Origin: Amycolatopsis suaedae
GTDB taxonomy: Bacteria; Actinomycetota; Actinomycetes; Mycobacteriales; Pseudonocardiaceae
NCBI RefSeq assembly: GCF_004214935.1
Contig: NZ_SFCC01000013.1
Location: 124,001-188,000, forward strand
Reading direction: 5' to 3'
DNA: 64,000 nt
This document shows positions 1 through 64,000 of the stretch, one piece after another. Under the pieces are notes generated by a model. The model searched no databases. It was not told the origin of the DNA and saw only the letters and a program-made list of their open reading frames with translations. The position numbers and the translations under genes were made by a program. Numbering within the stretch: the stretch's first letter is position 1; the number at the start of each line of letters is the position of its first letter.

Positions 1-1
1 G

Positions 2-529
2 CGGCCGAGGGTGGCGCTGACCATGGGCCTGTCGGCCACCGGCTACTTCTCCGGCTACACGGTCAACGTGCGCGACATCCTCGACGCACTGTCCGATCTG
101 GACGTCGAGGTGGTCGCCACCGTCGCCGAGGAGGAACAGTCCGCGCTGGACCCGTTGCCGGACAACGCCAGGGTGGTGTCGTTCGTGCCGCTGCACGTGC
201 TCGCCCCGACCTGCTCGGTGGCCATCACCCACGCCGGGTTCGGCACCCTCACCTCGTTCGCGCCGCACGGGGTGCCGCAGCTGACCCTGCCGTACCACTT
301 CGACGAGCCGATGCTCGGTCGCAAACTCGCCGAGCAGGGCGCGGGCCTGTACCTCGACCCCACCGAGGCGACCGGCGAGGCGGTGCGGGAGGGCGTCGTG
401 CGGCTGCTGGAGGACCGGGAGCTGCGTGGCGGCGCCGCCCGGCTGGCCGGCGAGATCGCCGAGCTGCCCACCCCCAACGAGCTGGTGCCTCGCATCGAGG
501 AACTCACCCGCAAGCACTGTGCCCGCTAG
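2..529 (+). CDS. EryCIII/DesVII-type glycosyltransferase, C-terminal part (5' end outside window)
   Basis: The reading frame is already open at base 2, so this is the last ~175 residues of a longer enzyme. It begins at the RPRVALT segment that opens the nucleotide-sugar-binding half in the complete neighbours. It keeps the donor-binding loop THAGFGT and the terminal PNELV..IEELTRK signature shared by all copies here. The family (GT1, activator-dependent macrolide-type transferases) attaches TDP-deoxysugars to aglycones or growing sugar chains. It is first of seven tandem paralogues; the next gene starts 17 bp after its TAG stop. The partner substrate cannot be read from the sequence. Confidence 0.9.
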   Translation, partial: RPRVALTMGLSATGYFSGYTVNVRDILDALSDLDVEVVATVAEEEQSALDPLPDNARVVSFVPLHVLAPTCSVAITHAGFGTLTSFAPHGVPQLTLPYHFDEPMLGRKLAEQGAGLYLDPTEATGEAVREGVVRLLEDRELRGGAARLAGEIAELPTPNELVPRIEELTRKHCAR

Positions 530-546
530 CCACCCGAGGAACTCTG

Positions 547-1815
547 ATGCGCGTTCTGTTCACGGTCAACCCGGAGAAGAGCACCTTCCTGTACCTGGTG
601 CCGATGATGTGGGCGCTGCGCACGGCCGGGCACGAGGTCCGGGTGGCCAGCCAGCCCGGGTTCGCACCGACCATCACCCAGGCCGGTCTCACCGCGGTCG
701 GCGTCGGCCGTGACGTGGACAAGTGGAAGGAGGCGAGGGAGAACCCGGAGCTGCTGGAAGCCTCCCGCGCCGGCCTGCCCTCGCCGTGGAACGCGCTCGA
801 CGACCCCGGCGGCACCACGTGGGAGCAGACGCTGGCCGCCCACGTCGCCGCTGTGGAGACCATCCACCACCCGGACAACGAGCCGATGCTGGCCGACCTG
901 GTCGGCTACGCCCGGTCCTGGGAACCGGACCTCGTCGTGTGGGAACCGTTCTGCTACGCGGGTGCCGTCGCCGCGAAGGCGTGCGGCGCCGCTCACGCCC
1001 GCATGCTGTTCGGTGTCGACGTGTTCGGCCTGACCCGCGAGTTCTTCCTGCGCCGCCGCGGCGAGCAGCCACCGTCGCGGCGCGCCGACCCGATGGCGGA
1101 CTGGCTCGGCGGCTACGGGGAGACCTACGGCTTCTCCTTCAGCGAAGACATGGTCGTCGGTCAGTTCACGATCGACCAGTTCCCCGCCAGCCTGCAGACC
1201 GAGGCGGACCTGCACTACGTCCGCACGCAGTACATCGCCTACGGCGGGCCCGCCGTGGTCCCCCGCTGGCTGTGGGAGCCGACGCGGCGTCCCCGGGTCG
1301 GGCTCACCCTCGGTCTGACCGCGACCGAGGTGTTCAGCGGCTACAACATCCCGCTGTCCGACATCCTCGGCGCACTGTCCGAACTGGACATCGAGGTGGT
1401 CGCCACCGTCGCCGAGTCCGAGCAGGCCGGGCTCGGCGCCGTGCCGGCCAACGTCCGGCTGGTCTCCTACGTGCCGTGGCATGCGCTGGCACCGACCTGC
1501 TCGGCGGTGATCCACCACGCCGGGGCCGCGACCATGGGGACGACGATGCGGCATCCGGTGCCGCAGCTTGCCCTGCACTACCACTTCGACCAGCCGATAC
1601 TCGGCCGCGCGCTCGCCGAGCACGGCGCGGGCCTGGAGATCCACACGACCAGAGCGACCGGCACGGGCATCCGCGACGCGGTCGAACGCCTGCTGTCCGA
1701 ACCGCGGTTCGCCGAGCGGGCCCGCGACCTGCGCGACGAGGTCCTCGCCGCCCCCTCGCCCAACGAGCTCGTCGGCCAGCTCGAAGAACTCACCACCAAG
1801 TACCGCGGCCGCTGA
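547..1815 (+). CDS. EryCIII/DesVII-type glycosyltransferase 2 (complete)
   Basis: 422 residues, the normal size for GT1 antibiotic glycosyltransferases. The N-terminus MRVLFTVNPEK followed by LVPMMWALRTAGHEVRVASQPGF is the acceptor-side Rossmann start typical of the EryCIII/DesVII group. The C-terminal half carries HHAGAAT, the donor diphosphate-binding loop, and ends with PNELVGQLEELTTK. ATG is preceded by CGAGGA at 535-540. Expected role: transfer of a TDP-deoxysugar in the cytoplasm. No DesVIII-like P450-type helper lies in the window, so either it is encoded elsewhere or these enzymes do not need it. Donor and acceptor are not predictable. Confidence 0.92.
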   Translation: MRVLFTVNPEKSTFLYLVPMMWALRTAGHEVRVASQPGFAPTITQAGLTAVGVGRDVDKWKEARENPELLEASRAGLPSPWNALDDPGGTTWEQTLAAHVAAVETIHHPDNEPMLADLVGYARSWEPDLVVWEPFCYAGAVAAKACGAAHARMLFGVDVFGLTREFFLRRRGEQPPSRRADPMADWLGGYGETYGFSFSEDMVVGQFTIDQFPASLQTEADLHYVRTQYIAYGGPAVVPRWLWEPTRRPRVGLTLGLTATEVFSGYNIPLSDILGALSELDIEVVATVAESEQAGLGAVPANVRLVSYVPWHALAPTCSAVIHHAGAATMGTTMRHPVPQLALHYHFDQPILGRALAEHGAGLEIHTTRATGTGIRDAVERLLSEPRFAERARDLRDEVLAAPSPNELVGQLEELTTKYRGR

Positions 1816-1834
1816 CCGGCCCAGGAGGAACGAC

Positions 1835-3169
1835 ATGCGCATCCTGTTCACCGCGAACCCGGAACCCACCGCGTTCGTCTCGATGGTTCCGCTGGCCTGG
1901 GCGCTGCGCACGGCCGGGCACGAGGTGCGGTTCGCCAGCCAGCCCGGCTTCGCCGGCCGGATCACCCAGGCCGGGCTCACCGCCGTCGGGGTCGGCCGGG
2001 ACGTCGACATGTACCGCCGGATCCAGGCGGTGATGAGCGCGCTGGAGCACAACGAGAAACTGCGCGAGGCCTACGGCGACCTGTCCGACGAAGAGGCACT
2101 CGCACTGCTGGACCTCAAGCCCGGCCTGCCCGCGCCGTTCGACGTCGTCGAGTACCCGGAGCGGGCCACCTGGGACCACATGCTGGGTTCCTACGCGGGC
2201 ACGGTCGAGGGTGACCACAAGCCGGAGAACTTCCCCGTCATCGCCGGGCTGGTCGAGTTCGCCCGCGCCTGGGAGCCGGACCTGGTCGTCTGGGAGCCGT
2301 CGAGCTACGCCGGGGCCATCGCGGCCAAGGCCTGCGGAGCCGCGCACGCCCGCCTGCTCGGACGGCTGGACCTGCTGGGGGTCACCCGCGGTCACTTCAC
2401 CCGGCTGCTCGCCGAGCAGCCCGCCGACCAGGCCTACGACCCGTTCGCGGCCTGGGTGGACGGCTACTGCCGCAAGTACGGCTTCGAGTTCTCCGAGGAC
2501 ATGGTGACCGGCCACTTCACGGTCGACCAGCTCCCCGGTTCGCTGACCATGCACGACCCCGGGCTGCACTACGTGCCGATGCGGTTCGTGCCCTACGGCG
2601 GTGCCGCGACCGTCGAGAAGTGGCTGACCCGGCCCGCCGAGCGGCCCCGGGTCGCCCTCACCCTGGGCACCACCGCGGCCGAGCGGTTCGAGGGCTACAC
2701 GGTCGACGTCGGTGACATCCTCACCGCGCTGGGCGACCTCGACGTCGAGGTGGTCGCCACCATCGCCGACAACGTCCGCGACACTCTGCCCGAGCTGCCC
2801 GCCAACGCCAGGGTCGTGTCGTACGCACCACTGCACGCGCTGGCACCGACCTGCTCGGTGGTGATCAACCACGCGGGCGCGGGCACGTTCCTGTCCACCG
2901 CGCTCTACGGCGTTCCGCAGCTGACGCTGCCGTGGGACCTCGACGAGCCCGAGCTGGCCCGGCGCGCGACCACCCAGGGCGGCGCACTGACCATCCACGG
3001 TGACGCGTGCACCGGCACCGGCGTGCGCGAGAACGTGCTGCGGCTGCTGGACGAACCGCGGTTCGCCGAACGCGCCGGGGTGCTGCGCGACGAGATGCTC
3101 GCCATGCCGGCGCCGAACGACGTGGTGGGCACGCTCGAGGAGCTGACCACCAAGTTCCGGATCAGATGA
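1835..3169 (+). CDS. EryCIII/DesVII-type glycosyltransferase 3 (complete)
   Basis: 444 residues. ATG at 1835 follows AGGAGGA at 1823-1829 and gives the family N-terminus MRILFTANPEPTAFVSMVPL; an upstream extension of the frame is not needed. It is about 20 residues longer than its neighbours because of an insertion after GVGRDVDMYR (a segment with SALEHNEKLREAYGDLSDEE), in the acceptor-facing N-terminal domain. The donor loop is NHAGAGT and the end is PNDVVGTLEELTTKFR. The insertion suggests a different acceptor from its paralogues (inference). Confidence 0.92.
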   Translation: MRILFTANPEPTAFVSMVPLAWALRTAGHEVRFASQPGFAGRITQAGLTAVGVGRDVDMYRRIQAVMSALEHNEKLREAYGDLSDEEALALLDLKPGLPAPFDVVEYPERATWDHMLGSYAGTVEGDHKPENFPVIAGLVEFARAWEPDLVVWEPSSYAGAIAAKACGAAHARLLGRLDLLGVTRGHFTRLLAEQPADQAYDPFAAWVDGYCRKYGFEFSEDMVTGHFTVDQLPGSLTMHDPGLHYVPMRFVPYGGAATVEKWLTRPAERPRVALTLGTTAAERFEGYTVDVGDILTALGDLDVEVVATIADNVRDTLPELPANARVVSYAPLHALAPTCSVVINHAGAGTFLSTALYGVPQLTLPWDLDEPELARRATTQGGALTIHGDACTGTGVRENVLRLLDEPRFAERAGVLRDEMLAMPAPNDVVGTLEELTTKFRIR

Positions 3170-3197
3170 CCACCACCGACAGACCCCGGAGGCCCCC

Positions 3198-4481
3198 ATG
3201 CGTGTCTTGTTCGCCGTCAACCCCGCCACGAGCATCTTCAACTCGATGGTGCCCCTGGCGTGGGCGTTGCGCACCGCCGGCCACGACGTGCGGGTCGCCA
3301 GCCAGCACTACTTCGGCGAGGTGATCACCGCGGCGGGCCTGACGGCCGTTCCGGTCGGCCGCAACTCCGACTTCCTGCGCGCGATGACTGCCAAGGGCAT
3401 CTCCGGCGAGGTCATGGAGGAGGCCAGAGCCGGCCTGCCCGCGCCGTTCGACATCGTCGACAACCCGGACCTGACCTGGGAGGAGACCCGTGACGCGCAC
3501 GGCAGCGACATCGAGCGGTACAAGCTGGAGGGCTTCGCCATGCTCGCCGGCACCGTCGAGTTCGCCAGGGCGTGGCAGCCGGACCTGGTGGTGTGGGAGC
3601 CGTTCACCCCAGCCGGGGCCATCGCGGCCAAGGCCTGCGGTGCGGCGCACGCCCGCGTGGTGTGGAGCGTCGACGTCTTCGGGATCACCAGGGAACGCTT
3701 CCTCGGCAAGCGCAACGCCCAGCCAGTCGCCGAGCGGGAGGACCCGCTCGGCGACTGGCTGGGCGGCTACGCCCGCCGGTACGGCGGCGAGTTCACCGAG
3801 GACATGGCCGTCGGGCACTTCACCATCGACCCGGTGCCCGCCCCGCTGGGGATGCGCGCCGCGGACCCGCACTACCTGCCGATGCGCTACATCGCCTACA
3901 ACGGCCCCGCGGTCGTCCCCGGCTGGCTGCAGAAACCCGCGGCCCGGCCCCGGGTGGCCATCACGCTCGGCGTGACCGCCATCGACCACTTCGCCGGCTA
4001 CACGGTCAGCATCCAGGACATCCTCGACTCGCTGTCCGATCTGGACATCGAGGTGGTGGCCACCATCGACGAGGAGGAACAGGCCAAGCTGAAGCGGATC
4101 CCGGACAACGCGCGCCTGCTGCCCTACGTCCCGCTGAACGCGCTCGCCGCCACCTGCTCCGCCGTCGTCAACCACGCCGGCCCCGGCACGCTGCTCACCA
4201 GCGCGCTGCACGGCGTGCCGCAGCTGACCCTGCCGTTCCACTTCGACGAGCCGCTGCTGGCGGGCAAGCTGGCCGAGCAGGGCGCGGGCCTGACCATCGA
4301 CCCCACGGCGACCAGCGGGCAGAACATCCGGGAGAACCTGCTGCGCCTGCTGGAGGAACCCTCGTTCACCGAGCGCGCGGTGGCGCTGCGCGAGGACATC
4401 GCCGCCATGCCCGCCCCCAACGAGCTGGTCGGCGAGATCGAGCGGCTCACCGTCAAGTACCGCACCCGGCAACCCGTTTAG
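3198..4481 (+). CDS. EryCIII/DesVII-type glycosyltransferase 4 (complete)
   Basis: 427 residues, starting MRVLFAVNPATSIFNSMVPLAWALRTAGH. GGAGG at 3188-3192 lies five bases before the ATG. The donor loop reads NHAGPGT, and the middle segment ALGVTAIDHFAGYTVSIQDILDSLSDLDIEVVATI is shared almost word for word with the other copies. It ends PNELVGEIERLTVKYRTRQPV. It lies in the same transcription unit, 28 bp after transferase 3. It is expected to add one TDP-sugar to an oligosaccharide or aglycone; the specific sugar is unknown. Confidence 0.92.
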   Translation: MRVLFAVNPATSIFNSMVPLAWALRTAGHDVRVASQHYFGEVITAAGLTAVPVGRNSDFLRAMTAKGISGEVMEEARAGLPAPFDIVDNPDLTWEETRDAHGSDIERYKLEGFAMLAGTVEFARAWQPDLVVWEPFTPAGAIAAKACGAAHARVVWSVDVFGITRERFLGKRNAQPVAEREDPLGDWLGGYARRYGGEFTEDMAVGHFTIDPVPAPLGMRAADPHYLPMRYIAYNGPAVVPGWLQKPAARPRVAITLGVTAIDHFAGYTVSIQDILDSLSDLDIEVVATIDEEEQAKLKRIPDNARLLPYVPLNALAATCSAVVNHAGPGTLLTSALHGVPQLTLPFHFDEPLLAGKLAEQGAGLTIDPTATSGQNIRENLLRLLEEPSFTERAVALREDIAAMPAPNELVGEIERLTVKYRTRQPV

Positions 4482-4490
4482 GAAAGTCAC

Positions 4491-5765
4491 ATGCGCGTCC
4501 TGTTCACCATCATCTCCGAGAAGACCATGTTCCTCTCCATGGTCCCGCTGGCGTGGGCGATGCGTACCGCGGGCCACGAGGTGCGGGTCGCCTGCCAGCC
4601 CGCGTTCGCCGAGGTGGTCACCCAGGCCGGGCTGACCGCCGTTCCCGTGGGCAGGGACGCCACGATCTGGCGGATGGAGAGCCTCGACCCGGAACTGCTC
4701 GAGGAATCACGCGACGGCCTGCCCAGCCCGTGGAACATCGCCGCGGACCCGGCACTGGCCAGCTGGGACGAGCAGGTGCAGGGTCACATCGGCGCCGTCG
4801 ACGAGGGCCACAAGCTGGAGAACTTCCCGCTGATCGGCGGCCTGGTCGAGTTCGCCCGTGCCTGGCAACCCGACCTCGTCGTCTGGGAACCACTGAGCTA
4901 CGCGGGTTCCATCGCCGCCAAGGCGTGCGGGGCCGCGCACGCCCGACTGCTGTGGAGCATCGACGTCTTCGGGGTGACCCGTGAGCACTTCCTGCGGCTC
5001 AAGGCCCAGCAGCCCGCCGACGACCGGATCGACCCGCTGGCCGACTGGCTGGGCGGCTACGCCCGCAAGTACGGCGGCGAGTTCACCGAGGACATGACGA
5101 CCGGGCAGTTCACCATCGACCCGCTGCCCGGCTCGATCGCCATGCGGGCGGGACATCTGGACTACCTGCCGATGCGCTACGTCGCCCACAACGGCGTCGC
5201 CGTCGTGCCCGACTGGCTGCAGCGGCAGCCGCGGCGGCCCCGGATCGCGCTGACGCTGGGCACCACCGCCGTCGAGCAGTTCGCCGGATACACCGTCAGC
5301 GTGCAGGACATCCTCGACGCACTGTCCGATGTGGACGCGGAGGTGGTCGCCACGGTCGCCGAGGCCGAACAGGCCAAGCTGCGCAGCGTGCCGGACAACG
5401 CCCGGATCGTGTCCTACGTACCGCTGGACGCGCTCGCGGCCACCTGCTCGGTGGTGATCAACCACGCCGGGCCGGGAACGCTGCTCACCGCGGCGGCACA
5501 CGCCGTCCCGCAGCTCACCCTGCCCTGGGAGTTCGACGCGCCCGAGCTGGCCCGCCGGGTCGCCGAGCAGGGCGCGACGCTCAACATCCACGGCAGGCGG
5601 ATCGACGGCGGCGTGGTCCGCGAAGGCGTGCTGCGGCTGCTGTCCGAACCCGGCTACCGCGACCGCGCGGTGGCGCTGCGCGACGAGATGGCCGCGCTGC
5701 CCTCGCCCAACGAGCTGGTCGGCCGGATCGAGGAACTCACCACCAAACACCGAGCCGACGGGTGA
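4491..5765 (+). CDS. EryCIII/DesVII-type glycosyltransferase 5 (complete)
   Basis: 424 residues with start MRVLFTIISEKTMFLSMVPLAWAMRTAGH. The ribosome site AGGAAAG at 4480-4486 overlaps the stop of transferase 4, so the two are translated in close succession. Donor loop NHAGPGT, C-terminus PNELVGRIEELTTKH. It is most like transferases 4 and 6 in the SIDVFGVTREHFL and DPLADWLGGYARKYGGEF segments. Cytoplasmic TDP-deoxysugar transferase by family; the acceptor is not deducible. Confidence 0.92.
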   Translation: MRVLFTIISEKTMFLSMVPLAWAMRTAGHEVRVACQPAFAEVVTQAGLTAVPVGRDATIWRMESLDPELLEESRDGLPSPWNIAADPALASWDEQVQGHIGAVDEGHKLENFPLIGGLVEFARAWQPDLVVWEPLSYAGSIAAKACGAAHARLLWSIDVFGVTREHFLRLKAQQPADDRIDPLADWLGGYARKYGGEFTEDMTTGQFTIDPLPGSIAMRAGHLDYLPMRYVAHNGVAVVPDWLQRQPRRPRIALTLGTTAVEQFAGYTVSVQDILDALSDVDAEVVATVAEAEQAKLRSVPDNARIVSYVPLDALAATCSVVINHAGPGTLLTAAAHAVPQLTLPWEFDAPELARRVAEQGATLNIHGRRIDGGVVREGVLRLLSEPGYRDRAVALRDEMAALPSPNELVGRIEELTTKHRADG

Positions 5766-5770
5766 TGCCG

Positions 5771-7048
5771 ATGCGCGTGCTGTTCACCACCTACCCGGAG
5801 AAGACCATCTTCCAGCCGATGGTCCCGCTCGCCTGGGCACTGCGCACCGCGGGACACGACGTCCGGGTCGCCAGCCAGCCCTCGTTCGCCGCCGAGATCA
5901 CCCAGGCCGGCCTCACCGCCGTCGGCGTCGGCAGGCATCAGGCCAACAACTGGCGCAGGCTGCAGGAGATCGACCCGGACGTCACCGACAGCCGGCGAGC
6001 AGGCCTGCCACCGCCGTACGACAGCGCGGTGGCCGACGAGACCACGCTCGACCCGGAGGCCATGCGGGCGGCCTACCGGACCATGGTCGACTCCGGTCAC
6101 AAGCTGAACAACTTCCCGCTGGTGCCCGGTCTGGTGGAGTTCGCCCGGCAGTGGCAGCCGGACCTGGTCGTCTGGGAGGCCACCACCTACGCCGGCGCGC
6201 TCGCCGCCCGCGCCTGCGGTGCGGCCCACGCGCGGATGCTGTGGAGCATCGACGTCTTCGGCGTCACCCGGCAGCGGTTCCTGCGCGCCACCGGCGGGAC
6301 CGGCCCGGACCCGCTGGCCGGCTGGCTGGGCGGCTACGCCCGCAAGTACGGCTTCGAGTTCGGCGAGGACCTGGTCACCGGGCAGTTCACCGTCGACCAG
6401 CTCCCCGGGTCGCTGAGCATGCGGGCCGACGGCCCGCACTACCTGCCGGTGCGGTACGTGCCCTACGGCGGCGCCGCGACGGTGCCGTCCTGGCTGCGCG
6501 AACGGCCGGCCCGGCCGCGGATCGGGCTCACGCTGGGCACGTCCGCCGTCGAGCAGTACACCGGGTACTCGGCCAGTGTCGGGGAGATTCTCCACGCACT
6601 GTCCGATCTGGACGTCGAGGTGGTCGCCACCGTCGCCGGGTCCGTGCAGGCGAAGCTGGGCACCGTCCCGGGCAACGCCCGGATCGTGTCCTACGTGCCA
6701 CTGCACGCGCTGGCACCGACCTGTTCGGCCGTCATCAACCACGCCGGACCGGGAACGCTGCTCACCTCGGCGCTGGCCGGGGTGCCACAGCTCGCCCTGC
6801 CGAGGGACTTCGACGAGCCCGAGCTGGCCCGCCGGGCCGCCGCGCAGGGCGCTGTGGTGTCGCTGCACGACGGTCCGGTCACCGGCGCGCACATCCGCGA
6901 GCAGGTCGTGCGGCTGCTGGACGAGGCCACCTTCGGCGAGCGCGCCGCCGCGCTGCGCGAGGAGATCCTGGACCTGCCCGCCCCTGGCCGGCTGGTCGGG
7001 CAACTCGAGGAGCTGACCGTGAAGTTCCGGACCGGGGTGACCCGGTGA
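5771..7048 (+). CDS. EryCIII/DesVII-type glycosyltransferase 6 (complete)
   Basis: 425 residues from ATG 5771, which gives the family start MRVLFTTYPEK. An in-frame ATG at 5765 overlaps the previous stop (TGATG) and would add two residues; it may be the coupled start. The donor loop is NHAGPGT. The terminal segment reads PAPGRLVGQLEELTVKFRTGVTR, where the otherwise conserved PNELV is replaced by PGRLV. A stretch around 6594-6640 is almost base-identical to 84-130 in transferase 1, which points to recombination between paralogues. Confidence 0.92.
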   Translation: MRVLFTTYPEKTIFQPMVPLAWALRTAGHDVRVASQPSFAAEITQAGLTAVGVGRHQANNWRRLQEIDPDVTDSRRAGLPPPYDSAVADETTLDPEAMRAAYRTMVDSGHKLNNFPLVPGLVEFARQWQPDLVVWEATTYAGALAARACGAAHARMLWSIDVFGVTRQRFLRATGGTGPDPLAGWLGGYARKYGFEFGEDLVTGQFTVDQLPGSLSMRADGPHYLPVRYVPYGGAATVPSWLRERPARPRIGLTLGTSAVEQYTGYSASVGEILHALSDLDVEVVATVAGSVQAKLGTVPGNARIVSYVPLHALAPTCSAVINHAGPGTLLTSALAGVPQLALPRDFDEPELARRAAAQGAVVSLHDGPVTGAHIREQVVRLLDEATFGERAAALREEILDLPAPGRLVGQLEELTVKFRTGVTR

Positions 7049-8298
7049 AGGTCCTGTTCTGCGCACTGCCGCAGAAGACGCACGTGCTGGGGATGGTGCC
7101 GCTGGCGTGGGCGCTGCGTACCGCCGGGCACGAGGTGCGGTTCGCGTGCCTGCCCGGCTTCGCCGCGACGATCACCCAGGCCGGGCTCACCGCCGTCCCG
7201 GTCGGCTGGGACCTCGAACCCGAGGACGACTCGCCCGAGGCGGTGGCGGCACTGCAGGAACTGCGCCGCGGGCTTCCCCTGCCCTACGACATCGCCACCA
7301 CCCTGCCCGGCCCGGTGACCTGGACCGAGGAGCGCCGGGAGGCGTTCGAGGTGATGGTCACCTACGCCTTCGGCGAGGACAACGCCCCGATGCTGCCCGC
7401 ACTGGTCGACCTGGCCCGCGCGTGGCAGCCGGACCTCGTCGTCTGGGAACCGTTCACCTACGCCGGCCCGATCGCCGCGGCCGCCTGCGGCGCCGCGCAC
7501 GCCCGGCTGCTGTTCAGCGTCGACTTCCTCGGCGTGCCGCACGACTGGATCGTCCGCAACGTCGCCGGCGATCCGCTGACGGCGTGGCTCACGTCGACCG
7601 CGTGCGAGCACGGTGTCGAGTTCACCCCCGACCTGCTGGCCGGCCAGTTCACCATCGACCAGTCCCCCGCGTCCCTGCGGATCACCGCGCCGGACCACGA
7701 GTACCTGTCCATGCGGTACAGCCCCTACGGCGGCGCGGCGACGGTCCCGCCGTGGCTGCAGCGGCCCGCCGAACGGCCCCGGGTGGCGCTGACCCTGGGG
7801 ACCTCGGCGACCGAGGATCTGCCCGGCTACCGGGTCAACGTCGCGGGTATCCTCGACGCACTGTCCGATGTGGACGTGGAGGTGGTCGCCACCCTCGCCG
7901 AGCCCGAGCAGGCGAAGCTGGGCACCGTCCCGGACAACGCCCGGATCGTGTCCTACGTGCCGCTGGACGCACTGGCGGCCACCTGCTCGGCGGCCATCAA
8001 CCACGGCGGCTTCGGGACCCTGAGCACGTTCATCCGGCACGCGGTCCCCCAGCTGACCCTGCCGCACGACTTCGAGGGACCGCTGATCTGCCGCAAGCTC
8101 GCCGAGCAGGGCGCGGGGCTCACCGTGCACGCCGACGAGGCGTCCGGCGAGCACGTCCGCGCCGGCCTGCTGCGGCTGCTGACCGAACCGGCTTTCGCCG
8201 AGCGGGCGGCCGCACTGCGGGACGAGGTCACCGCACTGCCCACCCCCAACGAGCTCGTCGGCCGGATCGAAGAGCTCACCACCAAGTACCGCACCTAG
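7045..8298 (+). CDS. EryCIII/DesVII-type glycosyltransferase 7 (complete)
   Basis: 417 residues from GTG 7045, overlapping the stop of transferase 6 by four bases (GTGA), so translation is coupled. The start KVLFCALPQKTHVLGMVPLAWALRTAGHEVRF matches the family. The donor loop is NHGGFGT, with Gly in place of the usual Ala (NHAG..GT in most copies). It lacks the TREHF segment found in most siblings, having FLGVPHDWIVRNVAGDPL instead, and is the most divergent of the set in the acceptor domain. The next gene follows after 10 bp. Confidence 0.92.
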   Translation: MKVLFCALPQKTHVLGMVPLAWALRTAGHEVRFACLPGFAATITQAGLTAVPVGWDLEPEDDSPEAVAALQELRRGLPLPYDIATTLPGPVTWTEERREAFEVMVTYAFGEDNAPMLPALVDLARAWQPDLVVWEPFTYAGPIAAAACGAAHARLLFSVDFLGVPHDWIVRNVAGDPLTAWLTSTACEHGVEFTPDLLAGQFTIDQSPASLRITAPDHEYLSMRYSPYGGAATVPPWLQRPAERPRVALTLGTSATEDLPGYRVNVAGILDALSDVDVEVVATLAEPEQAKLGTVPDNARIVSYVPLDALAATCSAAINHGGFGTLSTFIRHAVPQLTLPHDFEGPLICRKLAEQGAGLTVHADEASGEHVRAGLLRLLTEPAFAERAAALRDEVTALPTPNELVGRIEELTTKYRT

Positions 8299-8308
8299 GA
8301 GGACGACG

Positions 8309-9886
8309 ATGAGCATCGTGGAGACAGAACGGCCCGCGGAGCAAGAGAAACCAGCTCTTGCTCCACTCGCCTGGAAGGGCCTGTCGGTGATCACGGCTCT
8401 CGTCGCGGTGCCGCTGCTGCTGACCCTGGGCGCCTACGGTTACGACCCGGACGAGCTGTACTTCGTCGCTGCGGGCGGACATCTGGACTGGGGTTACGCC
8501 GACCAGCCGCCGTTCGTGCCGTTCGTGGCCTGGCTGATGGACACCCTGTTCCCCGGCTCGGTCTACGCACTGCGGCTGCCGTCGCTGATCGTGGTGCTGA
8601 TCGGCGTGTTCGTCGCAGGCCAGCTGGCCAGGGAGATGGGCGGCGGCCGCAAGGCGCAGCTCGTCTCGGCCGGTGCCTACTCGATCGCGTTCTTCTCCTT
8701 CGCCACCCTGCTGCAGACCGACTCGTTCAACGCCTTCGCCTGGCTGCTGGTCTCCTGGCTGGTGGTCCGGTGGGTGCGACTGCGGCGCGAGGGGCTCACC
8801 GGCCGCAGCGCAGACCTGCCGCTGCTGTGGGCAGGTGTGGCCACGGCGGTCGCACTGCAGGTGAAGTTCCTGATCCCGGTGTTCTGGGTGGCGCTGATCG
8901 TCAGCGTGCTCATCGTGGGCCCGCGCGCCATGCTGCGGCGGCCGCTGCTGTGGGCGGGCGGCGCGATCGCCGTGCTCACCACCGTACCGGGGCTGATCTG
9001 GCAGGCGAGCAACGGCTGGCCGCAGGTGGAGATGGCGCGCGTGCTCACCGCGCAGGACGAGATCCTGTTCGGCGGCAGGCTCATGTTCCTGCCCCGTATG
9101 CTGCTGATGACCGGCATCATCGTCGGCCTGGTGTTGTTCTGCTACGGCCTGTGGAAGCTGTTCCGGTCGCCGCTGCTGCGGGACTTCCGCTTCCTCGGGC
9201 TCACCGCCGTCGGCGTGATCGCCATCTTCCTGATCTCCGGTGGCCGGTTCACCTACGTGGCCGGGATCTTCCCGGTCGTGTTCGCCGCCGGTGCCGTGCA
9301 GCTGGAGCTGGGCAGGCCCGCGGCGTGGTGGCGGTGGCTGACCACCTGGCCGGTGTTCGCGCTCTCGGCCGTTCCGGTGCTGCTGGCCCTGCCGCTGGCG
9401 CCGGCGTCGTCGATCGAGCAGCCCACCGCCGAGCAGATGCAGCAGGAGGTCGACCAGAAGGACCTGGTGAGCCAGGTCATCAACTGGAACGACTGGCTCA
9501 AGCAGTTCGGCTGGCCGGAGTTCGCCGACTCGGTCGCCAAGGCCTACGCCGAACTGCCCCCGGAGGTCCGCGAGAGCACGATCGTCATCACCATCGACTC
9601 GCCGCTGGCCGCCGCGCTGGAAGTCCTGGGCCCCGAGCGGGGACTGCCGGCGCAGGCGTACAGCTTCTCCGGTGGTTTCGGCTACATCTCGACGCCGCCC
9701 GCCGAGGCGCAGCACGTGTTGTTCGTCGGCTGGGACGAGCAGGGCCTCAAGGACCTGTTCGGTGAGGTGCACCCGATGGGTGCCGTGGAGGGCGAACGCG
9801 GCACGCTGGTCGGCACGCCGATCTTCTTCTGCACGGCGCCGCACTGGCCGCTGTCCGAGCTCTGGCCGGAGATCCGCACCCTGTAA
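8309..9886 (+). CDS. GT39/ArnT-like integral membrane glycosyltransferase
   Basis: 525 residues with about ten hydrophobic segments in the first ~370 residues, then a soluble C-terminal domain. The GYDPDELYFVAAGGHLDWGYADQPPFVPFVAW segment near residues 45-75 is the first-loop signature of the GT39/ArnT (dolichyl- or polyprenyl-phosphate-sugar using) family; the DE pair is the likely catalytic acid site. AGGAGGA at 8298-8304 overlaps the stop of transferase 7, so it is the last gene of the operon. It may act on a lipid-linked sugar at the membrane, for example in export or a late glycosylation; that role is inferred. Confidence 0.85.
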   Translation: MSIVETERPAEQEKPALAPLAWKGLSVITALVAVPLLLTLGAYGYDPDELYFVAAGGHLDWGYADQPPFVPFVAWLMDTLFPGSVYALRLPSLIVVLIGVFVAGQLAREMGGGRKAQLVSAGAYSIAFFSFATLLQTDSFNAFAWLLVSWLVVRWVRLRREGLTGRSADLPLLWAGVATAVALQVKFLIPVFWVALIVSVLIVGPRAMLRRPLLWAGGAIAVLTTVPGLIWQASNGWPQVEMARVLTAQDEILFGGRLMFLPRMLLMTGIIVGLVLFCYGLWKLFRSPLLRDFRFLGLTAVGVIAIFLISGGRFTYVAGIFPVVFAAGAVQLELGRPAAWWRWLTTWPVFALSAVPVLLALPLAPASSIEQPTAEQMQQEVDQKDLVSQVINWNDWLKQFGWPEFADSVAKAYAELPPEVRESTIVITIDSPLAAALEVLGPERGLPAQAYSFSGGFGYISTPPAEAQHVLFVGWDEQGLKDLFGEVHPMGAVEGERGTLVGTPIFFCTAPHWPLSELWPEIRTL

Positions 9887-9914
9887 ACCTTCGTGGCTGC
9901 GGCACCGACGTCCG

Positions 9915-9971
9915 GTGCCGTGAAGGGGGCCCTCACGGCATCTGATGCCGTGAGGGCCCCCTTCACGGCAC
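9915..9971. terminator. Perfect 26-bp stem-loop after the glycosyltransferase operon
   Basis: Positions 9915-9940 are exactly complementary to 9946-9971 with a five-base loop (TCTGA). It lies 29 bp after the stop of the GT39 gene, so it can end that transcript, although no T-run follows on the plus strand. Its core (GTGAAGGGGGCCCTCACGG) looks like a dispersed intergenic hairpin family rather than a unique terminator. Confidence 0.7.
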
Positions 9972-10004
9972 AGTCACGTGGTGAGTGTCGTGTTCGGGAA
10001 CGCG

Positions 10005-10172
10005 AAACTCGCGGGTCCGGAACGGACGACTCGCGCGAACGGGCCGTTCACCCGGACGACCGGCACCACGTGAGAACCCCGATCCACATCGTGAGTTCTG
10101 CGCTCACGCACGCGAGTTCTGCGCTCCGGACCACCCACCTCGCCCTGCCCGGCCACCCGACTTCGCCGGGAG
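10005..10172. repeat. Dispersed intergenic repeat, copy A
   Basis: This ~170-bp segment matches 33233-33412 in order and spacing. Shared landmarks are GACTCGCGCGAACGGGCCGT, a GTGAGAACCC segment, GTGAGTTCTGCGCTCACGCA, CGCGAGTTCTGCG and GGACCACCCACCT. The matching tracts are separated by small differences, and copy B has one extra GCGAGTTCT unit. It is composed of short CGAGTTC/ACTCGCG units in both orientations. No open frame is conserved between copies. Confidence 0.75.
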
Positions 10173-10213
10173 CCTAGCGTCGGGAACGCGAGTCCCACGA
10201 TCCCGCACGAAAA

Positions 10214-10243
10214 CGGCCCGCGAGTCGCCGGACTCGCGGGCCG
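10214..10243 (-). terminator. Rho-independent terminator of the methyltransferase gene
   Basis: Arms 10214-10226 and 10231-10243 pair perfectly over 13 bp with a four-base loop. Read on the minus strand the stem is followed by TTTT (10210-10213 region), the classic intrinsic form. It sits 18 bp beyond the methyltransferase stop. Confidence 0.8.
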
Positions 10244-10260
10244 CCTTGCCGCGGAGGGGT

Positions 10261-10989
10261 TCAGGCCCGCTGGGCCACCCAGAGGCCGCGCTCGAACGGC
10301 TGCAGCTGTACGTGCTCGGCGACACAGCCCACCTTGGCGAAGGTGGCCTCGTAGTGCTCCCGGGTGAACAGCGTCATGTCGCAGGTCTCGGTGAGGTACT
10401 GCATGCCGGACTCGGGATCGGTGTCCACGTAGTGCACGACCATGTGCACCCGGTCCTTACCGTCGGGGTGGTGCATGGAGTGCGACACCCGGTAGACCTT
10501 GCGCGGCCCGTCGGTGATCAGGTCGGAGGAAATGTAGCCGGGAATGAACTGCTCCGGATTGTGCCACGGTTCGATGACCAGAACACCATTCGGATTCAGG
10601 TGGCGCAGGAAACACGAGATCATCGACTCGAGTTCCGCCACGGACTGCAGCAGCGGGACCGCGAACATGCAGGTGATGACGTCGAACGTCTCTCCCAGGT
10701 CGAAATGCCGCATATCGCCCGAACGTGTTTCCAGTCCCGCGATGTGGCCCTGCGCGACGCTGAGCATGTCCTTGGACTGGTCGAACCCGACGGCCCGGTC
10801 GAAACGTTCCGCGAAGGAGCGCAGGTGCAGACCGGTCCCGCAGGCGACGTCCAGCAGTGACGAGGCGTTGGGATTCCGCGCACGGACAACCCGTTCCACT
10901 TGAGCAGACTCGGTGTCGTAGTCCTTGGCCCGGCTGCGCATGAGAAGGTCGTAGATCTCGGCGAAGCGACTCTGGAACATCTGATACAT
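10261..10989 (-). CDS. DesVI/TylM1-like TDP-amino-sugar N-methyltransferase
   Basis: 242 residues from ATG 10989, chosen because GAGTGG lies just upstream; a TTG 12 bp earlier is possible. The SAM-binding motif LLDVACGTG is at residues 45-53, followed by SGDMRHFDLGETFDVITCMF and VLVIEPWHNPEQFIPGY (about 136-152). These match the order and spacing I recall for DesVI and TylM1, which N-methylate 3-amino or 4-amino TDP-hexoses. It therefore points to an N-methylated amino sugar in the product. The amino-sugar synthesis genes themselves are not in the window. A true terminator follows it. Confidence 0.8.
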   Translation of the reverse strand: MYQMFQSRFAEIYDLLMRSRAKDYDTESAQVERVVRARNPNASSLLDVACGTGLHLRSFAERFDRAVGFDQSKDMLSVAQGHIAGLETRSGDMRHFDLGETFDVITCMFAVPLLQSVAELESMISCFLRHLNPNGVLVIEPWHNPEQFIPGYISSDLITDGPRKVYRVSHSMHHPDGKDRVHMVVHYVDTDPESGMQYLTETCDMTLFTREHYEATFAKVGCVAEHVQLQPFERGLWVAQRA

Positions 10990-11227
10990 TTGTCCACTCA
11001 AGTTTGTCGAGCCGTCAAAGGCATGGCGGGCAGTTATCTTTCTTTCATGACGCCAATAGAGAGCACTCAGTCGGTTATGGTCACATGAGGCGACGCCCGG
11101 CGGGTAGCTATTATCTTACTGGGATTCCACAGAGACCGAGCTCACTCGTGGACGACGATTTGGCCGGCCGGAAATCGATTGATTCTCACCGTGTCCCGCC
11201 GGCGGGAGGACACGCCTGGCGGGTTCG

Positions 11228-12208
11228 CTACGACCGGCCGGCCAGCTCCGAGTACTGCCGGGCCAGCTCGTGGAACGCCTCTTTCCGTTCCCACCGGGTA
11301 GGGTCCTCCGCCGATACCTTGACCACACCGAAGGCCGCCATGTCCAGGTCGAACCGCGGATCCTGGTGGTGCGGATAGTCCTTCAGCGAGAACGTGAACA
11401 CGAAGCAGCCGTGCACCCCCTGGGAGTCGTAGACGTCGATGAGATGCGCGATGTAGGCGGCCTGAATCCGCTCGCTGCGGATGTGCCCCTTGCGGATACG
11501 CGGTGGCAGGCTGAACCAGTTGACGATCTTGAACGACCCCGGGCCCTTCTTCGGGGCACCCACGAACGACCCGCAGCCGAACTCGGTGATGACCAGCGGC
11601 TTGCCGGACGTCTCCTGCAGCTCACGCAGGTGGTCGGTGAACCGGTGCGCGTTGGACGCCGTCCGGTAGAGGTTGACGCCGACATAGTCGAACCCGGACC
11701 AGTCGACCTCCTCCCACGCTGCGGACGCGTAGGTCACCGGTCCGTTGAAGACGCTGCGGACGGTGGCCAGCGCGTCGGAGAGCAGGTCGTTGACCTTGCG
11801 GTTGATCCGCCTGCGGAACCGGTGCCGCCACTTCATCGTGAACAGGATCCGGACGGTCTCCGGGCGCCCCGGGATCATCCCGTGCAGGTGCAGCGAGAAC
11901 TCGCAGCCCAGAATGAAGAACACGCGACCGGGATAGCGGGCACGTAGCCGCTCCGCCGCGGCGGCCGTGACCGCCAGGTTGCTCACGACCTTCACGTAGG
12001 GGATGTCGCTGGGGTGAGGCTCGATCCAGACGTCGAGCCCCACCTCGAGCGCGTACTCCGCGGACTCCATCAGCCGCTGGATGTCCATCCCGATCAGGAT
12101 GACCGCGTTGCAGTGCAGTTCCTCGCGGATCACCCGTAGGTCACGCCGCACCGCGTCGAGGGGGACCTCCTCGACCATGTACGAGATCCCTCTGACGGCC
12201 AGGCTCAT
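11228..12208 (-). CDS. Clan GH-A-like (beta/alpha)8 glycosidase-fold protein
   Basis: 326 residues from ATG 12208 with GGGGAAG just upstream. There is no signal peptide, so it is cytoplasmic. Two glutamates sit where clan GH-A enzymes place acid/base and nucleophile: E103 in FILGCEFSLHLHG and E209 in KPLVITEFGCGS. Other barrel landmarks are WIEPHPSDIPY and DYVGVNLYR. No specific family is recognised. In a cluster with many glycosyltransferases it could trim or rearrange a glycosidic intermediate (inference), or act in self-resistance. Confidence 0.6.
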   Translation of the reverse strand: MSLAVRGISYMVEEVPLDAVRRDLRVIREELHCNAVILIGMDIQRLMESAEYALEVGLDVWIEPHPSDIPYVKVVSNLAVTAAAAERLRARYPGRVFFILGCEFSLHLHGMIPGRPETVRILFTMKWRHRFRRRINRKVNDLLSDALATVRSVFNGPVTYASAAWEEVDWSGFDYVGVNLYRTASNAHRFTDHLRELQETSGKPLVITEFGCGSFVGAPKKGPGSFKIVNWFSLPPRIRKGHIRSERIQAAYIAHLIDVYDSQGVHGCFVFTFSLKDYPHHQDPRFDLDMAAFGVVKVSAEDPTRWERKEAFHELARQYSELAGRS

Positions 12209-12338
12209 AGCTTCCCCGTTCCACACTGTCGACCGCGGGAGTCCGCGGAGTCGGTTGCACTCGGACCGCACGGCGCGGTGTCCGAAGGGCTACGCGGACG
12301 GCGGCGGAGCCCGGGGAGCGGGCCTCGGTGCTCCCGGA

Positions 12339-12938
12339 TCAGCGGGCCTGCAGCGCGTCCAGCGCGATGGCCTGCGCCAGCACCAGGCGGCGGTCCAGCG
12401 ACGGGTCGTCGATCCGCAGCAGGTAGTGGTCGCGCAGTCGCGTCTTCTTCTCGAAGAAGCCGACCTTCTGCTCGCCGCGCAGGAAGTCGAAGTGGTACTT
12501 GAAGATGAACGGGAAGTCGCCGACGACGGGGATGCTGTCCCAGATCCGCCGGAACAGGGCCAGCGCCATGCTCCGCTCCTGGATCGTGACCGGCTCCTGC
12601 CCCGGGTTGTCGAGCTGCCAGGTGGACCGCAGCAGGGACTTGCCGAACTTCTTGCCGAACACACCGACCGCCTGGCCGTCCGGCGTGGTCACGTCGTAGG
12701 CGCTGGCGAGGTCGATCGCCTTGCGTGCCTTGAACGAGAACAGCACGTCGCGCTTGTCCTCGTCGGTGTAGACGGTGACCTGTTCCTTGAAGGTCATCCG
12801 CTTCTGCTCGGCGAATCCGACCAGCTCGCCCGGACCACCATTGCCGTCGTCGGCGAACAGCTGGTACCGGTTGACCATCATGGTCACCTTCTGGTGCATG
12901 TGGAACTGTTGCTGCCGCTGCAGCAGGTTGATGTCCAT
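12339..12938 (-). CDS. LURP-one-related/scramblase-like protein
   Basis: 199 residues from ATG 12938, giving MDINLLQRQQQFHMHQKVTMMVNRYQLF. The beta-rich course with RMTFKEQVTVYTDE, VLFSFKARKAIDLASAYDV and a late hydrophobic stretch fits the tubby-like LURP-one/scramblase (LOR) fold common in actinomycetes. Function in bacteria is unknown. It lies 122 bp after the ammonia-lyase gene on the same strand, with its own spacing, so membership in that operon is uncertain. No catalytic motif is visible. Confidence 0.65.
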   Translation of the reverse strand: MDINLLQRQQQFHMHQKVTMMVNRYQLFADDGNGGPGELVGFAEQKRMTFKEQVTVYTDEDKRDVLFSFKARKAIDLASAYDVTTPDGQAVGVFGKKFGKSLLRSTWQLDNPGQEPVTIQERSMALALFRRIWDSIPVVGDFPFIFKYHFDFLRGEQKVGFFEKKTRLRDHYLLRIDDPSLDRRLVLAQAIALDALQAR

Positions 12939-13060
12939 CGAACCCCCGTCGAACGCACTGTGGTTGCGGCCGGAGACCGGCCGTCTTTCGCGGGGCGAGT
13001 GTAGCGTCGCGGTTACCCCGCGCACAGTCGTGGGCGCTGTTGTTCACACTCGATCCCCGC

Positions 13061-14584
13061 TCACCGATCGGCGTCCGCCAGCGCGCCGGCGGCGTGCTCG
13101 CACAGCAGGTCGCGGGCGGCTCGGACCTCCGCCGCCATCGGCCGGTCCGCGTCCAGCGGCGGGCAGATCTCGGCCAGCCGCGCCCAGACGCCCTCGCCGG
13201 TGGTGTCGTGTCCGGTCATCACGGCGAGCTGCGCGACACCCAGCGCCAGCGACCCCATCACCAGCCAGCCCAGTTCGAGTGCCTCCGACACCGAATTGGC
13301 CCCGTTGAGCGCCATCGGCACGTGATCCTGGTTCCAGCCGTTGGTGGGCAGCGTGGTCAGCGACGACGGCTGCGCCAGCATGCGGATCCGCGACACGAAC
13401 GACGTCGCGCTGATGTGGACACCCGCCAGGCCGCAGCCGCGGCCTGCCCGCGGGGTGAGCATCGGCGGCAGGTCGCCGTTGGTGGCCGGGCTGAGCAGCA
13501 GTCCCAGCTGACGCTCGGCCAGATAGGCCGCCATGTGCAGGGCCAGCCCGATCTGGTCGGACGCCAGCCCCACCGGCATGGCGTGGAAGTTGCCGCCGTG
13601 CAGCAACTCCCCCTCGAACGTGATCGGGTTGTCCTGGCAGCCGTCGACCTCGCGGCGCAGCACGTCGCCCGCGGCGTCGAGCTGGTCGAGCACCGCGCCG
13701 AGCACCTGGGGCGCGCAGCGCAGGCTGTAGGGCTCCTGCAGCGGCCGCCGTGCGTCGCGCTCCAGCCCGGCCGGGATCTCCTGGCGCATCCATTCCGCGG
13801 CGGTCAGCTGGCCGAGCTGGCCACGGGCGATGCCGTGCCCGGCGTCGTAGTGCTCGGCGTTGGCCCGCAACAAGGTCGCCAGTCTGCCGGTGAGGGCGGC
13901 TCCGGCCCGCACCAGGCGGACCGCCGACTGGTGGTTGAGCACCGACACGGCGAGGCTGGCGCCGGTGCCGTTGACGAACGCCAGCGCCTCGCGCACCGGC
14001 CATTCGAACGGCCGCGCGCCCAGCGCCGCCAGCGCGTCGGCCGCCGGGACGGTCGTCCACCGTCCGCCGGAGTCGCGCTGCCACGCCTCCCCCAGGCCGG
14101 TGAACGCCAGCGCGGCGTGGGCCAGTGGCTGGAGGTCACCGCTGGCGCTGACCGTGCCGTGCCGCGGGATGACCGGCGTGAAGCCCTTGTTCCACAGGTC
14201 GGCCACGACCTGCCAGAACTCCGGCGAGACGGCCGAGTAGCCCTTGCGCATGTTCTGGATACGCAGCCACAGGATCAGCCGCGACACCTCCGGGCTCAGC
14301 GGTTCGCCCTGGCCGGTGCCGAGGTGGGAGATCAGCGAGCTGCCCTGCTCCAGTTCGGACTCGGCGGTGTAGGTCACCAGCGGGCCGAACCCCTGGGTGA
14401 GCCCGTAGATCGGCTTGCCGTCGGCGAGCTGCGCCTCGATGGTGCGGGCGCTGGCCGCCATCCTGGCGAGGTCGTCGGCGTCGCAGGGCGCGAGCCGGGC
14501 GTCCCAGCCGGCGCTGGCCACGATCCGCCGGAGATACCCGGTGCTGGCCAGTTCCGCCGCCTGGCCTTCGACCACCTGCGTCAC
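13061..14584 (-). CDS. Tyrosine ammonia-lyase (Sam8-like)
   Basis: 507 residues from GTG 14584, which overlaps the stop of the upstream gene (GTGA). The MIO cofactor triad A-S-G lies at residues 147-149 within GTVSASGDLQPLAH. The catalytic tyrosine is Y60 in PIYGLTQGFG. The substrate-selectivity pair is H87-L88 (LISHLGTG), the His-Leu pattern associated with tyrosine rather than phenylalanine. Start, length and nearly every segment resemble the Saccharothrix espanaensis Sam8 sequence as I remember it. It deaminates L-tyrosine to p-coumarate, giving the hydroxycinnamoyl unit of a saccharomicin-type aglycone. The hydroxylase giving caffeate is not in this window. Confidence 0.93.
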   Translation of the reverse strand: MTQVVEGQAAELASTGYLRRIVASAGWDARLAPCDADDLARMAASARTIEAQLADGKPIYGLTQGFGPLVTYTAESELEQGSSLISHLGTGQGEPLSPEVSRLILWLRIQNMRKGYSAVSPEFWQVVADLWNKGFTPVIPRHGTVSASGDLQPLAHAALAFTGLGEAWQRDSGGRWTTVPAADALAALGARPFEWPVREALAFVNGTGASLAVSVLNHQSAVRLVRAGAALTGRLATLLRANAEHYDAGHGIARGQLGQLTAAEWMRQEIPAGLERDARRPLQEPYSLRCAPQVLGAVLDQLDAAGDVLRREVDGCQDNPITFEGELLHGGNFHAMPVGLASDQIGLALHMAAYLAERQLGLLLSPATNGDLPPMLTPRAGRGCGLAGVHISATSFVSRIRMLAQPSSLTTLPTNGWNQDHVPMALNGANSVSEALELGWLVMGSLALGVAQLAVMTGHDTTGEGVWARLAEICPPLDADRPMAAEVRAARDLLCEHAAGALADADR

Positions 14585-15693
14585 GTTGTCACTACCTCCA
14601 CCTGGTCGTGCCGCAGCTTTCCGAGCGCGGAACGTTCGATCCGGGACACCACATGCAGTTTCTTCGGGCGGACCCCGAGCCGCGCGAAGGCGGCGGCGAG
14701 GTCCAGGTCGGCCACGCCGGTACCGGCCGCGGGCACCAGCAGAAGCTCGACGTGCTCGCCGATCCGCTCGTCGTGGACCGGGACCAGGGCGAGGTCCTCG
14801 CAGTCCAGCACCGACCGCAGCGTGTACTCGGCCTCGTCGAGGTTGATGCGGCGGCCGTTCACCTTGACCAGCCGGCCACCGCGGCCGACCAGCAGGAACC
14901 GGCCGTCGGGCAGGTGGGTGACCCGGTCGTCGGCCTCCCACACCGGCGGCGGCGCCTCACCGGGCCGGAACGCCAGCCTCGGGCTGCGCACCACCAGCGG
15001 CACCACTTCGTCCACAGTGGACTTCTCGGCGAACTCGACGTCGGGGAACAGGTTCCACGGCGGCGGCTCGCCCTCCCGCCAGGTCCGCACGCCGACCCCG
15101 CCCGCCTCGGTGGAGCCGAGCACCTCGACGATGCGGGCCCGCCGCGGGCCTGCCTCGCGCAGGAACCGGCCGGCGGTCGCGGGCAGCATGGCGCCGCCGT
15201 AGAGCACGGTGATCCGCTCGAAGCCGCGGACCCAGTCCAGGTGCTGCAGGAGCAGCTGGAAGATCCACGGCGTCGCCATCACCACCACCCGGGACCGGCC
15301 GACCCGCGGCATCGCCCCGACGAACGCCGGGCGGTACCACACCGGGACCCCGAGGTGGGCGGGAACGAGCACGCTGGTGAGCGCGCCGAACAGGTGCGCG
15401 GGCGGGACGAACGACACCACCGCGCCGGGCACGTCGTCGGCGACGAACCCGGCGAGCATGCCCGCCTCGTCCCAGACCCGGTGTGCCAGCCTGCGCCAGG
15501 TCCGGCTCGGCCCGGTCGTGCCCGAGGTGGAGAAGTCGATCTGCTCGGGCAGCAGGTCCCGGCACAGCCGTTCGCCCTCCGAAGGGCCGAGCCGGTCCCA
15601 CCGCACGTGCCAGGACGCGTCGACGGTCTCCGGCGCGGACAACCCGCCCTCCAGCAGCCGTCGCGGCTCGCGCTCGGCGTATGCCTCGGTCAT
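14581..15693 (-). CDS. Small AMP-binding acyl-activating enzyme (acyl-CoA ligase-like)
   Basis: 370 residues, short for an acyl-CoA synthetase (about 500). The P-loop IDFSTSGTTGPSRTWRR is at residues ~52-67, followed by the VLGSTEAGG core (~190), DGRFLLVGRGGRLVKVNGRRINLDEAE hinge and a C-terminal lid ending in ALGKLRHDQV with the expected lysine. The whole N-terminal subdomain before the P-loop is reduced to ~50 residues. It overlaps rmlA upstream (ATGA) and the ammonia-lyase downstream (GTGA). It probably activates the coumaric or caffeic acid made next door; in the sam cluster a comparable ligase gene neighbours sam8, as I recall. Confidence 0.82.
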   Translation of the reverse strand: MTEAYAEREPRRLLEGGLSAPETVDASWHVRWDRLGPSEGERLCRDLLPEQIDFSTSGTTGPSRTWRRLAHRVWDEAGMLAGFVADDVPGAVVSFVPPAHLFGALTSVLVPAHLGVPVWYRPAFVGAMPRVGRSRVVVMATPWIFQLLLQHLDWVRGFERITVLYGGAMLPATAGRFLREAGPRRARIVEVLGSTEAGGVGVRTWREGEPPPWNLFPDVEFAEKSTVDEVVPLVVRSPRLAFRPGEAPPPVWEADDRVTHLPDGRFLLVGRGGRLVKVNGRRINLDEAEYTLRSVLDCEDLALVPVHDERIGEHVELLLVPAAGTGVADLDLAAAFARLGVRPKKLHVVSRIERSALGKLRHDQVEVVTT

Positions 15694-16562
15694 TCGAGCG
15701 ACTGGGCGATCTGCATCAGGTACTGGCCGTACTCGGAGTTCTTCATCTGCGCGCCGATCTTGTGGCAGGCGTCGGCGGTGATGTAGCCCATCCGCAGCGC
15801 GATCTCCTCGAGACAGGCGACCCGGATGCCCTGCCGCTTCTCGATGACCTGCACGTACTGGCTGGCCGACAACAGCGAGTCGTGGGTGCCGGCGTCCAGC
15901 CAGGTGAACCCGCGGCCCAGGCGGAACAGCCGGGCGCGGCCGTTCTTGAGGTAGTGCTTGTTGACGTCGGTGATCTCCAGCTCGCCACGGGCCGAGGGCT
16001 CCAGGCCGCGGGCGATCTCGACGGCGTCGGAGTCGTAGAAGTACAGCCCGGTGATCGCGTTGTCCGAACGCGGGCGCAGCGGCTTCTCCTCGATCGACAC
16101 CAGCGCGCCATCGCCGTCGGTCTCACCGATGCCGTACCGCTCGGGGTCGGAGACCGGGTAGCCGAACAGGGTGCAGCCGGTCAGCTGCTCACGGGCGTCA
16201 CGCAGCAGTTTCGGGAATCCGGCGCCGTGGAAGATGTTGTCACCGAGGATCAGCGCCGTCGGACCGCCGTCGATGTGGTCGGCGCCGATGATCAGTGCCT
16301 CGGCGATGCCGCGCGGCTGGTCCTGCTCCGCGTAGCTGAAGTTCAGGCCGAGCTGGGAGCCGTCGCCGAGCAGGTTTCGCAGCGAGGGCAGGCTGTCCGG
16401 GGTCGAGATGACCAGGATGTCCCGGACGCCGGCGAGCATCAGCACCGAGATCGGGTAATAGACCATCGGCTTGTCGTAGACCGACAGCAGTTGCTTGGAG
16501 GTCACCTTGGTGAGTGGATACAGCCGCGTGCCGCTACCACCGGCGAGAACGATGCCCTTCAT
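15690..16562 (-). CDS. rmlA: Glucose-1-phosphate thymidylyltransferase
   Basis: 290 residues, full length for RmlA. The nucleotide-binding motif GGSGTRLYPLT is at residues 8-18, followed by K23-Q24 and YDKPMVYYPISVLMLAG. The GDNIFHGAGF segment marks the active site. It makes dTDP-glucose from dTTP and glucose-1-phosphate, the entry to all TDP-deoxysugars used by the tandem transferases. It is first in the coupled set rmlA, ligase, ammonia-lyase, with an ATGA overlap to the second gene. No RmlB dehydratase gene is present here. Confidence 0.95.
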   Translation of the reverse strand: MKGIVLAGGSGTRLYPLTKVTSKQLLSVYDKPMVYYPISVLMLAGVRDILVISTPDSLPSLRNLLGDGSQLGLNFSYAEQDQPRGIAEALIIGADHIDGGPTALILGDNIFHGAGFPKLLRDAREQLTGCTLFGYPVSDPERYGIGETDGDGALVSIEEKPLRPRSDNAITGLYFYDSDAVEIARGLEPSARGELEITDVNKHYLKNGRARLFRLGRGFTWLDAGTHDSLLSASQYVQVIEKRQGIRVACLEEIALRMGYITADACHKIGAQMKNSEYGQYLMQIAQSLE

Positions 16563-16911
16563 GAGCTAATCCATTCTGTGAATTTCCTGGGAACGTGATG
16601 ACCCGTTCAGTTCGAGGAAATCAGCTGATTAGGGGGCTCAATTCCTATTCTCCCCAGAACCCCCGGAACGCAACATCGAGACTAGGCAGCGGCGCGCCGG
16701 GCAGTCAATGCGGCGGGGAGGCTGTCTCGCCGGCGGGACGGCCGCGGGACAGGATCTTTACCAGGTCGCGGGCGGGACCGCCAGGCCGTCCCGCGGTGGA
16801 CCCCGCCCGCCGGGCGAAGTCACACCATATCGGGCACGCTTTTGTATTGGATTTGTACGCGAAGCTGGCACACTCGTTCGTTGCCAGAGGGGACCAATCG
16901 AGGAGCGATTC
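16563..16911. other. Divergent promoter region between rmlA and the LmbU-family gene
   Basis: This 349-bp gap separates divergent genes, so it should contain both promoters. It holds an AT-richer patch (16600-16680) on the rmlA side and a CGCCGGCG octamer at 16728-16735. No gene with a convincing ribosome site starts inside it; an ATG at 16708 in frame with the regulator is judged too early. Confidence 0.5.
16728..16735. promoter_or_regulatory. CGCCGGCG palindrome, possible LmbU-type site
   Basis: CGCCGGCG is the octamer I recall being reported as a core for LmbU binding. It lies between rmlA and the LmbU-family gene. In such GC-rich DNA the octamer also occurs by chance, so this is only suggestive. 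Confidence 0.3.
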
Positions 16912-17619
16912 TTGGACGGCACGAACAATGGGGGCGAGGAGTTCGGACCCCCCGAGACGACGCACCGCCCGGCCCCGCCGCCGGGCAAGCAGCTGGAGAG
17001 CCGCGCCCAGTCCGGCGCGCTGACCAAGCGCACGAGCCTCAGCCTGCCGCCGCAGATCCCGCTCGACGAGTGGAGCCGGATCGGCCACAAGATCTTCGTC
17101 ATCTCCGAGTCGTCCACCTGGTGGCTGGGCGACTGGCTGATCTACGGGCAGTCGCACTACCCGGACCGCTACCTGCACGCGGTCGCGGAGACCTCGCTGG
17201 ACTACCAGACACTGCGCAACTACGCCTGGGTCGCGCGGCGCTATCCGGCGTCGCGGCGGCGTGCCGGGCTGAGCTTCCAGCACCACGCCGAGCTGGCCAG
17301 CCTGCCCGAGGACCAGCAGGACAAGTGGCTCGACCGGGCCGAGAAGTTCGGCTGGTCGCGCAACGAGCTGCGCAACCGGCTCAAGGCCAGCCGCAACGCG
17401 AGCCCGATCGAGGGTGCCGAGGGCGAGGCCGTGCAGAGCCTGGAGGTCAACGTCCCGGCCGACCAGAAACGGCTGTGGGCCGAGGCGGCGTCGACGACGA
17501 AGCAGGATCTGGTCAGCTGGATCATGGACATCCTCGACGACGCCGCGGCGTCCACCCCGCGGCTGACGCAGGGCGAGCACCGCGACCCCACCGCCGAGGA
17601 CCGCGCCCGCCGCAACTGA
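16912..17619 (+). CDS. LmbU/NovE-family cluster regulator
   Basis: 235 residues from a TTG at 16912, selected because AGGAG at 16901-16905 sits at ideal spacing. The core FVISESSTWWLGDWLIYGQSHYPDRY...SLDYQTLRNYAWVARRYP...LSFQHHAELASLPEDQQDKWL is the LmbU/NovE signature, with a helix-turn-helix-like SRNELRNRLKAS segment at about 155-165. Members are positive regulators inside lincomycin, novobiocin and similar clusters. Its divergent position beside rmlA suggests it controls both directions. The C-terminal ~40 residues are charged and probably disordered. Confidence 0.88.
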   Translation: MDGTNNGGEEFGPPETTHRPAPPPGKQLESRAQSGALTKRTSLSLPPQIPLDEWSRIGHKIFVISESSTWWLGDWLIYGQSHYPDRYLHAVAETSLDYQTLRNYAWVARRYPASRRRAGLSFQHHAELASLPEDQQDKWLDRAEKFGWSRNELRNRLKASRNASPIEGAEGEAVQSLEVNVPADQKRLWAEAASTTKQDLVSWIMDILDDAAASTPRLTQGEHRDPTAEDRARRN

Positions 17620-17650
17620 CCGGCACTGTCCGCCGCCCGCCGCCCGCCGC

Positions 17651-17760
17651 CCCCAATGTGGCATTGGGGTACTTCAACTCCCCCAATGTGGCATTGGGGA
17701 ACCTCAGCTCCCCCAATGTGGCATTGGGGGAGCTGAACGCACCGAACTCCACATTGGTGC
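17651..17760. repeat. Tandem 30-bp hairpin array (3 full copies + 1 degenerate)
   Basis: CCCCAATGTGGCATTGGGG occurs at 17651-17669, 17681-17699 and 17711-17729, exactly every 30 bp, with a decayed fourth unit near 17742-17760. Each unit is an 8-bp inverted repeat around TGG. The third unit extends to a perfect 14-bp stem (17705-17735). It lies between the convergent LmbU-family and GH101 genes, so it may serve as a two-way terminator. It has no unique spacers, so it is not CRISPR. Confidence 0.85.
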
Positions 17761-17775
17761 GCGACAACGGCGCAC

Positions 17776-20709
17776 CTACGCCGGGCCGAGGTCGGTGACG
17801 CGGAAGTCGTCCAGCACGAAGTCGGCCTCGGCCGGCGTGTCCACCCGGTGCTTGCGCAGCCCGACCCAGGCGTCCGGCCCCGCGGTGAACTCCTCGGCGA
17901 AGGGCGTCGTGGTCAGGGCTCGCGGCATCGGCGTGGCCCGTTCGGCCGCGCCGGTGCCGGTGATCCACGAGTACTGGCCCGCGTGACCGTTCTGGTAGGC
18001 GAACTCCACGCGGTACCGCCTGCCCGGCTGCAGCCGGACGGTCTGCGGCACGGTGCGGTAGACCAGCCCGGCGTTCTCCTCGTGGGCCTTCAGCGACCAG
18101 CTGCCGGTCAGCACGTCGTCGACCAGCTTGCCGTTCCAGCCGCGCTGGGTGTACGGCGCGTGCCGCTGCGCCAGATGCGTGCGCGGGTCGGTGCTGCCGC
18201 CCGCGTCGCCCTTCACGAACGGTCCCCAGCCCTGGTCGACGTGCTCGAAGTCCTCGGCGGCCATCCCCGGCCCGGCCACCCGCTCGGTCCGCACCACGCG
18301 CACGTCGTCGACCCGGACCCCGGCCCCGCCGGTGATCCGCAGCACCGGCCGCTGCCCGGACGGCACGTCGAACAGCACCCGCAGCCGCTGGAAGTACGTG
18401 CCGTGCTTCTCGTCGGCCGCGACGTAGTTGCGTGCGGTGGACGAGTCGACGTGGTTGCTCGCACCGCCGACGGACAGGGTGGCCCGGCGCGTGGCCCCCG
18501 GTTCGACCTCGACCCAGACCGACGCGCTGTAGGTGCCCGGCCGCAGCGGGGCCAGCCGCTGCTCCAGCGTTCCGGGGCCGGTGAACCGGGCGACGGTGTG
18601 TCCCTGCGCGGTCCGCTCGGCACGCACGTCGCCGCGCGGGTGCCAGGCCGCCAGGCCGGCGGCGTTGAAGCCGGGATCGTTCAGCCCGCTGCCCTGCCCC
18701 CACCCCGGGTCCGGGCTCGGCCGGCCGGCGTCGTCGAGCACGTAGGGCACGCCCGGTTCGGCGTCCAGGGTGATCCGGCCGCCCGCCGGGCGCACCTCGC
18801 CGACGGCCCTGCGGCCGGTGTCGGTGAGCCGGTACACGGTCAGCGGCCGGTCCCCCTCGACCGTCCACTCGGTACGGCCGCCCGCGGGGTTGTAGTGGTA
18901 GTACTTTCCGTTCCACGGCAACAGGTACCTGTCACCGTCGAGCACCTTGGCCCCGCCGGCGAAGATCTCCCTGCGGCCGGACGCGTCGGTGCCGCGCACG
19001 CCGCCGGTGAACGTGATCTCGTGGTCGTCCCAGCGCAGGATCCGCTGCCGCTGCAGGAACTTCGCCGGCAGGTTGTGCGTCCAGATATTGCGGTAGAAGG
19101 CGTTCCAGTCGGTTTCCCCGGTCCAGCCCTCGAACTCCTCGATGCGGCTGTTGCCCAGCACCGGATGCGGGTTCCACACGTCACGCTCGTGGTTGCGGAC
19201 GAACCGGATGATCCGCGAGTTCAGCCCCTTGTTGGTCTGCCCGCCGTAGTCGAGGTCGTTGGCCCAGTGCGACCACACCGACGACCGCTCCAGCTTGTCC
19301 GACCACTCGGTGCCGACCGTCCAGCCCTGGCGGCGCAGTTCGGTGAGCATGTGGTCGGCGACGTAGCCGTGGTTGCGGTAGACGTCGACGTAGAGGAAGT
19401 CGAGGTTCGGGTGGGCCTGCTCGCGCAGGCGGCGGAACCGTTCGGCCAGCGCGCCGGAGGCGTTGTCGCGCCGCTGGTCGATCTCCCAGGACTGGTCCAG
19501 CCAGTTCCAGCCCTTCCGGTTCAGGTCGACCAGCCGCTCGCTGAACGCCTTCGCCTCCGGATAGGACTCGGTGGCGTTGACGTGGACGCCGATGTCGGCG
19601 TTCCACCGCTGTCCCTCGGCGGCCAGGGTGTTGATGTCACGCAGTCCGCCCGCGCGCTCGTTGTAGTTGTCCGCGTAGTCGGGATGGGCCGAGTCGTGGC
19701 CCTCGCTGCCGTAGCCCTTGAGCACGGCGAGCTGTCCCAGCCCGTCGGTGGCCAGCGAGATGCGCTTGACGTCGTCGAGGGTGCGCAGGAACGGGTGGGT
19801 CGCCTGGCTGGCGAAGTTGAACGGGATGTGCGTGATCACCCGCTCGGCCGTGCGGCCGGCACCGGGGGCGGTGACCGCGATGTCGCGGAAGGCGACCGCG
19901 CCGTCCTGCCAGTCGACCCGGCCGTCGCCGTTGACCTCCGGGGTCACCACGACCGTGGCCCACGGCGCCTCCTCGGTGGCGTCCGATCCCGCGGCGCGGT
20001 GGGTCCACTGCCCGCTCCACAGGCCGACCCGCATACCGTCGCCGTCGGACCGGGCCTGGTGCCACAGCCGCGCGTCGTCGCCGTTGGCCGGGCCGGACGG
20101 CTTGTCGTAGGACGAGTTCGTCTCGACGGCCGCCGCCAGCTGTCCGGTGTGGACGATGCCGTAGGACGCGCCGACGGGCGCCGGGTCGGCCGGGGTCGCG
20201 CGGGTGAGCGGGCCGATGACGTCGGCCGTGCGGGTGGCGTTGGGGTCGAGCGTGGTGAACGCGGTGCCCGCTCCGGCCTGCTCGCTGGACACCGACACCA
20301 GGTCGTGGCCGGGGATGTCGAGCGTGCCCACCCGTGCCCGCGGGGTGTCGGTGACGCGGTCGACGCGGAACGTGGTGGCCCGCCCGGTCACCCGCAGCGA
20401 GGCCTCGACCACCACCCCGGGCAGCCCGTCGACGGTGAGCCGGTAACGCGCTACGCCGTCCGCGCCCACCTCGCCCCGGCCGGAGACCCGGCGGGCGACA
20501 CCGTCGACGGTGATCTCGTCGAGTGCGGTCGTGCGGCCGTCGAGCACCGCGCCGCTGGCCCGGTCGGTGTAGCGGCGCACCAGCGGGAAGTCGGCGCCGA
20601 CCTCGACCACCAGCTCGGGCGAGCTGATCGTCAGGTGCGCGGGAGCGGCCGCGGCCGGTGGTGTGAAGCCGGCCAGCAGAGCGGCGGCGAGCAGCGAACG
20701 GGCGATCAT
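17776..20709 (-). CDS. Secreted endo-alpha-N-acetylgalactosaminidase-like protein (GH101)
   Basis: 977 residues from ATG 20709, preceded by GGAGGG. A Sec signal peptide covers residues 1-22 (hydrophobic run ending PAAAAPA). The middle part is a GH101 barrel: the probable nucleophile D442 is in NLDFLYVDVYRNHGY and the acid/base E468 in WTVGTEWS. The C-terminal ~300 residues are beta-rich with two jelly-roll-like carbohydrate modules (LEQRLAPLRPGTYSASVWV and YRVEFAYQNGHAGQYSW). The family releases Gal-beta-1,3-GalNAc from mucin-type glycans. It is probably a scavenging enzyme unrelated to the antibiotic cluster. Confidence 0.85.
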   Translation of the reverse strand: MIARSLLAAALLAGFTPPAAAAPAHLTISSPELVVEVGADFPLVRRYTDRASGAVLDGRTTALDEITVDGVARRVSGRGEVGADGVARYRLTVDGLPGVVVEASLRVTGRATTFRVDRVTDTPRARVGTLDIPGHDLVSVSSEQAGAGTAFTTLDPNATRTADVIGPLTRATPADPAPVGASYGIVHTGQLAAAVETNSSYDKPSGPANGDDARLWHQARSDGDGMRVGLWSGQWTHRAAGSDATEEAPWATVVVTPEVNGDGRVDWQDGAVAFRDIAVTAPGAGRTAERVITHIPFNFASQATHPFLRTLDDVKRISLATDGLGQLAVLKGYGSEGHDSAHPDYADNYNERAGGLRDINTLAAEGQRWNADIGVHVNATESYPEAKAFSERLVDLNRKGWNWLDQSWEIDQRRDNASGALAERFRRLREQAHPNLDFLYVDVYRNHGYVADHMLTELRRQGWTVGTEWSDKLERSSVWSHWANDLDYGGQTNKGLNSRIIRFVRNHERDVWNPHPVLGNSRIEEFEGWTGETDWNAFYRNIWTHNLPAKFLQRQRILRWDDHEITFTGGVRGTDASGRREIFAGGAKVLDGDRYLLPWNGKYYHYNPAGGRTEWTVEGDRPLTVYRLTDTGRRAVGEVRPAGGRITLDAEPGVPYVLDDAGRPSPDPGWGQGSGLNDPGFNAAGLAAWHPRGDVRAERTAQGHTVARFTGPGTLEQRLAPLRPGTYSASVWVEVEPGATRRATLSVGGASNHVDSSTARNYVAADEKHGTYFQRLRVLFDVPSGQRPVLRITGGAGVRVDDVRVVRTERVAGPGMAAEDFEHVDQGWGPFVKGDAGGSTDPRTHLAQRHAPYTQRGWNGKLVDDVLTGSWSLKAHEENAGLVYRTVPQTVRLQPGRRYRVEFAYQNGHAGQYSWITGTGAAERATPMPRALTTTPFAEEFTAGPDAWVGLRKHRVDTPAEADFVLDDFRVTDLGPA

Positions 20710-20795
20710 GGCAGACCCTCCATGCGTTCTTTTGTGCAATCTTTAGGTCTACTTCGCACATAAGTCAACAGTTCTGCGCAGATTCGCGCAGTCCG

Positions 20796-20801
20796 TAGGC
20801 T
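20796..20801 (+). promoter_or_regulatory. -10 element TAGGCT of a leaderless transcript
   Basis: TAGGCT ends six bases before the GTG of the kinase gene, the spacing seen in actinobacterial leaderless genes. No ribosome site precedes that GTG, which fits. No clear -35 element is seen. Confidence 0.45.
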
Positions 20802-20807
20802 GGCCAG

Positions 20808-21263
20808 GTGAAGCGAGTCCTGATCACCGGAATGTCCGGAACCGGCAAGTCGACGATCGTGCGGCAGCTGGTCGCCAGGGGCTACAAGGCGGTGGACACC
20901 GACGACGGCTGGTGCGAACCCGCACCCGGCGGCCTGCAGCGGTGGCGGGAGGACGCGATCACGACCCTGCTGGACACCGAGGACGCCGAGGTCCTGTTCG
21001 TCGCCGGCTGCGAGGAGAACCAGGCGGGCTTCCTTCCCCGGTTCGACCACGTCGTCCTGCTCAGCGCCCCGGCACCGGTCCTGGTCCGCCGGCTGGCCAC
21101 CCGCACCGGCAACCCGTTCGGCAAGCGGCCGGACGAGCTGCGCCGCGTCCTCGGTGACCTCGCCGAGATCGAGCCGCTGCTGCGCGAGTCGGCGACCCAC
21201 GAGGTCGACACCACGGCGCCGGTGGACGAGGTGGTGAGCACCCTTCTCCGGCTCGTTAATTAG
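20808..21263 (+). CDS. Small P-loop kinase/AAA protein
   Basis: 151 residues. Walker A is GMSGTGKST at residues 8-16, and the downstream layout (AVDTDDGWCEP, then VLFVAGCEENQ, then FDHVVLLSAPAPVLVRRLATRTGNPFGK) resembles small shikimate/gluconate/nucleoside kinases. The acidic DTDDG after the P-loop is the usual substrate/metal position. The substrate is not recognisable. GTG start, leaderless. The next gene begins 15 bp after its stop. Confidence 0.75.
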   Translation: MKRVLITGMSGTGKSTIVRQLVARGYKAVDTDDGWCEPAPGGLQRWREDAITTLLDTEDAEVLFVAGCEENQAGFLPRFDHVVLLSAPAPVLVRRLATRTGNPFGKRPDELRRVLGDLAEIEPLLRESATHEVDTTAPVDEVVSTLLRLVN

Positions 21264-21278
21264 GGTAGCCTTACCTGC
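21260..21278. promoter_or_regulatory. IdeR/DmdR-like iron box
   Basis: TTAGGGTAGCCTTACCTGC matches the DtxR/IdeR-family 19-bp consensus (TTAGGTTAGGCTAACCTAA) at 14 of 19 positions by my count. It ends at the base before the MerR gene's ATG, where a bound repressor would block transcription or translation start. Function is inferred from similarity only. Confidence 0.35.
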
Positions 21279-21746
21279 ATGGACACCCTGGTCCCCGTCC
21301 GCGAGGTCGCCGATCACTTCGGGCTTGCCATCTCGACGCTGCACTACTGGGAGCGCCGCGGGCTGGTCACGCCGTACCGGCGCTCGGGGCAGCGGTTCTA
21401 CGACACAGAGCAGCTGTACCGCGTCGCGGTGATCAAGCTGTGGCGGCAGACCGGCATGCTCAGCCTCGACCGGATCGCGCGGCTGCTCACCAGCGGCGAC
21501 GGCTGGCGCGCCACCGTCGCCGCGCAACTGGCCGAGATCGAGGCCGAGCGAGCCAGGCTGGACGCGGCGCACGGCTACCTGAGCAGGCTGGCCACCTGCC
21601 GCTACGCCGAGAACGTCGAGCACTGCCCCGAGTTCCGCGCCGGGGTCGAGCTGCCCGGCCGGGCTCAGCGGCGGGGCATGGCCACCGCGGCGACCACCGC
21701 GGCCGCGGCGAGGCAGCAGGCCGAGGCGGCGAACGCCGCCGTGTAG
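21279..21746 (+). CDS. MerR-family transcriptional regulator
   Basis: 155 residues. The N-terminal winged helix reads VREVADHFGLAISTLHYWERRGLVTPYRRSGQRFYD, with the family's second helix-turn-helix LDRIARLLTSG, then a coiled dimerisation helix (AAQLAEIEAERARLDAAHGYL, about 90-110). Two cysteines (C~108, C~118) in ATCRYAENVEHCPEF could serve as effector contacts. The C-terminal Ala-rich tail runs 82 bp into the end of the convergent MFS gene. A possible iron box sits at its start. Confidence 0.85.
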   Translation: MDTLVPVREVADHFGLAISTLHYWERRGLVTPYRRSGQRFYDTEQLYRVAVIKLWRQTGMLSLDRIARLLTSGDGWRATVAAQLAEIEAERARLDAAHGYLSRLATCRYAENVEHCPEFRAGVELPGRAQRRGMATAATTAAAARQQAEAANAAV

Positions 21747-23029
21747 CCGTCCGACAACGCGTCCACCGCGCCGGTCCGGCCTGCCACCGCCGCGGCGAGC
21801 GTGCCCAGTGCCGCCAGGCCGACCGCACCGCTGGTCTGCCGCACGGTGTTGAGCACGCCGGCCGCCAGCCCGTTGCGCCGAGGCGGAACACCGCTGGTGG
21901 CGGACACGGTGATCGGCGTGAACGCCGCGGCCGACCCGAACCCGAACACGATCCCGGGCACCAGCACCGACGCCGGGTAGGACGCGTGCGGCCCGGCCAG
22001 TGCGGCCACCCCGCCGAGGCCGGCCGCGGCGAGCACGCAGAACAGCACCGTCGCGCGCCGTGGCCCCATCCGCACCGACAGCCGGCCCGCGCTCTGCGCA
22101 CCGGCGAACATCGCCACCCCGATCGGCAGATACGCCAGGCCCGCGGCCAGCGGCGGGTAACCGTGCACGTCCTGCAGATACAGCGACAGCAACACCGGGC
22201 TGGCGAGAAAACCCAGTCCCAGCAACAGGATCACGACGTTGCCGCTGCTGACCGACCGCAGCCGGAAGATGTCCAGCGCCAGCAGCGGGTCGGCCGCCCA
22301 CCGGCCCTGGTGGACCACGAAGACCACCAGCAGCGCCAGCCCGGCCAGCAGCGGCAGCACCACCTCGCCGCTGCCCCAGCCCGCCGCCGACGACCGCATC
22401 ACGGCGTACACCACGCCGACCAGACCCGCCGTCGAGAGCACCGCGCCGAGAACGTCGAGCCTGCCGCGCGGACCGTCGTGGTCCGGTGGCGGCAGTGCCC
22501 GCGCCGCCACGGCGACGGCCACGGCACCGATCGGGACGGTGACGAAGAAAACCCACCGCCAGCCCGCCCACTCGGTCAGCAGGCCGCCGACGACCGGGCC
22601 GGCCGCGGCACCGATGGCGCCGACCGCGCTCCACGTGCCCAGCACCCGTGCCCGCCGCGCGGGTTCGGTGTAGGTCGAGGTCAGCAGTGCCAGCGTCACC
22701 GGCATCAGCAGTGCCGCGCCGAAGCCCTGCACCGCCCGCGCGGCGAGCAGCACCCCTGCCGAACCGGCGAGGCCGGCGACCAGCCTGGCCACGGTGAACA
22801 GGCTCAGGCCCAGCACGAACATCCGGCGCCTGCCGAACTCGTCGCAGAGCCTGCCGCCCAGCAGCAGGAATCCGGCGAACGCCAGCGTGTAGGCGTTGAC
22901 CACCCAGGTCAGCGTCTCGGGGTCCAGCCCCAGCGCGGCGCGGATCGGGGGCAGTGCCACCGACACGATCGTGGCGTCGAGGATGACCACGAAGGACCCG
23001 GCGCAGGCCAGCAGGAGGATCACCGGCAC
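21665..23029 (-). CDS. DHA2-type MFS drug exporter
   Basis: 454 residues, mostly hydrophobic, with 12-14 predicted membrane helices. MPVILLLACAGSFVVILDATIVSVALPPI with D-A-T-I-V is motif D1 of the EmrB/QacA (DHA2) subgroup; GGRLCDEFGRRRMF is loop 2-3 motif A. The proton-antiport family exports drugs and dyes. It overlaps the end of the upstream amidase gene by ten bases on the same strand, so the two are co-transcribed. The start is the ATG that yields a helix immediately. Confidence 0.87.
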   Translation of the reverse strand: MPVILLLACAGSFVVILDATIVSVALPPIRAALGLDPETLTWVVNAYTLAFAGFLLLGGRLCDEFGRRRMFVLGLSLFTVARLVAGLAGSAGVLLAARAVQGFGAALLMPVTLALLTSTYTEPARRARVLGTWSAVGAIGAAAGPVVGGLLTEWAGWRWVFFVTVPIGAVAVAVAARALPPPDHDGPRGRLDVLGAVLSTAGLVGVVYAVMRSSAAGWGSGEVVLPLLAGLALLVVFVVHQGRWAADPLLALDIFRLRSVSSGNVVILLLGLGFLASPVLLSLYLQDVHGYPPLAAGLAYLPIGVAMFAGAQSAGRLSVRMGPRRATVLFCVLAAAGLGGVAALAGPHASYPASVLVPGIVFGFGSAAAFTPITVSATSGVPPRRNGLAAGVLNTVRQTSGAVGLAALGTLAAAVAGRTGAVDALSDGYTAAFAASACCLAAAAVVAAVAMPRR

Positions 23030-24372
23030 ACCCGCTCCTCGTGCCAGGCGGTGTGGCGCTGGAAAACCTCGCCCATCCGCAGCAGGGTGGCCTCGCCGTG
23101 CGGTTCCGCGGCCAGTTGCAGGGACAGCGGCAGCCCGCCGGCGGTCCGTCCCATCGGGAGAGCGAGCACCGGGTTGCCGACCCCGTTCCAGTACGGCGTG
23201 CAGAGCCTGGCGACCAGGCCGCTGTCCAGGTGACCGGCCGCGTCGGCGACCTCGTCCAGCCGCGGCGCGCCGATGACGGCGACCGGGCTCGCCACCACGT
23301 CGACGGTCCGGAACAACGCCGCCAGTGCCTGCCGGGCGCGCTGCCGCAGCCGTTGCGCCTCGACGTAGTCGGCGCCGGAGACGACCGCTCCCGGCTCCAG
23401 GATCCCGCGGGTGGAGACGAAGAAGTCATCCGGGCGTGCGGTCAGTTCGGCCCGGTACTGGGCCAGTCCCTCGGCGGCGACGGTGAGCAGTACCGCGTCG
23501 GTCAGCTCCGCTCGGTAGGGCAGCGTGACGTCGACCAGCCGCGCACCCAGCTCCTCCACAGTGGACAGAGCGGCGCCGAACACCGCGGGCAGCGCCGGAT
23601 CGGCGCCACCCGGCCAGTCCCGCACCACCCCCACCCGCAGCCCGCGCAGGTGCCCGGCCGGGGCACAGCTCCGGGTGCCGTCGAGGACCGCCAGCAGCTC
23701 GGCGCAGTCGCGGGCGGTGCGGGCCAGCGGCCCGATCCGGTCGAGGCTGCGGGCCAGCGGGAGGACGCCGTCGTCCGGGATCAGGCCGTAGGTGGGCATC
23801 AGGCCGGTCACGCCGCAGAACGCGGCAGGCATGCGGATGCTGCCCGCGGTGTCGGTGCCCAGCCCGGCCAGGAACATTCCGCTGGCGATGCCGCTCGCGG
23901 TGCCGGAACTCGACCCGCCAGCCCAGCGGCCGGTGTCCCAGGGATTGCGCGGGACCGGGAACGGTTTGCCCGGGTCGGGTACGCCGCAGCCGAACTCCAT
24001 CGTCGTCGTCTTGCCGACGATCACCCCGCCCGCCTCCCGCAGCCGGGTGGTGACGGCGGCGTCGACACCCAGGCCCCAGCCGTCGCCGAGCACCAGGCTC
24101 TGCGCGGTGGTCGGGCCCTCCGCGACCGTGATGAGATCCTTGACGCCGAGCGGGATTCCGTGCAGCGGACCACGGTCCACTCCGGACGCCAGCTCCAGGT
24201 CGGCGCGCCGCGCCGCCGCCAGCGCCCGCTCGGGAAACCGGGTCAGGAACACGCCGAGTCCGGCGTCGGCGGCGTCGGCGGCCGCCAGCGCGGCCGACAC
24301 CAGCTCCGTACTGCTCACCTCTCCGCGGCGCAACGCCTTCCCGGCCTCGACCACCGAATCCACCCGGACCAC
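23020..24372 (-). CDS. Amidase-signature hydrolase
   Basis: About 450 residues. GTG 24372 was chosen because GGAGG lies five bases upstream; earlier in-frame starts exist to 24450. The Ser-cisSer-Lys triad is visible: Lys in GIPLGVKDLI, cis-Ser in AGGSSSGTASG and the nucleophile in [14 protein letters not shown]. Members hydrolyse amides or load amidated substrates. The substrate is unknown. Paired with the MFS exporter it may form a detoxification unit. Confidence 0.85.
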   Translation of the reverse strand: MVRVDSVVEAGKALRRGEVSSTELVSAALAAADAADAGLGVFLTRFPERALAAARRADLELASGVDRGPLHGIPLGVKDLITVAEGPTTAQSLVLGDGWGLGVDAAVTTRLREAGGVIVGKTTTMEFGCGVPDPGKPFPVPRNPWDTGRWAGGSSSGTASGIASGMFLAGLGTDTAGSIRMPAAFCGVTGLMPTYGLIPDDGVLPLARSLDRIGPLARTARDCAELLAVLDGTRSCAPAGHLRGLRVGVVRDWPGGADPALPAVFGAALSTVEELGARLVDVTLPYRAELTDAVLLTVAAEGLAQYRAELTARPDDFFVSTRGILEPGAVVSGADYVEAQRLRQRARQALAALFRTVDVVASPVAVIGAPRLDEVADAAGHLDSGLVARLCTPYWNGVGNPVLALPMGRTAGGLPLSLQLAAEPHGEATLLRMGEVFQRHTAWHEERVCR

Positions 24373-24428
24373 CACAACCTCCACCGGCTCGTCCGGCGGC
24401 GTGTCTCGCCGCCGGGGCCAGCGTGCAA

Positions 24429-24446
24429 ACTGAACCCGGGTTGAGT
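24429..24446. promoter_or_regulatory. 18-bp near-perfect palindrome upstream of the amidase gene
   Basis: ACTGAACCCGGGTTGAGT is self-complementary except for one mismatched pair, with AACCCGGGTT perfect in the centre. It lies about 60 bp upstream of the amidase start in the divergent promoter region, a likely operator. Confidence 0.4.
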
Positions 24447-24460
24447 GCAAGACTTGCTCT

Positions 24461-24485
24461 TGACACCAGTGTCAGGTTCTAGCAT
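24461..24485 (+). promoter_or_regulatory. Operator TGACACCAGTGTCA and -10 TAGCAT of the VOC gene
   Basis: TGACAC-CA-GTGTCA (24461-24474) is a perfect 6-2-6 palindrome. TAGCAT (24480-24485) lies seven bases before the VOC gene's ATG, indicating a leaderless transcript. A palindrome just upstream of -10 is the arrangement used by MerR-type activators; the nearest MerR gene is at 21279. Confidence 0.45.
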
Positions 24486-24491
24486 CCGGGC

Positions 24492-24935
24492 ATGACGGTG
24501 TTGCAGCTGCGCCTCGTGGTCGAGGCCGAGGATTACGAGGAAGCGGTGGCGTTCTACCGCGATGTGCTCGGGTTGCCCGAGCAGGCGGCCTTCCAGGGGG
24601 AGGGCGACGCGCGGGTGGCGATCCTGGAGGCCGGCCGGGCCACCCTGGAGATCGCCAACCCCGCACAGAAGGCGCTCATCGACGAGGTCGAGGTGGGCAG
24701 GCAGGTCTCGCCGCGCCTGCGGGTGGCCTTCGAGGTGACCGACGCCGAGACGACGACGGCCGCCCTCACCGGCGCGGGTGCGCGGCTGGTGGCTCCGCCC
24801 ACGGTGACCCCGTGGCGTTCGCGCAACGCGCGGCTCGACGCCCCGGCGGGCTTGCAGATCACCCTGTTCGAGGAGCTGGAGTCGCTGGCCGAGCGCAGCG
24901 CCCGGCCCGGCTTCGGCACCGGCGAGCGGGCGTAA
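24492..24935 (+). CDS. VOC-superfamily (glyoxalase-fold) protein
   Basis: 147 residues with two beta-alpha-beta-beta-beta halves: LRLVVEAEDYEEAVAFYRDVLGLPEQ at the start and VAFEVTDAETTTAALTGAGARLVAPPTVTPWRSRNARLDAPAGLQITLFEEL in the second half. The final E (ITLFEEL) is a typical metal ligand position, but the usual early His is replaced (LRLVVEAED), so metal binding may differ. No specific substrate is suggested. Leaderless promoter immediately upstream. Confidence 0.8.
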   Translation: MTVLQLRLVVEAEDYEEAVAFYRDVLGLPEQAAFQGEGDARVAILEAGRATLEIANPAQKALIDEVEVGRQVSPRLRVAFEVTDAETTTAALTGAGARLVAPPTVTPWRSRNARLDAPAGLQITLFEELESLAERSARPGFGTGERA

Positions 24936-24938
24936 CGG

Positions 24939-25328
24939 CTACTTCATGGCGGCGAGCTGGATCAGGTTGCCGCAGGTGTCGTCGAAGACGGCGGTGACGA
25001 CCGGCCCCAGGTCGGTCGCCTCCTGGGTGAACTCGACCCCCAGCGCCTTGAGCCGCTCGACCTCGGCGTGGACGTCGTCGACGGCGAACTGGGTGAACGG
25101 GATGCCGTCGTCGACCAGCGCCTTCTTGAACGGCCCCGCCGCCGGGTGCCCGTCCGGCTCCAGCAGCAGCTCGACGCCGTCCGGGTCGGCCGGGGACACG
25201 ACGGTCAGCCAGCGGGCACTGCCGGCGGGCTCGTCGGTCTTCTTGATGAAGCCCAGCTTCTCGGTGTAGAACGCCAGCGCCTTGGCCTGGTCGTCGACGA
25301 ACACGCTGGTGATGTTGACGCGGATCAC
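24939..25328 (-). CDS. VOC-superfamily protein, second copy
   Basis: 129 residues: IRVNITSVFVDDQAKALAFYTEKLGFIKKTD opens the fold and TAVFDDTCGNLIQLAAMK closes it. This shape is frequent in actinomycete proteins annotated as glyoxalase/bleomycin-resistance-like, without evidence for either activity here. GTG start overlaps the stop of the ArsR gene (GTGA), so it is co-translated with its likely regulator. Confidence 0.82.
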   Translation of the reverse strand: MIRVNITSVFVDDQAKALAFYTEKLGFIKKTDEPAGSARWLTVVSPADPDGVELLLEPDGHPAAGPFKKALVDDGIPFTQFAVDDVHAEVERLKALGVEFTQEATDLGPVVTAVFDDTCGNLIQLAAMK

Positions 25329-25624
25329 GGTTCGGGGTCCTCTCGGTTGACGGGCCAGCGCTCGACGATCGAACGCAACGGGCCGGTGTCGATGTGATGG
25401 AACTTGTACCGGCCCTGTCGCCGGGTGTGCACCAGACCGGCCTGCTCGAGCACCGCGAGGTGCTGCGAGATGGCCTGGCGTGAGGAAGCCAGGCCGTGCT
25501 TCATGGTGAGCCGGCCGCAGATCTCGAACAACGTCTGACCGTCCTTTTCGGTCAGTTCGTCGAGGATGGTTCGGCGGGTCGGATCACCGATGGCCTTGAA
25601 CAGGTCCGGTTCGGCGTTCACCAC
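25325..25624 (-). CDS. ArsR-family repressor
   Basis: 99 residues: a winged helix with FKAIGDPTRRTILDELTEKDGQTLFEICGRL and the recognition helix region SRQAISQHLAVLEQAGLVHTRRQGRYKFHHID. There are no paired cysteines typical of metal-sensing members, so another signal is likely. It precedes and overlaps the VOC gene that it presumably controls. The start is GTG 25624; a GTG at 25621 is equally possible. Confidence 0.88.
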   Translation of the reverse strand: MVNAEPDLFKAIGDPTRRTILDELTEKDGQTLFEICGRLTMKHGLASSRQAISQHLAVLEQAGLVHTRRQGRYKFHHIDTGPLRSIVERWPVNREDPEP

Positions 25625-25665
25625 CCCACCATAGGCAAGTCATCACTTGCATGTCAAACGGAGCC

Positions 25666-26772
25666 TCACCGGTAACGCGGGTTGGTGGCGTGCCATTCGA
25701 AGCCGCCACCCATCCACGCCCGCAGGCCACGCAGGAACCGGTGCAGCTCGGGGGCCGGCACTGCCTGCAGTTCCCGGTGTGCCGCCTGGAAGTCGCGGAC
25801 CAGGTCGTTGTGCAGGCCGACGGTGATCTCGGTGGCCTCCCGCACCGAACAGCCCCGGTCGGCCGCGATCTGCAGGACCATGTTGCACGGCGGTGACTCG
25901 TCGGCGAGGTCCTTGGTCACCGAGTGCAGGTCGTTCACCAGCACCGACGCGGTTCCCGCCTGGATGGCCGCGCTGCGCACCGGCGGCCCGTAGAACACGT
26001 TGGCCGTCAGCTCGTAACCGCCGAGGACGTCGATCAGCGTCATCGAGGTGTAGAAGCTGTCGTGCTGGCGGGCGGCGAGGTACTCCCACGCGGGCGGGCG
26101 GCGGTCGGTGTGCCGCCAGGCGGCGTAGGCCGTCCAGGACACGAACATCGCGAACGTCGAGTAGCAGACCCGCTGGACCTGCGCCGGGCTGGCGTACCCG
26201 GTCAGGTATTCGACGGCGGACCGCAACGCGACCAGCACCCGGTCGTTCCCCAGCGCCTCGTCCAGTCCGGGGGTGAACTCGCCCGCCGGCGGCACCGGGT
26301 CCATCGCCGCCATGGCCAGCGTCAGCTTCGCGGGCAGTTCCTCGGAGACCGCGCCCAGTGCGGTGTCGTCGGCCCAGAGGTCGTCCGCGGCCCACCAGGC
26401 CGCGTTGAGTTTCGCCGACACCAGCAGCCGGTCCACGTCGTCGCAGTCGGGGTGGGCCAGCGTCACCAGCCGCCCGAACCGGGTCTTGCGGACCTGGCCG
26501 GTCTCCTCCTCGGAGAACCCGCACTCGCCCATCCAGGCGGCCAGCCGGTCGTCGACCTCGGCGGCGAGGACGTCGTCGACGCGTTCGGTGACCGGGCAGT
26601 ACAGCGGCGGTGCGGATCCGTCGCCCCACGGCCGGTGCGCGTAGGCCGGATCCGCCTCGGCGACGGGGTCCTCCGGTTCCGGGTCCGCCGTCGCCAGCCG
26701 GCTCGCCAGGCGGGCGGCCGAGGTCCCGATGCCGGTCGGCCCCGGCAGGAAGGGCGGCAGTACGTCGGTCAT
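25666..26772 (-). CDS. 2-methylisoborneol synthase (class I terpene synthase)
   Basis: 368 residues with a Pro-rich N-terminal extension typical of this enzyme. The aspartate-rich metal motif is WWAADDLWADD (D130-D131, D135-D136), and the second metal motif is VNDLHSVTKDLADE (N280, S284, E292). It cyclises 2-methyl-GPP to the musty odorant 2-methylisoborneol. It starts three bases after the stop of the methyltransferase that makes its substrate, the known two-gene arrangement. I am confident of the assignment because of this pairing. Confidence 0.93.
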   Translation of the reverse strand: MTDVLPPFLPGPTGIGTSAARLASRLATADPEPEDPVAEADPAYAHRPWGDGSAPPLYCPVTERVDDVLAAEVDDRLAAWMGECGFSEEETGQVRKTRFGRLVTLAHPDCDDVDRLLVSAKLNAAWWAADDLWADDTALGAVSEELPAKLTLAMAAMDPVPPAGEFTPGLDEALGNDRVLVALRSAVEYLTGYASPAQVQRVCYSTFAMFVSWTAYAAWRHTDRRPPAWEYLAARQHDSFYTSMTLIDVLGGYELTANVFYGPPVRSAAIQAGTASVLVNDLHSVTKDLADESPPCNMVLQIAADRGCSVREATEITVGLHNDLVRDFQAAHRELQAVPAPELHRFLRGLRAWMGGGFEWHATNPRYR

Positions 26773-26775
26773 CGG

Positions 26776-27636
26776 TCAGACCCTGTCGGCGGCGATGAGC
26801 AGGTAGTGGAAGCTGCCTTCCCGGTACGCGGTGAGGAACGGCTCCTCGATCCCGGTCGCCACCGGCGATTTCGCCCGCAGCTCCCAGTACGGGATGGTCT
26901 GCGCGGTCAGGTCGACGACGCTGATCGGGACGAGGCTGTTGGCCGTCATGGCCCGGAAGTACTCGCTGCGCGGATGGATGTTGCAGGTGTAGTGCTGGTC
27001 GATCTGGCTGACCGCCTTGGACCGGCCACCGGTCACGTCGTTGTAGCACCCGGTGATGCAGACGTAGCGTCCACCGAACGCCAGCTGCCGCGCGTGCTCG
27101 GCGAACAGTTCGGACAGGTCGACGTACATCGTGCTCTCGTTGTTCCAGATCCCGCGCATGCTGCCGGTCTCGAAGCCGGTGTCGAGCATGTTGCGGAAGT
27201 GGTAACGCACCTTGCCGGCGACCCCGCGCGCGGCCGCCTGCCCGTTGGCGAACTCGACCTGCTGTTCGGAGATCGACACCCCGTCGACCCGGCACCCGAA
27301 CCGCAGATGGGCCATGATGCTGCTGCCGCCCCGACCGCATCCGGCGTCCAGCAGGCGGTCGCCGGGCCGGACGTCGCCGAGGTGGTCGAGCAGGACCTCG
27401 GCCTGGACCGTCTCCAGGCGGTGCATCTCGGCGATGATCCGTTCGTCCCGGGTGGCCTCGTCACCGTCCAGTACGGACCAGTCGACCTCACCGATGCCGT
27501 AGTGATGGTGGTAGAGACCGTCCACATCGCCCAGACGCAGGTTGACCGGATCCTTCTCCTTGTTCCAGTAGGCCGCCACCGCTCGCTGGTAGTCGCTGCG
27601 CAACACATTGCCGGGATTGGAACGGGTCATGGTCAC
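26776..27636 (-). CDS. Geranyl diphosphate 2-C-methyltransferase
   Basis: 286 residues from GTG 27636 (AAGGA nine bases upstream; ATG 27630 is an alternative). The family hallmark LRLGDVDGLYHHHYGIG is near residue 40. The SAM motif DAGCGRGGS follows, then the WNNESTMYVDL active-site segment and YWELRA near the end. It methylates C2 of geranyl diphosphate. It resembles the Streptomyces coelicolor enzyme (SCO7701) as I recall it. The frequently linked cyclic-nucleotide-binding gene is not upstream here. Confidence 0.93.
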   Translation of the reverse strand: MTMTRSNPGNVLRSDYQRAVAAYWNKEKDPVNLRLGDVDGLYHHHYGIGEVDWSVLDGDEATRDERIIAEMHRLETVQAEVLLDHLGDVRPGDRLLDAGCGRGGSSIMAHLRFGCRVDGVSISEQQVEFANGQAAARGVAGKVRYHFRNMLDTGFETGSMRGIWNNESTMYVDLSELFAEHARQLAFGGRYVCITGCYNDVTGGRSKAVSQIDQHYTCNIHPRSEYFRAMTANSLVPISVVDLTAQTIPYWELRAKSPVATGIEEPFLTAYREGSFHYLLIAADRV

Positions 27637-28041
27637 GTGGATTAGTCCTTCCCTGCTGTCCGCTGTCGTTCCCCGGGCCACTATGCGCGACACCAACCGC
27701 CGGACAACACCCGTCGTTCCGAGGACAACTCGAAAGGCGACAACGGTGCCGGAAATGCACTACCTGCAAGGCATTCCGTTGGGCCAACACGGTGAAAGCC
27801 ACGTCCGGCAGGCTGACCACACCGCCGCCGGAAATGGAAAGAAAATGACCATGGAATTCGCCAGGCACAATTTCCGGAACAACAGAAGGGCTCACATCAT
27901 AACGGCACCGAAGGTGTGAGGATTAGTCCATTCCCGACTCCCCCGTTCGGCCGTGCGGCATCACGGCGGGTCGCCCGCGTCCACCCTGTCGGGGAAATCC
28001 CGGATCCGCCGGATGGCGATCGCGGCTACCGTCCGGACCCC
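27637..28041. other. Gene-free 405-bp divergent region
   Basis: It separates the methylisoborneol operon from the PAP2 gene. It contains an imperfect dyad, GGAAATGC (27751-27758) with GCATTCC (27771-27777), and a lower-GC tract 27830-27920. A possible -10 TACCGT at 28027-28032 precedes PAP2. No believable open frame is seen. Confidence 0.5.
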
Positions 28042-28695
28042 ATGAGACGCTCCTTGATCCTGGCCGCCGCAAGCGCCTGCGCCCTGTCCTTCGTCGCGCT
28101 CGGTGTCGTCGTGCCCCACCGGCTGCCCCTGGTCGACCGGTGGGCTCTGGACAACGCGGTCGCCGAGGCGGGCAGCGCACTGGAGGGCACCGCCACCGTC
28201 GTGAGCACGGTGGCGGTGCTGTGCGGCTTCGCCGTACTGGTGGCGACGGCGGCGCGGGCAGCGTGGCGCAGGCCGCTGCGCCTGCTGTGGTGCGGCGCAC
28301 TGCTGGTGGCCTGCGCGGTGCCACTGACGTTGCAGAACGTGTTCGGCCGGCCGGGGCCGCCGGGTCAGCCGGACTCGTTCAGCTACCCGAGCGGGCACGC
28401 CACCGTCGCCGGCGCCGTCGCGGCCACCGCCGTGGTCGTCGCGACCGCCTGGCTGCCGACGTGGTTCCGGCCGGTACTGGCCACGCAGACGCTGGCGGTC
28501 CTGCTGACGATGGCCAGCCGGGTCCTGCTGACCGAGCACTACGTCACCGACGTGATCGGCGCGGTCCTGGGCGTCGCCGCCGTCGCACTGTTCACCAAGA
28601 TATTCCTTGACACGAATATTCTGAGTAGTGAATACTTCGGGTCATGGACCAGATCGCAGCGGCGCTCGGCGACGGAGCCCGGTGGCACCTCGTAG
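28042..28695 (+). CDS. PAP2-family membrane phosphatase
   Basis: 217 residues from ATG 28042. Five to six hydrophobic helices. The three PAP2 phosphatase motifs are present in order: FGRPGPPGQPD, SYPSGHAT and SRVLLTEHYVTDV, with the catalytic histidines in SGH and EHYVTD. Members dephosphorylate lipid phosphates such as undecaprenyl pyrophosphate or phosphatidate at the membrane. Its last 52 bp overlap the start of the next gene in another frame. Confidence 0.85.
   Translation: MRRSLILAAASACALSFVALGVVVPHRLPLVDRWALDNAVAEAGSALEGTATVVSTVAVLCGFAVLVATAARAAWRRPLRLLWCGALLVACAVPLTLQNVFGRPGPPGQPDSFSYPSGHATVAGAVAATAVVVATAWLPTWFRPVLATQTLAVLLTMASRVLLTEHYVTDVIGAVLGVAAVALFTKIFLDTNILSSEYFGSWTRSQRRSATEPGGTS
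28607..28635 (+). promoter_or_regulatory. Promoter and dyad of the ArsR-SRPBCC gene
   Basis: TTGACA (28607-28612) and GAATAC (28630-28635) are 17 bp apart, a strong vegetative promoter within the end of the PAP2 gene. The ATG follows eight bases after the -10, so the message is leaderless. The spacer and -10 form a dyad (CGAATATTC ... GAATACTTCG, 28613-28639), a likely site for autoregulation. Confidence 0.6.
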
Positions 28696-29450
28696 AGCTG
28701 CTCGCCGAGCGGCCCCGGTCCGTCGGTGAGCTGGCGGAACTGACGGGGTTGCGTCAGCCGCAGACCACCAAGCACCTGCAGACGCTGGCCCGCGCGGGCC
28801 TGGTCACGGTCACCCCGCTCGGGCAGCGTCGCGTCTACGCCGTCGAGGCCGGGCCGCTGACGGCGCTGGCGCGGCGGCTGCGGACGCTGGCCGAGACCGC
28901 CGAGGCGCACGCCGGCGAGCGGGACGTCATCGCGCGTTACCAGGCGGCCATCGAGGCGGAGTCCGCGATCGCCGACCGGGATCGCTGGGCCGACGGCCGG
29001 GCCTTCTCGTTCGAGCGCCTGCTGCCCGCGTCCCGGGATGTCGTCTGGCGGCACTGGACGGAACCGGACCTGCTGGCTTCCTGGTGGGCGCCGCCGTCGC
29101 TGACGGTCACCGAGTGCGTCATCGAGCCGAAGCCGGGCGGGCGCGCGGTTCTCGACTACCGCGACGCGGAGGGCCGCTACCGGTCGGCCGGCCGGGTCCA
29201 CGCCGCGAAGCGGCCGGGGCATCTCGCGTTCGACCTCTCGGTCGACGACGCCGCGGGCGGGATCTCGTTCACCGGTCACTACGACCTCAGCCTCGACGTG
29301 GTCCCGGAGGGGACCCGGCTGCGGCTGGGGTTACGCATCACCGGCACCACCGTCGAGGCCGTCCCCTACATCGCCGGGATCGAGACCGGCTGGGGGCAGG
29401 TACTCGACAACCTCACCGCTGTCCTCACCACGGAAAGGAAACGATCATGA
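28644..29450 (+). CDS. ArsR winged helix fused to SRPBCC/AHSA1 domain
   Basis: 268 residues. Residues 1-~75 form a winged helix (MDQIAAALGDGARWHLVELLAERPRSVGELAELTGLRQPQTTKHLQTLARAGLV). Residues ~115-265 form an AHSA1-like START fold (FSFERLLPASRDVVWRHWTEPDLLASWWAPPSLTVTECVIEPKPGG to GWGQVLDNLTAVL). Such fusions sense a hydrophobic ligand with the START domain. It overlaps the next gene (ATGA). The same two modules occur as separate genes at 31936-32738. Confidence 0.87.
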   Translation: MDQIAAALGDGARWHLVELLAERPRSVGELAELTGLRQPQTTKHLQTLARAGLVTVTPLGQRRVYAVEAGPLTALARRLRTLAETAEAHAGERDVIARYQAAIEAESAIADRDRWADGRAFSFERLLPASRDVVWRHWTEPDLLASWWAPPSLTVTECVIEPKPGGRAVLDYRDAEGRYRSAGRVHAAKRPGHLAFDLSVDDAAGGISFTGHYDLSLDVVPEGTRLRLGLRITGTTVEAVPYIAGIETGWGQVLDNLTAVLTTERKRS

Positions 29451-30046
29451 CGAACACGGGTGGCCGCCGGGTGCGCGCCAACATGAGCCTCACTCTGGAC
29501 GGGCGCTACAGCGGCCCCGGCGGGCCCGGCGACCTCGGCGCGATCGTCGCGTACGCGGCCACCGACGTCGCCCGCGACCACATGGCCCGCATGTGGGAGG
29601 GGGCGACGACGGCCCTGCTCGGCCGCCTCAACGCCGAGGGATTCCTGGGCTTCTGGCCGTCGGTCGCGGCCGACGAGAACGCTGATCCCCGTGACCGCGG
29701 CTACGCCAAGTGGCTGACCGACGTGGAGAAGGTGGTCCTGTCGAGGACGCTGACCGAGGCGCCGTGGGAGCGCACCCGCGTCGTCGACGCCCCGGCCGCG
29801 GACGTCGTCGCCGAGCTGAAGGCGTCCGGCGAGGGCGACATCCTGGTCAACAACAGCGCCAGCGTCATCCGGGCACTGCTGGAGGCCGACCTGCTCGACC
29901 GGCTGTACCTGATGATCTGCCCGGAGATCGCGGGCGGCGGCAAGCGTTTGCTGGACGACGGCCTGCCTGCGTCGAAGTGGGAACTCAGCCGCCTCGACAC
30001 CGGTGACCTCGGCGAGATCGCCATGATCTACGACCGCAAGCGCTGA
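29447..30046 (+). CDS. DHFR-fold (RibD C-terminal-like) reductase
   Basis: 199 residues. MTNTGGRRVRANMSLTLDGRYSGPGG opens a dihydrofolate-reductase-like fold, continuing with MWEGATTALLGRLNAEGF, KVVLSRTL and LVNNSASVIRALLEADLLDRLYLMICPEIAGGGKRLLDDG, the NADPH-binding end typical of RibD-C/YwjB proteins. Physiological substrate unknown. Translation is coupled to the fusion regulator. Confidence 0.83.
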   Translation: MTNTGGRRVRANMSLTLDGRYSGPGGPGDLGAIVAYAATDVARDHMARMWEGATTALLGRLNAEGFLGFWPSVAADENADPRDRGYAKWLTDVEKVVLSRTLTEAPWERTRVVDAPAADVVAELKASGEGDILVNNSASVIRALLEADLLDRLYLMICPEIAGGGKRLLDDGLPASKWELSRLDTGDLGEIAMIYDRKR

Positions 30047-30050
30047 CCTG

Positions 30051-31274
30051 TCACCTCTCCCGCGTGACCGCCAGCGCGGTGACGGCGGTGGCCAGCAGGC
30101 CGCCGGCGCCCGCGATGATCAGGGTGGTCCCCGGGGAGGTGAGGTCGAGCAGCAGCCCACCGGCCAGATAGGACAGTGCCGCGGCGGCACCGAGCGCGCC
30201 GTAGAGGTTTCCGAACACCCGGCCGAGCATCGTGGGCGGCACCAGGCGTTGCAGCAGTGTGTTGGCGCCGACGTCGAGTGCGGCGATCCCGATGCCACGG
30301 ATGGTCTGCAGGACGAACGCGGCCAGCACTGCCCAGGCCAGTCCGCTGAGCAGGTTGCCCGCGCTGCTCACGGCGAGCCCGGCCAGGAACAGCACCGTCA
30401 TCGACAGCCGGGACGCCCGCCCGGCCAGGACCAGATAGCCGGCCAGCAGCCCGACGCCCACCCCGGCCAGCAGCAGGCTCACCGCCGAGTCGTCCCCGCC
30501 GAGGGTGTCCTTGGCGAGGAAGACCAGCGCGACGTCGTCGACGCCGTTGAAGGCGACGACGGCACAGAAGCCGACGGCGATGGCACGCACGGCCGGAACC
30601 GAGAGGATGTAGCCGATGCCGGCCCTGGCGTCGCCGAGGAACGACCCGCGCGCCTCCTCGTCCGGCGCGGCCGGCGGCAGCTTCGGCAGCCTGGCCAGCA
30701 GCAGCGCGGACAGCACGAAGGTCGCCGCGTCGATCAGCAGCACGCCCCGCACGCCCAGCAATGGGAACAGCGCGGCGGCCACCAGCGGACCGAGTGCCTC
30801 GCCGCCGTTGGTGCCGAAGCCGAGCGAGGAGTTCGCGGTCTCCAGGTCGCGGTCGCGCACGAGTGCGGGCACGGCCGCCCGGGAGGCGGGCTGGAACACC
30901 TGACCGGCCAGTGCCCGGAACGCGACCAGGACCAGCAGCAGGGGCAGCGGCGGCATGGTCAGCGCGATCACCGCGACCAGTGCGGCCTGCACGAGTTCGC
31001 AGGCGACCATGACCCGTTTGAGGTCGAAGCGGTCGCTGATCGTGCCGGTCAGCGGGCTCAGCAGGGACGGCGCGAAGTCGCCCACCAGCAACAGCACGGC
31101 GACGGCGACCGCCTGGCCGGTGTTGTCTGCGACGTGGAGCATGAGCGCCACCAGGCTCATCGAGTCGCCGAGGAAGGAGATGGCGCGCGCGGACCACAGG
31201 GCGGCGAACGGGCGGTTGCGGCGCAGCAGCCGGACCGCGCCGGAGCGCTCCCCCTCCGGCTGACCGTCCGGCAT
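30051..31274 (-). CDS. EntS-like MFS transporter
   Basis: 407 residues, about 12 hydrophobic helices. The start RRNRPFAALWSARAISFLGDSMSLVALMLHV and the loop LTGTISDRFDLKRVMVACELVQAALVAVIAL are characteristic of the EntS/MFS_3 group of exporters. GGGGGAG precedes the ATG. It ends four bases from the convergent reductase gene and begins 32 bp after the stop of the next minus-strand gene, so it may be last in the ArsR/SRPBCC/reductase unit. Confidence 0.85.
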   Translation of the reverse strand: MPDGQPEGERSGAVRLLRRNRPFAALWSARAISFLGDSMSLVALMLHVADNTGQAVAVAVLLLVGDFAPSLLSPLTGTISDRFDLKRVMVACELVQAALVAVIALTMPPLPLLLVLVAFRALAGQVFQPASRAAVPALVRDRDLETANSSLGFGTNGGEALGPLVAAALFPLLGVRGVLLIDAATFVLSALLLARLPKLPPAAPDEEARGSFLGDARAGIGYILSVPAVRAIAVGFCAVVAFNGVDDVALVFLAKDTLGGDDSAVSLLLAGVGVGLLAGYLVLAGRASRLSMTVLFLAGLAVSSAGNLLSGLAWAVLAAFVLQTIRGIGIAALDVGANTLLQRLVPPTMLGRVFGNLYGALGAAAALSYLAGGLLLDLTSPGTTLIIAGAGGLLATAVTALAVTRER

Positions 31275-31306
31275 CCCCGGCTCCCCCCTGTGCGACCGGG
31301 GTCAGC

Positions 31307-31939
31307 CTAGCCTCCGACCAGCCCGGTGACGCCGTCGTAGTCGGCGGTCGGCGCGGCACCGGCGGTCTCGTACTCCAGCAACAGCAGGCCGCTGCCGGTC
31401 GCCTCGTGCCGGACCAGCCGCAGGCCGGCCGCCTCGGCGGGCTGGGTGAGCAGGCGCCGTCCGGACCCGAGCACGACCGGCGCCACGACCAGCCGCAGCG
31501 CGTCGACGACGCCCGCCGACAGCAGCGCGCCCGCGAGCCGGGCGCTGCCGTGGACCTGCAGCTCCCGGCCCGGCTTGGCCTTCAGGTCGCGCACCGCCCC
31601 GGCGGCGTCGCCGCGGAGCACGGTCGCCGGCTGCCACTGGCCGGTTTCCAGGGTGTTCGACACGACGTACTTCGGCAGCGAGTTCATCCGCCCGGTGTAC
31701 GGGTCGTCCGGGTCGGTGATCGCCGGCCAGTCGCGGGCGAACGCCGTGTATGTGCGCCGGCCGAGCAGCAGGCCGTCGGCGAGGCCGAGCCACTGCGACG
31801 TCCGCCGCACGAACAGCTCGTCCATGTGCGGCACCAGCCAGCCGCCCCGGTCGAAGCCGTCACTGGTGTCCTCTGTGGACGAACCCGGCCCCTGGCTCAC
31901 GCCGTCGAGGGTGACGAACTGCATGACGACGAGCCTCAT
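31307..31939 (-). CDS. DHFR-fold reductase, second cassette
   Basis: 210 residues from ATG 31939, overlapping the SRPBCC gene (ATGA). MRLVVMQFVTLDGVSQGPGSSTED, then GLLLGRRTYTAFARDWP, KYVVSNTL and LQVHGSARLAGALLSAGVVDALRLVVAPVVLGSGRRLL form the standard RibD-C/DHFR-like NADPH fold with complete landmarks. Its substrate is unknown. It is third in an ArsR, SRPBCC, reductase operon. Confidence 0.88.
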   Translation of the reverse strand: MRLVVMQFVTLDGVSQGPGSSTEDTSDGFDRGGWLVPHMDELFVRRTSQWLGLADGLLLGRRTYTAFARDWPAITDPDDPYTGRMNSLPKYVVSNTLETGQWQPATVLRGDAAGAVRDLKAKPGRELQVHGSARLAGALLSAGVVDALRLVVAPVVLGSGRRLLTQPAEAAGLRLVRHEATGSGLLLLEYETAGAAPTADYDGVTGLVGG

Positions 31940-32406
31940 CGGCGGCTCTCCACCAGGGCGGCGAGCTGGCCGGTGACGGTGCCCCAGCCGTCGGCGAAGC
32001 CGAGTTCGGCATGGCGGTCGCGAGCGGCGGGGTCGCCGTGGCGGACGGTGACCCGGTAGTCGGTGCCGTCGGCGTGATCGAGCATGACGATCTCGGCGGT
32101 GAGCGGGACCGGCGCGGGATTCGCCGGGCGCCAGCCGCTGTCGACGGCGTTGGTGAACACGATCCGTTCGTACTCGTCCACCACCAGGAAGCAGGCGTCC
32201 ATGTGCGGGACGAACGCCTCGCCGTCGTCGCTCATCGTCGTGACGAGCCCGCCGCCTGGCCGGACCTCCAGCCGCTCGACGCGGCACCGGGACGGTTCGG
32301 GCAGCCACCACCGCGCGAGGTTGGCCGGGTCGGTCCAGGCTTCCCAGACGAGTTTGCGGGGTGCCCGGATGATCCGGTCGATGCCGAGGTCGAGGTCGGG
32401 GTTCAC
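31936..32406 (-). CDS. SRPBCC/AHSA1-type protein
   Basis: 156 residues from GTG 32406, overlapping the ArsR stop by four bases. The fold is clear: LGIDRIIRAPRKLVWEAWTDPANLARWWLPEP at the start and DRHAELGFADGWGTVTGQLAALVESRR at the end. Such START-like proteins bind small hydrophobic molecules. It corresponds to the fused domain of the 28644 gene. Confidence 0.87.
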   Translation of the reverse strand: MNPDLDLGIDRIIRAPRKLVWEAWTDPANLARWWLPEPSRCRVERLEVRPGGGLVTTMSDDGEAFVPHMDACFLVVDEYERIVFTNAVDSGWRPANPAPVPLTAEIVMLDHADGTDYRVTVRHGDPAARDRHAELGFADGWGTVTGQLAALVESRR

Positions 32407-32738
32407 GGGTTCTCCTCCGTTGTGGTGACGAACCGCTCCAGGCGGTCGGTGCGGTCGGTCCAGATGCGCCGTTGCTCCGCGAGCCAGTCCTCGACGAGCG
32501 CGAACCGCTCGCGGTTGAGCTCGCAGGTGCGGACCCGTCCGGACTTGGCCGTGCGGATCAGGCCGTTCGACTCGAGCATCCGCACGTGCTTCATGAACGA
32601 CGGCAACGTCATGGGCGCCTCACTGGCGAGGTCGCCGACGCTGGCAGGCCCGCGACCCAGCCTGCGGACCACCGCGCGCCTCGTCGGGTCGGCGAGCGCG
32701 ATGAACACGCCGTCGAGAACAGCCGAATACTGAGCCAT
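32403..32738 (-). CDS. ArsR-family repressor of the SRPBCC/reductase operon
   Basis: 111 residues from ATG 32738. The winged helix reads LDGVFIALADPTRRAVVRRLGRGPASVGDLASEAPMTLPSFMKHVRMLESNGLIRTAKSGRVRTCELN, the MTLPSFMKH pattern typical of ArsR regulators paired with SRPBCC proteins. The C-terminal helix (LVEDWLAEQRRIWTDRTDRLERF) is the dimer helix. It leads the operon and has a perfect palindrome 25 bp upstream. Confidence 0.88.
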   Translation of the reverse strand: MAQYSAVLDGVFIALADPTRRAVVRRLGRGPASVGDLASEAPMTLPSFMKHVRMLESNGLIRTAKSGRVRTCELNRERFALVEDWLAEQRRIWTDRTDRLERFVTTTEENP

Positions 32739-32741
32739 GTG

Positions 32742-32786
32742 GCTAAGTATTACCCTGGCCCAACACTTAGCGCAAGGGCTAAGTGT
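32742..32786. promoter_or_regulatory. Operator of the ArsR operon
   Basis: ACACTTAGC (32763-32771) and GCTAAGTGT (32778-32786) form a perfect 9-bp inverted repeat with a six-base spacer. A third half-site, GCTAAGTA, lies at 32742-32749. It is a strong candidate for autoregulation. Confidence 0.6.
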
Positions 32787-32824
32787 CGAGTGCCGTGAAG
32801 GTGGCAAGGTCCCGGTGCTGTGCG

Positions 32825-32875
32825 CCCCCAATGTGGCATTGGGGGAGTTCAAGTTCCCCAATGCCACATTGGGGG
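32825..32875. repeat. Two CCCCAATG-tgg-CATTGGGG hairpins, opposite orientation
   Basis: Unit 1 (32825-32845) has loop TGG and unit 2 (32856-32875) has loop CCA, so they are inverted relative to one another, 31 bp apart. They belong to the same hairpin family as 17651-17760. Confidence 0.8.
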
Positions 32876-33232
32876 AGTTTGCTGGGTCTCTTTCGTGGTG
32901 ACGGCTGGGTCTGTTGGGCCGGGTGTGACCGGTGAGGCCGCGACGCCGGGGCGTGGAGTTCGTGAAGGCCACCTTCATCACATGAGACGACAGAAACTCG
33001 GCCTCCACCCGGAGACCGGGCGATCCGCCCACGTGTCCGCGGCAAGCATGCCGTGAAGGGGCTCCGGAGCACGTCATTCGCGTTCCGGAAGGCGGCACTC
33101 GCGTTCCGGCCCGGCAGGCAGCGCGAGCGGCTCGTTCGGCCACGCGAAGACGGATTCGTCCCTGGACCGGCGCGCCAGGCGGTGGGACCAGGCAGGCGGG
33201 AACGTACAACTCGCGCGTCAGGACGTACGACT

Positions 33233-33412
33233 CGCGGGTCGGGAACGGAGGACTCGCGCGAACGGGCCGTTCACACGTCCGACCGGCGCCGGGTGAGAAC
33301 CCGGTCCACACCGTGAGTTCTGCGCTCACGCACGCGAGTTCTGCGTTCCGGCACGCGAGTTCTACGCTCGGGACCACCCACCTTGCCCTGCCCCACCCCG
33401 GACGTTGCCGGG
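33233..33412. repeat. Dispersed intergenic repeat, copy B
   Basis: Counterpart of copy A at 10005-10172, same orientation in the window, including GACTCGCGCGAACGGGCCGT, GTGAGTTCTGCGCTCACGCA and GGACCACCCACCT. Copy B has an extra GCACGCGAGTTCTACGCTC unit. Next to it lies a partial GGGGCCCTCACGGCA motif (33409-33423 area), half of the 9915 hairpin family. Confidence 0.75.
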
Positions 33413-33425
33413 GCCCTCACGGCAG

Positions 33426-34676
33426 TCAGACCGGCCGCTCGTCGATCAGCCGCAGGGACTTGCCGGTCCTCGGGTTGACGCGGATGCCGTCCTCCCCCAC
33501 CCACTCCACCGACACCGGCGCGACGACGCCGCGCCGGGCCTGGTCGGCGAAGCGCGGGCTGATCTCGTCCACCAGCGCGCGGATCCGCTCGGCCGCCCGC
33601 TCCCGGTCGGGCACCCGGCTCGACACCCGCAGCACCAGCTCGTCCCGGGCGTCCCGGCGGCGCAGCACCACCTGGAACCCGTCGACGTGGTGGGCGCCGG
33701 TCGCCATGTCGACAGCGTCACGCAGCTGGTCCAGGTGCAACGTGGCGTGGCCGACACGGGCACCCTCCTCGGCCCGGCCGAGCAGGCGGAACACCCGCTC
33801 GCCGGGGTCGGTCCACTCGGCGAGGTCACCGACCGGGTAACGCAGGATCGGCAGCAGCCGCCTGCCCAGGTCGGTCAGCACCAGCCTGCCCGGCCTGCCC
33901 GCGTCCTCGATCGGCTCACCGGTCACCGGATCCAGGATCTCCAGCACCCGCGACCCGGTGAAGGCACGGAACACCCGCACGTCCGGCTCCCCCGCCACCG
34001 GTGCGCCGAGGATGCCGCCGTCGACGCTGGCATACCCGATGGACCGGACGTCCGCACCGGGGAACGCCGCCTCCACCACGGCCCGCTGGTCGCCGTAGAA
34101 CGCCTCACCGCTGAACAGGATCAGCCGGATCCCGGGCAGCGTGCCAGCGGTGTCGCGGACGTGCCGCGCCAGGCGCACCAGCGACGTCGGGAACGCGGCG
34201 ACGACCGTGGCGTCGAAGTCCAGCATCGTCTGGACCGCGAACTCCAGCGGCGCGTTGCCCGCGATGGGCAGCTGCACGGTGTCGACGAGGGCGTCCTGCA
34301 GCATGTTGAGCGTGAACACGAACCCCGAGTACAGCTCGCCCGCGTAGTACAGGTTCGCCACCCGGTCCCCGTCGCGCACGCCAGCGGCGCGCAGGCCGGT
34401 GCCGAACGTGGCGCTCATCTCCCGCCACTCCTGCCGGGTGTAGACCGACACCCGCGGCGCGCTGGTGGTGCCGCCGGTCTTGAACACGATGCCACCGGTC
34501 TGCCGGCCGGTCAGGATCCTGTTGTCCCGCACGGTGTTGGCCGCCCAGAACGCCGCCTGGTCGATCACCGGCAGGTCGGTCAGCCGGTACGGCCCGGTCA
34601 GGTCCCGGTACAGCTCGCGGTAGAACGGCGAGTGCTCGCGGACGAAGTCGACGAGCTCGGTCAGCCGGTCGTTCAC
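33426..34676 (-). CDS. PaaK-like adenylate-forming ligase
   Basis: 416 residues from GTG 34676, overlapping the previous stop (GTGA). The P-loop FKTGGTTSAPRVSVY is at residues 65-79, followed by LILFSGEAFYGDQ, SIGYASVDGG (core A5 region) and YPVGDLAEW with FRLLGRAEEGARVGHATL. The C-terminal lid ends NPRTGKSLRLIDERPV with the expected lysine. Relatives such as phenylacetate-CoA ligase activate carboxylic acids as AMP esters. It is last in the GNAT/LuxE/LuxC-PaaK operon. Confidence 0.85.
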   Translation of the reverse strand: MNDRLTELVDFVREHSPFYRELYRDLTGPYRLTDLPVIDQAAFWAANTVRDNRILTGRQTGGIVFKTGGTTSAPRVSVYTRQEWREMSATFGTGLRAAGVRDGDRVANLYYAGELYSGFVFTLNMLQDALVDTVQLPIAGNAPLEFAVQTMLDFDATVVAAFPTSLVRLARHVRDTAGTLPGIRLILFSGEAFYGDQRAVVEAAFPGADVRSIGYASVDGGILGAPVAGEPDVRVFRAFTGSRVLEILDPVTGEPIEDAGRPGRLVLTDLGRRLLPILRYPVGDLAEWTDPGERVFRLLGRAEEGARVGHATLHLDQLRDAVDMATGAHHVDGFQVVLRRRDARDELVLRVSSRVPDRERAAERIRALVDEISPRFADQARRGVVAPVSVEWVGEDGIRVNPRTGKSLRLIDERPV

Positions 34677-37159
34677 GCCTCCACCCTCCTGTCCACGACG
34701 GAGACGAGCTTGCCGCTGGTCGCGGTGCGGGTGAAGTCGCCGATCGGCAGCGCCACCACCTCCAGGTCCAGCATCCGGCTCGTGGTGACCACATCGGACA
34801 GTCCGGGGTAGCCGTCCAGCAGGGCGGTACGCACGGCAGCCGGGTCGGCGCCCGGCTCGACCCGGACGGTGAGCGTGTCGCCGTGCAGCACCAGCTGCAG
34901 GGCGCCGGTGTAGCCGAAGGCGTCCTCGATCAGGGTCACGAACCGCCGGTAGTTCAGCGTCTGCGATGGCACACGGAACACGTCGCCGACCCGGCCGAAC
35001 AGCTCGAACCGCGGGGTACGCCGCCCGCACGGGCACGGTTCGGCCACCCAGCGGCCGAGGTCGCCGACCTCGTAGCGGTCCAGCCGCTGACCACGCCGGG
35101 TGTGCGCGGTGAACACCAGCCTGCCGGTCTCCCCCGCCGCGACGGGCTGGTCGGCGGCGTCGAGTATCTCCAGCGTGTGCAGCCCGGTGAACAAATGGTG
35201 CACGCGGGCGGGCGAGTCCGGGCACTGGTAGCCCATCGGGCCCGCGTCGACGCCGCCGTAGGCGGCCGAGCGCACCAGCTCGACGCCGAACTCCTCGCGC
35301 AGCCACCGGACCTGGCCCTCGGCGAAGTGCTCACCGGCGTAGAACACCTTGCGCACACCGCGGTAGCGGCGCAGGATGTCGCCGCCCTCGGTGAACAGCC
35401 GGACGATGAAGCTGGGCACGCTCATCACCGTGTTCACCTGGTTGTCCACAATGGACTGCGCGATCGCGGTGAACCGTCCCCAGTCGCCACCCATCGGGAA
35501 CTGCACCGCGCCCAGCCGTTCCAGCGCGGAGAAGAAACTGGTGTAGCTGCCGTACATGTGCCCGCCGAAGAACAGGTTCATCACCCGGTCGGTCCGCGGG
35601 TCCAGTCCGGTGGCGAGCAGGCTTTCCGCGCCGAAGCGCATGTGCTCGTCGTAGTCGGCCCAGCTGAACGCCGACAGCTTCGGCGCACCGGAGCTGCCGC
35701 CGGACAGGAAGAACACCTCAGCCCGGTCGCTGGCGGGCAGGGTGCCGAAGTCCGACTTCGGCGTGACGGCGACGTCGGGGGCGGGCAGCTGCCCGGCGGC
35801 GATCAGGTCGTCCAGCGCGGCGTCGGTGCGGAACCGCTCGTCGAGCTGGACGTCGACCCTGCGCGAGTAGCGCTGCAGCGCGTACACGCCGTCGTGCGGC
35901 TCGCCGGCGTACCCGGACAGCATCGCGCCCGGCCCGGTGATCCGGGCCGCGCCGAGGCCGACCAGCGTGCGGGCCAGCTCGGCGGTGTCCTGCCGGGACG
36001 CGCCGAGGCCGACGGTCTGCAGGTAGCGGCGCATCGGTCGCAGCACGCCGGCCAGTTCGGTCCGCGGCAGCGGTTTCACCCACACCGTCCGGTACAGCGG
36101 CGAGGCCCGCAGCGCCGGGCGGGTGTCGGCGATGACCCGCCAGGCGCCGTCGCCCGCGGCGACCACCCTGGTCAGCCCGAGGTGCTGCTCCAGCTCGGCC
36201 ACCAGCGTGGTGTTGGTGATCTCGGCCCACTCCGCGTCGCCGGGCTCCCCCGGTTCGCCGGAGCGGACGACGTCGTTCAGCACGGCGGAGAACCGGTCGG
36301 CGAACGCGAACAGTTCGCCCTCGTCGTCGGTGTCGAGGTAGACGACCTGCGGGCTGGAGCACGCCTGCTGGTCCAGCCGGCAGACGTCAGCGGCGACGCC
36401 ACGCAGGGTCGCCGGGTCCGACCAGCACGCCGCGGTGAGGTAGGCGAACGACAGCTTCGGTCCCCAGTCGATCAGCCGGGTGCCGGGCCGGACGACGCGC
36501 GCGATGCCGGCGAGGGCTTCCTCGCCGCCCCAGGCGGCGACGGCGTCCGCGGGCGCGCACATGCGTTCCAGCCAGTCCTGCCGCGACGACGGGTAACGCA
36601 GCACGATGAGCCGCTCGGCGATCGCGCCGGTCGGGTCCTGCCCGGCCAGCGCGGCGAGGACCTCGGCGGTGAACGCCGAGTCGCCGCTGGTCTTGATCAC
36701 GTTGAGGTTGCCGGACAGCAGGCCCTCGACGGCGCTCAGCACGCCGACCACCGGCGCGTTGCCTGCCGTGACGTGTGCGAGCAGGCCGACCGGCACCCAC
36801 GCCTCGAACACCGTCTCCCGGAAGTCCACTCTGGACAGCCGGGCCGGGTCGATGCCGCCCAGCTCGCGGGTCAGCTTGCGTTCCAGCTCGGCGCGGTCGA
36901 ACACGGTGAGCAGGCTGCCGAAGGCGTGGTCGATCTCGCCGGCGGCCACGCCGTCGGCACGCAGCAGCTCGGTCAGCCGGGTCCGCAGCGGGGCGTCCGG
37001 CTTGGCCAGTGCCTCGCGCAGGCGTTCGCCGGCGGCCAGCACGGTCAGCGGGTTGAGCCGCGGTGCGGCGAGCACGCGGCGGGTGGTGTCCTCCAGCGTG
37101 CCGAGCAGCCGGCCTGCCTCGGCGTCACCGACCCAGGTTCCCTGCCAGAAGTGGTTCAC
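34673..37159 (-). CDS. LuxC-like acyl reductase fused to a PaaK-like adenylating domain
   Basis: 828 residues from GTG 37159, which overlaps the LuxE stop (GTGA). Residues 1-~435 form a LuxC-type acyl-CoA/acyl-enzyme reductase: TAGNAPVVGVLSAVEGLLSGN (cofactor loop, ~131-151) and the catalytic cysteine C267 in DQQACSSPQVVY. Residues ~445-828 form an adenylating domain with P-loop LSGGSSGAPKLS (485-496), YGGVDAGPMGY and a CPCGRRTPRFELFGR segment. LuxC reduces activated acyl groups to aldehydes with NADPH. Fusion to an acid-activating domain suggests one polypeptide that activates and reduces an acid. I do not recall this architecture as standard. Confidence 0.85.
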   Translation of the reverse strand: MNHFWQGTWVGDAEAGRLLGTLEDTTRRVLAAPRLNPLTVLAAGERLREALAKPDAPLRTRLTELLRADGVAAGEIDHAFGSLLTVFDRAELERKLTRELGGIDPARLSRVDFRETVFEAWVPVGLLAHVTAGNAPVVGVLSAVEGLLSGNLNVIKTSGDSAFTAEVLAALAGQDPTGAIAERLIVLRYPSSRQDWLERMCAPADAVAAWGGEEALAGIARVVRPGTRLIDWGPKLSFAYLTAACWSDPATLRGVAADVCRLDQQACSSPQVVYLDTDDEGELFAFADRFSAVLNDVVRSGEPGEPGDAEWAEITNTTLVAELEQHLGLTRVVAAGDGAWRVIADTRPALRASPLYRTVWVKPLPRTELAGVLRPMRRYLQTVGLGASRQDTAELARTLVGLGAARITGPGAMLSGYAGEPHDGVYALQRYSRRVDVQLDERFRTDAALDDLIAAGQLPAPDVAVTPKSDFGTLPASDRAEVFFLSGGSSGAPKLSAFSWADYDEHMRFGAESLLATGLDPRTDRVMNLFFGGHMYGSYTSFFSALERLGAVQFPMGGDWGRFTAIAQSIVDNQVNTVMSVPSFIVRLFTEGGDILRRYRGVRKVFYAGEHFAEGQVRWLREEFGVELVRSAAYGGVDAGPMGYQCPDSPARVHHLFTGLHTLEILDAADQPVAAGETGRLVFTAHTRRGQRLDRYEVGDLGRWVAEPCPCGRRTPRFELFGRVGDVFRVPSQTLNYRRFVTLIEDAFGYTGALQLVLHGDTLTVRVEPGADPAAVRTALLDGYPGLSDVVTTSRMLDLEVVALPIGDFTRTATSGKLVSVVDRRVEA

Positions 37160-38319
37160 GACTTGTCCTTGAGAAGTTCGGCGGCGGCGATGGCGCAGCT
37201 GCGGTTGCGGGTCAGCCCGGCCCTGCCGTGGATCTCGAACCACGGGGTCGGGGTGTCGCACCCGCACTCGGCGTGCGGGTGCAGCGACGCGAGGTCGCCC
37301 ATGAGGACGCTCTGCGCCGGGGCGGAGGTGATGTAGGGCGAGAGGAACTGCAGGTAGCCGCGTTCGCCGTAGGGCAGCGGCTCCAGCGTGCGCACCGACC
37401 GGATCAGCACGCGTGACCAGGTGGGCACGTGCAGCCGGTGGTTGCGGCACTCCAGGTACGGGATCGAGTGCTCGACCGAGCCGAAGCCGTCGCGGATGCG
37501 CTCGTCCGGGATGCCGAGCTGGGCGTTGATCCTGCGGTACAGCTCGGGTTTGGCGAGCTGGCGGTCGGCGTTGCCCTTCCAGCCGCCGCCGAACAGGATC
37601 AGCGACCGCGGGTTCAGCTCCAGTGGTGGCAGGCCGAGTGCCCGCATGCGGTCCAGGGTGAACGACAGGAACGCCGGGAAGCCGAAGATCCGCACCGGGG
37701 CGCCGGTCTCGGCGAACCGGCGCAGCGCGCGGATGCAGCCGAACGCGTCGAACTCGTGCGTGGTGCCGGTGTGGGCCAGGCCGTAGTCGACCGAGGCGAC
37801 CGGTGCGAAGTCGGTCATGAACTGGCCGGTGAACGAGCTGCCCAGCTTCACGTCGGGCCGCGGCTGGTTGGTGTAGAGGAGGTAGTGGACCGGGGTGGTG
37901 TCGTCGATCCAGCCGTAGTGGTCGAAGATCCGGGCCACCATCCGCTGGCCGGCCCGCAGCGTCCAGGCGTCCCAGAACATCTGCGACTTCTGGCCGGTGG
38001 TGCCCGACGAGGTGGCGTGCACCGCGACCTCGTCCCGCGGGACGGAGAGGACCTCGTGTGCCTTGAAGAAGTTGGCGTGGATGTAGGGCTGGCCGGCCAG
38101 GTCGGCCATCGACGCCAGCGGCGGGCGGCCGTCGTGCAGGCTGGCGAAGAACGGCGAGCGGGCGGCGTGCCAGGCGTTGGCCTCGTTCATCGCGGCCAGG
38201 AACAGCGCGTCGGTCCCGGCGTCGTGCCGGTACGGCTCGGCGATGTCGCAGAACCGCTGGACGTCCGCCAGCAGCGCGGGATCGGGTACCAGCGCGGGGC
38301 TGGTCAGGTGCGGGTTCAC
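37156..38319 (-). CDS. LuxE-like acyl-protein synthetase
   Basis: 387 residues from GTG 38319; GGAG lies eight bases upstream. PYIHANFFKAHEVLS (79-93) and the P-loop TSSGTTGQKSQMFWD (103-117) are LuxE signatures. The cysteine in RNRSCAIAAAELL near the C-terminus occupies the position of the acyl-carrying cysteine of luminous-bacteria LuxE. The family activates a fatty acid as AMP ester and passes it, via that cysteine, to LuxC. The coding order next to a LuxC gene supports a joint acyl-reductase complex. Confidence 0.87.
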   Translation of the reverse strand: MNPHLTSPALVPDPALLADVQRFCDIAEPYRHDAGTDALFLAAMNEANAWHAARSPFFASLHDGRPPLASMADLAGQPYIHANFFKAHEVLSVPRDEVAVHATSSGTTGQKSQMFWDAWTLRAGQRMVARIFDHYGWIDDTTPVHYLLYTNQPRPDVKLGSSFTGQFMTDFAPVASVDYGLAHTGTTHEFDAFGCIRALRRFAETGAPVRIFGFPAFLSFTLDRMRALGLPPLELNPRSLILFGGGWKGNADRQLAKPELYRRINAQLGIPDERIRDGFGSVEHSIPYLECRNHRLHVPTWSRVLIRSVRTLEPLPYGERGYLQFLSPYITSAPAQSVLMGDLASLHPHAECGCDTPTPWFEIHGRAGLTRNRSCAIAAAELLKDKS

Positions 38320-39443
38320 CGGAAGACTCCACTGGTGTCGAGGTGGCGCTGCGTCCACAGGTCGATGTACTGCTCGGCGTAGGGCCGGAAGGCCTCGTCG
38401 ATGGCCAGGCCGCGGAAGCTGAGCGGCTGGGTGGTGCGGGCCATCACCACGTAGTCGTGGAACAGCTCGCCGTCGCGGCGCATCGCCGGGTACAGCGCGG
38501 CGGGCAGGAATCCGTTGGCCAGCAACGCCGAGAGCTCCTCGAAGCAGTGCAGCGGGACGAGGGTCTCGATGTAGTGCGCGCCCGCCCGGCCGAGCAGGTC
38601 GAACACGGCTTCCAGGTGCGGGGCCGCCGCGATGGCGGCCGGGGTGACGCCGAGCAGCGTGCAGTAGCCGTCGGAGCGGCTCAGGTGCACGTACACCTCG
38701 AACGCCGCGTCCGCGTCGGCAATCAGGACGTTCGGGGTGTGGAAGGGGTAGAAGCGGCGGACCGGATCGGTCACCGCGCGGTCGAAGGACCGCTTGACGA
38801 ACCGCGGCGCGTCGACGATCTCCAGCTCCGCCGCGGGTTCGGCGGCCCGGTAGTCCGACTCGGCGACCAGCTCGGGCCGCTCGGGCAGGCCGACGGTCCG
38901 CTCGGCGGCGTCGAGCAGCCTGCCCAGGCGGGCGGGCACCTTGTGCACGGGGTGCCGCCGGGCCAGCACGCCGTCGCGGTGGCGGGCCAGCAGCGCCATG
39001 GTCTCGTGCCGGGCTGCCTTGCGCAGGTTGGGGAACAGGCCGAGCGCGGCGAATCCGTTGCGCAGGCAGATCCGCTGCGGTGCCGTGGCGGTGGTGCGGG
39101 CGGTGCCGTAGACCGAGTCGACGGTACCGCTGTCCAGCAGGGTCCGCGCGAGCGTGCCGACCGCGCGGTGCGCGATGCCGGAGCCGCGGCTGGCGGGGTC
39201 GACGACCAGGCCCTGGAGCTTGCCCAGGCGGTCGGCGGGTTCGACGGTGGCCAGCACCGACGCCGTGATCGCGCCGCGTTCGCGGGCGATCAGCCAGGTG
39301 GTCGTGTCGCCGGTGATCTCGGCGGCCATCACGGCCGGGTCGGTGCCCAGTGGCAGGGCGTAGGTGGCGCCGTAGACGCGCCGGTACAGGCTCAACAGCT
39401 CATCGATGTCGTCAAGTCGAGCAGGCTCGAACTCGGCGTTCAA
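38316..39443 (-). CDS. GNAT-family acetyltransferase with long C-terminal extension
   Basis: 375 residues from TTG 39443, chosen for GAGGAG seven bases upstream. The N-terminal ~160 residues are a GNAT fold: ARLDDIDELLSLYRRVYG, then LQGLVVDPASRGSGIAHRAVGTL (acetyl-CoA loop) and NGFAALGLFPNLRK. The following ~200 residues look like a second degenerate acyltransferase-like domain (VYVHLSRSDGYCTLLGV, ETLVPLHCFEELSALLANGFLPAALYPA). It starts the operon and is coupled to LuxE (GTGA). It may acylate the product, for example an amine made from the aldehyde (inference). Confidence 0.8.
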   Translation of the reverse strand: MNAEFEPARLDDIDELLSLYRRVYGATYALPLGTDPAVMAAEITGDTTTWLIARERGAITASVLATVEPADRLGKLQGLVVDPASRGSGIAHRAVGTLARTLLDSGTVDSVYGTARTTATAPQRICLRNGFAALGLFPNLRKAARHETMALLARHRDGVLARRHPVHKVPARLGRLLDAAERTVGLPERPELVAESDYRAAEPAAELEIVDAPRFVKRSFDRAVTDPVRRFYPFHTPNVLIADADAAFEVYVHLSRSDGYCTLLGVTPAAIAAAPHLEAVFDLLGRAGAHYIETLVPLHCFEELSALLANGFLPAALYPAMRRDGELFHDYVVMARTTQPLSFRGLAIDEAFRPYAEQYIDLWTQRHLDTSGVFR

Positions 39444-39573
39444 CGTGGTTCTCCTCGGGAAATGGGGGTCCCCCGGGCGCGCTGAATTCCCCGGGTTCCC
39501 GGGTTCGAAGCTGGCGGAGGAAGCGGCGTGGTGCCGAAAACGAACACTAACTTGTCCCACGATGTGATCGAGC

Positions 39574-39602
39574 TTGCAGTAACGGGACGACCTGCGTATT
39601 AA
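39574..39602 (+). promoter_or_regulatory. Promoter TTGCAG-N17-TATTAA for the 938-residue gene
   Basis: TTGCAG (39574-39579) and TATTAA (39597-39602) are 17 bp apart in the gap between divergent genes, reading toward the plus-strand gene. A further GATAAT (39677-39682) lies seven bases before GTG 39690 and could give a leaderless message. Confidence 0.45.
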
Positions 39603-39689
39603 GGCGCGCCTGTGATGGCCTTCACCTGATCTCGAACCCGAATGCAGTAGCGGGGCAAATCGGTGGCGGGCGTCCGGATAATCGTCAGC

Positions 39690-42506
39690 GTGTCCGTGCG
39701 ACTGGCCTTCGGGGTGACCACCGGACCGGGGCTGCGTTGCTGGCTGGCCGCCCCGGGCGGTGCCGCGCGCCCCGCCGACGACCGGACCGGCCCCGCCGGC
39801 GCGCCGGTCGTGCTCGGCCCGCACGACGCCGGGCCCGCCGAGCTGCGGGAAGCCGTCCGGCAGCTGACCCTGCTGGTGCACGGCGGAACCGACGTCGCCG
39901 CTGGCGCGGGCGTCGACCTCGGCGGCGGGTTCGTCTCGGCCCGCCTGGCCGGTGCCCACGGCGACCGGCGCGACGCCGTGCTCGCCGCGCTGCGGCACCT
40001 CGGCACGCGGGAGGCCCACCGCGCAGGCGACCGGGCCAGCGTCCTCGTGTCGCTGTTCGGGCTGTCGGCGACCAAGCGGGTGGGCGCCGCGGCGAACACG
40101 GCGATCGACGAGGAACGCTGGGCGGCGCTGCAACTGGCCTCGGCGGCGTCGGATCTGCTGGGCCCTGAGCAGCTGGAGGAGGTCCTCGGCCTGCGTGCCC
40201 CGGACGGGATCGACCCGTTCCCGCGGGGCACGGCGTCGACGCTGGCCGGGCACCTGGCCGCGGTGCTGACCCGGTATCCGCGGCCGAGGCGGCTGGCGCT
40301 GATCGTCAGCCTGTGGGAGCACGTCTGCACGCGGCTGCGGGACCGCAAGCGGCTCGCCGCGCTGCCGTCGACCCAGGTCCGGTCCGACCGGATCGACCGG
40401 CTCCGCGTGCGCTTCCGGGACCACTTCGACGAGCCGATCCTGCGTCAGCTGCACCTGGAGGTCGACAACGATCCGCCACTGGCCACCGCGGCCCGCTGGC
40501 GGCCGCCGCGGTGGTGGGCCGCGCGGGAGCTGAGGCGGCTGGTGCACGACGCCATCGCGGCGACCGCGTTGCTGCGGTTCGCCAGAACACTGTCCGACGA
40601 GGGGCTGACGGCCGCCGCGCACCGGCACTACGACGAACTGGCCGCGGCCGCCACCTTCCTCAGCGGCAAGGAGCGGTCCGCGGCGGCCCGCCGCAAGCAG
40701 GGCGAGTACAGCCATCCGGCGCGGCCGGGCTGCTATGTCGCCGACCTGCTGGGCCCGTTGCGCCCGGGGCGGACGTTCACCGCGAAGACCGAGGTCTACG
40801 TCCGGGAGCGGGCCGGGATGGCCCGCAACTACGGCGTCGTCGTGTTCGACCAGGTGGCCACGAGCCTGCGCAACCTCGAGGAGCAGCCGCTGCACAACTG
40901 CTGGGACACCTGCAAACCGTGGCGGGTCGCCGGGCTGGACGAGTGGCGTCGCGTGGCGGGTTACGGCAGGGCACCGGGCAGCTGGGAGCAGCCGCCGTTG
41001 CGCGACGCCCACACCGACGGTCCGAAGGAGACACTCGCCCAGCGGCTGGCCGCCGACCCCGCCGCGGCCGAGCAGCCACACGACCTGCTCTGGTACGCCG
41101 ACCTCGCCGACGCGCTGGCGCCGTTCCACGGGCGCGAGACCGCCGGCGTGCGCCACGAGCAGCCCAACCCGTGGCTGACCTACCACCTGACGGACACCGA
41201 GCCCGACCGCCTGCGTGCCGACTCGGTGCCGCTGGCGATCGCGGAGGTCGCCCAGCTGGTCGCGTTCGGCGTGACACCGCCGCCGCGCTGCCGTGGCTGG
41301 GCCGAGCTGGCCGACGGGGTCGCCGCGGCCGCCGCGGCCACCGAGGCGAGCGTCGCCGCCTTCCCCGTCCCCGCGGAGTTGGCCGCCATGGACGGCAAGC
41401 CCGTCCCCGGCACCACGCTCACCGTCGAGGTGGGCCGCGACCCGCGTCAGCTGGCAGGCTGGTCGGCGTACATGGGCAACTGCATCGGCCAGGAGTGGTA
41501 CGCCGAGCGGGCCCATCGAGGTGAGTGCGTGCTGATGGCGTTACGCGACGGCGACGGCCGCATCGTCGCCAACCTCGACATCCGGCGGCGCACGGCGGGC
41601 TGGCAGGTCTACGAGCTGCTCGCGCGGTTCAACAACACCCTGCAGCCGGCGCTCGAGAAGCCGGTGCGGCGCTGGGTCACCAGCCTGGCGCCGCCGAGGC
41701 CACCCGAGCCCCCGCCCGCCGTGCCCGTGCCGCCGGTGCGCGCACGTGGCGGTTCGCGGTCGGCTCCACGCCTGCCGGTGAAGCTCGTCGGCGCGCTGAC
41801 CACCGAGGTCGAACGGGCACTGGCGAGGACCGCGGCCGCCCGCCGGGCCTACGCGACGCTGGCGCGCGGACTCGGCGACTTCGAACCGGAGGCGGCGGTG
41901 ATCGCGCTGAAGCGGCTCGGCCAGTCCCGGCACGCCGAACTGCTGCGCACGGCGCTGGGCAACGGCCTCGCCGCGGCGACCCTCTGGCGGGCCACCGGCG
42001 TCCGGCCGCTCGCCACCGCGGTCGGCGCCCTCGACCCGGCGCTGCGCGAGTACGACCGGCTCACCACGCTGACCGGCGGCGCGCCGCTGCCCCGGACGCT
42101 GAGTGCCCTGGTGCGCCGCCCGGAGATCGCCCCTGCCTATGCCATGGACGTGGTGGCGCGGGCCGTCCGCGCGGCCATGGGCACGCTCGTCGGCGAGGAC
42201 GTGCTGATCCGCTCGGTGGCCCGCAGGCCGTCGCCCGAGCTGCTGTGTGCCGTGCTGATCGCCCGGACCTGCGGCGAGTCCACTGTGGACGGCGAGGTGC
42301 GGCTGGTGCGTCCCGGGTCCACGACGGTTCCCGGCTTTCCCGCCACGGACCTGCTCGACGAGGACGGCCCCTGGCAGCGGGCGCTGCCGGCGGCGGCCGA
42401 ACTGGGCGCGCCGGTGGAGTCGTTCGGCGGCCGCGGCCTGCTCGTCCCGGCCGCGCTGCTCGGCAAGGGCGGCTGGACGGCCCTCTGGAGCCGTGCGCAC
42501 CGCTGA
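39690..42506 (+). CDS. Large protein with PcfJ-like C-terminal region, function unknown
   Basis: 938 residues from GTG 39690 (GATAAT seven bases upstream); GTG 39663 or 39696 are also possible. The N-terminal ~500 residues have no family I recognise; they contain basic helices and a cysteine-bearing NYGVVVFDQVATSLRNLEEQPLHNCWDTC. Around residues 570-650 the segment LAGWSAYMGNCIGQEWYAERAHRGECVLMALRDGDGRIVANLDI...WQVYELLARFNNTL resembles the PcfJ-like domain. The C-terminal ~250 residues are Ala/Leu-rich helices after a Pro-rich linker (PRPPEPPPAVPVPPV). No signal peptide. It does not appear to be in an operon. Confidence 0.65.
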   Translation: MSVRLAFGVTTGPGLRCWLAAPGGAARPADDRTGPAGAPVVLGPHDAGPAELREAVRQLTLLVHGGTDVAAGAGVDLGGGFVSARLAGAHGDRRDAVLAALRHLGTREAHRAGDRASVLVSLFGLSATKRVGAAANTAIDEERWAALQLASAASDLLGPEQLEEVLGLRAPDGIDPFPRGTASTLAGHLAAVLTRYPRPRRLALIVSLWEHVCTRLRDRKRLAALPSTQVRSDRIDRLRVRFRDHFDEPILRQLHLEVDNDPPLATAARWRPPRWWAARELRRLVHDAIAATALLRFARTLSDEGLTAAAHRHYDELAAAATFLSGKERSAAARRKQGEYSHPARPGCYVADLLGPLRPGRTFTAKTEVYVRERAGMARNYGVVVFDQVATSLRNLEEQPLHNCWDTCKPWRVAGLDEWRRVAGYGRAPGSWEQPPLRDAHTDGPKETLAQRLAADPAAAEQPHDLLWYADLADALAPFHGRETAGVRHEQPNPWLTYHLTDTEPDRLRADSVPLAIAEVAQLVAFGVTPPPRCRGWAELADGVAAAAAATEASVAAFPVPAELAAMDGKPVPGTTLTVEVGRDPRQLAGWSAYMGNCIGQEWYAERAHRGECVLMALRDGDGRIVANLDIRRRTAGWQVYELLARFNNTLQPALEKPVRRWVTSLAPPRPPEPPPAVPVPPVRARGGSRSAPRLPVKLVGALTTEVERALARTAAARRAYATLARGLGDFEPEAAVIALKRLGQSRHAELLRTALGNGLAAATLWRATGVRPLATAVGALDPALREYDRLTTLTGGAPLPRTLSALVRRPEIAPAYAMDVVARAVRAAMGTLVGEDVLIRSVARRPSPELLCAVLIARTCGESTVDGEVRLVRPGSTTVPGFPATDLLDEDGPWQRALPAAAELGAPVESFGGRGLLVPAALLGKGGWTALWSRAHR

Positions 42507-42510
42507 GGCG

Positions 42511-43119
42511 TCAGCCGACCATTCGGGCCAGGGCGGCACACGCCTTCTCGGCGACCTCGCAGTCCCGCGTTCCACCGTCGAGGTACGCCTGTACGGCGAA
42601 CCCGCTCAGCACGGCACGCAACGCCGCCGCCAGCTGCCCGGCCTGCTCGGCCGTGGTGCGGCGGCGAGGCCGGGTATGCGGAATCACCCGCCCGGTCAGC
42701 ATCCGGGTGAGCCGTTGCAGTTCCTGACGTTTGAGCTCCCGGCAGTGCAGCCGGAAGTCGTCGTCCTCGACCAGCAGCAACATCTCGGACAGCTCGGTGC
42801 GGCAGGCCACCGGCCCAGCGGCACTGGCCAGTGCCTGGAACCGCCGGGCGTACGCCACCAGCACGCCGGGCAGGTCCAGGTCGGTCGCGGACACCTCGCG
42901 CACGATGTCGATCTGCCCGGCGAACTGGTCCTCGACCGCGGCGGCGAAAAGCTTCTGCTTGCTGCCGAAGATCGAATAGACGGCGCCGGTCGTGAGGCCC
43001 GCGTCGTCCGCGATCGCCTCCAGTGTCACCGACGGTCCGGCGGCGGCGAGCATCCTCCGGGCCGACACCACCAACGCCCGGCGGTTGCGCTCCTGCTGTT
43101 CCGAACGACTGACGCGCAT
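42511..43119 (-). CDS. TetR-family repressor
   Basis: 202 residues from ATG 43119. The helix-turn-helix region is LVVSARRMLAAAGPSVTLEAIADDAGLTTGAVYSIFGSKQKLFAAAVEDQF (about 15-65), a typical TetR DNA-binding domain. The ligand-binding half is divergent, as usual. It is transcribed away from the M14 peptidase gene, sharing a 58-bp gap that contains a dyad. Confidence 0.88.
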   Translation of the reverse strand: MRVSRSEQQERNRRALVVSARRMLAAAGPSVTLEAIADDAGLTTGAVYSIFGSKQKLFAAAVEDQFAGQIDIVREVSATDLDLPGVLVAYARRFQALASAAGPVACRTELSEMLLLVEDDDFRLHCRELKRQELQRLTRMLTGRVIPHTRPRRRTTAEQAGQLAAALRAVLSGFAVQAYLDGGTRDCEVAEKACAALARMVG

Positions 43120-43129
43120 GAGAATCAGT

Positions 43130-43161
43130 ATAGTCGTCATTATCTGAATAACGGTGACTAT
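43130..43161. promoter_or_regulatory. Dyad between the TetR and M14 genes
   Basis: ATAGTC (43130-43135) and GACTAT (43156-43161) bracket an imperfectly symmetric centre (GTCATTAT ... ATAACGGT). The region is notably AT-rich for this genome. It is the likely TetR operator controlling both genes. Confidence 0.5.
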
Positions 43162-43177
43162 CTGAGCGAGGTCGATC

Positions 43178-44488
43178 ATGGACGTCCAGGCACTGCTGGA
43201 CCGGGTACCCGAACACGACCGGTTCCCTTCGGTCGACCGGATGCACGCCGAGCTCGACGAACTGGCCGCCACCTATCCGGACCTTGTCACCCTGCGCCGG
43301 ATCGGCACATCGCGGCTCGGCGAGCCGTTGCGGGTCATCACCGTCGGTTCCGGATCGCGGGACGCGGTGATCATCGGCGGTCCGCACCCCAACGAGCCGG
43401 TCGGCGCGCTCACCGTCAGCGTGCTGGCCCAGCTCCTGTGCGAGGACGCCACCCTGCGCGACCGGTCCGGCTTCCGCTGGCACCTGCTGCCCTGCGCCGA
43501 TCCGGACGGCGCCCGGCTCAACGAGACCTGGTATCGCCGGCCTGGTGACCGCTACACCTACAGCCGTCACTTCTATCGTCCCGCGATGGCCGAGCAGGTG
43601 GAGTGGACCTTCCCGCTGTTCACCGAGGACTACGTCTTCGACCGGTGCCTCCCGGAGACCCAGGCCCTGATGCGGCTCATCGACGCGACACGGCCCGCAT
43701 TCGTGTACTCACTGCACAACGGAGAGTTCAACGGCTGCTTCTACTACCTCAGCCGGGACGTTTCCGGACTGGCCGGGCGGCTCGCCGACCTCGCCACGGC
43801 GGAAGGCATCCCACTGCACCACGGCGAGCCCGAACTGCCCGGCGCGAGGCTCATGGCGCCCGCTGTGTACGAGACCACGGCCGGCAGCGTCCTGGCCGCG
43901 GGCGTCGGCGCCGGTGCCGGCAGCGCCGACTACGCCGCTACCTACGGCGCGCTTCACCTGGTGACCGAGGTGCCGTACTGGACCGATCCCAGGATCGCCG
44001 ACCAGGCACCGGCCGGAATCACCCGCGGCGCCGTCGCCGCCGCCGAGGCCGAAGAGCACCGGGAGTTGGCGGGCATCGTCACGGCGTCGCTGGCCGCGGT
44101 CGAATCCGGCCTGGTCGTGCCCTCCCCGTTCGGCCGCGCGGTGGCCGACACCCTCACCGTCCTCGACTCGGTCGAGGAACTGGCCGTCGCCGCGCCAGGA
44201 CATGATCGAATCGCCACCGTCGCCGAACTGTTCAGCAGCCGGCAGCGAGTACACCTGTTCCGCCTGCGACTGGCTGGAATGCTGCTGCGTCAGCTCGACG
44301 CGGAACTGGCGGCGGGCAACGCCACCCCCGCGATCCGTACCGAGCACGCCCGGCTTTCGCGCCTGTTCGACGACTGGCATGCGCGGGCGCATGAGTTCGC
44401 GCCGGGCGAGACCATTCCGCTGCGCACCCTGGCCCGCGTCCAGCTCGGTGCGGCGCTGCTGGCCGTCGATGCCCTCAACCAGGCGTGA
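43178..44488 (+). CDS. M14-family zinc carboxypeptidase-like protein
   Basis: 436 residues. Zinc ligands appear as H70 and E73 in IIGGPHPNEPVGAL and H180 in FVYSLHNGEFNGCFYY; a catalytic glutamate is likely in HLVTEVPYW (~265). Residues CADPDGARLNETWYRR contain the substrate-binding arginine pattern. There is no signal peptide, so unlike digestive carboxypeptidases it is intracellular, perhaps removing a terminal amide or peptide group. It is controlled by the divergent TetR protein. It overlaps the convergent oxidoreductase gene by 14 bp. Confidence 0.83.
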   Translation: MDVQALLDRVPEHDRFPSVDRMHAELDELAATYPDLVTLRRIGTSRLGEPLRVITVGSGSRDAVIIGGPHPNEPVGALTVSVLAQLLCEDATLRDRSGFRWHLLPCADPDGARLNETWYRRPGDRYTYSRHFYRPAMAEQVEWTFPLFTEDYVFDRCLPETQALMRLIDATRPAFVYSLHNGEFNGCFYYLSRDVSGLAGRLADLATAEGIPLHHGEPELPGARLMAPAVYETTAGSVLAAGVGAGAGSADYAATYGALHLVTEVPYWTDPRIADQAPAGITRGAVAAAEAEEHRELAGIVTASLAAVESGLVVPSPFGRAVADTLTVLDSVEELAVAAPGHDRIATVAELFSSRQRVHLFRLRLAGMLLRQLDAELAAGNATPAIRTEHARLSRLFDDWHARAHEFAPGETIPLRTLARVQLGAALLAVDALNQA

Positions 44489-45320
44489 CGCCGACGGTCC
44501 CGGCGAGCTTGCCGAGGTAGCCGGTGACGACGTCCGCCGGTGCGTCCGGCAGTCCGAAGAGGACCTCGGTCACCCCGGCCTCGGCCCACTCGGCCAGCAG
44601 GTCCGGCTTCGGTTTACCGGCCAGGGCGATCACCTCCGGCGTGCCGTCGCGGCCCGCCTCGTCCCAGAGCTTGCGCAGCTGCCGGGCCCGCTCGCCGATG
44701 TCGCGGTCGGCCGGCGTGGTCATCCAGCCGTCGGCGTGCCGTGCGATCCAGGCCAGGTTGCGGTCGGTGCCGCCCGCGCCGAGGACCACCGGGATCGGCC
44801 CGGGTTTCGGCCATGCCCAGCTCGGCCCGAAGCGGACGAACTCGCCGTCGTAGCTGGCTTCCTCCTGTGTCCACAGTGCACGCATGGCGGCCAGGTACTC
44901 GCGCAGCGCGGTCCGGCGCCGGTTGCCCGGCACGCCGTGATCGGCCAGCTCGTCGGTGTTCCAGCCGAATCCCGCGCCCAGCTTGACTCGGCCGCCGGAC
45001 AGGTGATCCAGGGTCGCGATGGTCTTGGCCAGTGCGATCGGGTCGTGCTCGGTCGGCAGGGCGACGGCGGTGCACAAGGTGATCCGCTCGGTCACCGACG
45101 CGGCCGTCGCCAGCGCGACCCACGGGTCGAGCGTGCGCAGGTAGCGGTCGTCGGGCAGCTCACCGGTGCCGGTGCCCGGATGCGCCGCGTCCCGCCGGAC
45201 CGGGATGTGCGTGTGCTCGGGGACGGCGAACGAGGCGAAGCCCGCCTCCTCGGCCGCCCTGGCGGCGGCCGAGGGGGTGATGCCGCGGTCGCTGGTGAAC
45301 AACACGACGCCATACCGCAC
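44475..45320 (-). CDS. LLM-class F420-dependent oxidoreductase
   Basis: 281 residues from GTG 45320 with GAGGAG upstream. RYGVVLFTSDRGITPSAAARAAEEAGFASFAVPEHTHIPV, then VALATAASVTERITLCTAVALPTEHDPIALAKTIATLDHLSGGRVKLGAGFGWNTDELADHGV are textbook LLM/F420 signatures (TIM barrel, cofactor binding in SGGRVKLGAGFGWN). A KstR-like palindrome lies 38 bp upstream, hinting at a role in steroid metabolism. The substrate is unknown. Confidence 0.88.
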   Translation of the reverse strand: MRYGVVLFTSDRGITPSAAARAAEEAGFASFAVPEHTHIPVRRDAAHPGTGTGELPDDRYLRTLDPWVALATAASVTERITLCTAVALPTEHDPIALAKTIATLDHLSGGRVKLGAGFGWNTDELADHGVPGNRRRTALREYLAAMRALWTQEEASYDGEFVRFGPSWAWPKPGPIPVVLGAGGTDRNLAWIARHADGWMTTPADRDIGERARQLRKLWDEAGRDGTPEVIALAGKPKPDLLAEWAEAGVTEVLFGLPDAPADVVTGYLGKLAGTVGVTPG

Positions 45321-45357
45321 CCCACGCTCCTCACGTCGGTGATCCGTAGGGCCACGT

Positions 45358-45371
45358 TAGAACACGTTCTA
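45358..45371. promoter_or_regulatory. KstR-like operator TAGAACACGTTCTA
   Basis: A perfect 6-2-6 palindrome, fitting the KstR consensus TnnAACnnGTTnnA known from mycobacterial and rhodococcal cholesterol genes. It lies directly upstream of the oxidoreductase gene and 15 bp from the stop of the convergent-side gene. Confidence 0.55.
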
Positions 45372-45385
45372 CTTTTTCGCCAGTG

Positions 45386-48373
45386 TCAGGCGATGGGCTC
45401 GATCCAGATGTTGCGGAACCTCGGATTCTCGCCCGGATCACCGTGGTCCTGCAGCCGGATGGCGCCCGGGTTCGGGTTCTCCGGATTGCCCGCGCCGGTC
45501 GGGCCGTCGATGGCGACGTCGTCGTGCACCACGACGCCGTTCCACACCACGGTGACCCTGGCGTTGTCGGTCTTGTTGCCCGCGCCGTCGAACCGTGCGG
45601 CGCGGAACGTGATGTCGTAGGTCTGCCAGGTCCCCGGCGGTGCCGCGGCGTTGGCGTCCGGCGCCTTCTTCAGGTAGATGGCGCCCGCCTCGTTGTTCGC
45701 GGGCGTGGTGTCACCGAACGATTCCAGCACCTGGACCTCGTAGCGTTCCTGGATGTAGACGCCACTGTTGCCCCTGGCCTGCCCGGTCACCTCCGGCGGG
45801 TAGTGCGGCTCGTACCACTCGACGTGCATCCGGAAGTCGCCGAACTGCTTCCTGGTGCGGATGTCACCGCCGAGCGACTCCATCGAGCCGTCCGCGACGG
45901 GCCAGGTCGCCGGGCCGCCGGTGCGTTTCTCCCAGGCGTCGAGGCCGGTGCCGTCGAACAGCTGGATCCGCTGGGCCTCGGTGACGGTGAGGTTGTCGAG
46001 GTTGACGTGGCCGGTGTCGCCCTCGTCGTGGCGGTAGGTGATCGTGTTCTCGCCCGCGGCGAGCTGGAGGGTTTCCGGCTGGGTCGCCCAGGTGTCCCAG
46101 TTGCCGGTACTGGCCAGCCTGATCTGCCGGACCTTCGTGCCGTTGACGTGGACGCTCACCGACTTGGTTCCCATCCCCGGCGGGTTGGGGCCGTTGGAGA
46201 ACCGCAGGCCGGCGTTGTAGTTCCCGGCCTTGGGCACGGTCACCGTGAAGGCCGTGCCGGCGCCCTGGGTGCCGTAGCCGTCGACGAAACCGGTGCCGGT
46301 GTAACCGCTGTGGTCAGTGGCCACCCCGGCGCCGCCGCTGAGGGCGGCCCGCTCGGCCTCGTACGTCGTACCCGCCGGCGGGCCGCCGACCAGGGAGTTG
46401 AGCGTGTACCACGCCTCGGTGCTCCACAGCGGCGTGCCGGCCTGCGAGGTGAACGGGCGGGGCGAACGGACGTGCACCACGTGGCCGGCCCGCAGCCCGG
46501 CCAGCTTCAGGGTGACCTTCGTGCGGTCGGCGGACAGCTCCGCGGAACTCACCGCGAGCGTCTGCTCGTCGATCTTCGGACCGCCGTAGGCGGCGGTGGG
46601 GTGATACCGCCACTGCTGGACCTGGTACCGGGCCGCCAGGTTCCGCGCGGTCTCGGCGGACACCGGCTGGGTGTACTCCAGTTCGAATCCGCCCTCGACG
46701 GCCCGCATCGCGCGGATGTCGAAGAACGCGGCACTGTTCGGGGTCAGTTTCTGCAGGCCGTGGTTGAGCTTGCCGGGCTGGCCCCAGTTGCCACCGCCGC
46801 CGATGCCGCCGGTGTAGATGGCGCCGTCGGGCCCGATGCTGATCCGGCTGACACCGGACTCCAGCCCCTGGGTCATCCGGAACACCGCGCCCTGGTACTC
46901 GCCGTTGACCTTCTCCAGATAGGCCCGCTGCAGACCACCGTAGGTCACGTCGCCGTACACCAGCTGCCCGGCGAACGGACCACGCGCGAGCATGACCGGG
47001 TTGCTCGGCGAGTTGGCGATCTCGTTGTGCGGCAACCACAGCACGGGCGCGGTCACCGGCTCGGAGTCGAACGGGCCGGCCGGGTTGGTGTAGTGGTTGA
47101 AGAACCGGTCCTGCTTGACCCGCACCAGTTTGTTGGCCGGGAGCCAGCCGCCCTGGTTGTCGGTGACGAACAGGTCGTTCTCCGGTCCCCAGCCGATGCC
47201 GTTCGGCGTGCGCAGGCCGCCGGCGATGTAGGACACCTCACCGGTCGCCTTGTTGATCTTGATCGTGGTCCCGCGGTTGGGCGCCGGCTGCGGGTCGGTC
47301 GTCGCGCCACCGCGATTGATCGACACCGACAGGTTGGCGTAGAAGAATCCGTCCCGGTACAGCAGGCCGAACGCGAACTCGTGGAAGTTGCCGCCGTAGG
47401 GCCAGGTGGCGACGGTGCGGTAGTCGTCGGTCACGCCGTCGCCGTCGGTGTCGTTCAGCTCGACGAGCCGGGTCTTCTCCGACACGTACAGCTTGCCGTC
47501 GACCTCCTTGATCCCCATCGGTTCCTTCAGCCCGCTGGCGATGCGCTGGCGGGTCACCTTCGACGAGTCGGTGGTGCTCAGGACGTTGCCCAGCACCCAG
47601 ACCTCGCCCGCCACCTGCTCGGAGCCGCCCCACGTGGTGATGGCCAGCCGCCCGCCGCGCAGCCACTCCATCCCGGTGACCTGCGGTTCGAAGCCCTCGG
47701 GCCGCAGGTCGGTCAGGGTGAGACCGGGGTGCACCCCGGCCAGCGGCAGGCCGTCCCCCGGCGAGTCGGTGGACGCTTCGCACTCCTTGCGGCCCGGCGA
47801 GGTGACCCGCACGACGTCGGCATCGGTGCTGAGCACCGAGTTCGGCACGAGCGTGAAGCCCGCGGCACCCGGCGGCCGCCACTCCAGGGTGACCTGCTGA
47901 CCCCCGCCGTTGTCGAAGTGGTCGATCCGCAACGCGTGGTATCCCGTGCCGAGTTCGGCCGCCCCCGTCGCGGGCGTCGCCCCGTGCAGCCCGTCGTGGT
48001 TGATCACGACCTTGTCGTCCAGGCGCAGCCGGGACCCGTCGTCGCTGGTGAGCCGGAACTCGTACCGGCCCGCGGTGGCGATGTTGAGGTTGGCGGTCAC
48101 CTCGGACACGAACCGGTCGGCGACACCGAAGTCGCTCGTGGCGCTCCAGTCGATCACCGGCATCAGCTTGTCCACGTTGGGCGTCTGGCCCGACTTGATC
48201 ACGCAGAGCTTCGCCAGGTCGGTCTGCAGGTCGAACACGCGCAGGGTGACACCCGGTTCCTGGGGCGGGATGTCGGCGGCCGCCTGCGCCGGTGCCAGCC
48301 CGGCCAGCGCGGTGGACAGCGCGATCGCGGCGACGGCGGAACGGCGCAGGCGTCTGCGGGCAGCGAGAAGCAT
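45386..48373 (-). CDS. Secreted PA14 / beta-propeller / CBM / DUF1080 multidomain protein
   Basis: 995 residues with a Sec signal peptide (residues 1-~32, RRRLRRSAVAAIALSTALAG...AQA). Modules in order: PA14 domain (~45-165, YEFRLTSDDGSRLRLDDKVVINHDG); a six-bladed sorbosone-dehydrogenase-like propeller (~190-510, GMEWLRGGRLAITTWGG, RTPNGIGWGPENDLFVTDNQGG); a linker beta domain; a CBM35/CBM6 module (~650-780, YEAERAALSGGAGVATDHSGYTG); and a C-terminal DUF1080 domain (~795-995, LFDGTGLDAWEKRTGG...GNSGVYIQERYEVQVLES). DUF1080 proteins include 3-keto-disaccharide hydrolases. The role is extracellular sugar degradation. Confidence 0.85.
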   Translation of the reverse strand: MLLAARRRLRRSAVAAIALSTALAGLAPAQAAADIPPQEPGVTLRVFDLQTDLAKLCVIKSGQTPNVDKLMPVIDWSATSDFGVADRFVSEVTANLNIATAGRYEFRLTSDDGSRLRLDDKVVINHDGLHGATPATGAAELGTGYHALRIDHFDNGGGQQVTLEWRPPGAAGFTLVPNSVLSTDADVVRVTSPGRKECEASTDSPGDGLPLAGVHPGLTLTDLRPEGFEPQVTGMEWLRGGRLAITTWGGSEQVAGEVWVLGNVLSTTDSSKVTRQRIASGLKEPMGIKEVDGKLYVSEKTRLVELNDTDGDGVTDDYRTVATWPYGGNFHEFAFGLLYRDGFFYANLSVSINRGGATTDPQPAPNRGTTIKINKATGEVSYIAGGLRTPNGIGWGPENDLFVTDNQGGWLPANKLVRVKQDRFFNHYTNPAGPFDSEPVTAPVLWLPHNEIANSPSNPVMLARGPFAGQLVYGDVTYGGLQRAYLEKVNGEYQGAVFRMTQGLESGVSRISIGPDGAIYTGGIGGGGNWGQPGKLNHGLQKLTPNSAAFFDIRAMRAVEGGFELEYTQPVSAETARNLAARYQVQQWRYHPTAAYGGPKIDEQTLAVSSAELSADRTKVTLKLAGLRAGHVVHVRSPRPFTSQAGTPLWSTEAWYTLNSLVGGPPAGTTYEAERAALSGGAGVATDHSGYTGTGFVDGYGTQGAGTAFTVTVPKAGNYNAGLRFSNGPNPPGMGTKSVSVHVNGTKVRQIRLASTGNWDTWATQPETLQLAAGENTITYRHDEGDTGHVNLDNLTVTEAQRIQLFDGTGLDAWEKRTGGPATWPVADGSMESLGGDIRTRKQFGDFRMHVEWYEPHYPPEVTGQARGNSGVYIQERYEVQVLESFGDTTPANNEAGAIYLKKAPDANAAAPPGTWQTYDITFRAARFDGAGNKTDNARVTVVWNGVVVHDDVAIDGPTGAGNPENPNPGAIRLQDHGDPGENPRFRNIWIEPIA

Positions 48374-48494
48374 CGGTGCTCCTAGTGGGGACGGCGGGGA
48401 CGCACCTCTGTGAGGTCCAGATGAAATCTATGGACCCTTTCGTTTCGAGTCAACGAAAGAACGGCCGCACGGTTCGAAAGTAGGCCGAATGGTC

Positions 48495-49114
48495 CTACGC
48501 CTCCGCGGCCAGTTCGCCCCGCAGCCGCTCACCGGGCGGAAACTCGCCCGTGTCAAGGAAAGTCAGCCAGTCAGCCGAGTCGAAAACACAGTTGCCCGAC
48601 CGGAGCCTGCCGAACTCGGCGGCGATCCATAGCGGCGCAACGTGGTGTACCTGCCGCCGGACCACCGCGCGCAGAACACACCGTGGTCGGTGGACGGCAA
48701 CCGGGACAGGGTCTGCAGGAAACAGCCGTCGGCACTCGCCCCGGCCTCGCGCGGCTCCCGGCCGCCGAGAATCCGCCAGACGACCGGAGTTCCCAGCGCC
48801 CGGCTCGCCCCGTCGGTCCAGAACCGGGCGTCGTGCGCGGCGCCGGTCACGACGGTGAACTCGTCGCTCACCCACGGCTCGGTCACCCGTCGTTCGGTCA
48901 CCACGTGTTCCACGGTCACCTCGTCCGCGACCAGCCGGACCACCTCGACCACCGAGACGTCCCCGGGGCGCGGACCGAACCGCAGGTAGTTCTCCAGGAC
49001 GAGCGTGACCGCGCCCCCGGGCGACCGCTCGGCCCGTGCCAGGTGCCCGTCCTCGAAGCCGTTGCGCTCGCCGAGCCACGCCTCGAGCGCGGCAGGGTCC
49101 GAGATTCTGAGCAC
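48495..49114 (-). pseudogene. Frameshifted gene of unknown function
   Basis: From GTG 49114 the frame reads VLRISDPAALEAWLGERNGFEDGHLARAERS ... FCARWSGGRYTTLR. Near 48635-48645 the sense moves to another frame ending APLWIAAEFGRLRSGNCVF...SADWLTFLDTGEF. The joined protein would be about 205 residues. The second half looks genuine, so a one-base indel or a sequencing error has split the gene. I recognise no family. In the first frame the stop comes at 48563 after a nonsense tail. Confidence 0.6.
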
Positions 49115-49186
49115 CGGGCAAGTATGTCGCGGCTTGACAACGCGAGTCACCGACCGGACTGTGTACCTTCGGCCGAACCGAGGGGG

Positions 49187-49555
49187 TCACGTTGTCCGGG
49201 CAGCGCGCAGCTCTGGCCGCGGCCGCTCTTCCAGGGAGACCTTGACCGTGGCCTTCGCGGTGCCCTTGGCCAGGATCGCGGTCAGCTTGCCGCTCTCGAT
49301 CCCGAGTTCGCAGCCGAACTCGACGGCGACCTTGTCCGGTTTCACCGTGCCCAGGCCGCTCAGCACGGCATCCGTGACGGATTTGGTCACCGACCCCACG
49401 GCCTCGGTGAACTCGCGGAACACCAGCAGCCGGGCGGCGACCTCCTCGTCCTCTCCGCCACCGACCACAGCAGCCTCGACGTAGACCTGCCGGCCTTCGA
49501 CGTCGACCGGCACGTAGACGGAACCGCCGCGCACCACAGGGCCTTCGATAGTCAC
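49187..49555 (-). CDS. Trypco1-like (trypsin-co-occurring) protein
   Basis: 122 residues from GTG 49555, with GGAGG four bases upstream. After VYVPVDVEGRQVYVEAAVV comes the core VKPDKVAVEFGCELGIESGKLTAILAKGTAKATVKVSLEE, close to the small beta domain (Trypco1/CU044_2847 type) found beside trypsin-like or effector proteins. Such domains are proposed adaptors in NTPase/protease conflict systems. No protease gene is adjacent, so it is an orphan here. Confidence 0.65.
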   Translation of the reverse strand: MTIEGPVVRGGSVYVPVDVEGRQVYVEAAVVGGGEDEEVAARLLVFREFTEAVGSVTKSVTDAVLSGLGTVKPDKVAVEFGCELGIESGKLTAILAKGTAKATVKVSLEERPRPELRAARTT

Positions 49556-49711
49556 ATGTCCTCCGCTCGGGCCGAGACCGTCGCCGCCGTGGCGGCTCAC
49601 CCGCTATCCAAGCGGACGGGGCCGACCGGCGAAAGAACCGCGGCCCCGGGCGGCCCGAGCGTGAGACAATCCCCGCGTGAGGGCACCAGCCGACCCCTGC
49701 CGTAGGTGACC

Positions 49712-51041
49712 ATGGACCTGTGCTTCGCCGGTGTGCGTGATCAGCTGACGGCGTTGCGGCGCGGGCAGGTGACCTCCACCGCCCTTGTTGAGTCCTATTT
49801 GGACCGTATTGCGCGGCTGGACGGCGAACTGAACGCGTTCCGCGTGGTGTTCGGCGATGCCGCGCGCCGGGCCGCCGAGGATGCCGACGCGCGGCGGGCG
49901 GCAGGCGACCGGTCTCCGCTTCTGGGAATCCCGGTCGCGGTCAAGGAGGAGACCGACCTGGCCGGGCTGCCGACGACGAACGGCACCGACGCCGTCACCC
50001 GTGTCGCGGACCACGACGCGGAGGTCGTCACCCGGCTCCGGCGGGCCGGAGCGATCATCCTGGGGCGGACGCGGGCGCCCGAGCTGTGCCTGTGGCCGTT
50101 CACCCAGACCTCTTTCGCGGGCCCGACACGCAATCCCTGGTCGCTTGCCTACTCGCCCGGCGGGTCCAGCGGCGGTGCCGCGGCAGCCGTCGCGGCCGGT
50201 CTCGTCTCCGCGGCGCTGGGCAGCGACGGCGGCGGGTCGATCCGGATGCCGGCCGCCGCGACGGGGCTGTTCGGCCTGAAGCCGCAGCGTGGCCGACGCG
50301 GCGCTCCTGCTGGACGTGCTGCACGGGCCGGCGCCAGGCGACCGCCACACGGCGGCACCACCGGCCGTCCCGTTCGCCGAGGCGGCAGGCACGCCACCAG
50401 ATCGGCTACGGGTCGGGGTGTCGCTGCGCCCCTGGCCGGTCGGTGGCCGCCTCGATCCGCAGGTCGTCCGGGCCGTGCACGAAACGGCTCGCGTGATCGA
50501 GAAGCTGGGGCACGACGTCGTCCGCATCGAGCCGCCGCTGACCGACCGGACGGGCATGTTCAGCTACGCACCCCGTTACGTGCACTCGGCCGCCGTGACC
50601 GCGGCAGCCGTCGACGAGCCGCGACGGTTGTCGCCGTCGACCCGCCGGCTGGCCGCGTTCGGCAGGCTGCACCCGCAGGTCATGGTCTCGGCCGCCCGCC
50701 GGTACAGCGATCGCGTGGCCGAGCGCGCGAACCGCGTGTTCGACACGGTCGACGTGCTGCTCACCCCGGTGACCCCGCGCCCGGCGCTGCGGGTGGGTGA
50801 GCTGTTCGAACGCGGCTGGTTCGCCACCGCGCTGGGGGCGCAGCGCCACACGGCGTTCATGACCCTGTGGAACCTGGCGGGCAACCCGGCCGCCGCGGTG
50901 CCTGCCGGGCGTACCGGTGACGGTCTCCCCATCGGTGTGCAACTCGTCGGCCGGCCACACGACGAAACCACCCTCCTGGCGCTGTCCGCCCAGCTGGAGG
51001 CCGAACGCCCCTGGGCGCAGCTACGGCCTCCGGTGGGCTGA
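49712..51041 (+). pseudogene. Amidase-signature gene broken by an internal deletion
   Basis: The first frame encodes a normal amidase start (ATG 49712; Lys in [45 protein letters not shown]). At about 50285-50293 the sequence passes directly from the QRG codons to [13 protein letters not shown] in the +1 frame, which continues to a proper C-terminus (AGRTGDGLPIGVQLVGRPHDETTLLALSAQLE). Intact amidases have ~30-40 residues between these points. A frame-shifting deletion therefore removed that stretch. Both halves are otherwise well kept, so the event looks recent. Confidence 0.8.
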
Positions 51042-51057
51042 TCACGCCGATTCCGGA

Positions 51058-52131
51058 TCAGGCAAGGGACGGGAAGAGAGCCAGGGCGTTGCGGCGGTTG
51101 ATCGAGTCGAGCAGCCGCCGGTCCAGCTGGGGATCTCGATCGAGCGCTCCGGCGGCTGCCGCGACCTCCTTCGCCGGTGCGGCGGGCCAGTCCGATCCGT
51201 ACAACAGGTGCGTCGACGGCACGGCAGTCAGGAGCGTGGGGGTGGCGTACGGTGAGGTCGGCTGCGCCGTGTCGTAGTAGAACCGGTTCAGCGCCGCGCG
51301 GACACTCCGCACGTCGGGGCCTTCGCCAAGCCTGCCCGCGAGTTCGAGCCGGCCACCGATGTAGGGCAGGAAGCCGCCACCGTGGCTGAGGATGATCGAC
51401 AGATCGCGGTTGTGGTCGAGGGTCTTCGAGGTCATCAGGCTCAGCGCGGTGCGGGTGGTCGCGACCATGTACTCGGCGACGTAGTTGTCCACCCCGCGAA
51501 TCACGGGTTCGTGTTCTCCCGGCAGGTTGTCCGGATGGACGAGGACCACGGCCCTTCGCTCGTTCAGCGCACCGAAGACGCGGGCGAACGACGGATCACC
51601 GAGATAACGGGCCGTCTTCGGCGTCTGCCCGACATGGCTCATCATCAGCACCCCGTCCGCGCCGAGCTGGTCGAACGCGTAGTCCACCTCGGACAGTGCG
51701 ACATCGACGTGCGGCAGCGGAACGTAAGCCAGGAAACCGAATCGCGTCGGCCGGTCGCGGGCCAGCTCGGCGAGCGCCTCGTTGATCACCCGTGCCGCCT
51801 GCCGAGCCACCGCCGGGTCACCTTCGACGACCGCGGTCGGCAGCGGTGCCGACGCGACGCCCACGGCGATCCCGTTCGCGTCCATTGTCGCCAGCGTTTC
51901 GGCGAGATCCCAGTCCGCCCAGCGTGGCCACTGGTCGCGGCCGGGAGGGAGAAGGCCTTGCCGTACCGCCCATTCCTGTACTGCGGGCGGAGTCGCGTGG
52001 TGATGTGTGTCGATCCGCCCGCGGTGCCTGGTGTCGTCCGCGGCGACCGCACCCGGCGCCGGTAGTGCGAGGCTGCCGGCAGCGGCCGACGTCGCCACCA
52101 GGAATCCTCGTCGGCTGACGTTGTTTACCAT
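51058..52131 (-). CDS. Tat-exported amidohydrolase (ACMSD-like)
   Basis: 357 residues from ATG 52131. The twin-arginine signal is NVSRRGFLVATSAAAGSLALPAPGAVA (about 4-30). The barrel metal site opens with RIDTHHHATPPAV (H-x-H), with SHVG and VVLVHPDN in the middle, SHGGG next, and YGSDWPAAPAKE at the end. This is the amidohydrolase-2/ACMSD-type pattern, decarboxylating or hydrolysing aromatic acids. The substrate is unknown. Export via Tat implies cofactor-loaded folding in the cytoplasm. Confidence 0.86.
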   Translation of the reverse strand: MVNNVSRRGFLVATSAAAGSLALPAPGAVAADDTRHRGRIDTHHHATPPAVQEWAVRQGLLPPGRDQWPRWADWDLAETLATMDANGIAVGVASAPLPTAVVEGDPAVARQAARVINEALAELARDRPTRFGFLAYVPLPHVDVALSEVDYAFDQLGADGVLMMSHVGQTPKTARYLGDPSFARVFGALNERRAVVLVHPDNLPGEHEPVIRGVDNYVAEYMVATTRTALSLMTSKTLDHNRDLSIILSHGGGFLPYIGGRLELAGRLGEGPDVRSVRAALNRFYYDTAQPTSPYATPTLLTAVPSTHLLYGSDWPAAPAKEVAAAAGALDRDPQLDRRLLDSINRRNALALFPSLA

Positions 52132-52223
52132 GCGGGGACACTGTCGTACGCCGACGACCCGGCGCAGTGCCGCCAGCACCCGTGTCCGGCCTCGGGTTGT
52201 CCCTACCTTCCCGGTTGCCGTCG

Positions 52224-53651
52224 TTACTGCCGTCTCCGCCCGGCGCAGCCCGCGAGCGACCGCACGCCTTCCCTGATCTGGTCCGGGCTGAGGTGGCCGT
52301 AGCCGAGGACGAGTGCCTCGGCCACCCGTGCCGTCCCGGACGAGTAGGCCGACAGGGGCCGCAGGTCGAGACCTGCCCGCCTGCCGTGCCGGGCGACCGC
52401 CTCGGCTGAGCAGCCGGTCAGCTCGGCGATCAGGTGCATGCCCACGGCAGGCTGGTGAATCCGCACCCGGTCGCCGAGCTGATCGTGTAGCTCGGCGATC
52501 AGGGTGTCCTGGCGGTGCCGGTAGAGGGTCCGGGCTCTGGTGACGTGGTGGGCCAGGTGGCCGTCTGCGACGAACTCGGCGAACGCGGACTGCACGGGCA
52601 CCGGCGGGGTGGCCGCGGCCGCGGCGGCTACCCCGGCGAAACTACCGGCCGCCGAGGGCGGGGCCACCACGAAACCGAGTTGGAAGCCCGGGTACGTGAT
52701 CTTGTTGAACGTTCCGATGTAGACGACGGACTCGCCCCGGTCGATGCCCTGCAGGGCGGGCAACGGTCTGCCGGCGTAGGAGAACTCGCTGTCGTAGTCG
52801 TCCTCGAACAACCAGGCGCCGGCGCGCTCGGCCCAGCTCAGCAGCTCCAGGCGGCGGCGAAGGCCCATCACCACGCCGGTCGGGTACTGGTGCGACGGCG
52901 TCAGGTACGCGGCGCGGGCATCGGGTGCGAGCCGTTGTCCCTCGGTGATGTTCAGGCCGTCGGCGTCGAGCGGGACGCCGACCGGTTCGAGACCGGCGAG
53001 TGCGAGCCCAGCTCGGCCGGTGGGGTAGCCGGGGTCTTCGAACCAGACCCGGTCGCCTCGTGCGAGCACAGCGTGGGCCGCGAGAAGGATCGCCTGCTGG
53101 GCGCCGGTCACGACGAAGATCCGGTCCGGGGCGGTGTTCACCCCGCGGGCCAGCGTCAGGTACGAGGCGAGCGCCTGTCGTAGCCCGGGCAGGCCGGCCG
53201 GGTCGAAGCCGGTGGTCCGCCGGCGGGTGTGCCGGGCCAGAATCCGGGCCCACAGCTGATGCGGGAACAGATCGCCGTCCGGCTCGCACGGCGTGAACGC
53301 CGTCGGCGGCTCCGTCGTCCGCCCGGCGTCGGGCACCGGCGGTGCGGGTCGCCGCGGGGTGGTCGCGGGACGCAGGGCGTGGAGTTGCTCGCCGACGTAG
53401 CTGCCCGATCCCGCCCTGCGGTCGAGGAAGCCCTCGGCCGCCAGCTGATCGAAAGCCTCGACGACGGTGGAGCGGGACACGCCGAGCGACTCGGCGAGCG
53501 CTCTGGTCGAGGGCAGGCGGGTGCCCGGTGCCAGCTGGCCACCGAGGATCGCGGCCTTGAGCCCCTGATGCAACCGCCACCGCAGCGGCCGGTCGCTCTC
53601 ACCGGCCAGCGGCAGCACGGACGGGGGCAGGGAGGCGCTGCGGCGAGCCAT
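52224..53651 (-). CDS. MocR/GabR-type GntR-aminotransferase regulator
   Basis: 475 residues from ATG 53651. Residues ~20-90 form a GntR winged helix (LHQGLKAAILGGQLAPGTRLPSTRALAESLGVSRSTVVEAFDQLAAEGFL). Residues ~120-475 form a fold-I aminotransferase domain with the PLP lysine in YIGTFNKITYPGFQLGF and the aspartate region DDYDSEFSY. Such proteins sense amino compounds through PLP. It is divergent from the SIS gene, which it probably regulates. Confidence 0.88.
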   Translation of the reverse strand: MARRSASLPPSVLPLAGESDRPLRWRLHQGLKAAILGGQLAPGTRLPSTRALAESLGVSRSTVVEAFDQLAAEGFLDRRAGSGSYVGEQLHALRPATTPRRPAPPVPDAGRTTEPPTAFTPCEPDGDLFPHQLWARILARHTRRRTTGFDPAGLPGLRQALASYLTLARGVNTAPDRIFVVTGAQQAILLAAHAVLARGDRVWFEDPGYPTGRAGLALAGLEPVGVPLDADGLNITEGQRLAPDARAAYLTPSHQYPTGVVMGLRRRLELLSWAERAGAWLFEDDYDSEFSYAGRPLPALQGIDRGESVVYIGTFNKITYPGFQLGFVVAPPSAAGSFAGVAAAAAATPPVPVQSAFAEFVADGHLAHHVTRARTLYRHRQDTLIAELHDQLGDRVRIHQPAVGMHLIAELTGCSAEAVARHGRRAGLDLRPLSAYSSGTARVAEALVLGYGHLSPDQIREGVRSLAGCAGRRRQ

Positions 53652-53719
53652 GAAGTGGTCTGCTCCAGAGTTCGAAAGTGGATCTGTCGTGCATACCAGT
53701 ATGTGTCTACGGTCGCCGC
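53652..53719. promoter_or_regulatory. MocR/SIS divergent promoter with repeats
   Basis: The 68-bp gap has two direct copies, AGTGGTCTG (53654-53662) and AGTGGATCTG (53676-53685), about 22 bp apart, the arrangement bound by MocR proteins. A palindrome CATACCAGTATG (53693-53704) follows. No ribosome site precedes the SIS start. Confidence 0.45.
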
Positions 53720-54721
53720 ATGTCTTTCGCGCTCGACTCGCAGATCGCTGTCCAGGCCGATACGGTCGCCGGCCTTCTCCGGCAGAAGACACCGGCCCTC
53801 GACCCCGGCCGGCCACTGGTGTTCAGCGGAATCGGTACCTCGCTGCACGCCGCGAGGATCGCGGCGGCATGGACCTGGCTGGTTACCGGCGGTGCTGTGC
53901 GTGCCAGCGCCGTCGACGCCCACGACCTGGCCCTCGGCTACCCACTCGGGCCCGCTGACCAGGTCGTGGTGATCAGCCACCGGGGCTACAAGCGGTACCC
54001 GCGTGCGGTGCTGGACGTGGCGCGTCAGGCCGGCGCGACCACCTTCGCGGTCGTCGGCGCGGACGCGCCCGAGCAGAACGCCGAGTACGTCCTGCGGACC
54101 TGCCCGAACGAGACGGCGGGCACCTTCACCGTGTCCTACCTGGCGTCGCTGACGGTCCTGGCCAGGCTGGTCGCCACGCTGCCAGGGCCCGGCGCGGACC
54201 GGTTCGGAGGCAGGCTGAGCTGCGTGCCGGAGATCCTCCAGCAGACGCTCGCCCAACCGGCGCCGACAGAGGTCGCGCAGGAGTGTGCGGCCAGTGAGCC
54301 GCTGCTGATCGTCGGGTCCGACCTGGACGCGGTCACCGCGGCCGAGGGCGCGTTGAAGCTCAAGGAGGGCACCCGGCTGTGGGCCGAGGCGATGTCGACG
54401 GAGTTCGCCCTGCACGGCACCCCAGCGGCGTTCCGGCCGGGAATGGACGTGCTGACACTGACCCCCGGCACGGACGACGGCGGCAGAATGGCGACGCTAC
54501 GTGAGCTGCTGGCCGGGCTCGGCGCTCGCGTGTGGACGGTCGGGGACGACGATGAGCCCCTGCGGTTCGGGCACATCGACCCGTGGCTGCGACCGTTCGT
54601 GGCCATCGTCCCGTTCCAGCGCCTCACCGCGGAGCTGGCCAGAGTGCGTGACACCGACCCGGATTCGCTGCACGGTGACGTGGAACCGTGGCGGTCGCTG
54701 ATGACCGGACTGGAGCTGTAA
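53720..54721 (+). CDS. SIS-domain sugar isomerase/deaminase-like protein
   Basis: 333 residues from ATG 53720. Two SIS domains: VFSGIGTSLHAARIAAAWTWL (~35-55, sugar-phosphate loop) with VVVISHRGYKRYPRAVLDVARQAGATTFAVVG, and a second with LLIVGSDLDAVTAAEGALKLKEGTRLWAEAMSTEFALHGTPAAF. The catalytic-looking E-x-x-x-H-G segment matches GlmS/AgaS-like proteins that lack a glutaminase part. It is likely to isomerise or deaminate an amino-sugar phosphate. Promoter region shared with MocR. Confidence 0.83.
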   Translation: MSFALDSQIAVQADTVAGLLRQKTPALDPGRPLVFSGIGTSLHAARIAAAWTWLVTGGAVRASAVDAHDLALGYPLGPADQVVVISHRGYKRYPRAVLDVARQAGATTFAVVGADAPEQNAEYVLRTCPNETAGTFTVSYLASLTVLARLVATLPGPGADRFGGRLSCVPEILQQTLAQPAPTEVAQECAASEPLLIVGSDLDAVTAAEGALKLKEGTRLWAEAMSTEFALHGTPAAFRPGMDVLTLTPGTDDGGRMATLRELLAGLGARVWTVGDDDEPLRFGHIDPWLRPFVAIVPFQRLTAELARVRDTDPDSLHGDVEPWRSLMTGLEL

Positions 54722-54725
54722 AACC

Positions 54726-55187
54726 ATGACCGACTCCCTGGCGGTGGCGGCCTACCGACCGCGCCGGACCCGCACCGAGGGCCTGACACACCGCGACGGC
54801 TGGGCGGTGAAGCGGATCGGCATCACCGTCGACGACAAGTTACCCGGGGAGGCCGAGCTGGCGGCGGCCATGGATGCCGCCGCCGGCCTGCTGCCGCCGG
54901 TGAACGAGACCGGCGCGGCATTCCTGGTGGTGCACCGGGGCGAGGAGGCGCTGTGGGCGCTGATGGGCTGGTGGGAGCTGGACATCCTCTACCAGCGGCT
55001 GTTCCGGGCCGAGCTGGGAACGACCCGGTTCGAACGGGTCGGGCCGGACGGCCCGACCGCCTGCGTGTGGGAACTGGTGGCCGTCGCACACGAGCGCGAC
55101 GCGTGGGTGCGGCACGTACTCGGCAGGCCCGAGGAGCCCGACCTCGCGGGCTATCTCGCCGCCGGGCTGTGCATCGAACCGGCGTAG
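54726..55187 (+). CDS. Conserved-looking unknown protein after SIS gene
   Basis: 153 residues, starting four bases after the SIS stop, so co-transcribed. No family is recognised. It is acidic, with a tryptophan-rich middle segment (EEALWALMGWWELDILYQRLF) and no signal peptide or membrane helix. Its constant neighbour is an isomerase, so an accessory role in the same sugar or amino-acid reaction is possible. Start ATG follows AAAACC without a strong ribosome site. Confidence 0.6.
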   Translation: MTDSLAVAAYRPRRTRTEGLTHRDGWAVKRIGITVDDKLPGEAELAAAMDAAAGLLPPVNETGAAFLVVHRGEEALWALMGWWELDILYQRLFRAELGTTRFERVGPDGPTACVWELVAVAHERDAWVRHVLGRPEEPDLAGYLAAGLCIEPA

Positions 55188-55194
55188 CCAGCGG

Positions 55195-56613
55195 TCAGGG
55201 GCATGTGGTGCCCGAAGGGGGCGGTGTGCCGTCGAGGAGGTATCGGTCGGTGTGGGCGTCGACGCAGCCGAAGCCCTCGCCGTAGGCGCCGTGGCCGTCG
55301 GCGTGGTTGACCAGCAGCCGTGCCGAGAGCAGCAGGCCGGCCACCTGGGTCACCGAGTGCAGCGGTGCTTCCGGGTCTCCGGTGTTGCCCAGCACGAGCA
55401 CGGGTGGGACGCCGGGGGTGCCGGTGATCGCCACCCGGCCTGTGCCGGGTGGCCATCGTGAGCATTCCAGCAGGCGGGTGGCGACGCGCACGCCGAACCT
55501 GGGTGAGACGGCGGCGAACTCCTTGGCTGCTGTCTCGACGTCGGCGAGCCGGTGGCGGTCGGGGGTGTCGGTGCAGTTGATGACGGAGTTGGCGGCGAGG
55601 AAGTTGCCCGCCCCGGCGAGCAGTGCTTCCGCTTGCGCGGCCAGCATGGTGCCGTCGCCGGTGAGGGCGGCGCCGAGGCCGTCGAGCAGCGCGGGCCATG
55701 TCGGTGGTGCGGGTAGCGCGGTGGTGATGGCGAGTTCGGCAAGGCCCCTGGTGAGCGGACCTGCGGGAGCGCTTTCCAGCCGCCGCAACAACTCGTCGAT
55801 CGACCGCAGGGCGGCGGCGCGGTCGGTGCCGAGACGGCACCTGTCCTGGGTGAGGCAGAAGTCGGCGAGGCTGGCCAGCGATCGTTCGAGGCCCGCGGCC
55901 TGGTCCAGCAGGACCTGGCGGTGGGTCTTGGTGGGGTTGCCTGGCGAGTTGAGCACCATCCGGCCGACGGAGGCGGGGAACAGCTGTGCGTAGGTCACCG
56001 CGACCTGTCCGCCGTAGGAGGTCGCCACCGTGTTGAGCTTGGCGTCGCCCAGCGCGGTGCGCAGGACGTCGAGGTCACGGGCCGCGTTCGCGGCTCCGGC
56101 CAGTGATGCCATCCGGCCCGCGCCGGCGCGGCATGCCTCGGCGAACCGGGTGATCCGGGTGTCGGCGGCGGCCCAGTCCGCCGGCGTCCGTGGCGGATTC
56201 AGGCGGGCGACCGCGTCGCCTGCCTCGTCACGGCACGTGATCGGTTCGCTCTCGCCGACGCCGCGGGGGTCGTAGGCAATCCAGTCGTAGCGTTCGACCA
56301 GCCTGGGGTGTGCCAGCGCGAACGGGACCGTCAGGTCCCTGCCGCCGCCCGGGCCACCGGGGATCACCACGAGCGACCCGAGGCGGTTCGCCCGGTCGGC
56401 GGCCGGGATCCGGGAGACCGAGATCTCGATTTTCTCGCCGCCCGGATCGGCGTGGTCCAGCGGAACACTGACCTCGGCACACTCCATTCTGTCCAATGGG
56501 GAGGGTGCGGACGGACATGGTGTCCAGCGTGGTCCCGCGTCGGGAGCGGGGGTCGCGCACGCGGTCAGCGACATCAGCGCTGCCAGCACAGCGATCCGGC
56601 GACGAGTGAACAT
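55195..56613 (-). CDS. Secreted lipoprotein alpha/beta-hydrolase (tripeptidyl aminopeptidase-like)
   Basis: 472 residues. A lipobox signal peptide RRRIAVLAALMSLTAC ends at C19. The hydrolase core has an oxyanion segment VVIPGGPGGGRDL, DWIAYDPRGVGESE, nucleophile region LNTVATSYGGQVAVTYA (serine in TSYGG), and LLVNHADGHGAYGEGFGCVDAHTDRYLLDG at the end, with the catalytic histidine in DGHGAYG. The pattern fits actinomycete cell-surface SlpD/Tap-like peptidases or esterases. It is convergent to the SIS operon. Confidence 0.83.
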   Translation of the reverse strand: MFTRRRIAVLAALMSLTACATPAPDAGPRWTPCPSAPSPLDRMECAEVSVPLDHADPGGEKIEISVSRIPAADRANRLGSLVVIPGGPGGGRDLTVPFALAHPRLVERYDWIAYDPRGVGESEPITCRDEAGDAVARLNPPRTPADWAAADTRITRFAEACRAGAGRMASLAGAANAARDLDVLRTALGDAKLNTVATSYGGQVAVTYAQLFPASVGRMVLNSPGNPTKTHRQVLLDQAAGLERSLASLADFCLTQDRCRLGTDRAAALRSIDELLRRLESAPAGPLTRGLAELAITTALPAPPTWPALLDGLGAALTGDGTMLAAQAEALLAGAGNFLAANSVINCTDTPDRHRLADVETAAKEFAAVSPRFGVRVATRLLECSRWPPGTGRVAITGTPGVPPVLVLGNTGDPEAPLHSVTQVAGLLLSARLLVNHADGHGAYGEGFGCVDAHTDRYLLDGTPPPSGTTCP

Positions 56614-56785
56614 GACCCGAAGACAACCAGGTGACCGGCGAGCCGCGAGTCCGCCAGAGGAAGGATTCCGGGCGACGAGAAGGTATGACGTGACATCGGG
56701 GCAAGTTCAAGGTTGTCGCAAGGTCGTTGCAGCAAGCCCGTAGTAGCCCGTCGACGGGGTGGGCGCAGGTGGCAAGATCACTCCC

Positions 56786-57643
56786 ATGGATGGGGGAACG
56801 ACCACCCGGGCCGTGGCGGCCGCGGTGGAGGCCGCCGTCCGGTTCGGCCTGCCCGCGGCTGAACCGGTGGTGCTGGCGGAGAAGTCGAACGTCCTGGTCC
56901 GGCTGGGCAACGTGGTGGCACGAGTGCCCGGCACGACGGCTCTGACCAGGCCAGCCCCCACCGCCGCACTGGCCAGGGACGTGGCACTGTGCACGTTCCT
57001 CGCTGAGCGCGGTGCCCCAGTGGTGCCGCCCTGTTCCGACCCGCCGGCCGGACCTCATCTCGTCGATGATCTACCGGTGACGCTGTGGCGGTACGTAGAG
57101 CACGACCCGTCCGCGCTGCCCGAGCCGGCTCTGGTGGGCCGCTCACTGGCCGAGCTGCACGCGGTGCTGCGTGACTACCCGGGTGATCTGCCCGCGAACG
57201 GCCCGTTGACGGAAGTGGAGCGGATCATCGGGCAGCTCGCGGCGGATCCCGAGTGGTCATCCGCGGTTCCGAGGCTGCGCGCGGAGGCGGACCGGGTGAC
57301 GGCGATGCTCGACGGACTGGATCCGCCCCGGCAGGCGCTGCACGGCGACGCCCACCCCGGCAACCTGCTGGTCACGCCGGAAGGCTTGCGCTGGATCGAC
57401 TTCGAAGACACCTGGCTTGGGCCGGTCGAATACGACATGGCGACCGTGGTGCACACCATGCGGCCGGACGGCGTCGCCGCCCTCGCTGCCTACCCGGACT
57501 CACCAGATGTGTCGCGATTGCAGCCGTGGCTGGATTTGCGCCGCCTGTTCGGCCTGTGCTGGCGCTTCGTCATCGCCCGACGCACTCCCTCCCGTACCCC
57601 GGAGGCCTGGGCAGCGCTGTCCAGCGCCCTCGGCGGGCGGTGA
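56786..57643 (+). CDS. APH-like phosphotransferase
   Basis: 285 residues from ATG 56786. The kinase-like fold has VVLAEKSNVLVRLGNVVARVP at the start, the catalytic loop QALHGDAHPGNLLV (H-G-D-x-H-x-x-N, ~193-206) and RWIDFEDTWLGPVEYDMATVV with the metal-binding DFE. Members phosphorylate aminoglycosides, macrolides, homoserine or choline. The substrate cannot be told, so no resistance phenotype is claimed. Confidence 0.82.
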   Translation: MDGGTTTRAVAAAVEAAVRFGLPAAEPVVLAEKSNVLVRLGNVVARVPGTTALTRPAPTAALARDVALCTFLAERGAPVVPPCSDPPAGPHLVDDLPVTLWRYVEHDPSALPEPALVGRSLAELHAVLRDYPGDLPANGPLTEVERIIGQLAADPEWSSAVPRLRAEADRVTAMLDGLDPPRQALHGDAHPGNLLVTPEGLRWIDFEDTWLGPVEYDMATVVHTMRPDGVAALAAYPDSPDVSRLQPWLDLRRLFGLCWRFVIARRTPSRTPEAWAALSSALGGR

Positions 57644-57776
57644 AATTCCACCAGGTGTCATGCGGGGACGAAACCACGGACTACCAGCGGCGTGCAAGGT
57701 TCCTGCAACGTGGTCTCGATAGCGTGACCGAGGTGTCCTCGGCCGGGGTCACCCAGGGCTCGACCAAGGAGATCAC

Positions 57777-57974
57777 TTGAGCAACGTCGCACGGGTCGTG
57801 GGCGCCGTGGCCATCGCACTCAGCACAGTCGCCGGCGTCGTGGCGGTAACGGTTCTGCTCCCGTCCCACGAACTGGCCAATCCCACTGAAATGCATGCGC
57901 CGAAGCCAACCTCCCCAACCGACGTCAAGGCCGCCAAGCCGACGTCGCCCACCGATCACGCGCGGATGCCCTGA
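57777..57974 (+). CDS. Small membrane or exported peptide
   Basis: 65 residues from TTG 57777; AAGGAG lies six bases upstream, which supports the start. One hydrophobic helix (VARVVGAVAIALSTVAGVVAVTVLLP, ~4-29) is followed by a tail in which KPTSPTD is repeated (KPTSPTDVKAAKPTSPTD). It ends at the border of the element described at 58084. No known family. Confidence 0.5.
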   Translation: MSNVARVVGAVAIALSTVAGVVAVTVLLPSHELANPTEMHAPKPTSPTDVKAAKPTSPTDHARMP

Positions 57975-58792
57975 CGCGACACCCGGTTCCACGGTGGCTG
58001 CGCCGACCGCCGGTCAATGGACAGAACCATGGACAAGGCCCGAAGGCGTGCTCTTGTGGGGAGGTTTGCCTGATCAGACTGGGTGGGGCGGGCGGGGCTC
58101 GAACCCGCGGCCAAGGGATTATGAGGGAGTAGATCTTCAACACTGTGCCGACCTGCGCAAACCCAGCCCGCCGAGGAACATCTGCCGCCGAATCCCTTGG
58201 CCTTCAAAGTCGCTTCCGGTTTGGGGCCGCACCGATACCCCACGGGCCAGACTTAGCTCGATGGCCTCACGCAAAAACGCAGGTCAAGAGCTCGAGTGTC
58301 GTACGTCACAGCAACCGCCCTGGCGACTTTGCGTCACGGCCCCCCAGAGGTCGACCCTCTGACAACAGGCCGACTCGTCGACAACGACACCCTTGACTCG
58401 CCATCTCCCGTGGCACCTACCGCCGCAGAACCCTCGACTCGAACCACGGACTCCGTCAGCCGACACGTGCCCCCGCGCATTGCGGACTCGCGAAGGCAAC
58501 ACAGTGTAGCGATCGTCGGCCCGTCGGCATCGTTCTACCTTGCCAAAGTGGATCACCACCGCGGCGAACATGACATGAAGTAGTCAATTTCTGGCCTGTT
58601 TTCCCTGCTTGATGCCACGACAGCCCATTGTCACGTAATCATTACTACTGAGCGTGAGCTACTTAAGTTGATCTTTCGCTTGTGTCACGCTGTTGCAGTG
58701 AGTCACAAGAGAACCGCTCGATAACAGACCTACATGTCGCCTGATTGAACGACACCGTGCCGTCCTACGTCTTGCCATGGTGGTGACAGAAC
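57975..58792. other. 818-bp gene-free region at the element border
   Basis: It contains the tRNA fragment (58084-58125) and then AT-richer DNA up to 58792. There are short runs such as TTGATCTTTCGCTTG (58665 area) and repeated GTCAC/GTGAC-like words, possible regulatory sites, but no clear gene. A 95-codon frame at 58296-58583 lacks a ribosome site and family features. Confidence 0.5.
58084..58125 (-). other. 3' half of a tRNA(CAU): probable attachment site of an integrative element
   Basis: Read on the minus strand, from the anticodon loop CTCATAA (58119-58125) the segment contains a 3' anticodon strand TCCC, a T arm GCGGG-TTCGAGC-CCCGC and the acceptor strand CCGCCCC plus discriminator A (58084). 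The expected 5' acceptor (GGGGCGG) and matching D/anticodon 5' strand are absent from 58126 onward; ACTCC there does not pair. Such truncated tRNA tails mark attL/attR sites. The intact tRNA should lie at the far end of the element, right of the window. Confidence 0.75.
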
Positions 58793-60661
58793 ATGACGAG
58801 CAAACCTGATGACGCACTCGGCGAGGTGCAATGGGGCGATCTGAAGCCGTTCATGTCGGTCATCGTGCTCCAGTGCGCTGGCAACCCTACTCATGCGTTT
58901 GGCGCCCTCGTTCGGCTTCTGAAAAAGCCAGGAAGGGCTCGCCAAGGCGCGAACGTATGGACTGTGGCCGAAAGTGAACTGACTGCAGCTAGTAACGGTG
59001 TCATTCCCGGTCTGGGCGATTTGGAATCACTACAGGTCGATCAATTGTTCGGCTGCGTTAAGCGGCAGCAGGGCCGGCCAGGCTGGGCCTTGGCGACTTC
59101 AGACTACGTGAATGTGTCACATGAACTTACGGTGGCCCTTCGCCGGGAAGAGCTAATTGCGGTGCGCGCGGAGCGTAATGTGCTCGACCGCCTCCAGAGG
59201 CAGTTGGACACGGTGCCGCGGCCACCACTACGCCGCCTTGGGTCAAGCATCCTTGAAGAAGCTTTTATGCAAGGGGCTGCGAAGAACATTTGGATGCGCT
59301 CAATACAACGCCGAAGTGCCCTCCGGCCAGCCAGTAAAGCGGTGGGCGGCGACGATGTCGGAGTTGCTCTCGACCCGGTAGAGGACGGGTTCTTTGCTTG
59401 GGATGCGGCCCGCTGCGCGATGCCAGACGACCCCGAGATCGTCTACCTCAAGGGCAAGATCGGTGTAACAATCAGCAACTCGCAAATCTGGTTCAAGGAC
59501 TCCCCTGACTTTCAAACCTATGTCCTTACAATGGGCGAGATTCTAGACATCATCGCAGAGGTGAACAAGAAACCAACGGGCTTCTCCGCCTTCCCCGTCA
59601 CTGCTCGCGAGGTGTTCGACCTTACCGGTGTCTCCGAAGCATACGAAGTAATCCCAGTAGACCTGGAAGCGTTGCCGGAGTCGTTGCGCGGCGGCGAGGA
59701 ACTGGAGAATGCCGCAACATTGCTCCAAGACTCTTTTCTCAACGTCCAGGAAGGGGCGAAAGGAACCAAATTCAAGCTCGATGTCGGAACCAACGGGGTG
59801 GTGGGCGGCCAATTAGCCGCGAGCCTCAATCGACTTGATGACCGGTTTGAACTTGACGTCGGGTTCGACCGCAGCGCCCGCGAGCCTTTGCCCTCAGCTC
59901 GCGAGATTTGCACCGCTTTAAACAACGGCCAACTACTCGAGGTCTATTTCGCCTCAGGCCATAAGTACTCGTCGGGCCGACTCTGGAAACAAGACTTCAC
60001 GCCGACGCCGTTCCCAGGCTGGGCTTGGGAGGACTTCACTGGATTTGACATCACCAAAGAAAAGCCAGAAAGGTCGCAATCAACAGGAACAATTCACGAT
60101 GGAATCGCCAAACCAGGTGATGATTCACTGTTCGCTTGGGTGGTTGACTACTGCAACGAGGGCTGGCTCATTTGCGATGACAGCTCAGGGGAGGCTGCTG
60201 ACTTTTTCCATATCGACCACGAAAATCTGTTGCGCGTATTTCATGTGAAGGCTTCAACTAATAAGTCAGACCACCGGGGCGTGAAGGTCACCGACTACGA
60301 CGTCGTACTCGGCCAAGCACAGAAGAACATGTTGTACCTCGACAAAGAGAGGCTAGCACACCGGCTGGCGAGCACGAAGCTCGCGGAGCCAGCTTGCTGG
60401 CTCGACGGAGAACGCATTAAGGATCGACGACGAAGTTTTCTCGATAAACTAAAGGCAACCCGATCCAAAGGGGTAACCGAAGTGGTGGTTGTACAACCCA
60501 ATATGAGACGGGAACTGTACTTCAAACTGTCGCAGGATATTGATAACGGCCTCGTCAGTCAAGACACACTGCGCCTTCAGTTGCTTGAGATGCAGCTCAA
60601 AATGGCCCGGATTGCCGCAGTGAAATACGTGACCGACCTAACAGTGATTGGCAGCGGCTAG
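58793..60661 (+). CDS. Unknown 622-residue protein with nuclease-like C-terminal motif (defence candidate)
   Basis: Start ATG 58793 with weak GGTGGTGA upstream. Its GC is clearly lower than in the surrounding genome and codon use is less GC-biased, so it is foreign. No full-length family recognised. Residues 458-510 read WLICDDSSGEAADFFHIDHENLLRVFHVKAS...KVTDYDVVLGQAQKN: acidic D462-D463 and E467..D470, H484-x-K486 and Q508. This matches, in my memory, a PD-(D/E)XK-like nuclease segment (usually D..GE.AD...FHCKAS...Y.V.GQA) seen in helicase-associated defence proteins. The N-terminal 440 residues are of unknown fold with no ATPase motif. Confidence 0.7.
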   Translation: MTSKPDDALGEVQWGDLKPFMSVIVLQCAGNPTHAFGALVRLLKKPGRARQGANVWTVAESELTAASNGVIPGLGDLESLQVDQLFGCVKRQQGRPGWALATSDYVNVSHELTVALRREELIAVRAERNVLDRLQRQLDTVPRPPLRRLGSSILEEAFMQGAAKNIWMRSIQRRSALRPASKAVGGDDVGVALDPVEDGFFAWDAARCAMPDDPEIVYLKGKIGVTISNSQIWFKDSPDFQTYVLTMGEILDIIAEVNKKPTGFSAFPVTAREVFDLTGVSEAYEVIPVDLEALPESLRGGEELENAATLLQDSFLNVQEGAKGTKFKLDVGTNGVVGGQLAASLNRLDDRFELDVGFDRSAREPLPSAREICTALNNGQLLEVYFASGHKYSSGRLWKQDFTPTPFPGWAWEDFTGFDITKEKPERSQSTGTIHDGIAKPGDDSLFAWVVDYCNEGWLICDDSSGEAADFFHIDHENLLRVFHVKASTNKSDHRGVKVTDYDVVLGQAQKNMLYLDKERLAHRLASTKLAEPACWLDGERIKDRRRSFLDKLKATRSKGVTEVVVVQPNMRRELYFKLSQDIDNGLVSQDTLRLQLLEMQLKMARIAAVKYVTDLTVIGSG

Positions 60662-60674
60662 CGACACCTAAGTA

Positions 60675-61034
60675 TTAATGACGCCTCAGCGGCGGAAGTT
60701 CCTTAGACTTAGCGAACGGTCGGGTTGCCTGCCGTTGTACAGGCGACGCATCGATCCGGTCTAGGTCAACGCGCAGCAGTTCCAGCTGGGCCATTACGCG
60801 CGCCAGCGTGAGCTGCGAGCGATGTGCTGCCTGCGCGGCCTCGATCAACTCCAACGGCCCGTCACCCGGCCGCTCGGGCAGAGGGCAGTCAGGAACCCGG
60901 CAGTACCACCGGACGAACGACCGCAGCACGGCCAGCGGGTGCATCGACAAGCTCAGGCAGGCGGCTTCGAAAGAGTCCCTCAGCTCCTCGTCGACCTTCA
61001 GCCGGAAGACGTGCTTGTTCTCGGCGTACCCCAT
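60675..61034 (-). CDS. Small protein with ribbon-helix-helix-like N-terminus
   Basis: 119 residues from ATG 61034, with AAGGAG upstream. MGYAENKHVFRLKVDEELRDSFEAACLSLSMHPLAVLRSFVRWYCRVPDCPLPERPG looks like a ribbon-helix-helix DNA binder (FRLKVDEELRDSFEAAC...LAVLRSFVRW). The remainder is an amphipathic helix region (AHRSQLTLARVMAQLELLRVDLDRID). It converges on the 622-residue gene. No partner toxin is visible. Confidence 0.5.
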   Translation of the reverse strand: MGYAENKHVFRLKVDEELRDSFEAACLSLSMHPLAVLRSFVRWYCRVPDCPLPERPGDGPLELIEAAQAAHRSQLTLARVMAQLELLRVDLDRIDASPVQRQATRPFAKSKELPPLRRH

Positions 61035-61069
61035 CGGGTTTGGCTCCTTCGTTGGTGCAAATCTGCCGG

Positions 61070-61471
61070 TCATGCCGAGCGACGAGGGAAGGGACAGACG
61101 GAGCATCGCGTCGTGCCGGGAAAGCACACGGGACACCAAGCACGTGACCGCCGGTCAGCAGGTTCTCGCGGGTAGCAGGGCTCGCCGCACGTGCCCCGCG
61201 CCAACCGTCGGGGATCCGCTCTCCTGGCTGCCAGACTCTCCTCGGTCGGATCATGTAGCGCGGCGCTGCCGAAGACACCTGGCCAGCCGATCGTCAGCGC
61301 GATCCCTGCCGACGTATCGGTTACCGGTTCATCCACCAGTTCGGACGCTGCATCTGCCAGTTCTCGGCTCAGTCTGCGAAGTGTCGCGGCACACGTCCGC
61401 CGGTCACGACAGCGGCGAATGGCATCCGAATGGACGGCGAGCAGGTCAGCGACGAGTGTCTGAGGGTTCAC
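61070..61471 (-). CDS. Small unknown protein with C-terminal cysteines
   Basis: 133 residues from GTG 61471 with GGAG upstream. The N-terminal half is helical (LVADLLAVHSDAIRRCRDRRTCAATLRRLSRELADAAS); the C-terminal part carries five cysteines (GTCGEPCYP, WCPVCFPGTTRCSVCPF), a possible zinc-binding region with two CxxC pairs. No family known. It lies upstream of, and in the same direction as, the 60675 gene. Confidence 0.45.
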   Translation of the reverse strand: MNPQTLVADLLAVHSDAIRRCRDRRTCAATLRRLSRELADAASELVDEPVTDTSAGIALTIGWPGVFGSAALHDPTEESLAARRADPRRLARGTCGEPCYPREPADRRSRAWCPVCFPGTTRCSVCPFPRRSA

Positions 61472-61529
61472 GTGACCGGGCTCCGTTCCTGGCCAGGCGA
61501 CTAGTGGGTCTGGCCTGTTCAGGACGGTA

Positions 61530-61560
61530 GGACGCTCGTCAGGCTACAAGCTGTACAAAA
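61530..61560. promoter_or_regulatory. Operator-like TACA...TGTA repeats upstream of the XRE gene
   Basis: Around 61545-61558 CTACAAGCTGTACAAAATGTGTG contains TACA-AGC-TGTA and a following ACAAAATGTGT, a typical short XRE operator pattern in the gap between divergent genes. Confidence 0.35.
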
Positions 61561-61617
61561 TGTGTGACTCACTGTTCCGTTAGGCTGGGTGTGGCGACCG
61601 GGGCAGGTGAGAACGAC

Positions 61618-62835
61618 ATGGACGAGCAGGCCAGAGCGGTCGGTAGGCGGGTGCGCTACTGGCGGCTCCGACGCGGGTTCGACCGCAAACACTTCGCGGA
61701 CTTAGTCGGCCGGTCAGTGTCGTGGCTGGACAAGATCGAGTCCGGCGAACGCAGTCTGTTACGACTGCCCCTGCTCGAACGAGTAGCCGAGGCCCTCGGC
61801 GTCGACCCGCCGGCCCTCCTCGACGAGCCGGCCGCGCAACGGGCGACACAGTGTGTCGACGCGGCCGAAGTTCGCGCGATCCGCGCCGCGCTCGGGACCT
61901 ACCCAACTCTTCGAATCTCACCGGACGCGACCGTCCCGGGCATTGCCGAGCTGAGTCGGCGTGCCATGCACCTGGAGCATGCCTGGGCCGCGTCACGGTT
62001 TACCGTCGTCGCCCAGCACCTGCCCGGCCTGGTGACCTCCGCCCAGCTCGCCGTCTCCGAACTACCGGCTGAACACCAGCTCGAAGCCCAGCGGGTTCTC
62101 GTCACCGGCTACCGACTCGCCTCGTCGATGTTGCTGAAGTTCGGGACCAACCACATCGCCTGGCTGGCCGCAGACAGAGCGATGCAGACGGCGCTGACCG
62201 CCGACGACACATGGGCACTCGCGCGGGCGACCCGGAGTGTCGCCCGCGCGATGACGGACAGCGGCCAGCGCCCGCAGGCGATCGAGACACTGCTCGGGAT
62301 GGCCGACCGAATGCGGCCCGACGTCGCACGGCAGTCGAGCCACCTGCTGGCGTTGCACGGCATGTTGTTCCTGGCCGCGTCGATCGCCGCCGCCCAGGAA
62401 GGAGACCAGGCGCTGGCGTTGTCCATGCATGAGGAGGCCACGGCAGCAGCACGACGGCTTGAACCGGGGCACGACAGGCATCACACGTTCTTCGGTCAGG
62501 CCAACGTCGACATCCACCGGGTGGCCTCGCTCGTCCGGTTGCACGAGGGTGGCCGCGCGCTGGAGTACGCCAGGCGCGTCGACCAGACAGAGGTGGCCGC
62601 GCTCTCGGCTGAGCGTCGGTCGAACTACCTCCTTGACCTCACCGAGGCGAACACGATCACCGGCGACTTCAAGACCGCGGTCCGCACCTTGAGCGAAGCC
62701 GAACGCGTCGCGCCCGAAGAAGTCCGCTGCCGCCCGCTCGCGCACGGCCTGCTCCGCAGGCTGCGGAACAACACACGAGGCGGGGACGCCCGTGTCGTCC
62801 GGACGATGGCCGAACGAGCGGGAGTCGAGGCGTGA
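61618..62835 (+). CDS. XRE-family regulator with TPR-like domain
   Basis: 405 residues from ATG 61618. The HTH is VGRRVRYWRLRRGFDRKHFADLVGRSVSWLDKIESGERSLLRLPLLERVAEALGV (about 7-62). The rest is a helical repeat region (VVAQHLPGLVTSAQLAVSELP, LATRSVARAM..., YARRVDQTEVAALSAERRSNYLLDLTEANTITGDFKTAVRTLSEAERV). This size and arrangement is common for regulators on actinobacterial mobile elements. It overlaps the following flavoprotein gene by four bases (GTGA). Confidence 0.85.
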   Translation: MDEQARAVGRRVRYWRLRRGFDRKHFADLVGRSVSWLDKIESGERSLLRLPLLERVAEALGVDPPALLDEPAAQRATQCVDAAEVRAIRAALGTYPTLRISPDATVPGIAELSRRAMHLEHAWAASRFTVVAQHLPGLVTSAQLAVSELPAEHQLEAQRVLVTGYRLASSMLLKFGTNHIAWLAADRAMQTALTADDTWALARATRSVARAMTDSGQRPQAIETLLGMADRMRPDVARQSSHLLALHGMLFLAASIAAAQEGDQALALSMHEEATAAARRLEPGHDRHHTFFGQANVDIHRVASLVRLHEGGRALEYARRVDQTEVAALSAERRSNYLLDLTEANTITGDFKTAVRTLSEAERVAPEEVRCRPLAHGLLRRLRNNTRGGDARVVRTMAERAGVEA

Positions 62836-63386
62836 GCCAACGTGTCCTCTACGTCGTCATCACCGGCGCGGGTCCGGCACGCCATGTCGACCGGCTCGTG
62901 CGCCTCGCCCAGGAAGCCGGATGGAGTGTGCACAGCATCGCCACACCCGCAGCCGTCGAACACTTCCTGGACCTGCCCGCGCTCACCGAGCTGACCGGCC
63001 ACCCGGTGCGCACCGGTCACCGCAAGCCGGGTGACGCCAACCTTCCCAAGGCCGACGCGGTCGTCGTCGCACCTGCCACGTACAACACGATCAACAAGTT
63101 CGCCGCCGGGATCGCCGACACCTACGTCACTACTCAGCTCGCCGAACTCAACGGCATGGGCGTGCCCATCGTCGTGCTCCCATTCGTGAACCAGGGACTG
63201 GCCAACAACCGGCCGTTCAGGCGCGCCGTCGAAGAACTGCGCCTCGCCGGGGTCCGCGTCCTCCTCGGCCCCGGCGAGTTCGAACCCCACCCGCCGCGAA
63301 CCGGTGACACGGTGATCGACCAGTACCCGTGGGCACTCGCGCTTGCCGAGGCAGAGAGGATGGCGGCCGACGACGCGGCACGGTAG
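62832..63386 (+). CDS. Flavoprotein of the phosphopantothenoylcysteine decarboxylase fold
   Basis: 184 residues from GTG 62832, coupled to the XRE gene. RVLYVVITGAGPARHVDRLVRLAQEAGWSVHSIATPAAVEHF opens the Flavoprotein (PF02441-type) fold; ADAVVVAPATYNTINKFAAGIADTYVTTQL is the FMN-binding segment. The HFCD-like C-terminal loop ends at GPGEFEPHPPRTGDTVIDQYPW. The pair XRE/flavoprotein recurs on actinobacterial integrative elements, as I recall; its reaction is unknown. Confidence 0.82.
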   Translation: MSQRVLYVVITGAGPARHVDRLVRLAQEAGWSVHSIATPAAVEHFLDLPALTELTGHPVRTGHRKPGDANLPKADAVVVAPATYNTINKFAAGIADTYVTTQLAELNGMGVPIVVLPFVNQGLANNRPFRRAVEELRLAGVRVLLGPGEFEPHPPRTGDTVIDQYPWALALAEAERMAADDAAR

Positions 63387-63685
63387 CCAGGTCGCCAGCA
63401 CGAGGTCGGACCACGGGGACCTTCACTCCTCGCCAATCCACCTCACGCCCCACACATCACCTTCACGCCCACTATCACCCACCTTCTGGGCACCACAACA
63501 ACCTCACGCACACACACCACCACGCCCCACCCCATACCAATCACCCACATCACACGGAGCACTTCTTGCAGATCGTCTGAACCGGGAAGCGTTGTGACGA
63601 AACGCTGAGTCAGGCAAGCGCTCGGTGGGAAGTTGATCGCCACTGACGTACCGTCGGTTGGAGAGCACCGGGGAGGGTGATCAAC
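63387..63685. other. Gene-free stretch with a G-poor CA-rich tract
   Basis: Between 63421 and 63550 only eight of 130 bases are G by my count, with C and A dominating (repeats of CAC, CCCAC, TCAC). It is extremely strand-asymmetric for this genome. No coding frame is credible across it. It may be a single-strand or leader region of the element. Confidence 0.6.
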
Positions 63686-64000
63686 GTGGTTGATAAGGCA
63701 CGTGTCCACACGCGACTGGTCAGCATCGACTGCTCGGTGTGCGGGACGACCGTTCACTACCGGGGCACCGGCAGACGGCCGCGGTACTGCAGCCACACGT
63801 GCCGTAGCCGCGCCTGGGAGTTACGCCGAGCCGCACAACGGCTCGGCGAGCCGGAGCCAGTGCCGACGATGGTCCGCGAGGTCGTCGTGCGCGAGCGCGT
63901 CATCGAGCGAGAACGGCGGGTGTCCGTGACTCCGCAACTGGTCGCCGACTGGCTCCCGCTCCTCAAGCAACTGGAGCGGAAAGTTCGCTACAGACCGGAC
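63686..64000 (+). CDS. Zinc-ribbon protein, 3' end outside window
   Basis: Open frame with no stop before the window ends. GTG 63686 is nine bases after GGGAGG at 63671-63676. The translation includes IDCSVCGTTVHYRGTGRRPRYCSHTCRSRAWELRRAAQRLG: C-x2-C ... C-x3-C, a small zinc ribbon, then a charged helix VREVVVRERVIERERRVSVTPQLVADWLPLLKQLERKVRY. Similar short proteins occur on actinobacterial conjugative elements, but function is not known. Confidence 0.6.
   Translation, partial: MVDKARVHTRLVSIDCSVCGTTVHYRGTGRRPRYCSHTCRSRAWELRRAAQRLGEPEPVPTMVREVVVRERVIERERRVSVTPQLVADWLPLLKQLERKVRYRPD

Follow-up and report, generated by a model that had tools for sequence, protein, structure and literature searches.

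Sequence analysis of a saccharomicin-related gene cluster with an enlarged glycosyltransferase set in Amycolatopsis suaedae

A tyrosine ammonia-lyase gene beside a long row of glycosyltransferase genes in Amycolatopsis suaedae had been predicted to belong to a saccharomicin-like glycoside cluster making a new congener. Saccharomicins proper are heptadecaglycosides with caffeoyl-taurine as aglycone. They damage the membranes of bacteria, and among antibiotics they are described as bearing the longest sugar chain of a natural product; a 2021 review counts just two members in the class (PMC8234114). At positions 1–17619, the window (the whole stretch of 64,000 nucleotides analyzed) covers the right-hand 40% of a cluster of 43.6 kb (G000:C4:97973-141619). 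Every element named in the original prediction was found in its place (Table 1), and these elements are not chance resemblances, because they are full-length genes in an order common to a known cluster.

Table 1. Features of the cluster inside the window, with positions counted from its first nucleotide.
Feature	Position	Strand	Basis
GT1 g068, Sam13-type	1–529 (3' part; full gene C4:123255-124529)	+	tree
GT1 g069, fucose-transferase clade (Sam17/Sam20)	547–1815	+	tree
GT1 g070, sister group of saccharosamine transferases (Sam18/19)	1835–3169	+	tree
GT1 g071, Sam13-type	3198–4481	+	tree
GT1 g072, sister group of saccharosamine transferases	4491–5765	+	tree; TIGR04516 (activator-dependent family GT) above cut-off
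GT1 g073, saccharosamine-transferase clade (with Sam18)	5765–7048	+	tree
GT1 g074, clade without Sam member (common to G146, G151)	7045–8298	+	tree
PMT_2 (GT-C type) membrane glycosyltransferase	8309–9886	+	PF13231
Amino-sugar N,N-dimethyltransferase (CalS10 type)	10261–10989	-	phmmer
AcvX-like natural-product glycosidase, probably clan GH-A	11228–12271	-	phmmer, Foldseek
Conserved protein	12339–13025	-	no Pfam or NCBIfam match
Sam8-type tyrosine ammonia-lyase, predicted	13061–14584	-	PF00221; 81% to S. espanaensis enzyme (Sam8)
Sam7-type short acyl-CoA ligase	14581–15693	-	PF00501; 63% to Sam7
RmlA glucose-1-phosphate thymidylyltransferase	15690–16562	-	TIGR01207 above cut-off; 83% to sam copy
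LmbU-family transcriptional regulator	16912–17619	+	NF038070 above cut-off; 48% to S. espanaensis; right-hand end of conserved cluster

Kinship with the saccharomicin cluster

Judged from its genes, the region is a gene cluster related to the saccharomicin (sam) cluster of Saccharothrix espanaensis DSM 44229 (HE804045; PMC3469384; PMC8234114), which likewise holds a tyrosine ammonia-lyase (TAL), a short acyl-CoA ligase, RmlA and an LmbU-family regulator, and which shares the small protein g054 and the bPH_2 pair. The proposed kinship was upheld by the identities of lyase, ligase and RmlA (Table 1), by homologues of the sam deoxysugar genes (g048, g049, g050, g052, g053, g058, and g059; 65–83%) and by a partly conserved order of glycosyltransferase genes. 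The S. tamanrassetensis cluster likewise has genes in common with the present one, with sequence identity between them. The deoxysugar genes lay to the left of the window, as had been expected, and encode sam-type functions (2,3-dehydratase, aminotransferase, C-methyltransferase, RmlC-type epimerase, Gfo/Idh-type and aldo-keto reductases, and an epimerase-family protein). The Amycolatopsis cluster differs from sam in having 17 rather than 10 GT1 genes, a divergent EryCIII-like protein, an N,N-dimethyltransferase, an MppJ-type C-methyltransferase and an AcvX-like glycosidase, and in having within it no Sam5, cysteate synthase, APS kinase or penicillin amidase, which sam has.

The genes for lyase, ligase and RmlA make up an operon, in which the end of the gene for the adenylating enzyme overlaps the start of the lyase gene by four bases, in line with the predicted coupling of the two. 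The lyase carries the ASG (MIO) motif and the SHL lid motif of Sam8, for which tyrosine activity is published (PMC8234114). Comparison of the lyases of the family placed it in a block with Sam8 at 65–83% identity, the next enzymes standing at 49–50% and the rest at 42% and below. A histidine ammonia-lyase identity was rejected because of this position, the NCBIfam hutH model also staying below its cut-off. The best PDB matches by sequence were histidine ammonia-lyases, with no Sam8-named chain among the 39 matches listed.

Clusters of the same subtype were found in Kibdelosporangium banguiense (G213/L036) and in two further Amycolatopsis genomes (G146 and G151). These likewise contained the MppJ-type gene (67%), the AcvX-like gene (59–61%) and a homologue of g051 (61–64%), and tandem GT1 genes numbered 14 in K. 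banguiense and 16 in G146 and G151, versus 15 in the present array. Between the subtypes, the TAL had 23 fixed differences, three of them at the C-terminal end, as counted on the sequences. Lyase, ligase, RmlA and glycosyltransferase array occurred together in all six clusters compared. Among the titles listed in the literature searches, none dealt with a saccharomicin-like cluster from either Amycolatopsis or Kibdelosporangium.

The N-methyltransferase, predicted to be DesVI-like, matched CalS10 and several PDB chains of dTDP-3-amino-sugar N,N-dimethyltransferases (phmmer E about 1e-53), 3pfg being TylM1 and 3bxo DesVI. The 80-kb regions read for each of the other five clusters gave no homologue, and none of the glycosyltransferases of the K. 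banguiense, G146 and G151 clusters grouped with g055 in the tree.

The glycosyltransferase array

Besides the PMT_2 gene, the cluster as a whole contained 17 GT1-type genes: a tandem row of 15, a single gene and a divergent one. The "at least eight" transferases of the original prediction were thus a low bound; sam has ten GT1 genes in total. The seven tandem GT1 genes predicted in the window were recovered, six complete and the first cut at the window edge, and the array continued leftwards. The predicted GT39-type transferase corresponds to the GT-C/PMT_2 gene. A homologue with 60% identity lies near the cluster of K. banguiense, and the 80-kb regions read for the other four gave no match; membership of the PMT_2 gene in the pathway is uncertain.

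In a tree with Sam11–20, the clades of Sam13–20 included members of the array, and none grouped with Sam11 or Sam12. With donor classes given by tree position alone, and the Sam13 donor assigned by subtraction, five enzymes were of the fucose type and four of the saccharosamine type, against two each in sam; g055, g051, and g074 stood without a donor class, and g070 and g072 were merely sisters of the saccharosamine transferases. These counts recurred in all four subtype clusters, which represent three lineages (G146 and G151 are near-identical), and saccharomicin contains the same numbers of sugars, 5 fucose and 4 saccharosamine (PMC8234114). The Amycolatopsis array has a six-gene run in sam order (Sac-Fuc-Rha-Dig-Eva-Sam13), a length that 26 of 200,000 shuffles attained; for G146 the figure was 20 of 200,000. 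The K. banguiense array had just a three-gene run in common with sam (22,027 of 200,000).

As read from the sequences, these counts suggest nearly one enzyme per linkage, whereas sam reuses enzymes. The fullest form of this reading, with a chain as long as that of saccharomicin, a dedicated transferase for almost each linkage (17 GT1), a gene order that is partly the assembly order, and a β-methylated hydroxycinnamoyl or β-methyl-tyrosine-derived aglycone, is rather unlikely as a whole. If true, the system would be an assembly line of the type "one enzyme, one sugar", nearly collinear, and a counterpart of the iterative sam system. The extra transferases may instead reflect lasting iteration on a chain of more than 17 sugars, or redundant copies. 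Sam enzymes work iteratively (PMC8234114), and close pairs exist within the arrays (g060/g061, 73% identical; Kban_25/26), but the match between saccharomicin sugar counts and enzyme counts in all four subtype clusters speaks against it. This alternative is a serious possibility that we nevertheless doubt, and it is compatible with the main explanation given below.

A probably different aglycone

Ten proteins of the sam region without counterpart in the cluster were compared with C4:44001-188000 by tblastn. No match was obtained for Sam5, cysteate synthase, APS kinase or the Sam36 penicillin amidase; the only match was Sesp_30, a methyltransferase (Sam9 by order), which was partial (36%) and located at C4:151 kb, outside the cluster. 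The original prediction that deoxysugar genes and a Sam5-like hydroxylase would lie leftwards was thus supported for the deoxysugar genes and not for the hydroxylase, and of the taurine genes cysteate synthase did not appear there either. The sam cysteate synthase, identified by TIGR03844 above cut-off, had no close match genome-wide (best 24%, E 8e-7), nor in any of the four genomes searched (28% at best). The single HpaB-type gene of the genome lies on another contig (C11:381281; 68% to Sam5), as does a homologue of Sam36 (C7:105214; 61%).

The cluster also contained a gene for an MppJ-type phenylpyruvate C-methyltransferase, which matched PDB 4kib over residues 6–324 of 325 (E 7e-122, 410 bits). 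The motifs GHDFW and (G/A)HD.MGV, whose His-Asp and His residues we take to be the metal-binding site, were kept in the four homologues compared. MppJ acts in mannopeptimycin biosynthesis, and its own cluster is an NRPS cluster; the enzyme encoded here shares full-length similarity and the metal-site motifs with it, and its activity is predicted. MppJ-like genes occurred in 10 of 17 genomes with a Sam8-type lyase versus 23 of 373 others, and in eight of the ten one copy lies no more than 50 kb from the lyase; in the remaining seven of the 17, none was found at E 1e-60.

With no Sam5 in or near the cluster, no close cysteate synthase, and an MppJ-type methyltransferase present, the aglycone is probably not caffeoyl-taurine. 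The contrary reading, that the product is saccharomicin itself or a caffeoyl-taurine congener, with hydroxylase and amide-forming enzyme encoded at other loci and taurine supplied elsewhere, would draw on the sugar genes common to sam and on the off-cluster Sam5 and Sam36 homologues in this genome. Because of these, and of the two HpaB genes each in G146 and G151 (63–66%, far from their clusters), a hydroxylase could act in trans, and K. banguiense has a 50% Sam36 homologue. However, none of these homologues lies inside the clusters, and HpaB is absent beside the cluster in K. banguiense, G146 and G151 as it is here. Moreover, the K. banguiense genome had no HpaB match at all, G146 and G151 had no close Sam36 (best E 2e-6), and HpaB genes off-cluster are common, given that S. 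espanaensis carries a second copy (65%) away from sam. None of the four genomes gave a close match to cysteate synthase, and MppJ-type and AcvX-like genes are present in place of the caffeoyl-taurine genes; a caffeoyl-taurine product appears improbable.

Proposed pathway and wider distribution

The explanation that we consider likely is a cluster for a long deoxysugar chain on a phenylpropenoid, related to sam but differing from it in aglycone and in its larger glycosyltransferase set; its product is probably a new relative of the saccharomicins. Of the predicted hydroxycinnamoyl oligosaccharide congener with an N-methylated sugar, the sam kinship and the N,N-dimethyltransferase thus stood, the Sam5-like hydroxylase did not, and the aglycone is probably different. 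Tyrosine would be deaminated to p-coumarate or to a β-methylated analogue, the latter being considered because of the MppJ-type enzyme. The acid would then be activated by the Sam7-like ligase and the phenol glycosylated. Chain growth would proceed through fucose-, saccharosamine-, rhamnose-, digitoxose- and epivancosamine-type transferases, roughly in sam order, and less iteration would be needed than in sam given the five fucose-type and four saccharosamine-type enzymes. One amino sugar would be N,N-dimethylated by the 10261–10989 enzyme; as guesses from homologues, the AcvX-like glycosidase may trim the chain, and protection of the producer membrane may fall to the bPH_2 pair, which lies left of the window. 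No transporter was recognized inside the cluster by Pfam scans.

The array might instead decorate another scaffold or a cell-surface glycan, with lyase and ligase merely supplying a minor acyl group. The PMT_2-type membrane transferase adjoining the array and a GH101 gene nearby would fit this, as would the lyase and ligase without a clear array within 10 kb at four of 19 named loci, namely three from Streptomyces and one from Herbidospora galbida. Against it, the conserved 43.6 kb contained no recognized scaffold-forming enzyme other than lyase and ligase, these two stay together with RmlA and the array in six of six clusters, and smaller arrays accompany the lyase in further genera, which makes this reading very unlikely. 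In Herbidospora, Actinoplanes, Prauserella, Salinispora and Streptomyces atratus, lyases of the wider clade stood beside such smaller arrays at some but not all loci; this points to a compound class with more than the two members known so far. The second subtype, with more glycosyltransferases and found in four genomes from three lineages, offers a natural comparison of how iterative and dedicated glycosyltransferases divide the work. It is also a source of deoxysugar transferases for which donors are predicted, and an indication of a new aglycone.

The 11228–12271 protein was similar to the lobophorin deglycosylase AcvX (7y4h) by phmmer (E 6e-67, residues 38–340), and AcvX was its top Foldseek match (37% identity). 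Glycosidases of clan GH-A fold as a TIM barrel in which one Glu stands at the end of strand 4 and another at the end of strand 7. Glu124 and Glu230 were invariant in six homologues, and the positions of these motifs would fit such a barrel, although the structure predicted from six sequences is a poor model (mean pLDDT 58). AcvX acts on lobophorins according to its PDB title, while the homologue here sits beside a Sam8-type lyase; the word AcvX was not met among the literature matches listed. This family is widespread (182 of 390 family genomes, E 1e-15), its closest copies (59–61%) being those of the three sister clusters. The neighboring 12339–13025 protein was dropped as a candidate aglycone enzyme and is probably not pathway-specific, since homologues occurred in 121 of 390 family genomes. 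A GH101 gene adjoins the cluster.

Extent of the cluster and relation to saccharomicin

The A. suaedae genome was 7.54 Mb in 32 contigs and 99% complete. Comparison with five related regions (Saccharothrix espanaensis DSM 44229, S. tamanrassetensis, Kibdelosporangium banguiense and the Amycolatopsis genomes G146 and G151) delimited a conserved cluster on contig C4, whose positions 124001-188000 are the window, and the right-hand end given in the original prediction was exact. In the S. espanaensis region, the published landmarks of the saccharomicin cluster (sam) occurred in order: an HpaB-type hydroxylase (Sam5), ligase homologue (Sam7), lyase (Sam8), ten glycosyltransferase (GT) genes and penicillin amidase (Sam36). 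Identity of the A. suaedae proteins to those of S. espanaensis was 81% for the lyase, 63% for the ligase, 83% for RmlA and 48% for LmbU, with 65–83% for the sugar genes. The lyase, as predicted, was related to Sam8 and had the same MIO and lid motifs; Sam8 is a demonstrated tyrosine ammonia-lyase in the passage of PMC8234114 on this enzyme. The cluster represents a new subtype within the saccharomicin family, not a new kind of system, and the reading first made of it was real and largely correct.

Lyases of at least 65% identity were found in 17 of 390 genomes of the bacterial family, A. suaedae included; the next lyases were at 49–50%, and the other matches listed at E 1e-60 did not exceed 42%. 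A second Sam8-type cluster in K. banguiense (lyase 72%) lay some 0.8 Mb away from the other and included GT genes of its own.

Features of the A. suaedae cluster and its surroundings
Location	Feature	Details
C4:97973-141619	Conserved cluster	43.6 kb; right-hand part is window 1-17619
	Left end, gene 1	MppJ-type methyltransferase
	Gene 2	C-methyltransferase
	Gene 3	Gfo/Idh-type reductase
	Gene 4	RmlC-type epimerase
	Gene 5	EryCIII-like protein, divergent
	Gene 6	2,3-dehydratase
	Gene 7	DegT aminotransferase
	Gene 8	Small protein
	Gene 9	One GT1
C4:108410-110562	Genes 10-11	Two bPH_2 proteins
	Gene 12	Aldo-keto reductase
	Gene 13	Epimerase-family protein; GT1 array next
Window 10261-10989	N,N-dimethyltransferase	Amino-sugar type, by similarity
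Window 11228-12271	AcvX-like protein	
Window 13061-14584	Ammonia-lyase	Sam8-type
C4:91918-94158 (L011:7918-10158)	YcaO protein, left of cluster	ThiF match below Pfam's cut-off
Window 17776-20709, minus strand	GH101 endo-alpha-N-acetylgalactosaminidase	Five GH101-associated Pfam domains; directly adjoins cluster
Window 34673-38332	1219-aa ORF	LuxC acyl-CoA reductase domain, then borderline AMP-binding match
Window 58793-60661	622-aa ORF	Low third-position GC (0.63); no Pfam match

Aglycone genes

Deoxysugar and Sam5-like genes had been expected left of the window; the former were present, while Sam5, together with the cysteate synthase, APS kinase and penicillin amidase of sam, was absent from C4:44001-188000. 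Elsewhere in the genome there was one HpaB (contig C11, 68% to Sam5) and an amidase relative (contig C7, 61%); a close cysteate synthase was not found in the genome. K. banguiense had no HpaB match, and G146 and G151 had two HpaB genes each (63–66%), at distances of at least hundreds of kilobases from the clusters. The A. suaedae cluster carried an MppJ-type gene instead, and the aglycone is probably not the caffeoyl-taurine originally expected.

This gene occurred in all four subtype clusters (A. suaedae, K. banguiense, G146 and G151), the other three copies being 67–68% identical to that of A. suaedae, which matched PDB 4kib at E 7e-122. MppJ acts on phenylpyruvate, methylating its benzylic carbon, as stated in a passage of PMC6117699. 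MppJ-type genes (E 1e-60) were present in 33 of the 390 genomes, namely 10 of 17 with a Sam8-type lyase versus 23 of 373 without (Fisher p 6e-8, kinship ignored). Eight of the ten co-occurring genomes had a copy on the lyase contig at a distance of 16.7–49.3 kb, and in the other two the distances were 0.9 and 1.8 Mb; seven of the 17 had none at this threshold. S. espanaensis and S. tamanrassetensis, both with Sam5, were not among the 33. We infer from these sequence relationships that a phenylpyruvate methylated at the beta position is built into the product of the subtype clusters. It would enter either via the lyase, giving a beta-methyl-p-coumaroyl core, or in the form of a beta-methyl amino acid attached to the core.

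In sam itself, a PLP enzyme (L066:2201-3493) exceeded the cut-off of the NCBIfam cysteate synthase model TIGR03844, which suggests cysteate as the source of saccharomicin's taurine rather than the cysteine sulfinate proposed in a passage of a 2012 paper (PMC3469384).

Glycosyltransferase number, classes and order

At least eight glycosyltransferases had been predicted, and the whole cluster region held 17 GT1-type genes: 15 in tandem (g060-g074), g055 alone and the divergent g051. All 17 proteins kept the C-terminal His-x-Gly region, which we take to be the nucleotide-sugar site. Other regions contained 17 (G146), 17 (G151), 15 (K. banguiense), 12 (S. tamanrassetensis) and 10 (S. espanaensis); the relevant passage of Strobel et al. 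(2012; PMC3469384) describes these ten as unmatched by any other cluster then known. Twelve further named records with the lyase gave 3–12 GT matches each (one transferase query, E 1e-80), not necessarily all in the lyase cluster, and 4 of 19 named lyase loci (three Streptomyces and Herbidospora galbida) were without a clear array within 10 kb of the lyase.

Donor classes were assigned by position in a tree of 88 sequences, with Sam11-20 allotted to the ten S. espanaensis genes by gene order and donors taken from a passage of PMC8234114. That passage leaves the donor of Sam13 unstated; it was treated as an epivancosamine transferase by subtraction, because Sam12 adds two and Sam14 one of the four epivancosamines of saccharomicin, leaving one. 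The fucose clade (25 sequences, support 100/97) included g060, g061, g062, g064 and g069, and the saccharosamine clade (20 sequences, support 98/97) g063 and g073 with the sister group g070 and g072. The Sam16, Sam15 and Sam14 clades held g065, g066 and g067, respectively, and the Sam13 group g068 and g071; g074 fell in a clade that lacks Sam proteins, and the long-branched g055 and g051 were left unclassed. The four subtype clusters each had five fucose- and four saccharosamine-clade enzymes, equal to the counts of those sugars in saccharomicin, whereas in sam two enzymes per sugar serve all fucose or all saccharosamine linkages, according to the same passage.

The class order of g063-g068 was that of Sam18-13, a run that 26 of 200,000 shuffles reached; for G146, the corresponding figure was 20 of 200,000. 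The sam-type order is not universal, because the K. banguiense array, which lacks a Sam16-type gene and has two of the Sam15 type, had a common run of three only (22,027 of 200,000 shuffles).

Tailoring, self-protection and flanking genes

The predicted amino-sugar N-methyltransferase was by similarity an N,N-dimethyltransferase, and none of the other five cluster regions contained a match to it. The protein next to it in the table was closest to AcvX (phmmer E 6e-67; Foldseek E 4e-21, from a weak structure model), which a PDB title associates with lobophorin deglycosylation, and its two candidate catalytic glutamates were invariant in six homologues. An AcvX-like gene adjoins the lyase in K. 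banguiense, G146 and G151. The bPH_2 pair, whose domain is also carried by the Bacillus subtilis YdbST proteins, had homologues in all five other clusters. YdbST protects against amylocyclicin, as reported in a passage of PMC8144471. Because saccharomicin damages membranes (a passage of PMC8234114), our guess is that the pair serves self-protection of the producer.

The YcaO gene adjoins a BTAD/Trans_reg_C regulator and an HxlR regulator, with a 1949-aa protein further left; this neighborhood is probably a separate cluster, perhaps of RiPP type. The stretch around the 622-aa ORF, with 64% GC versus 67–74% elsewhere in the window, is possibly acquired DNA.
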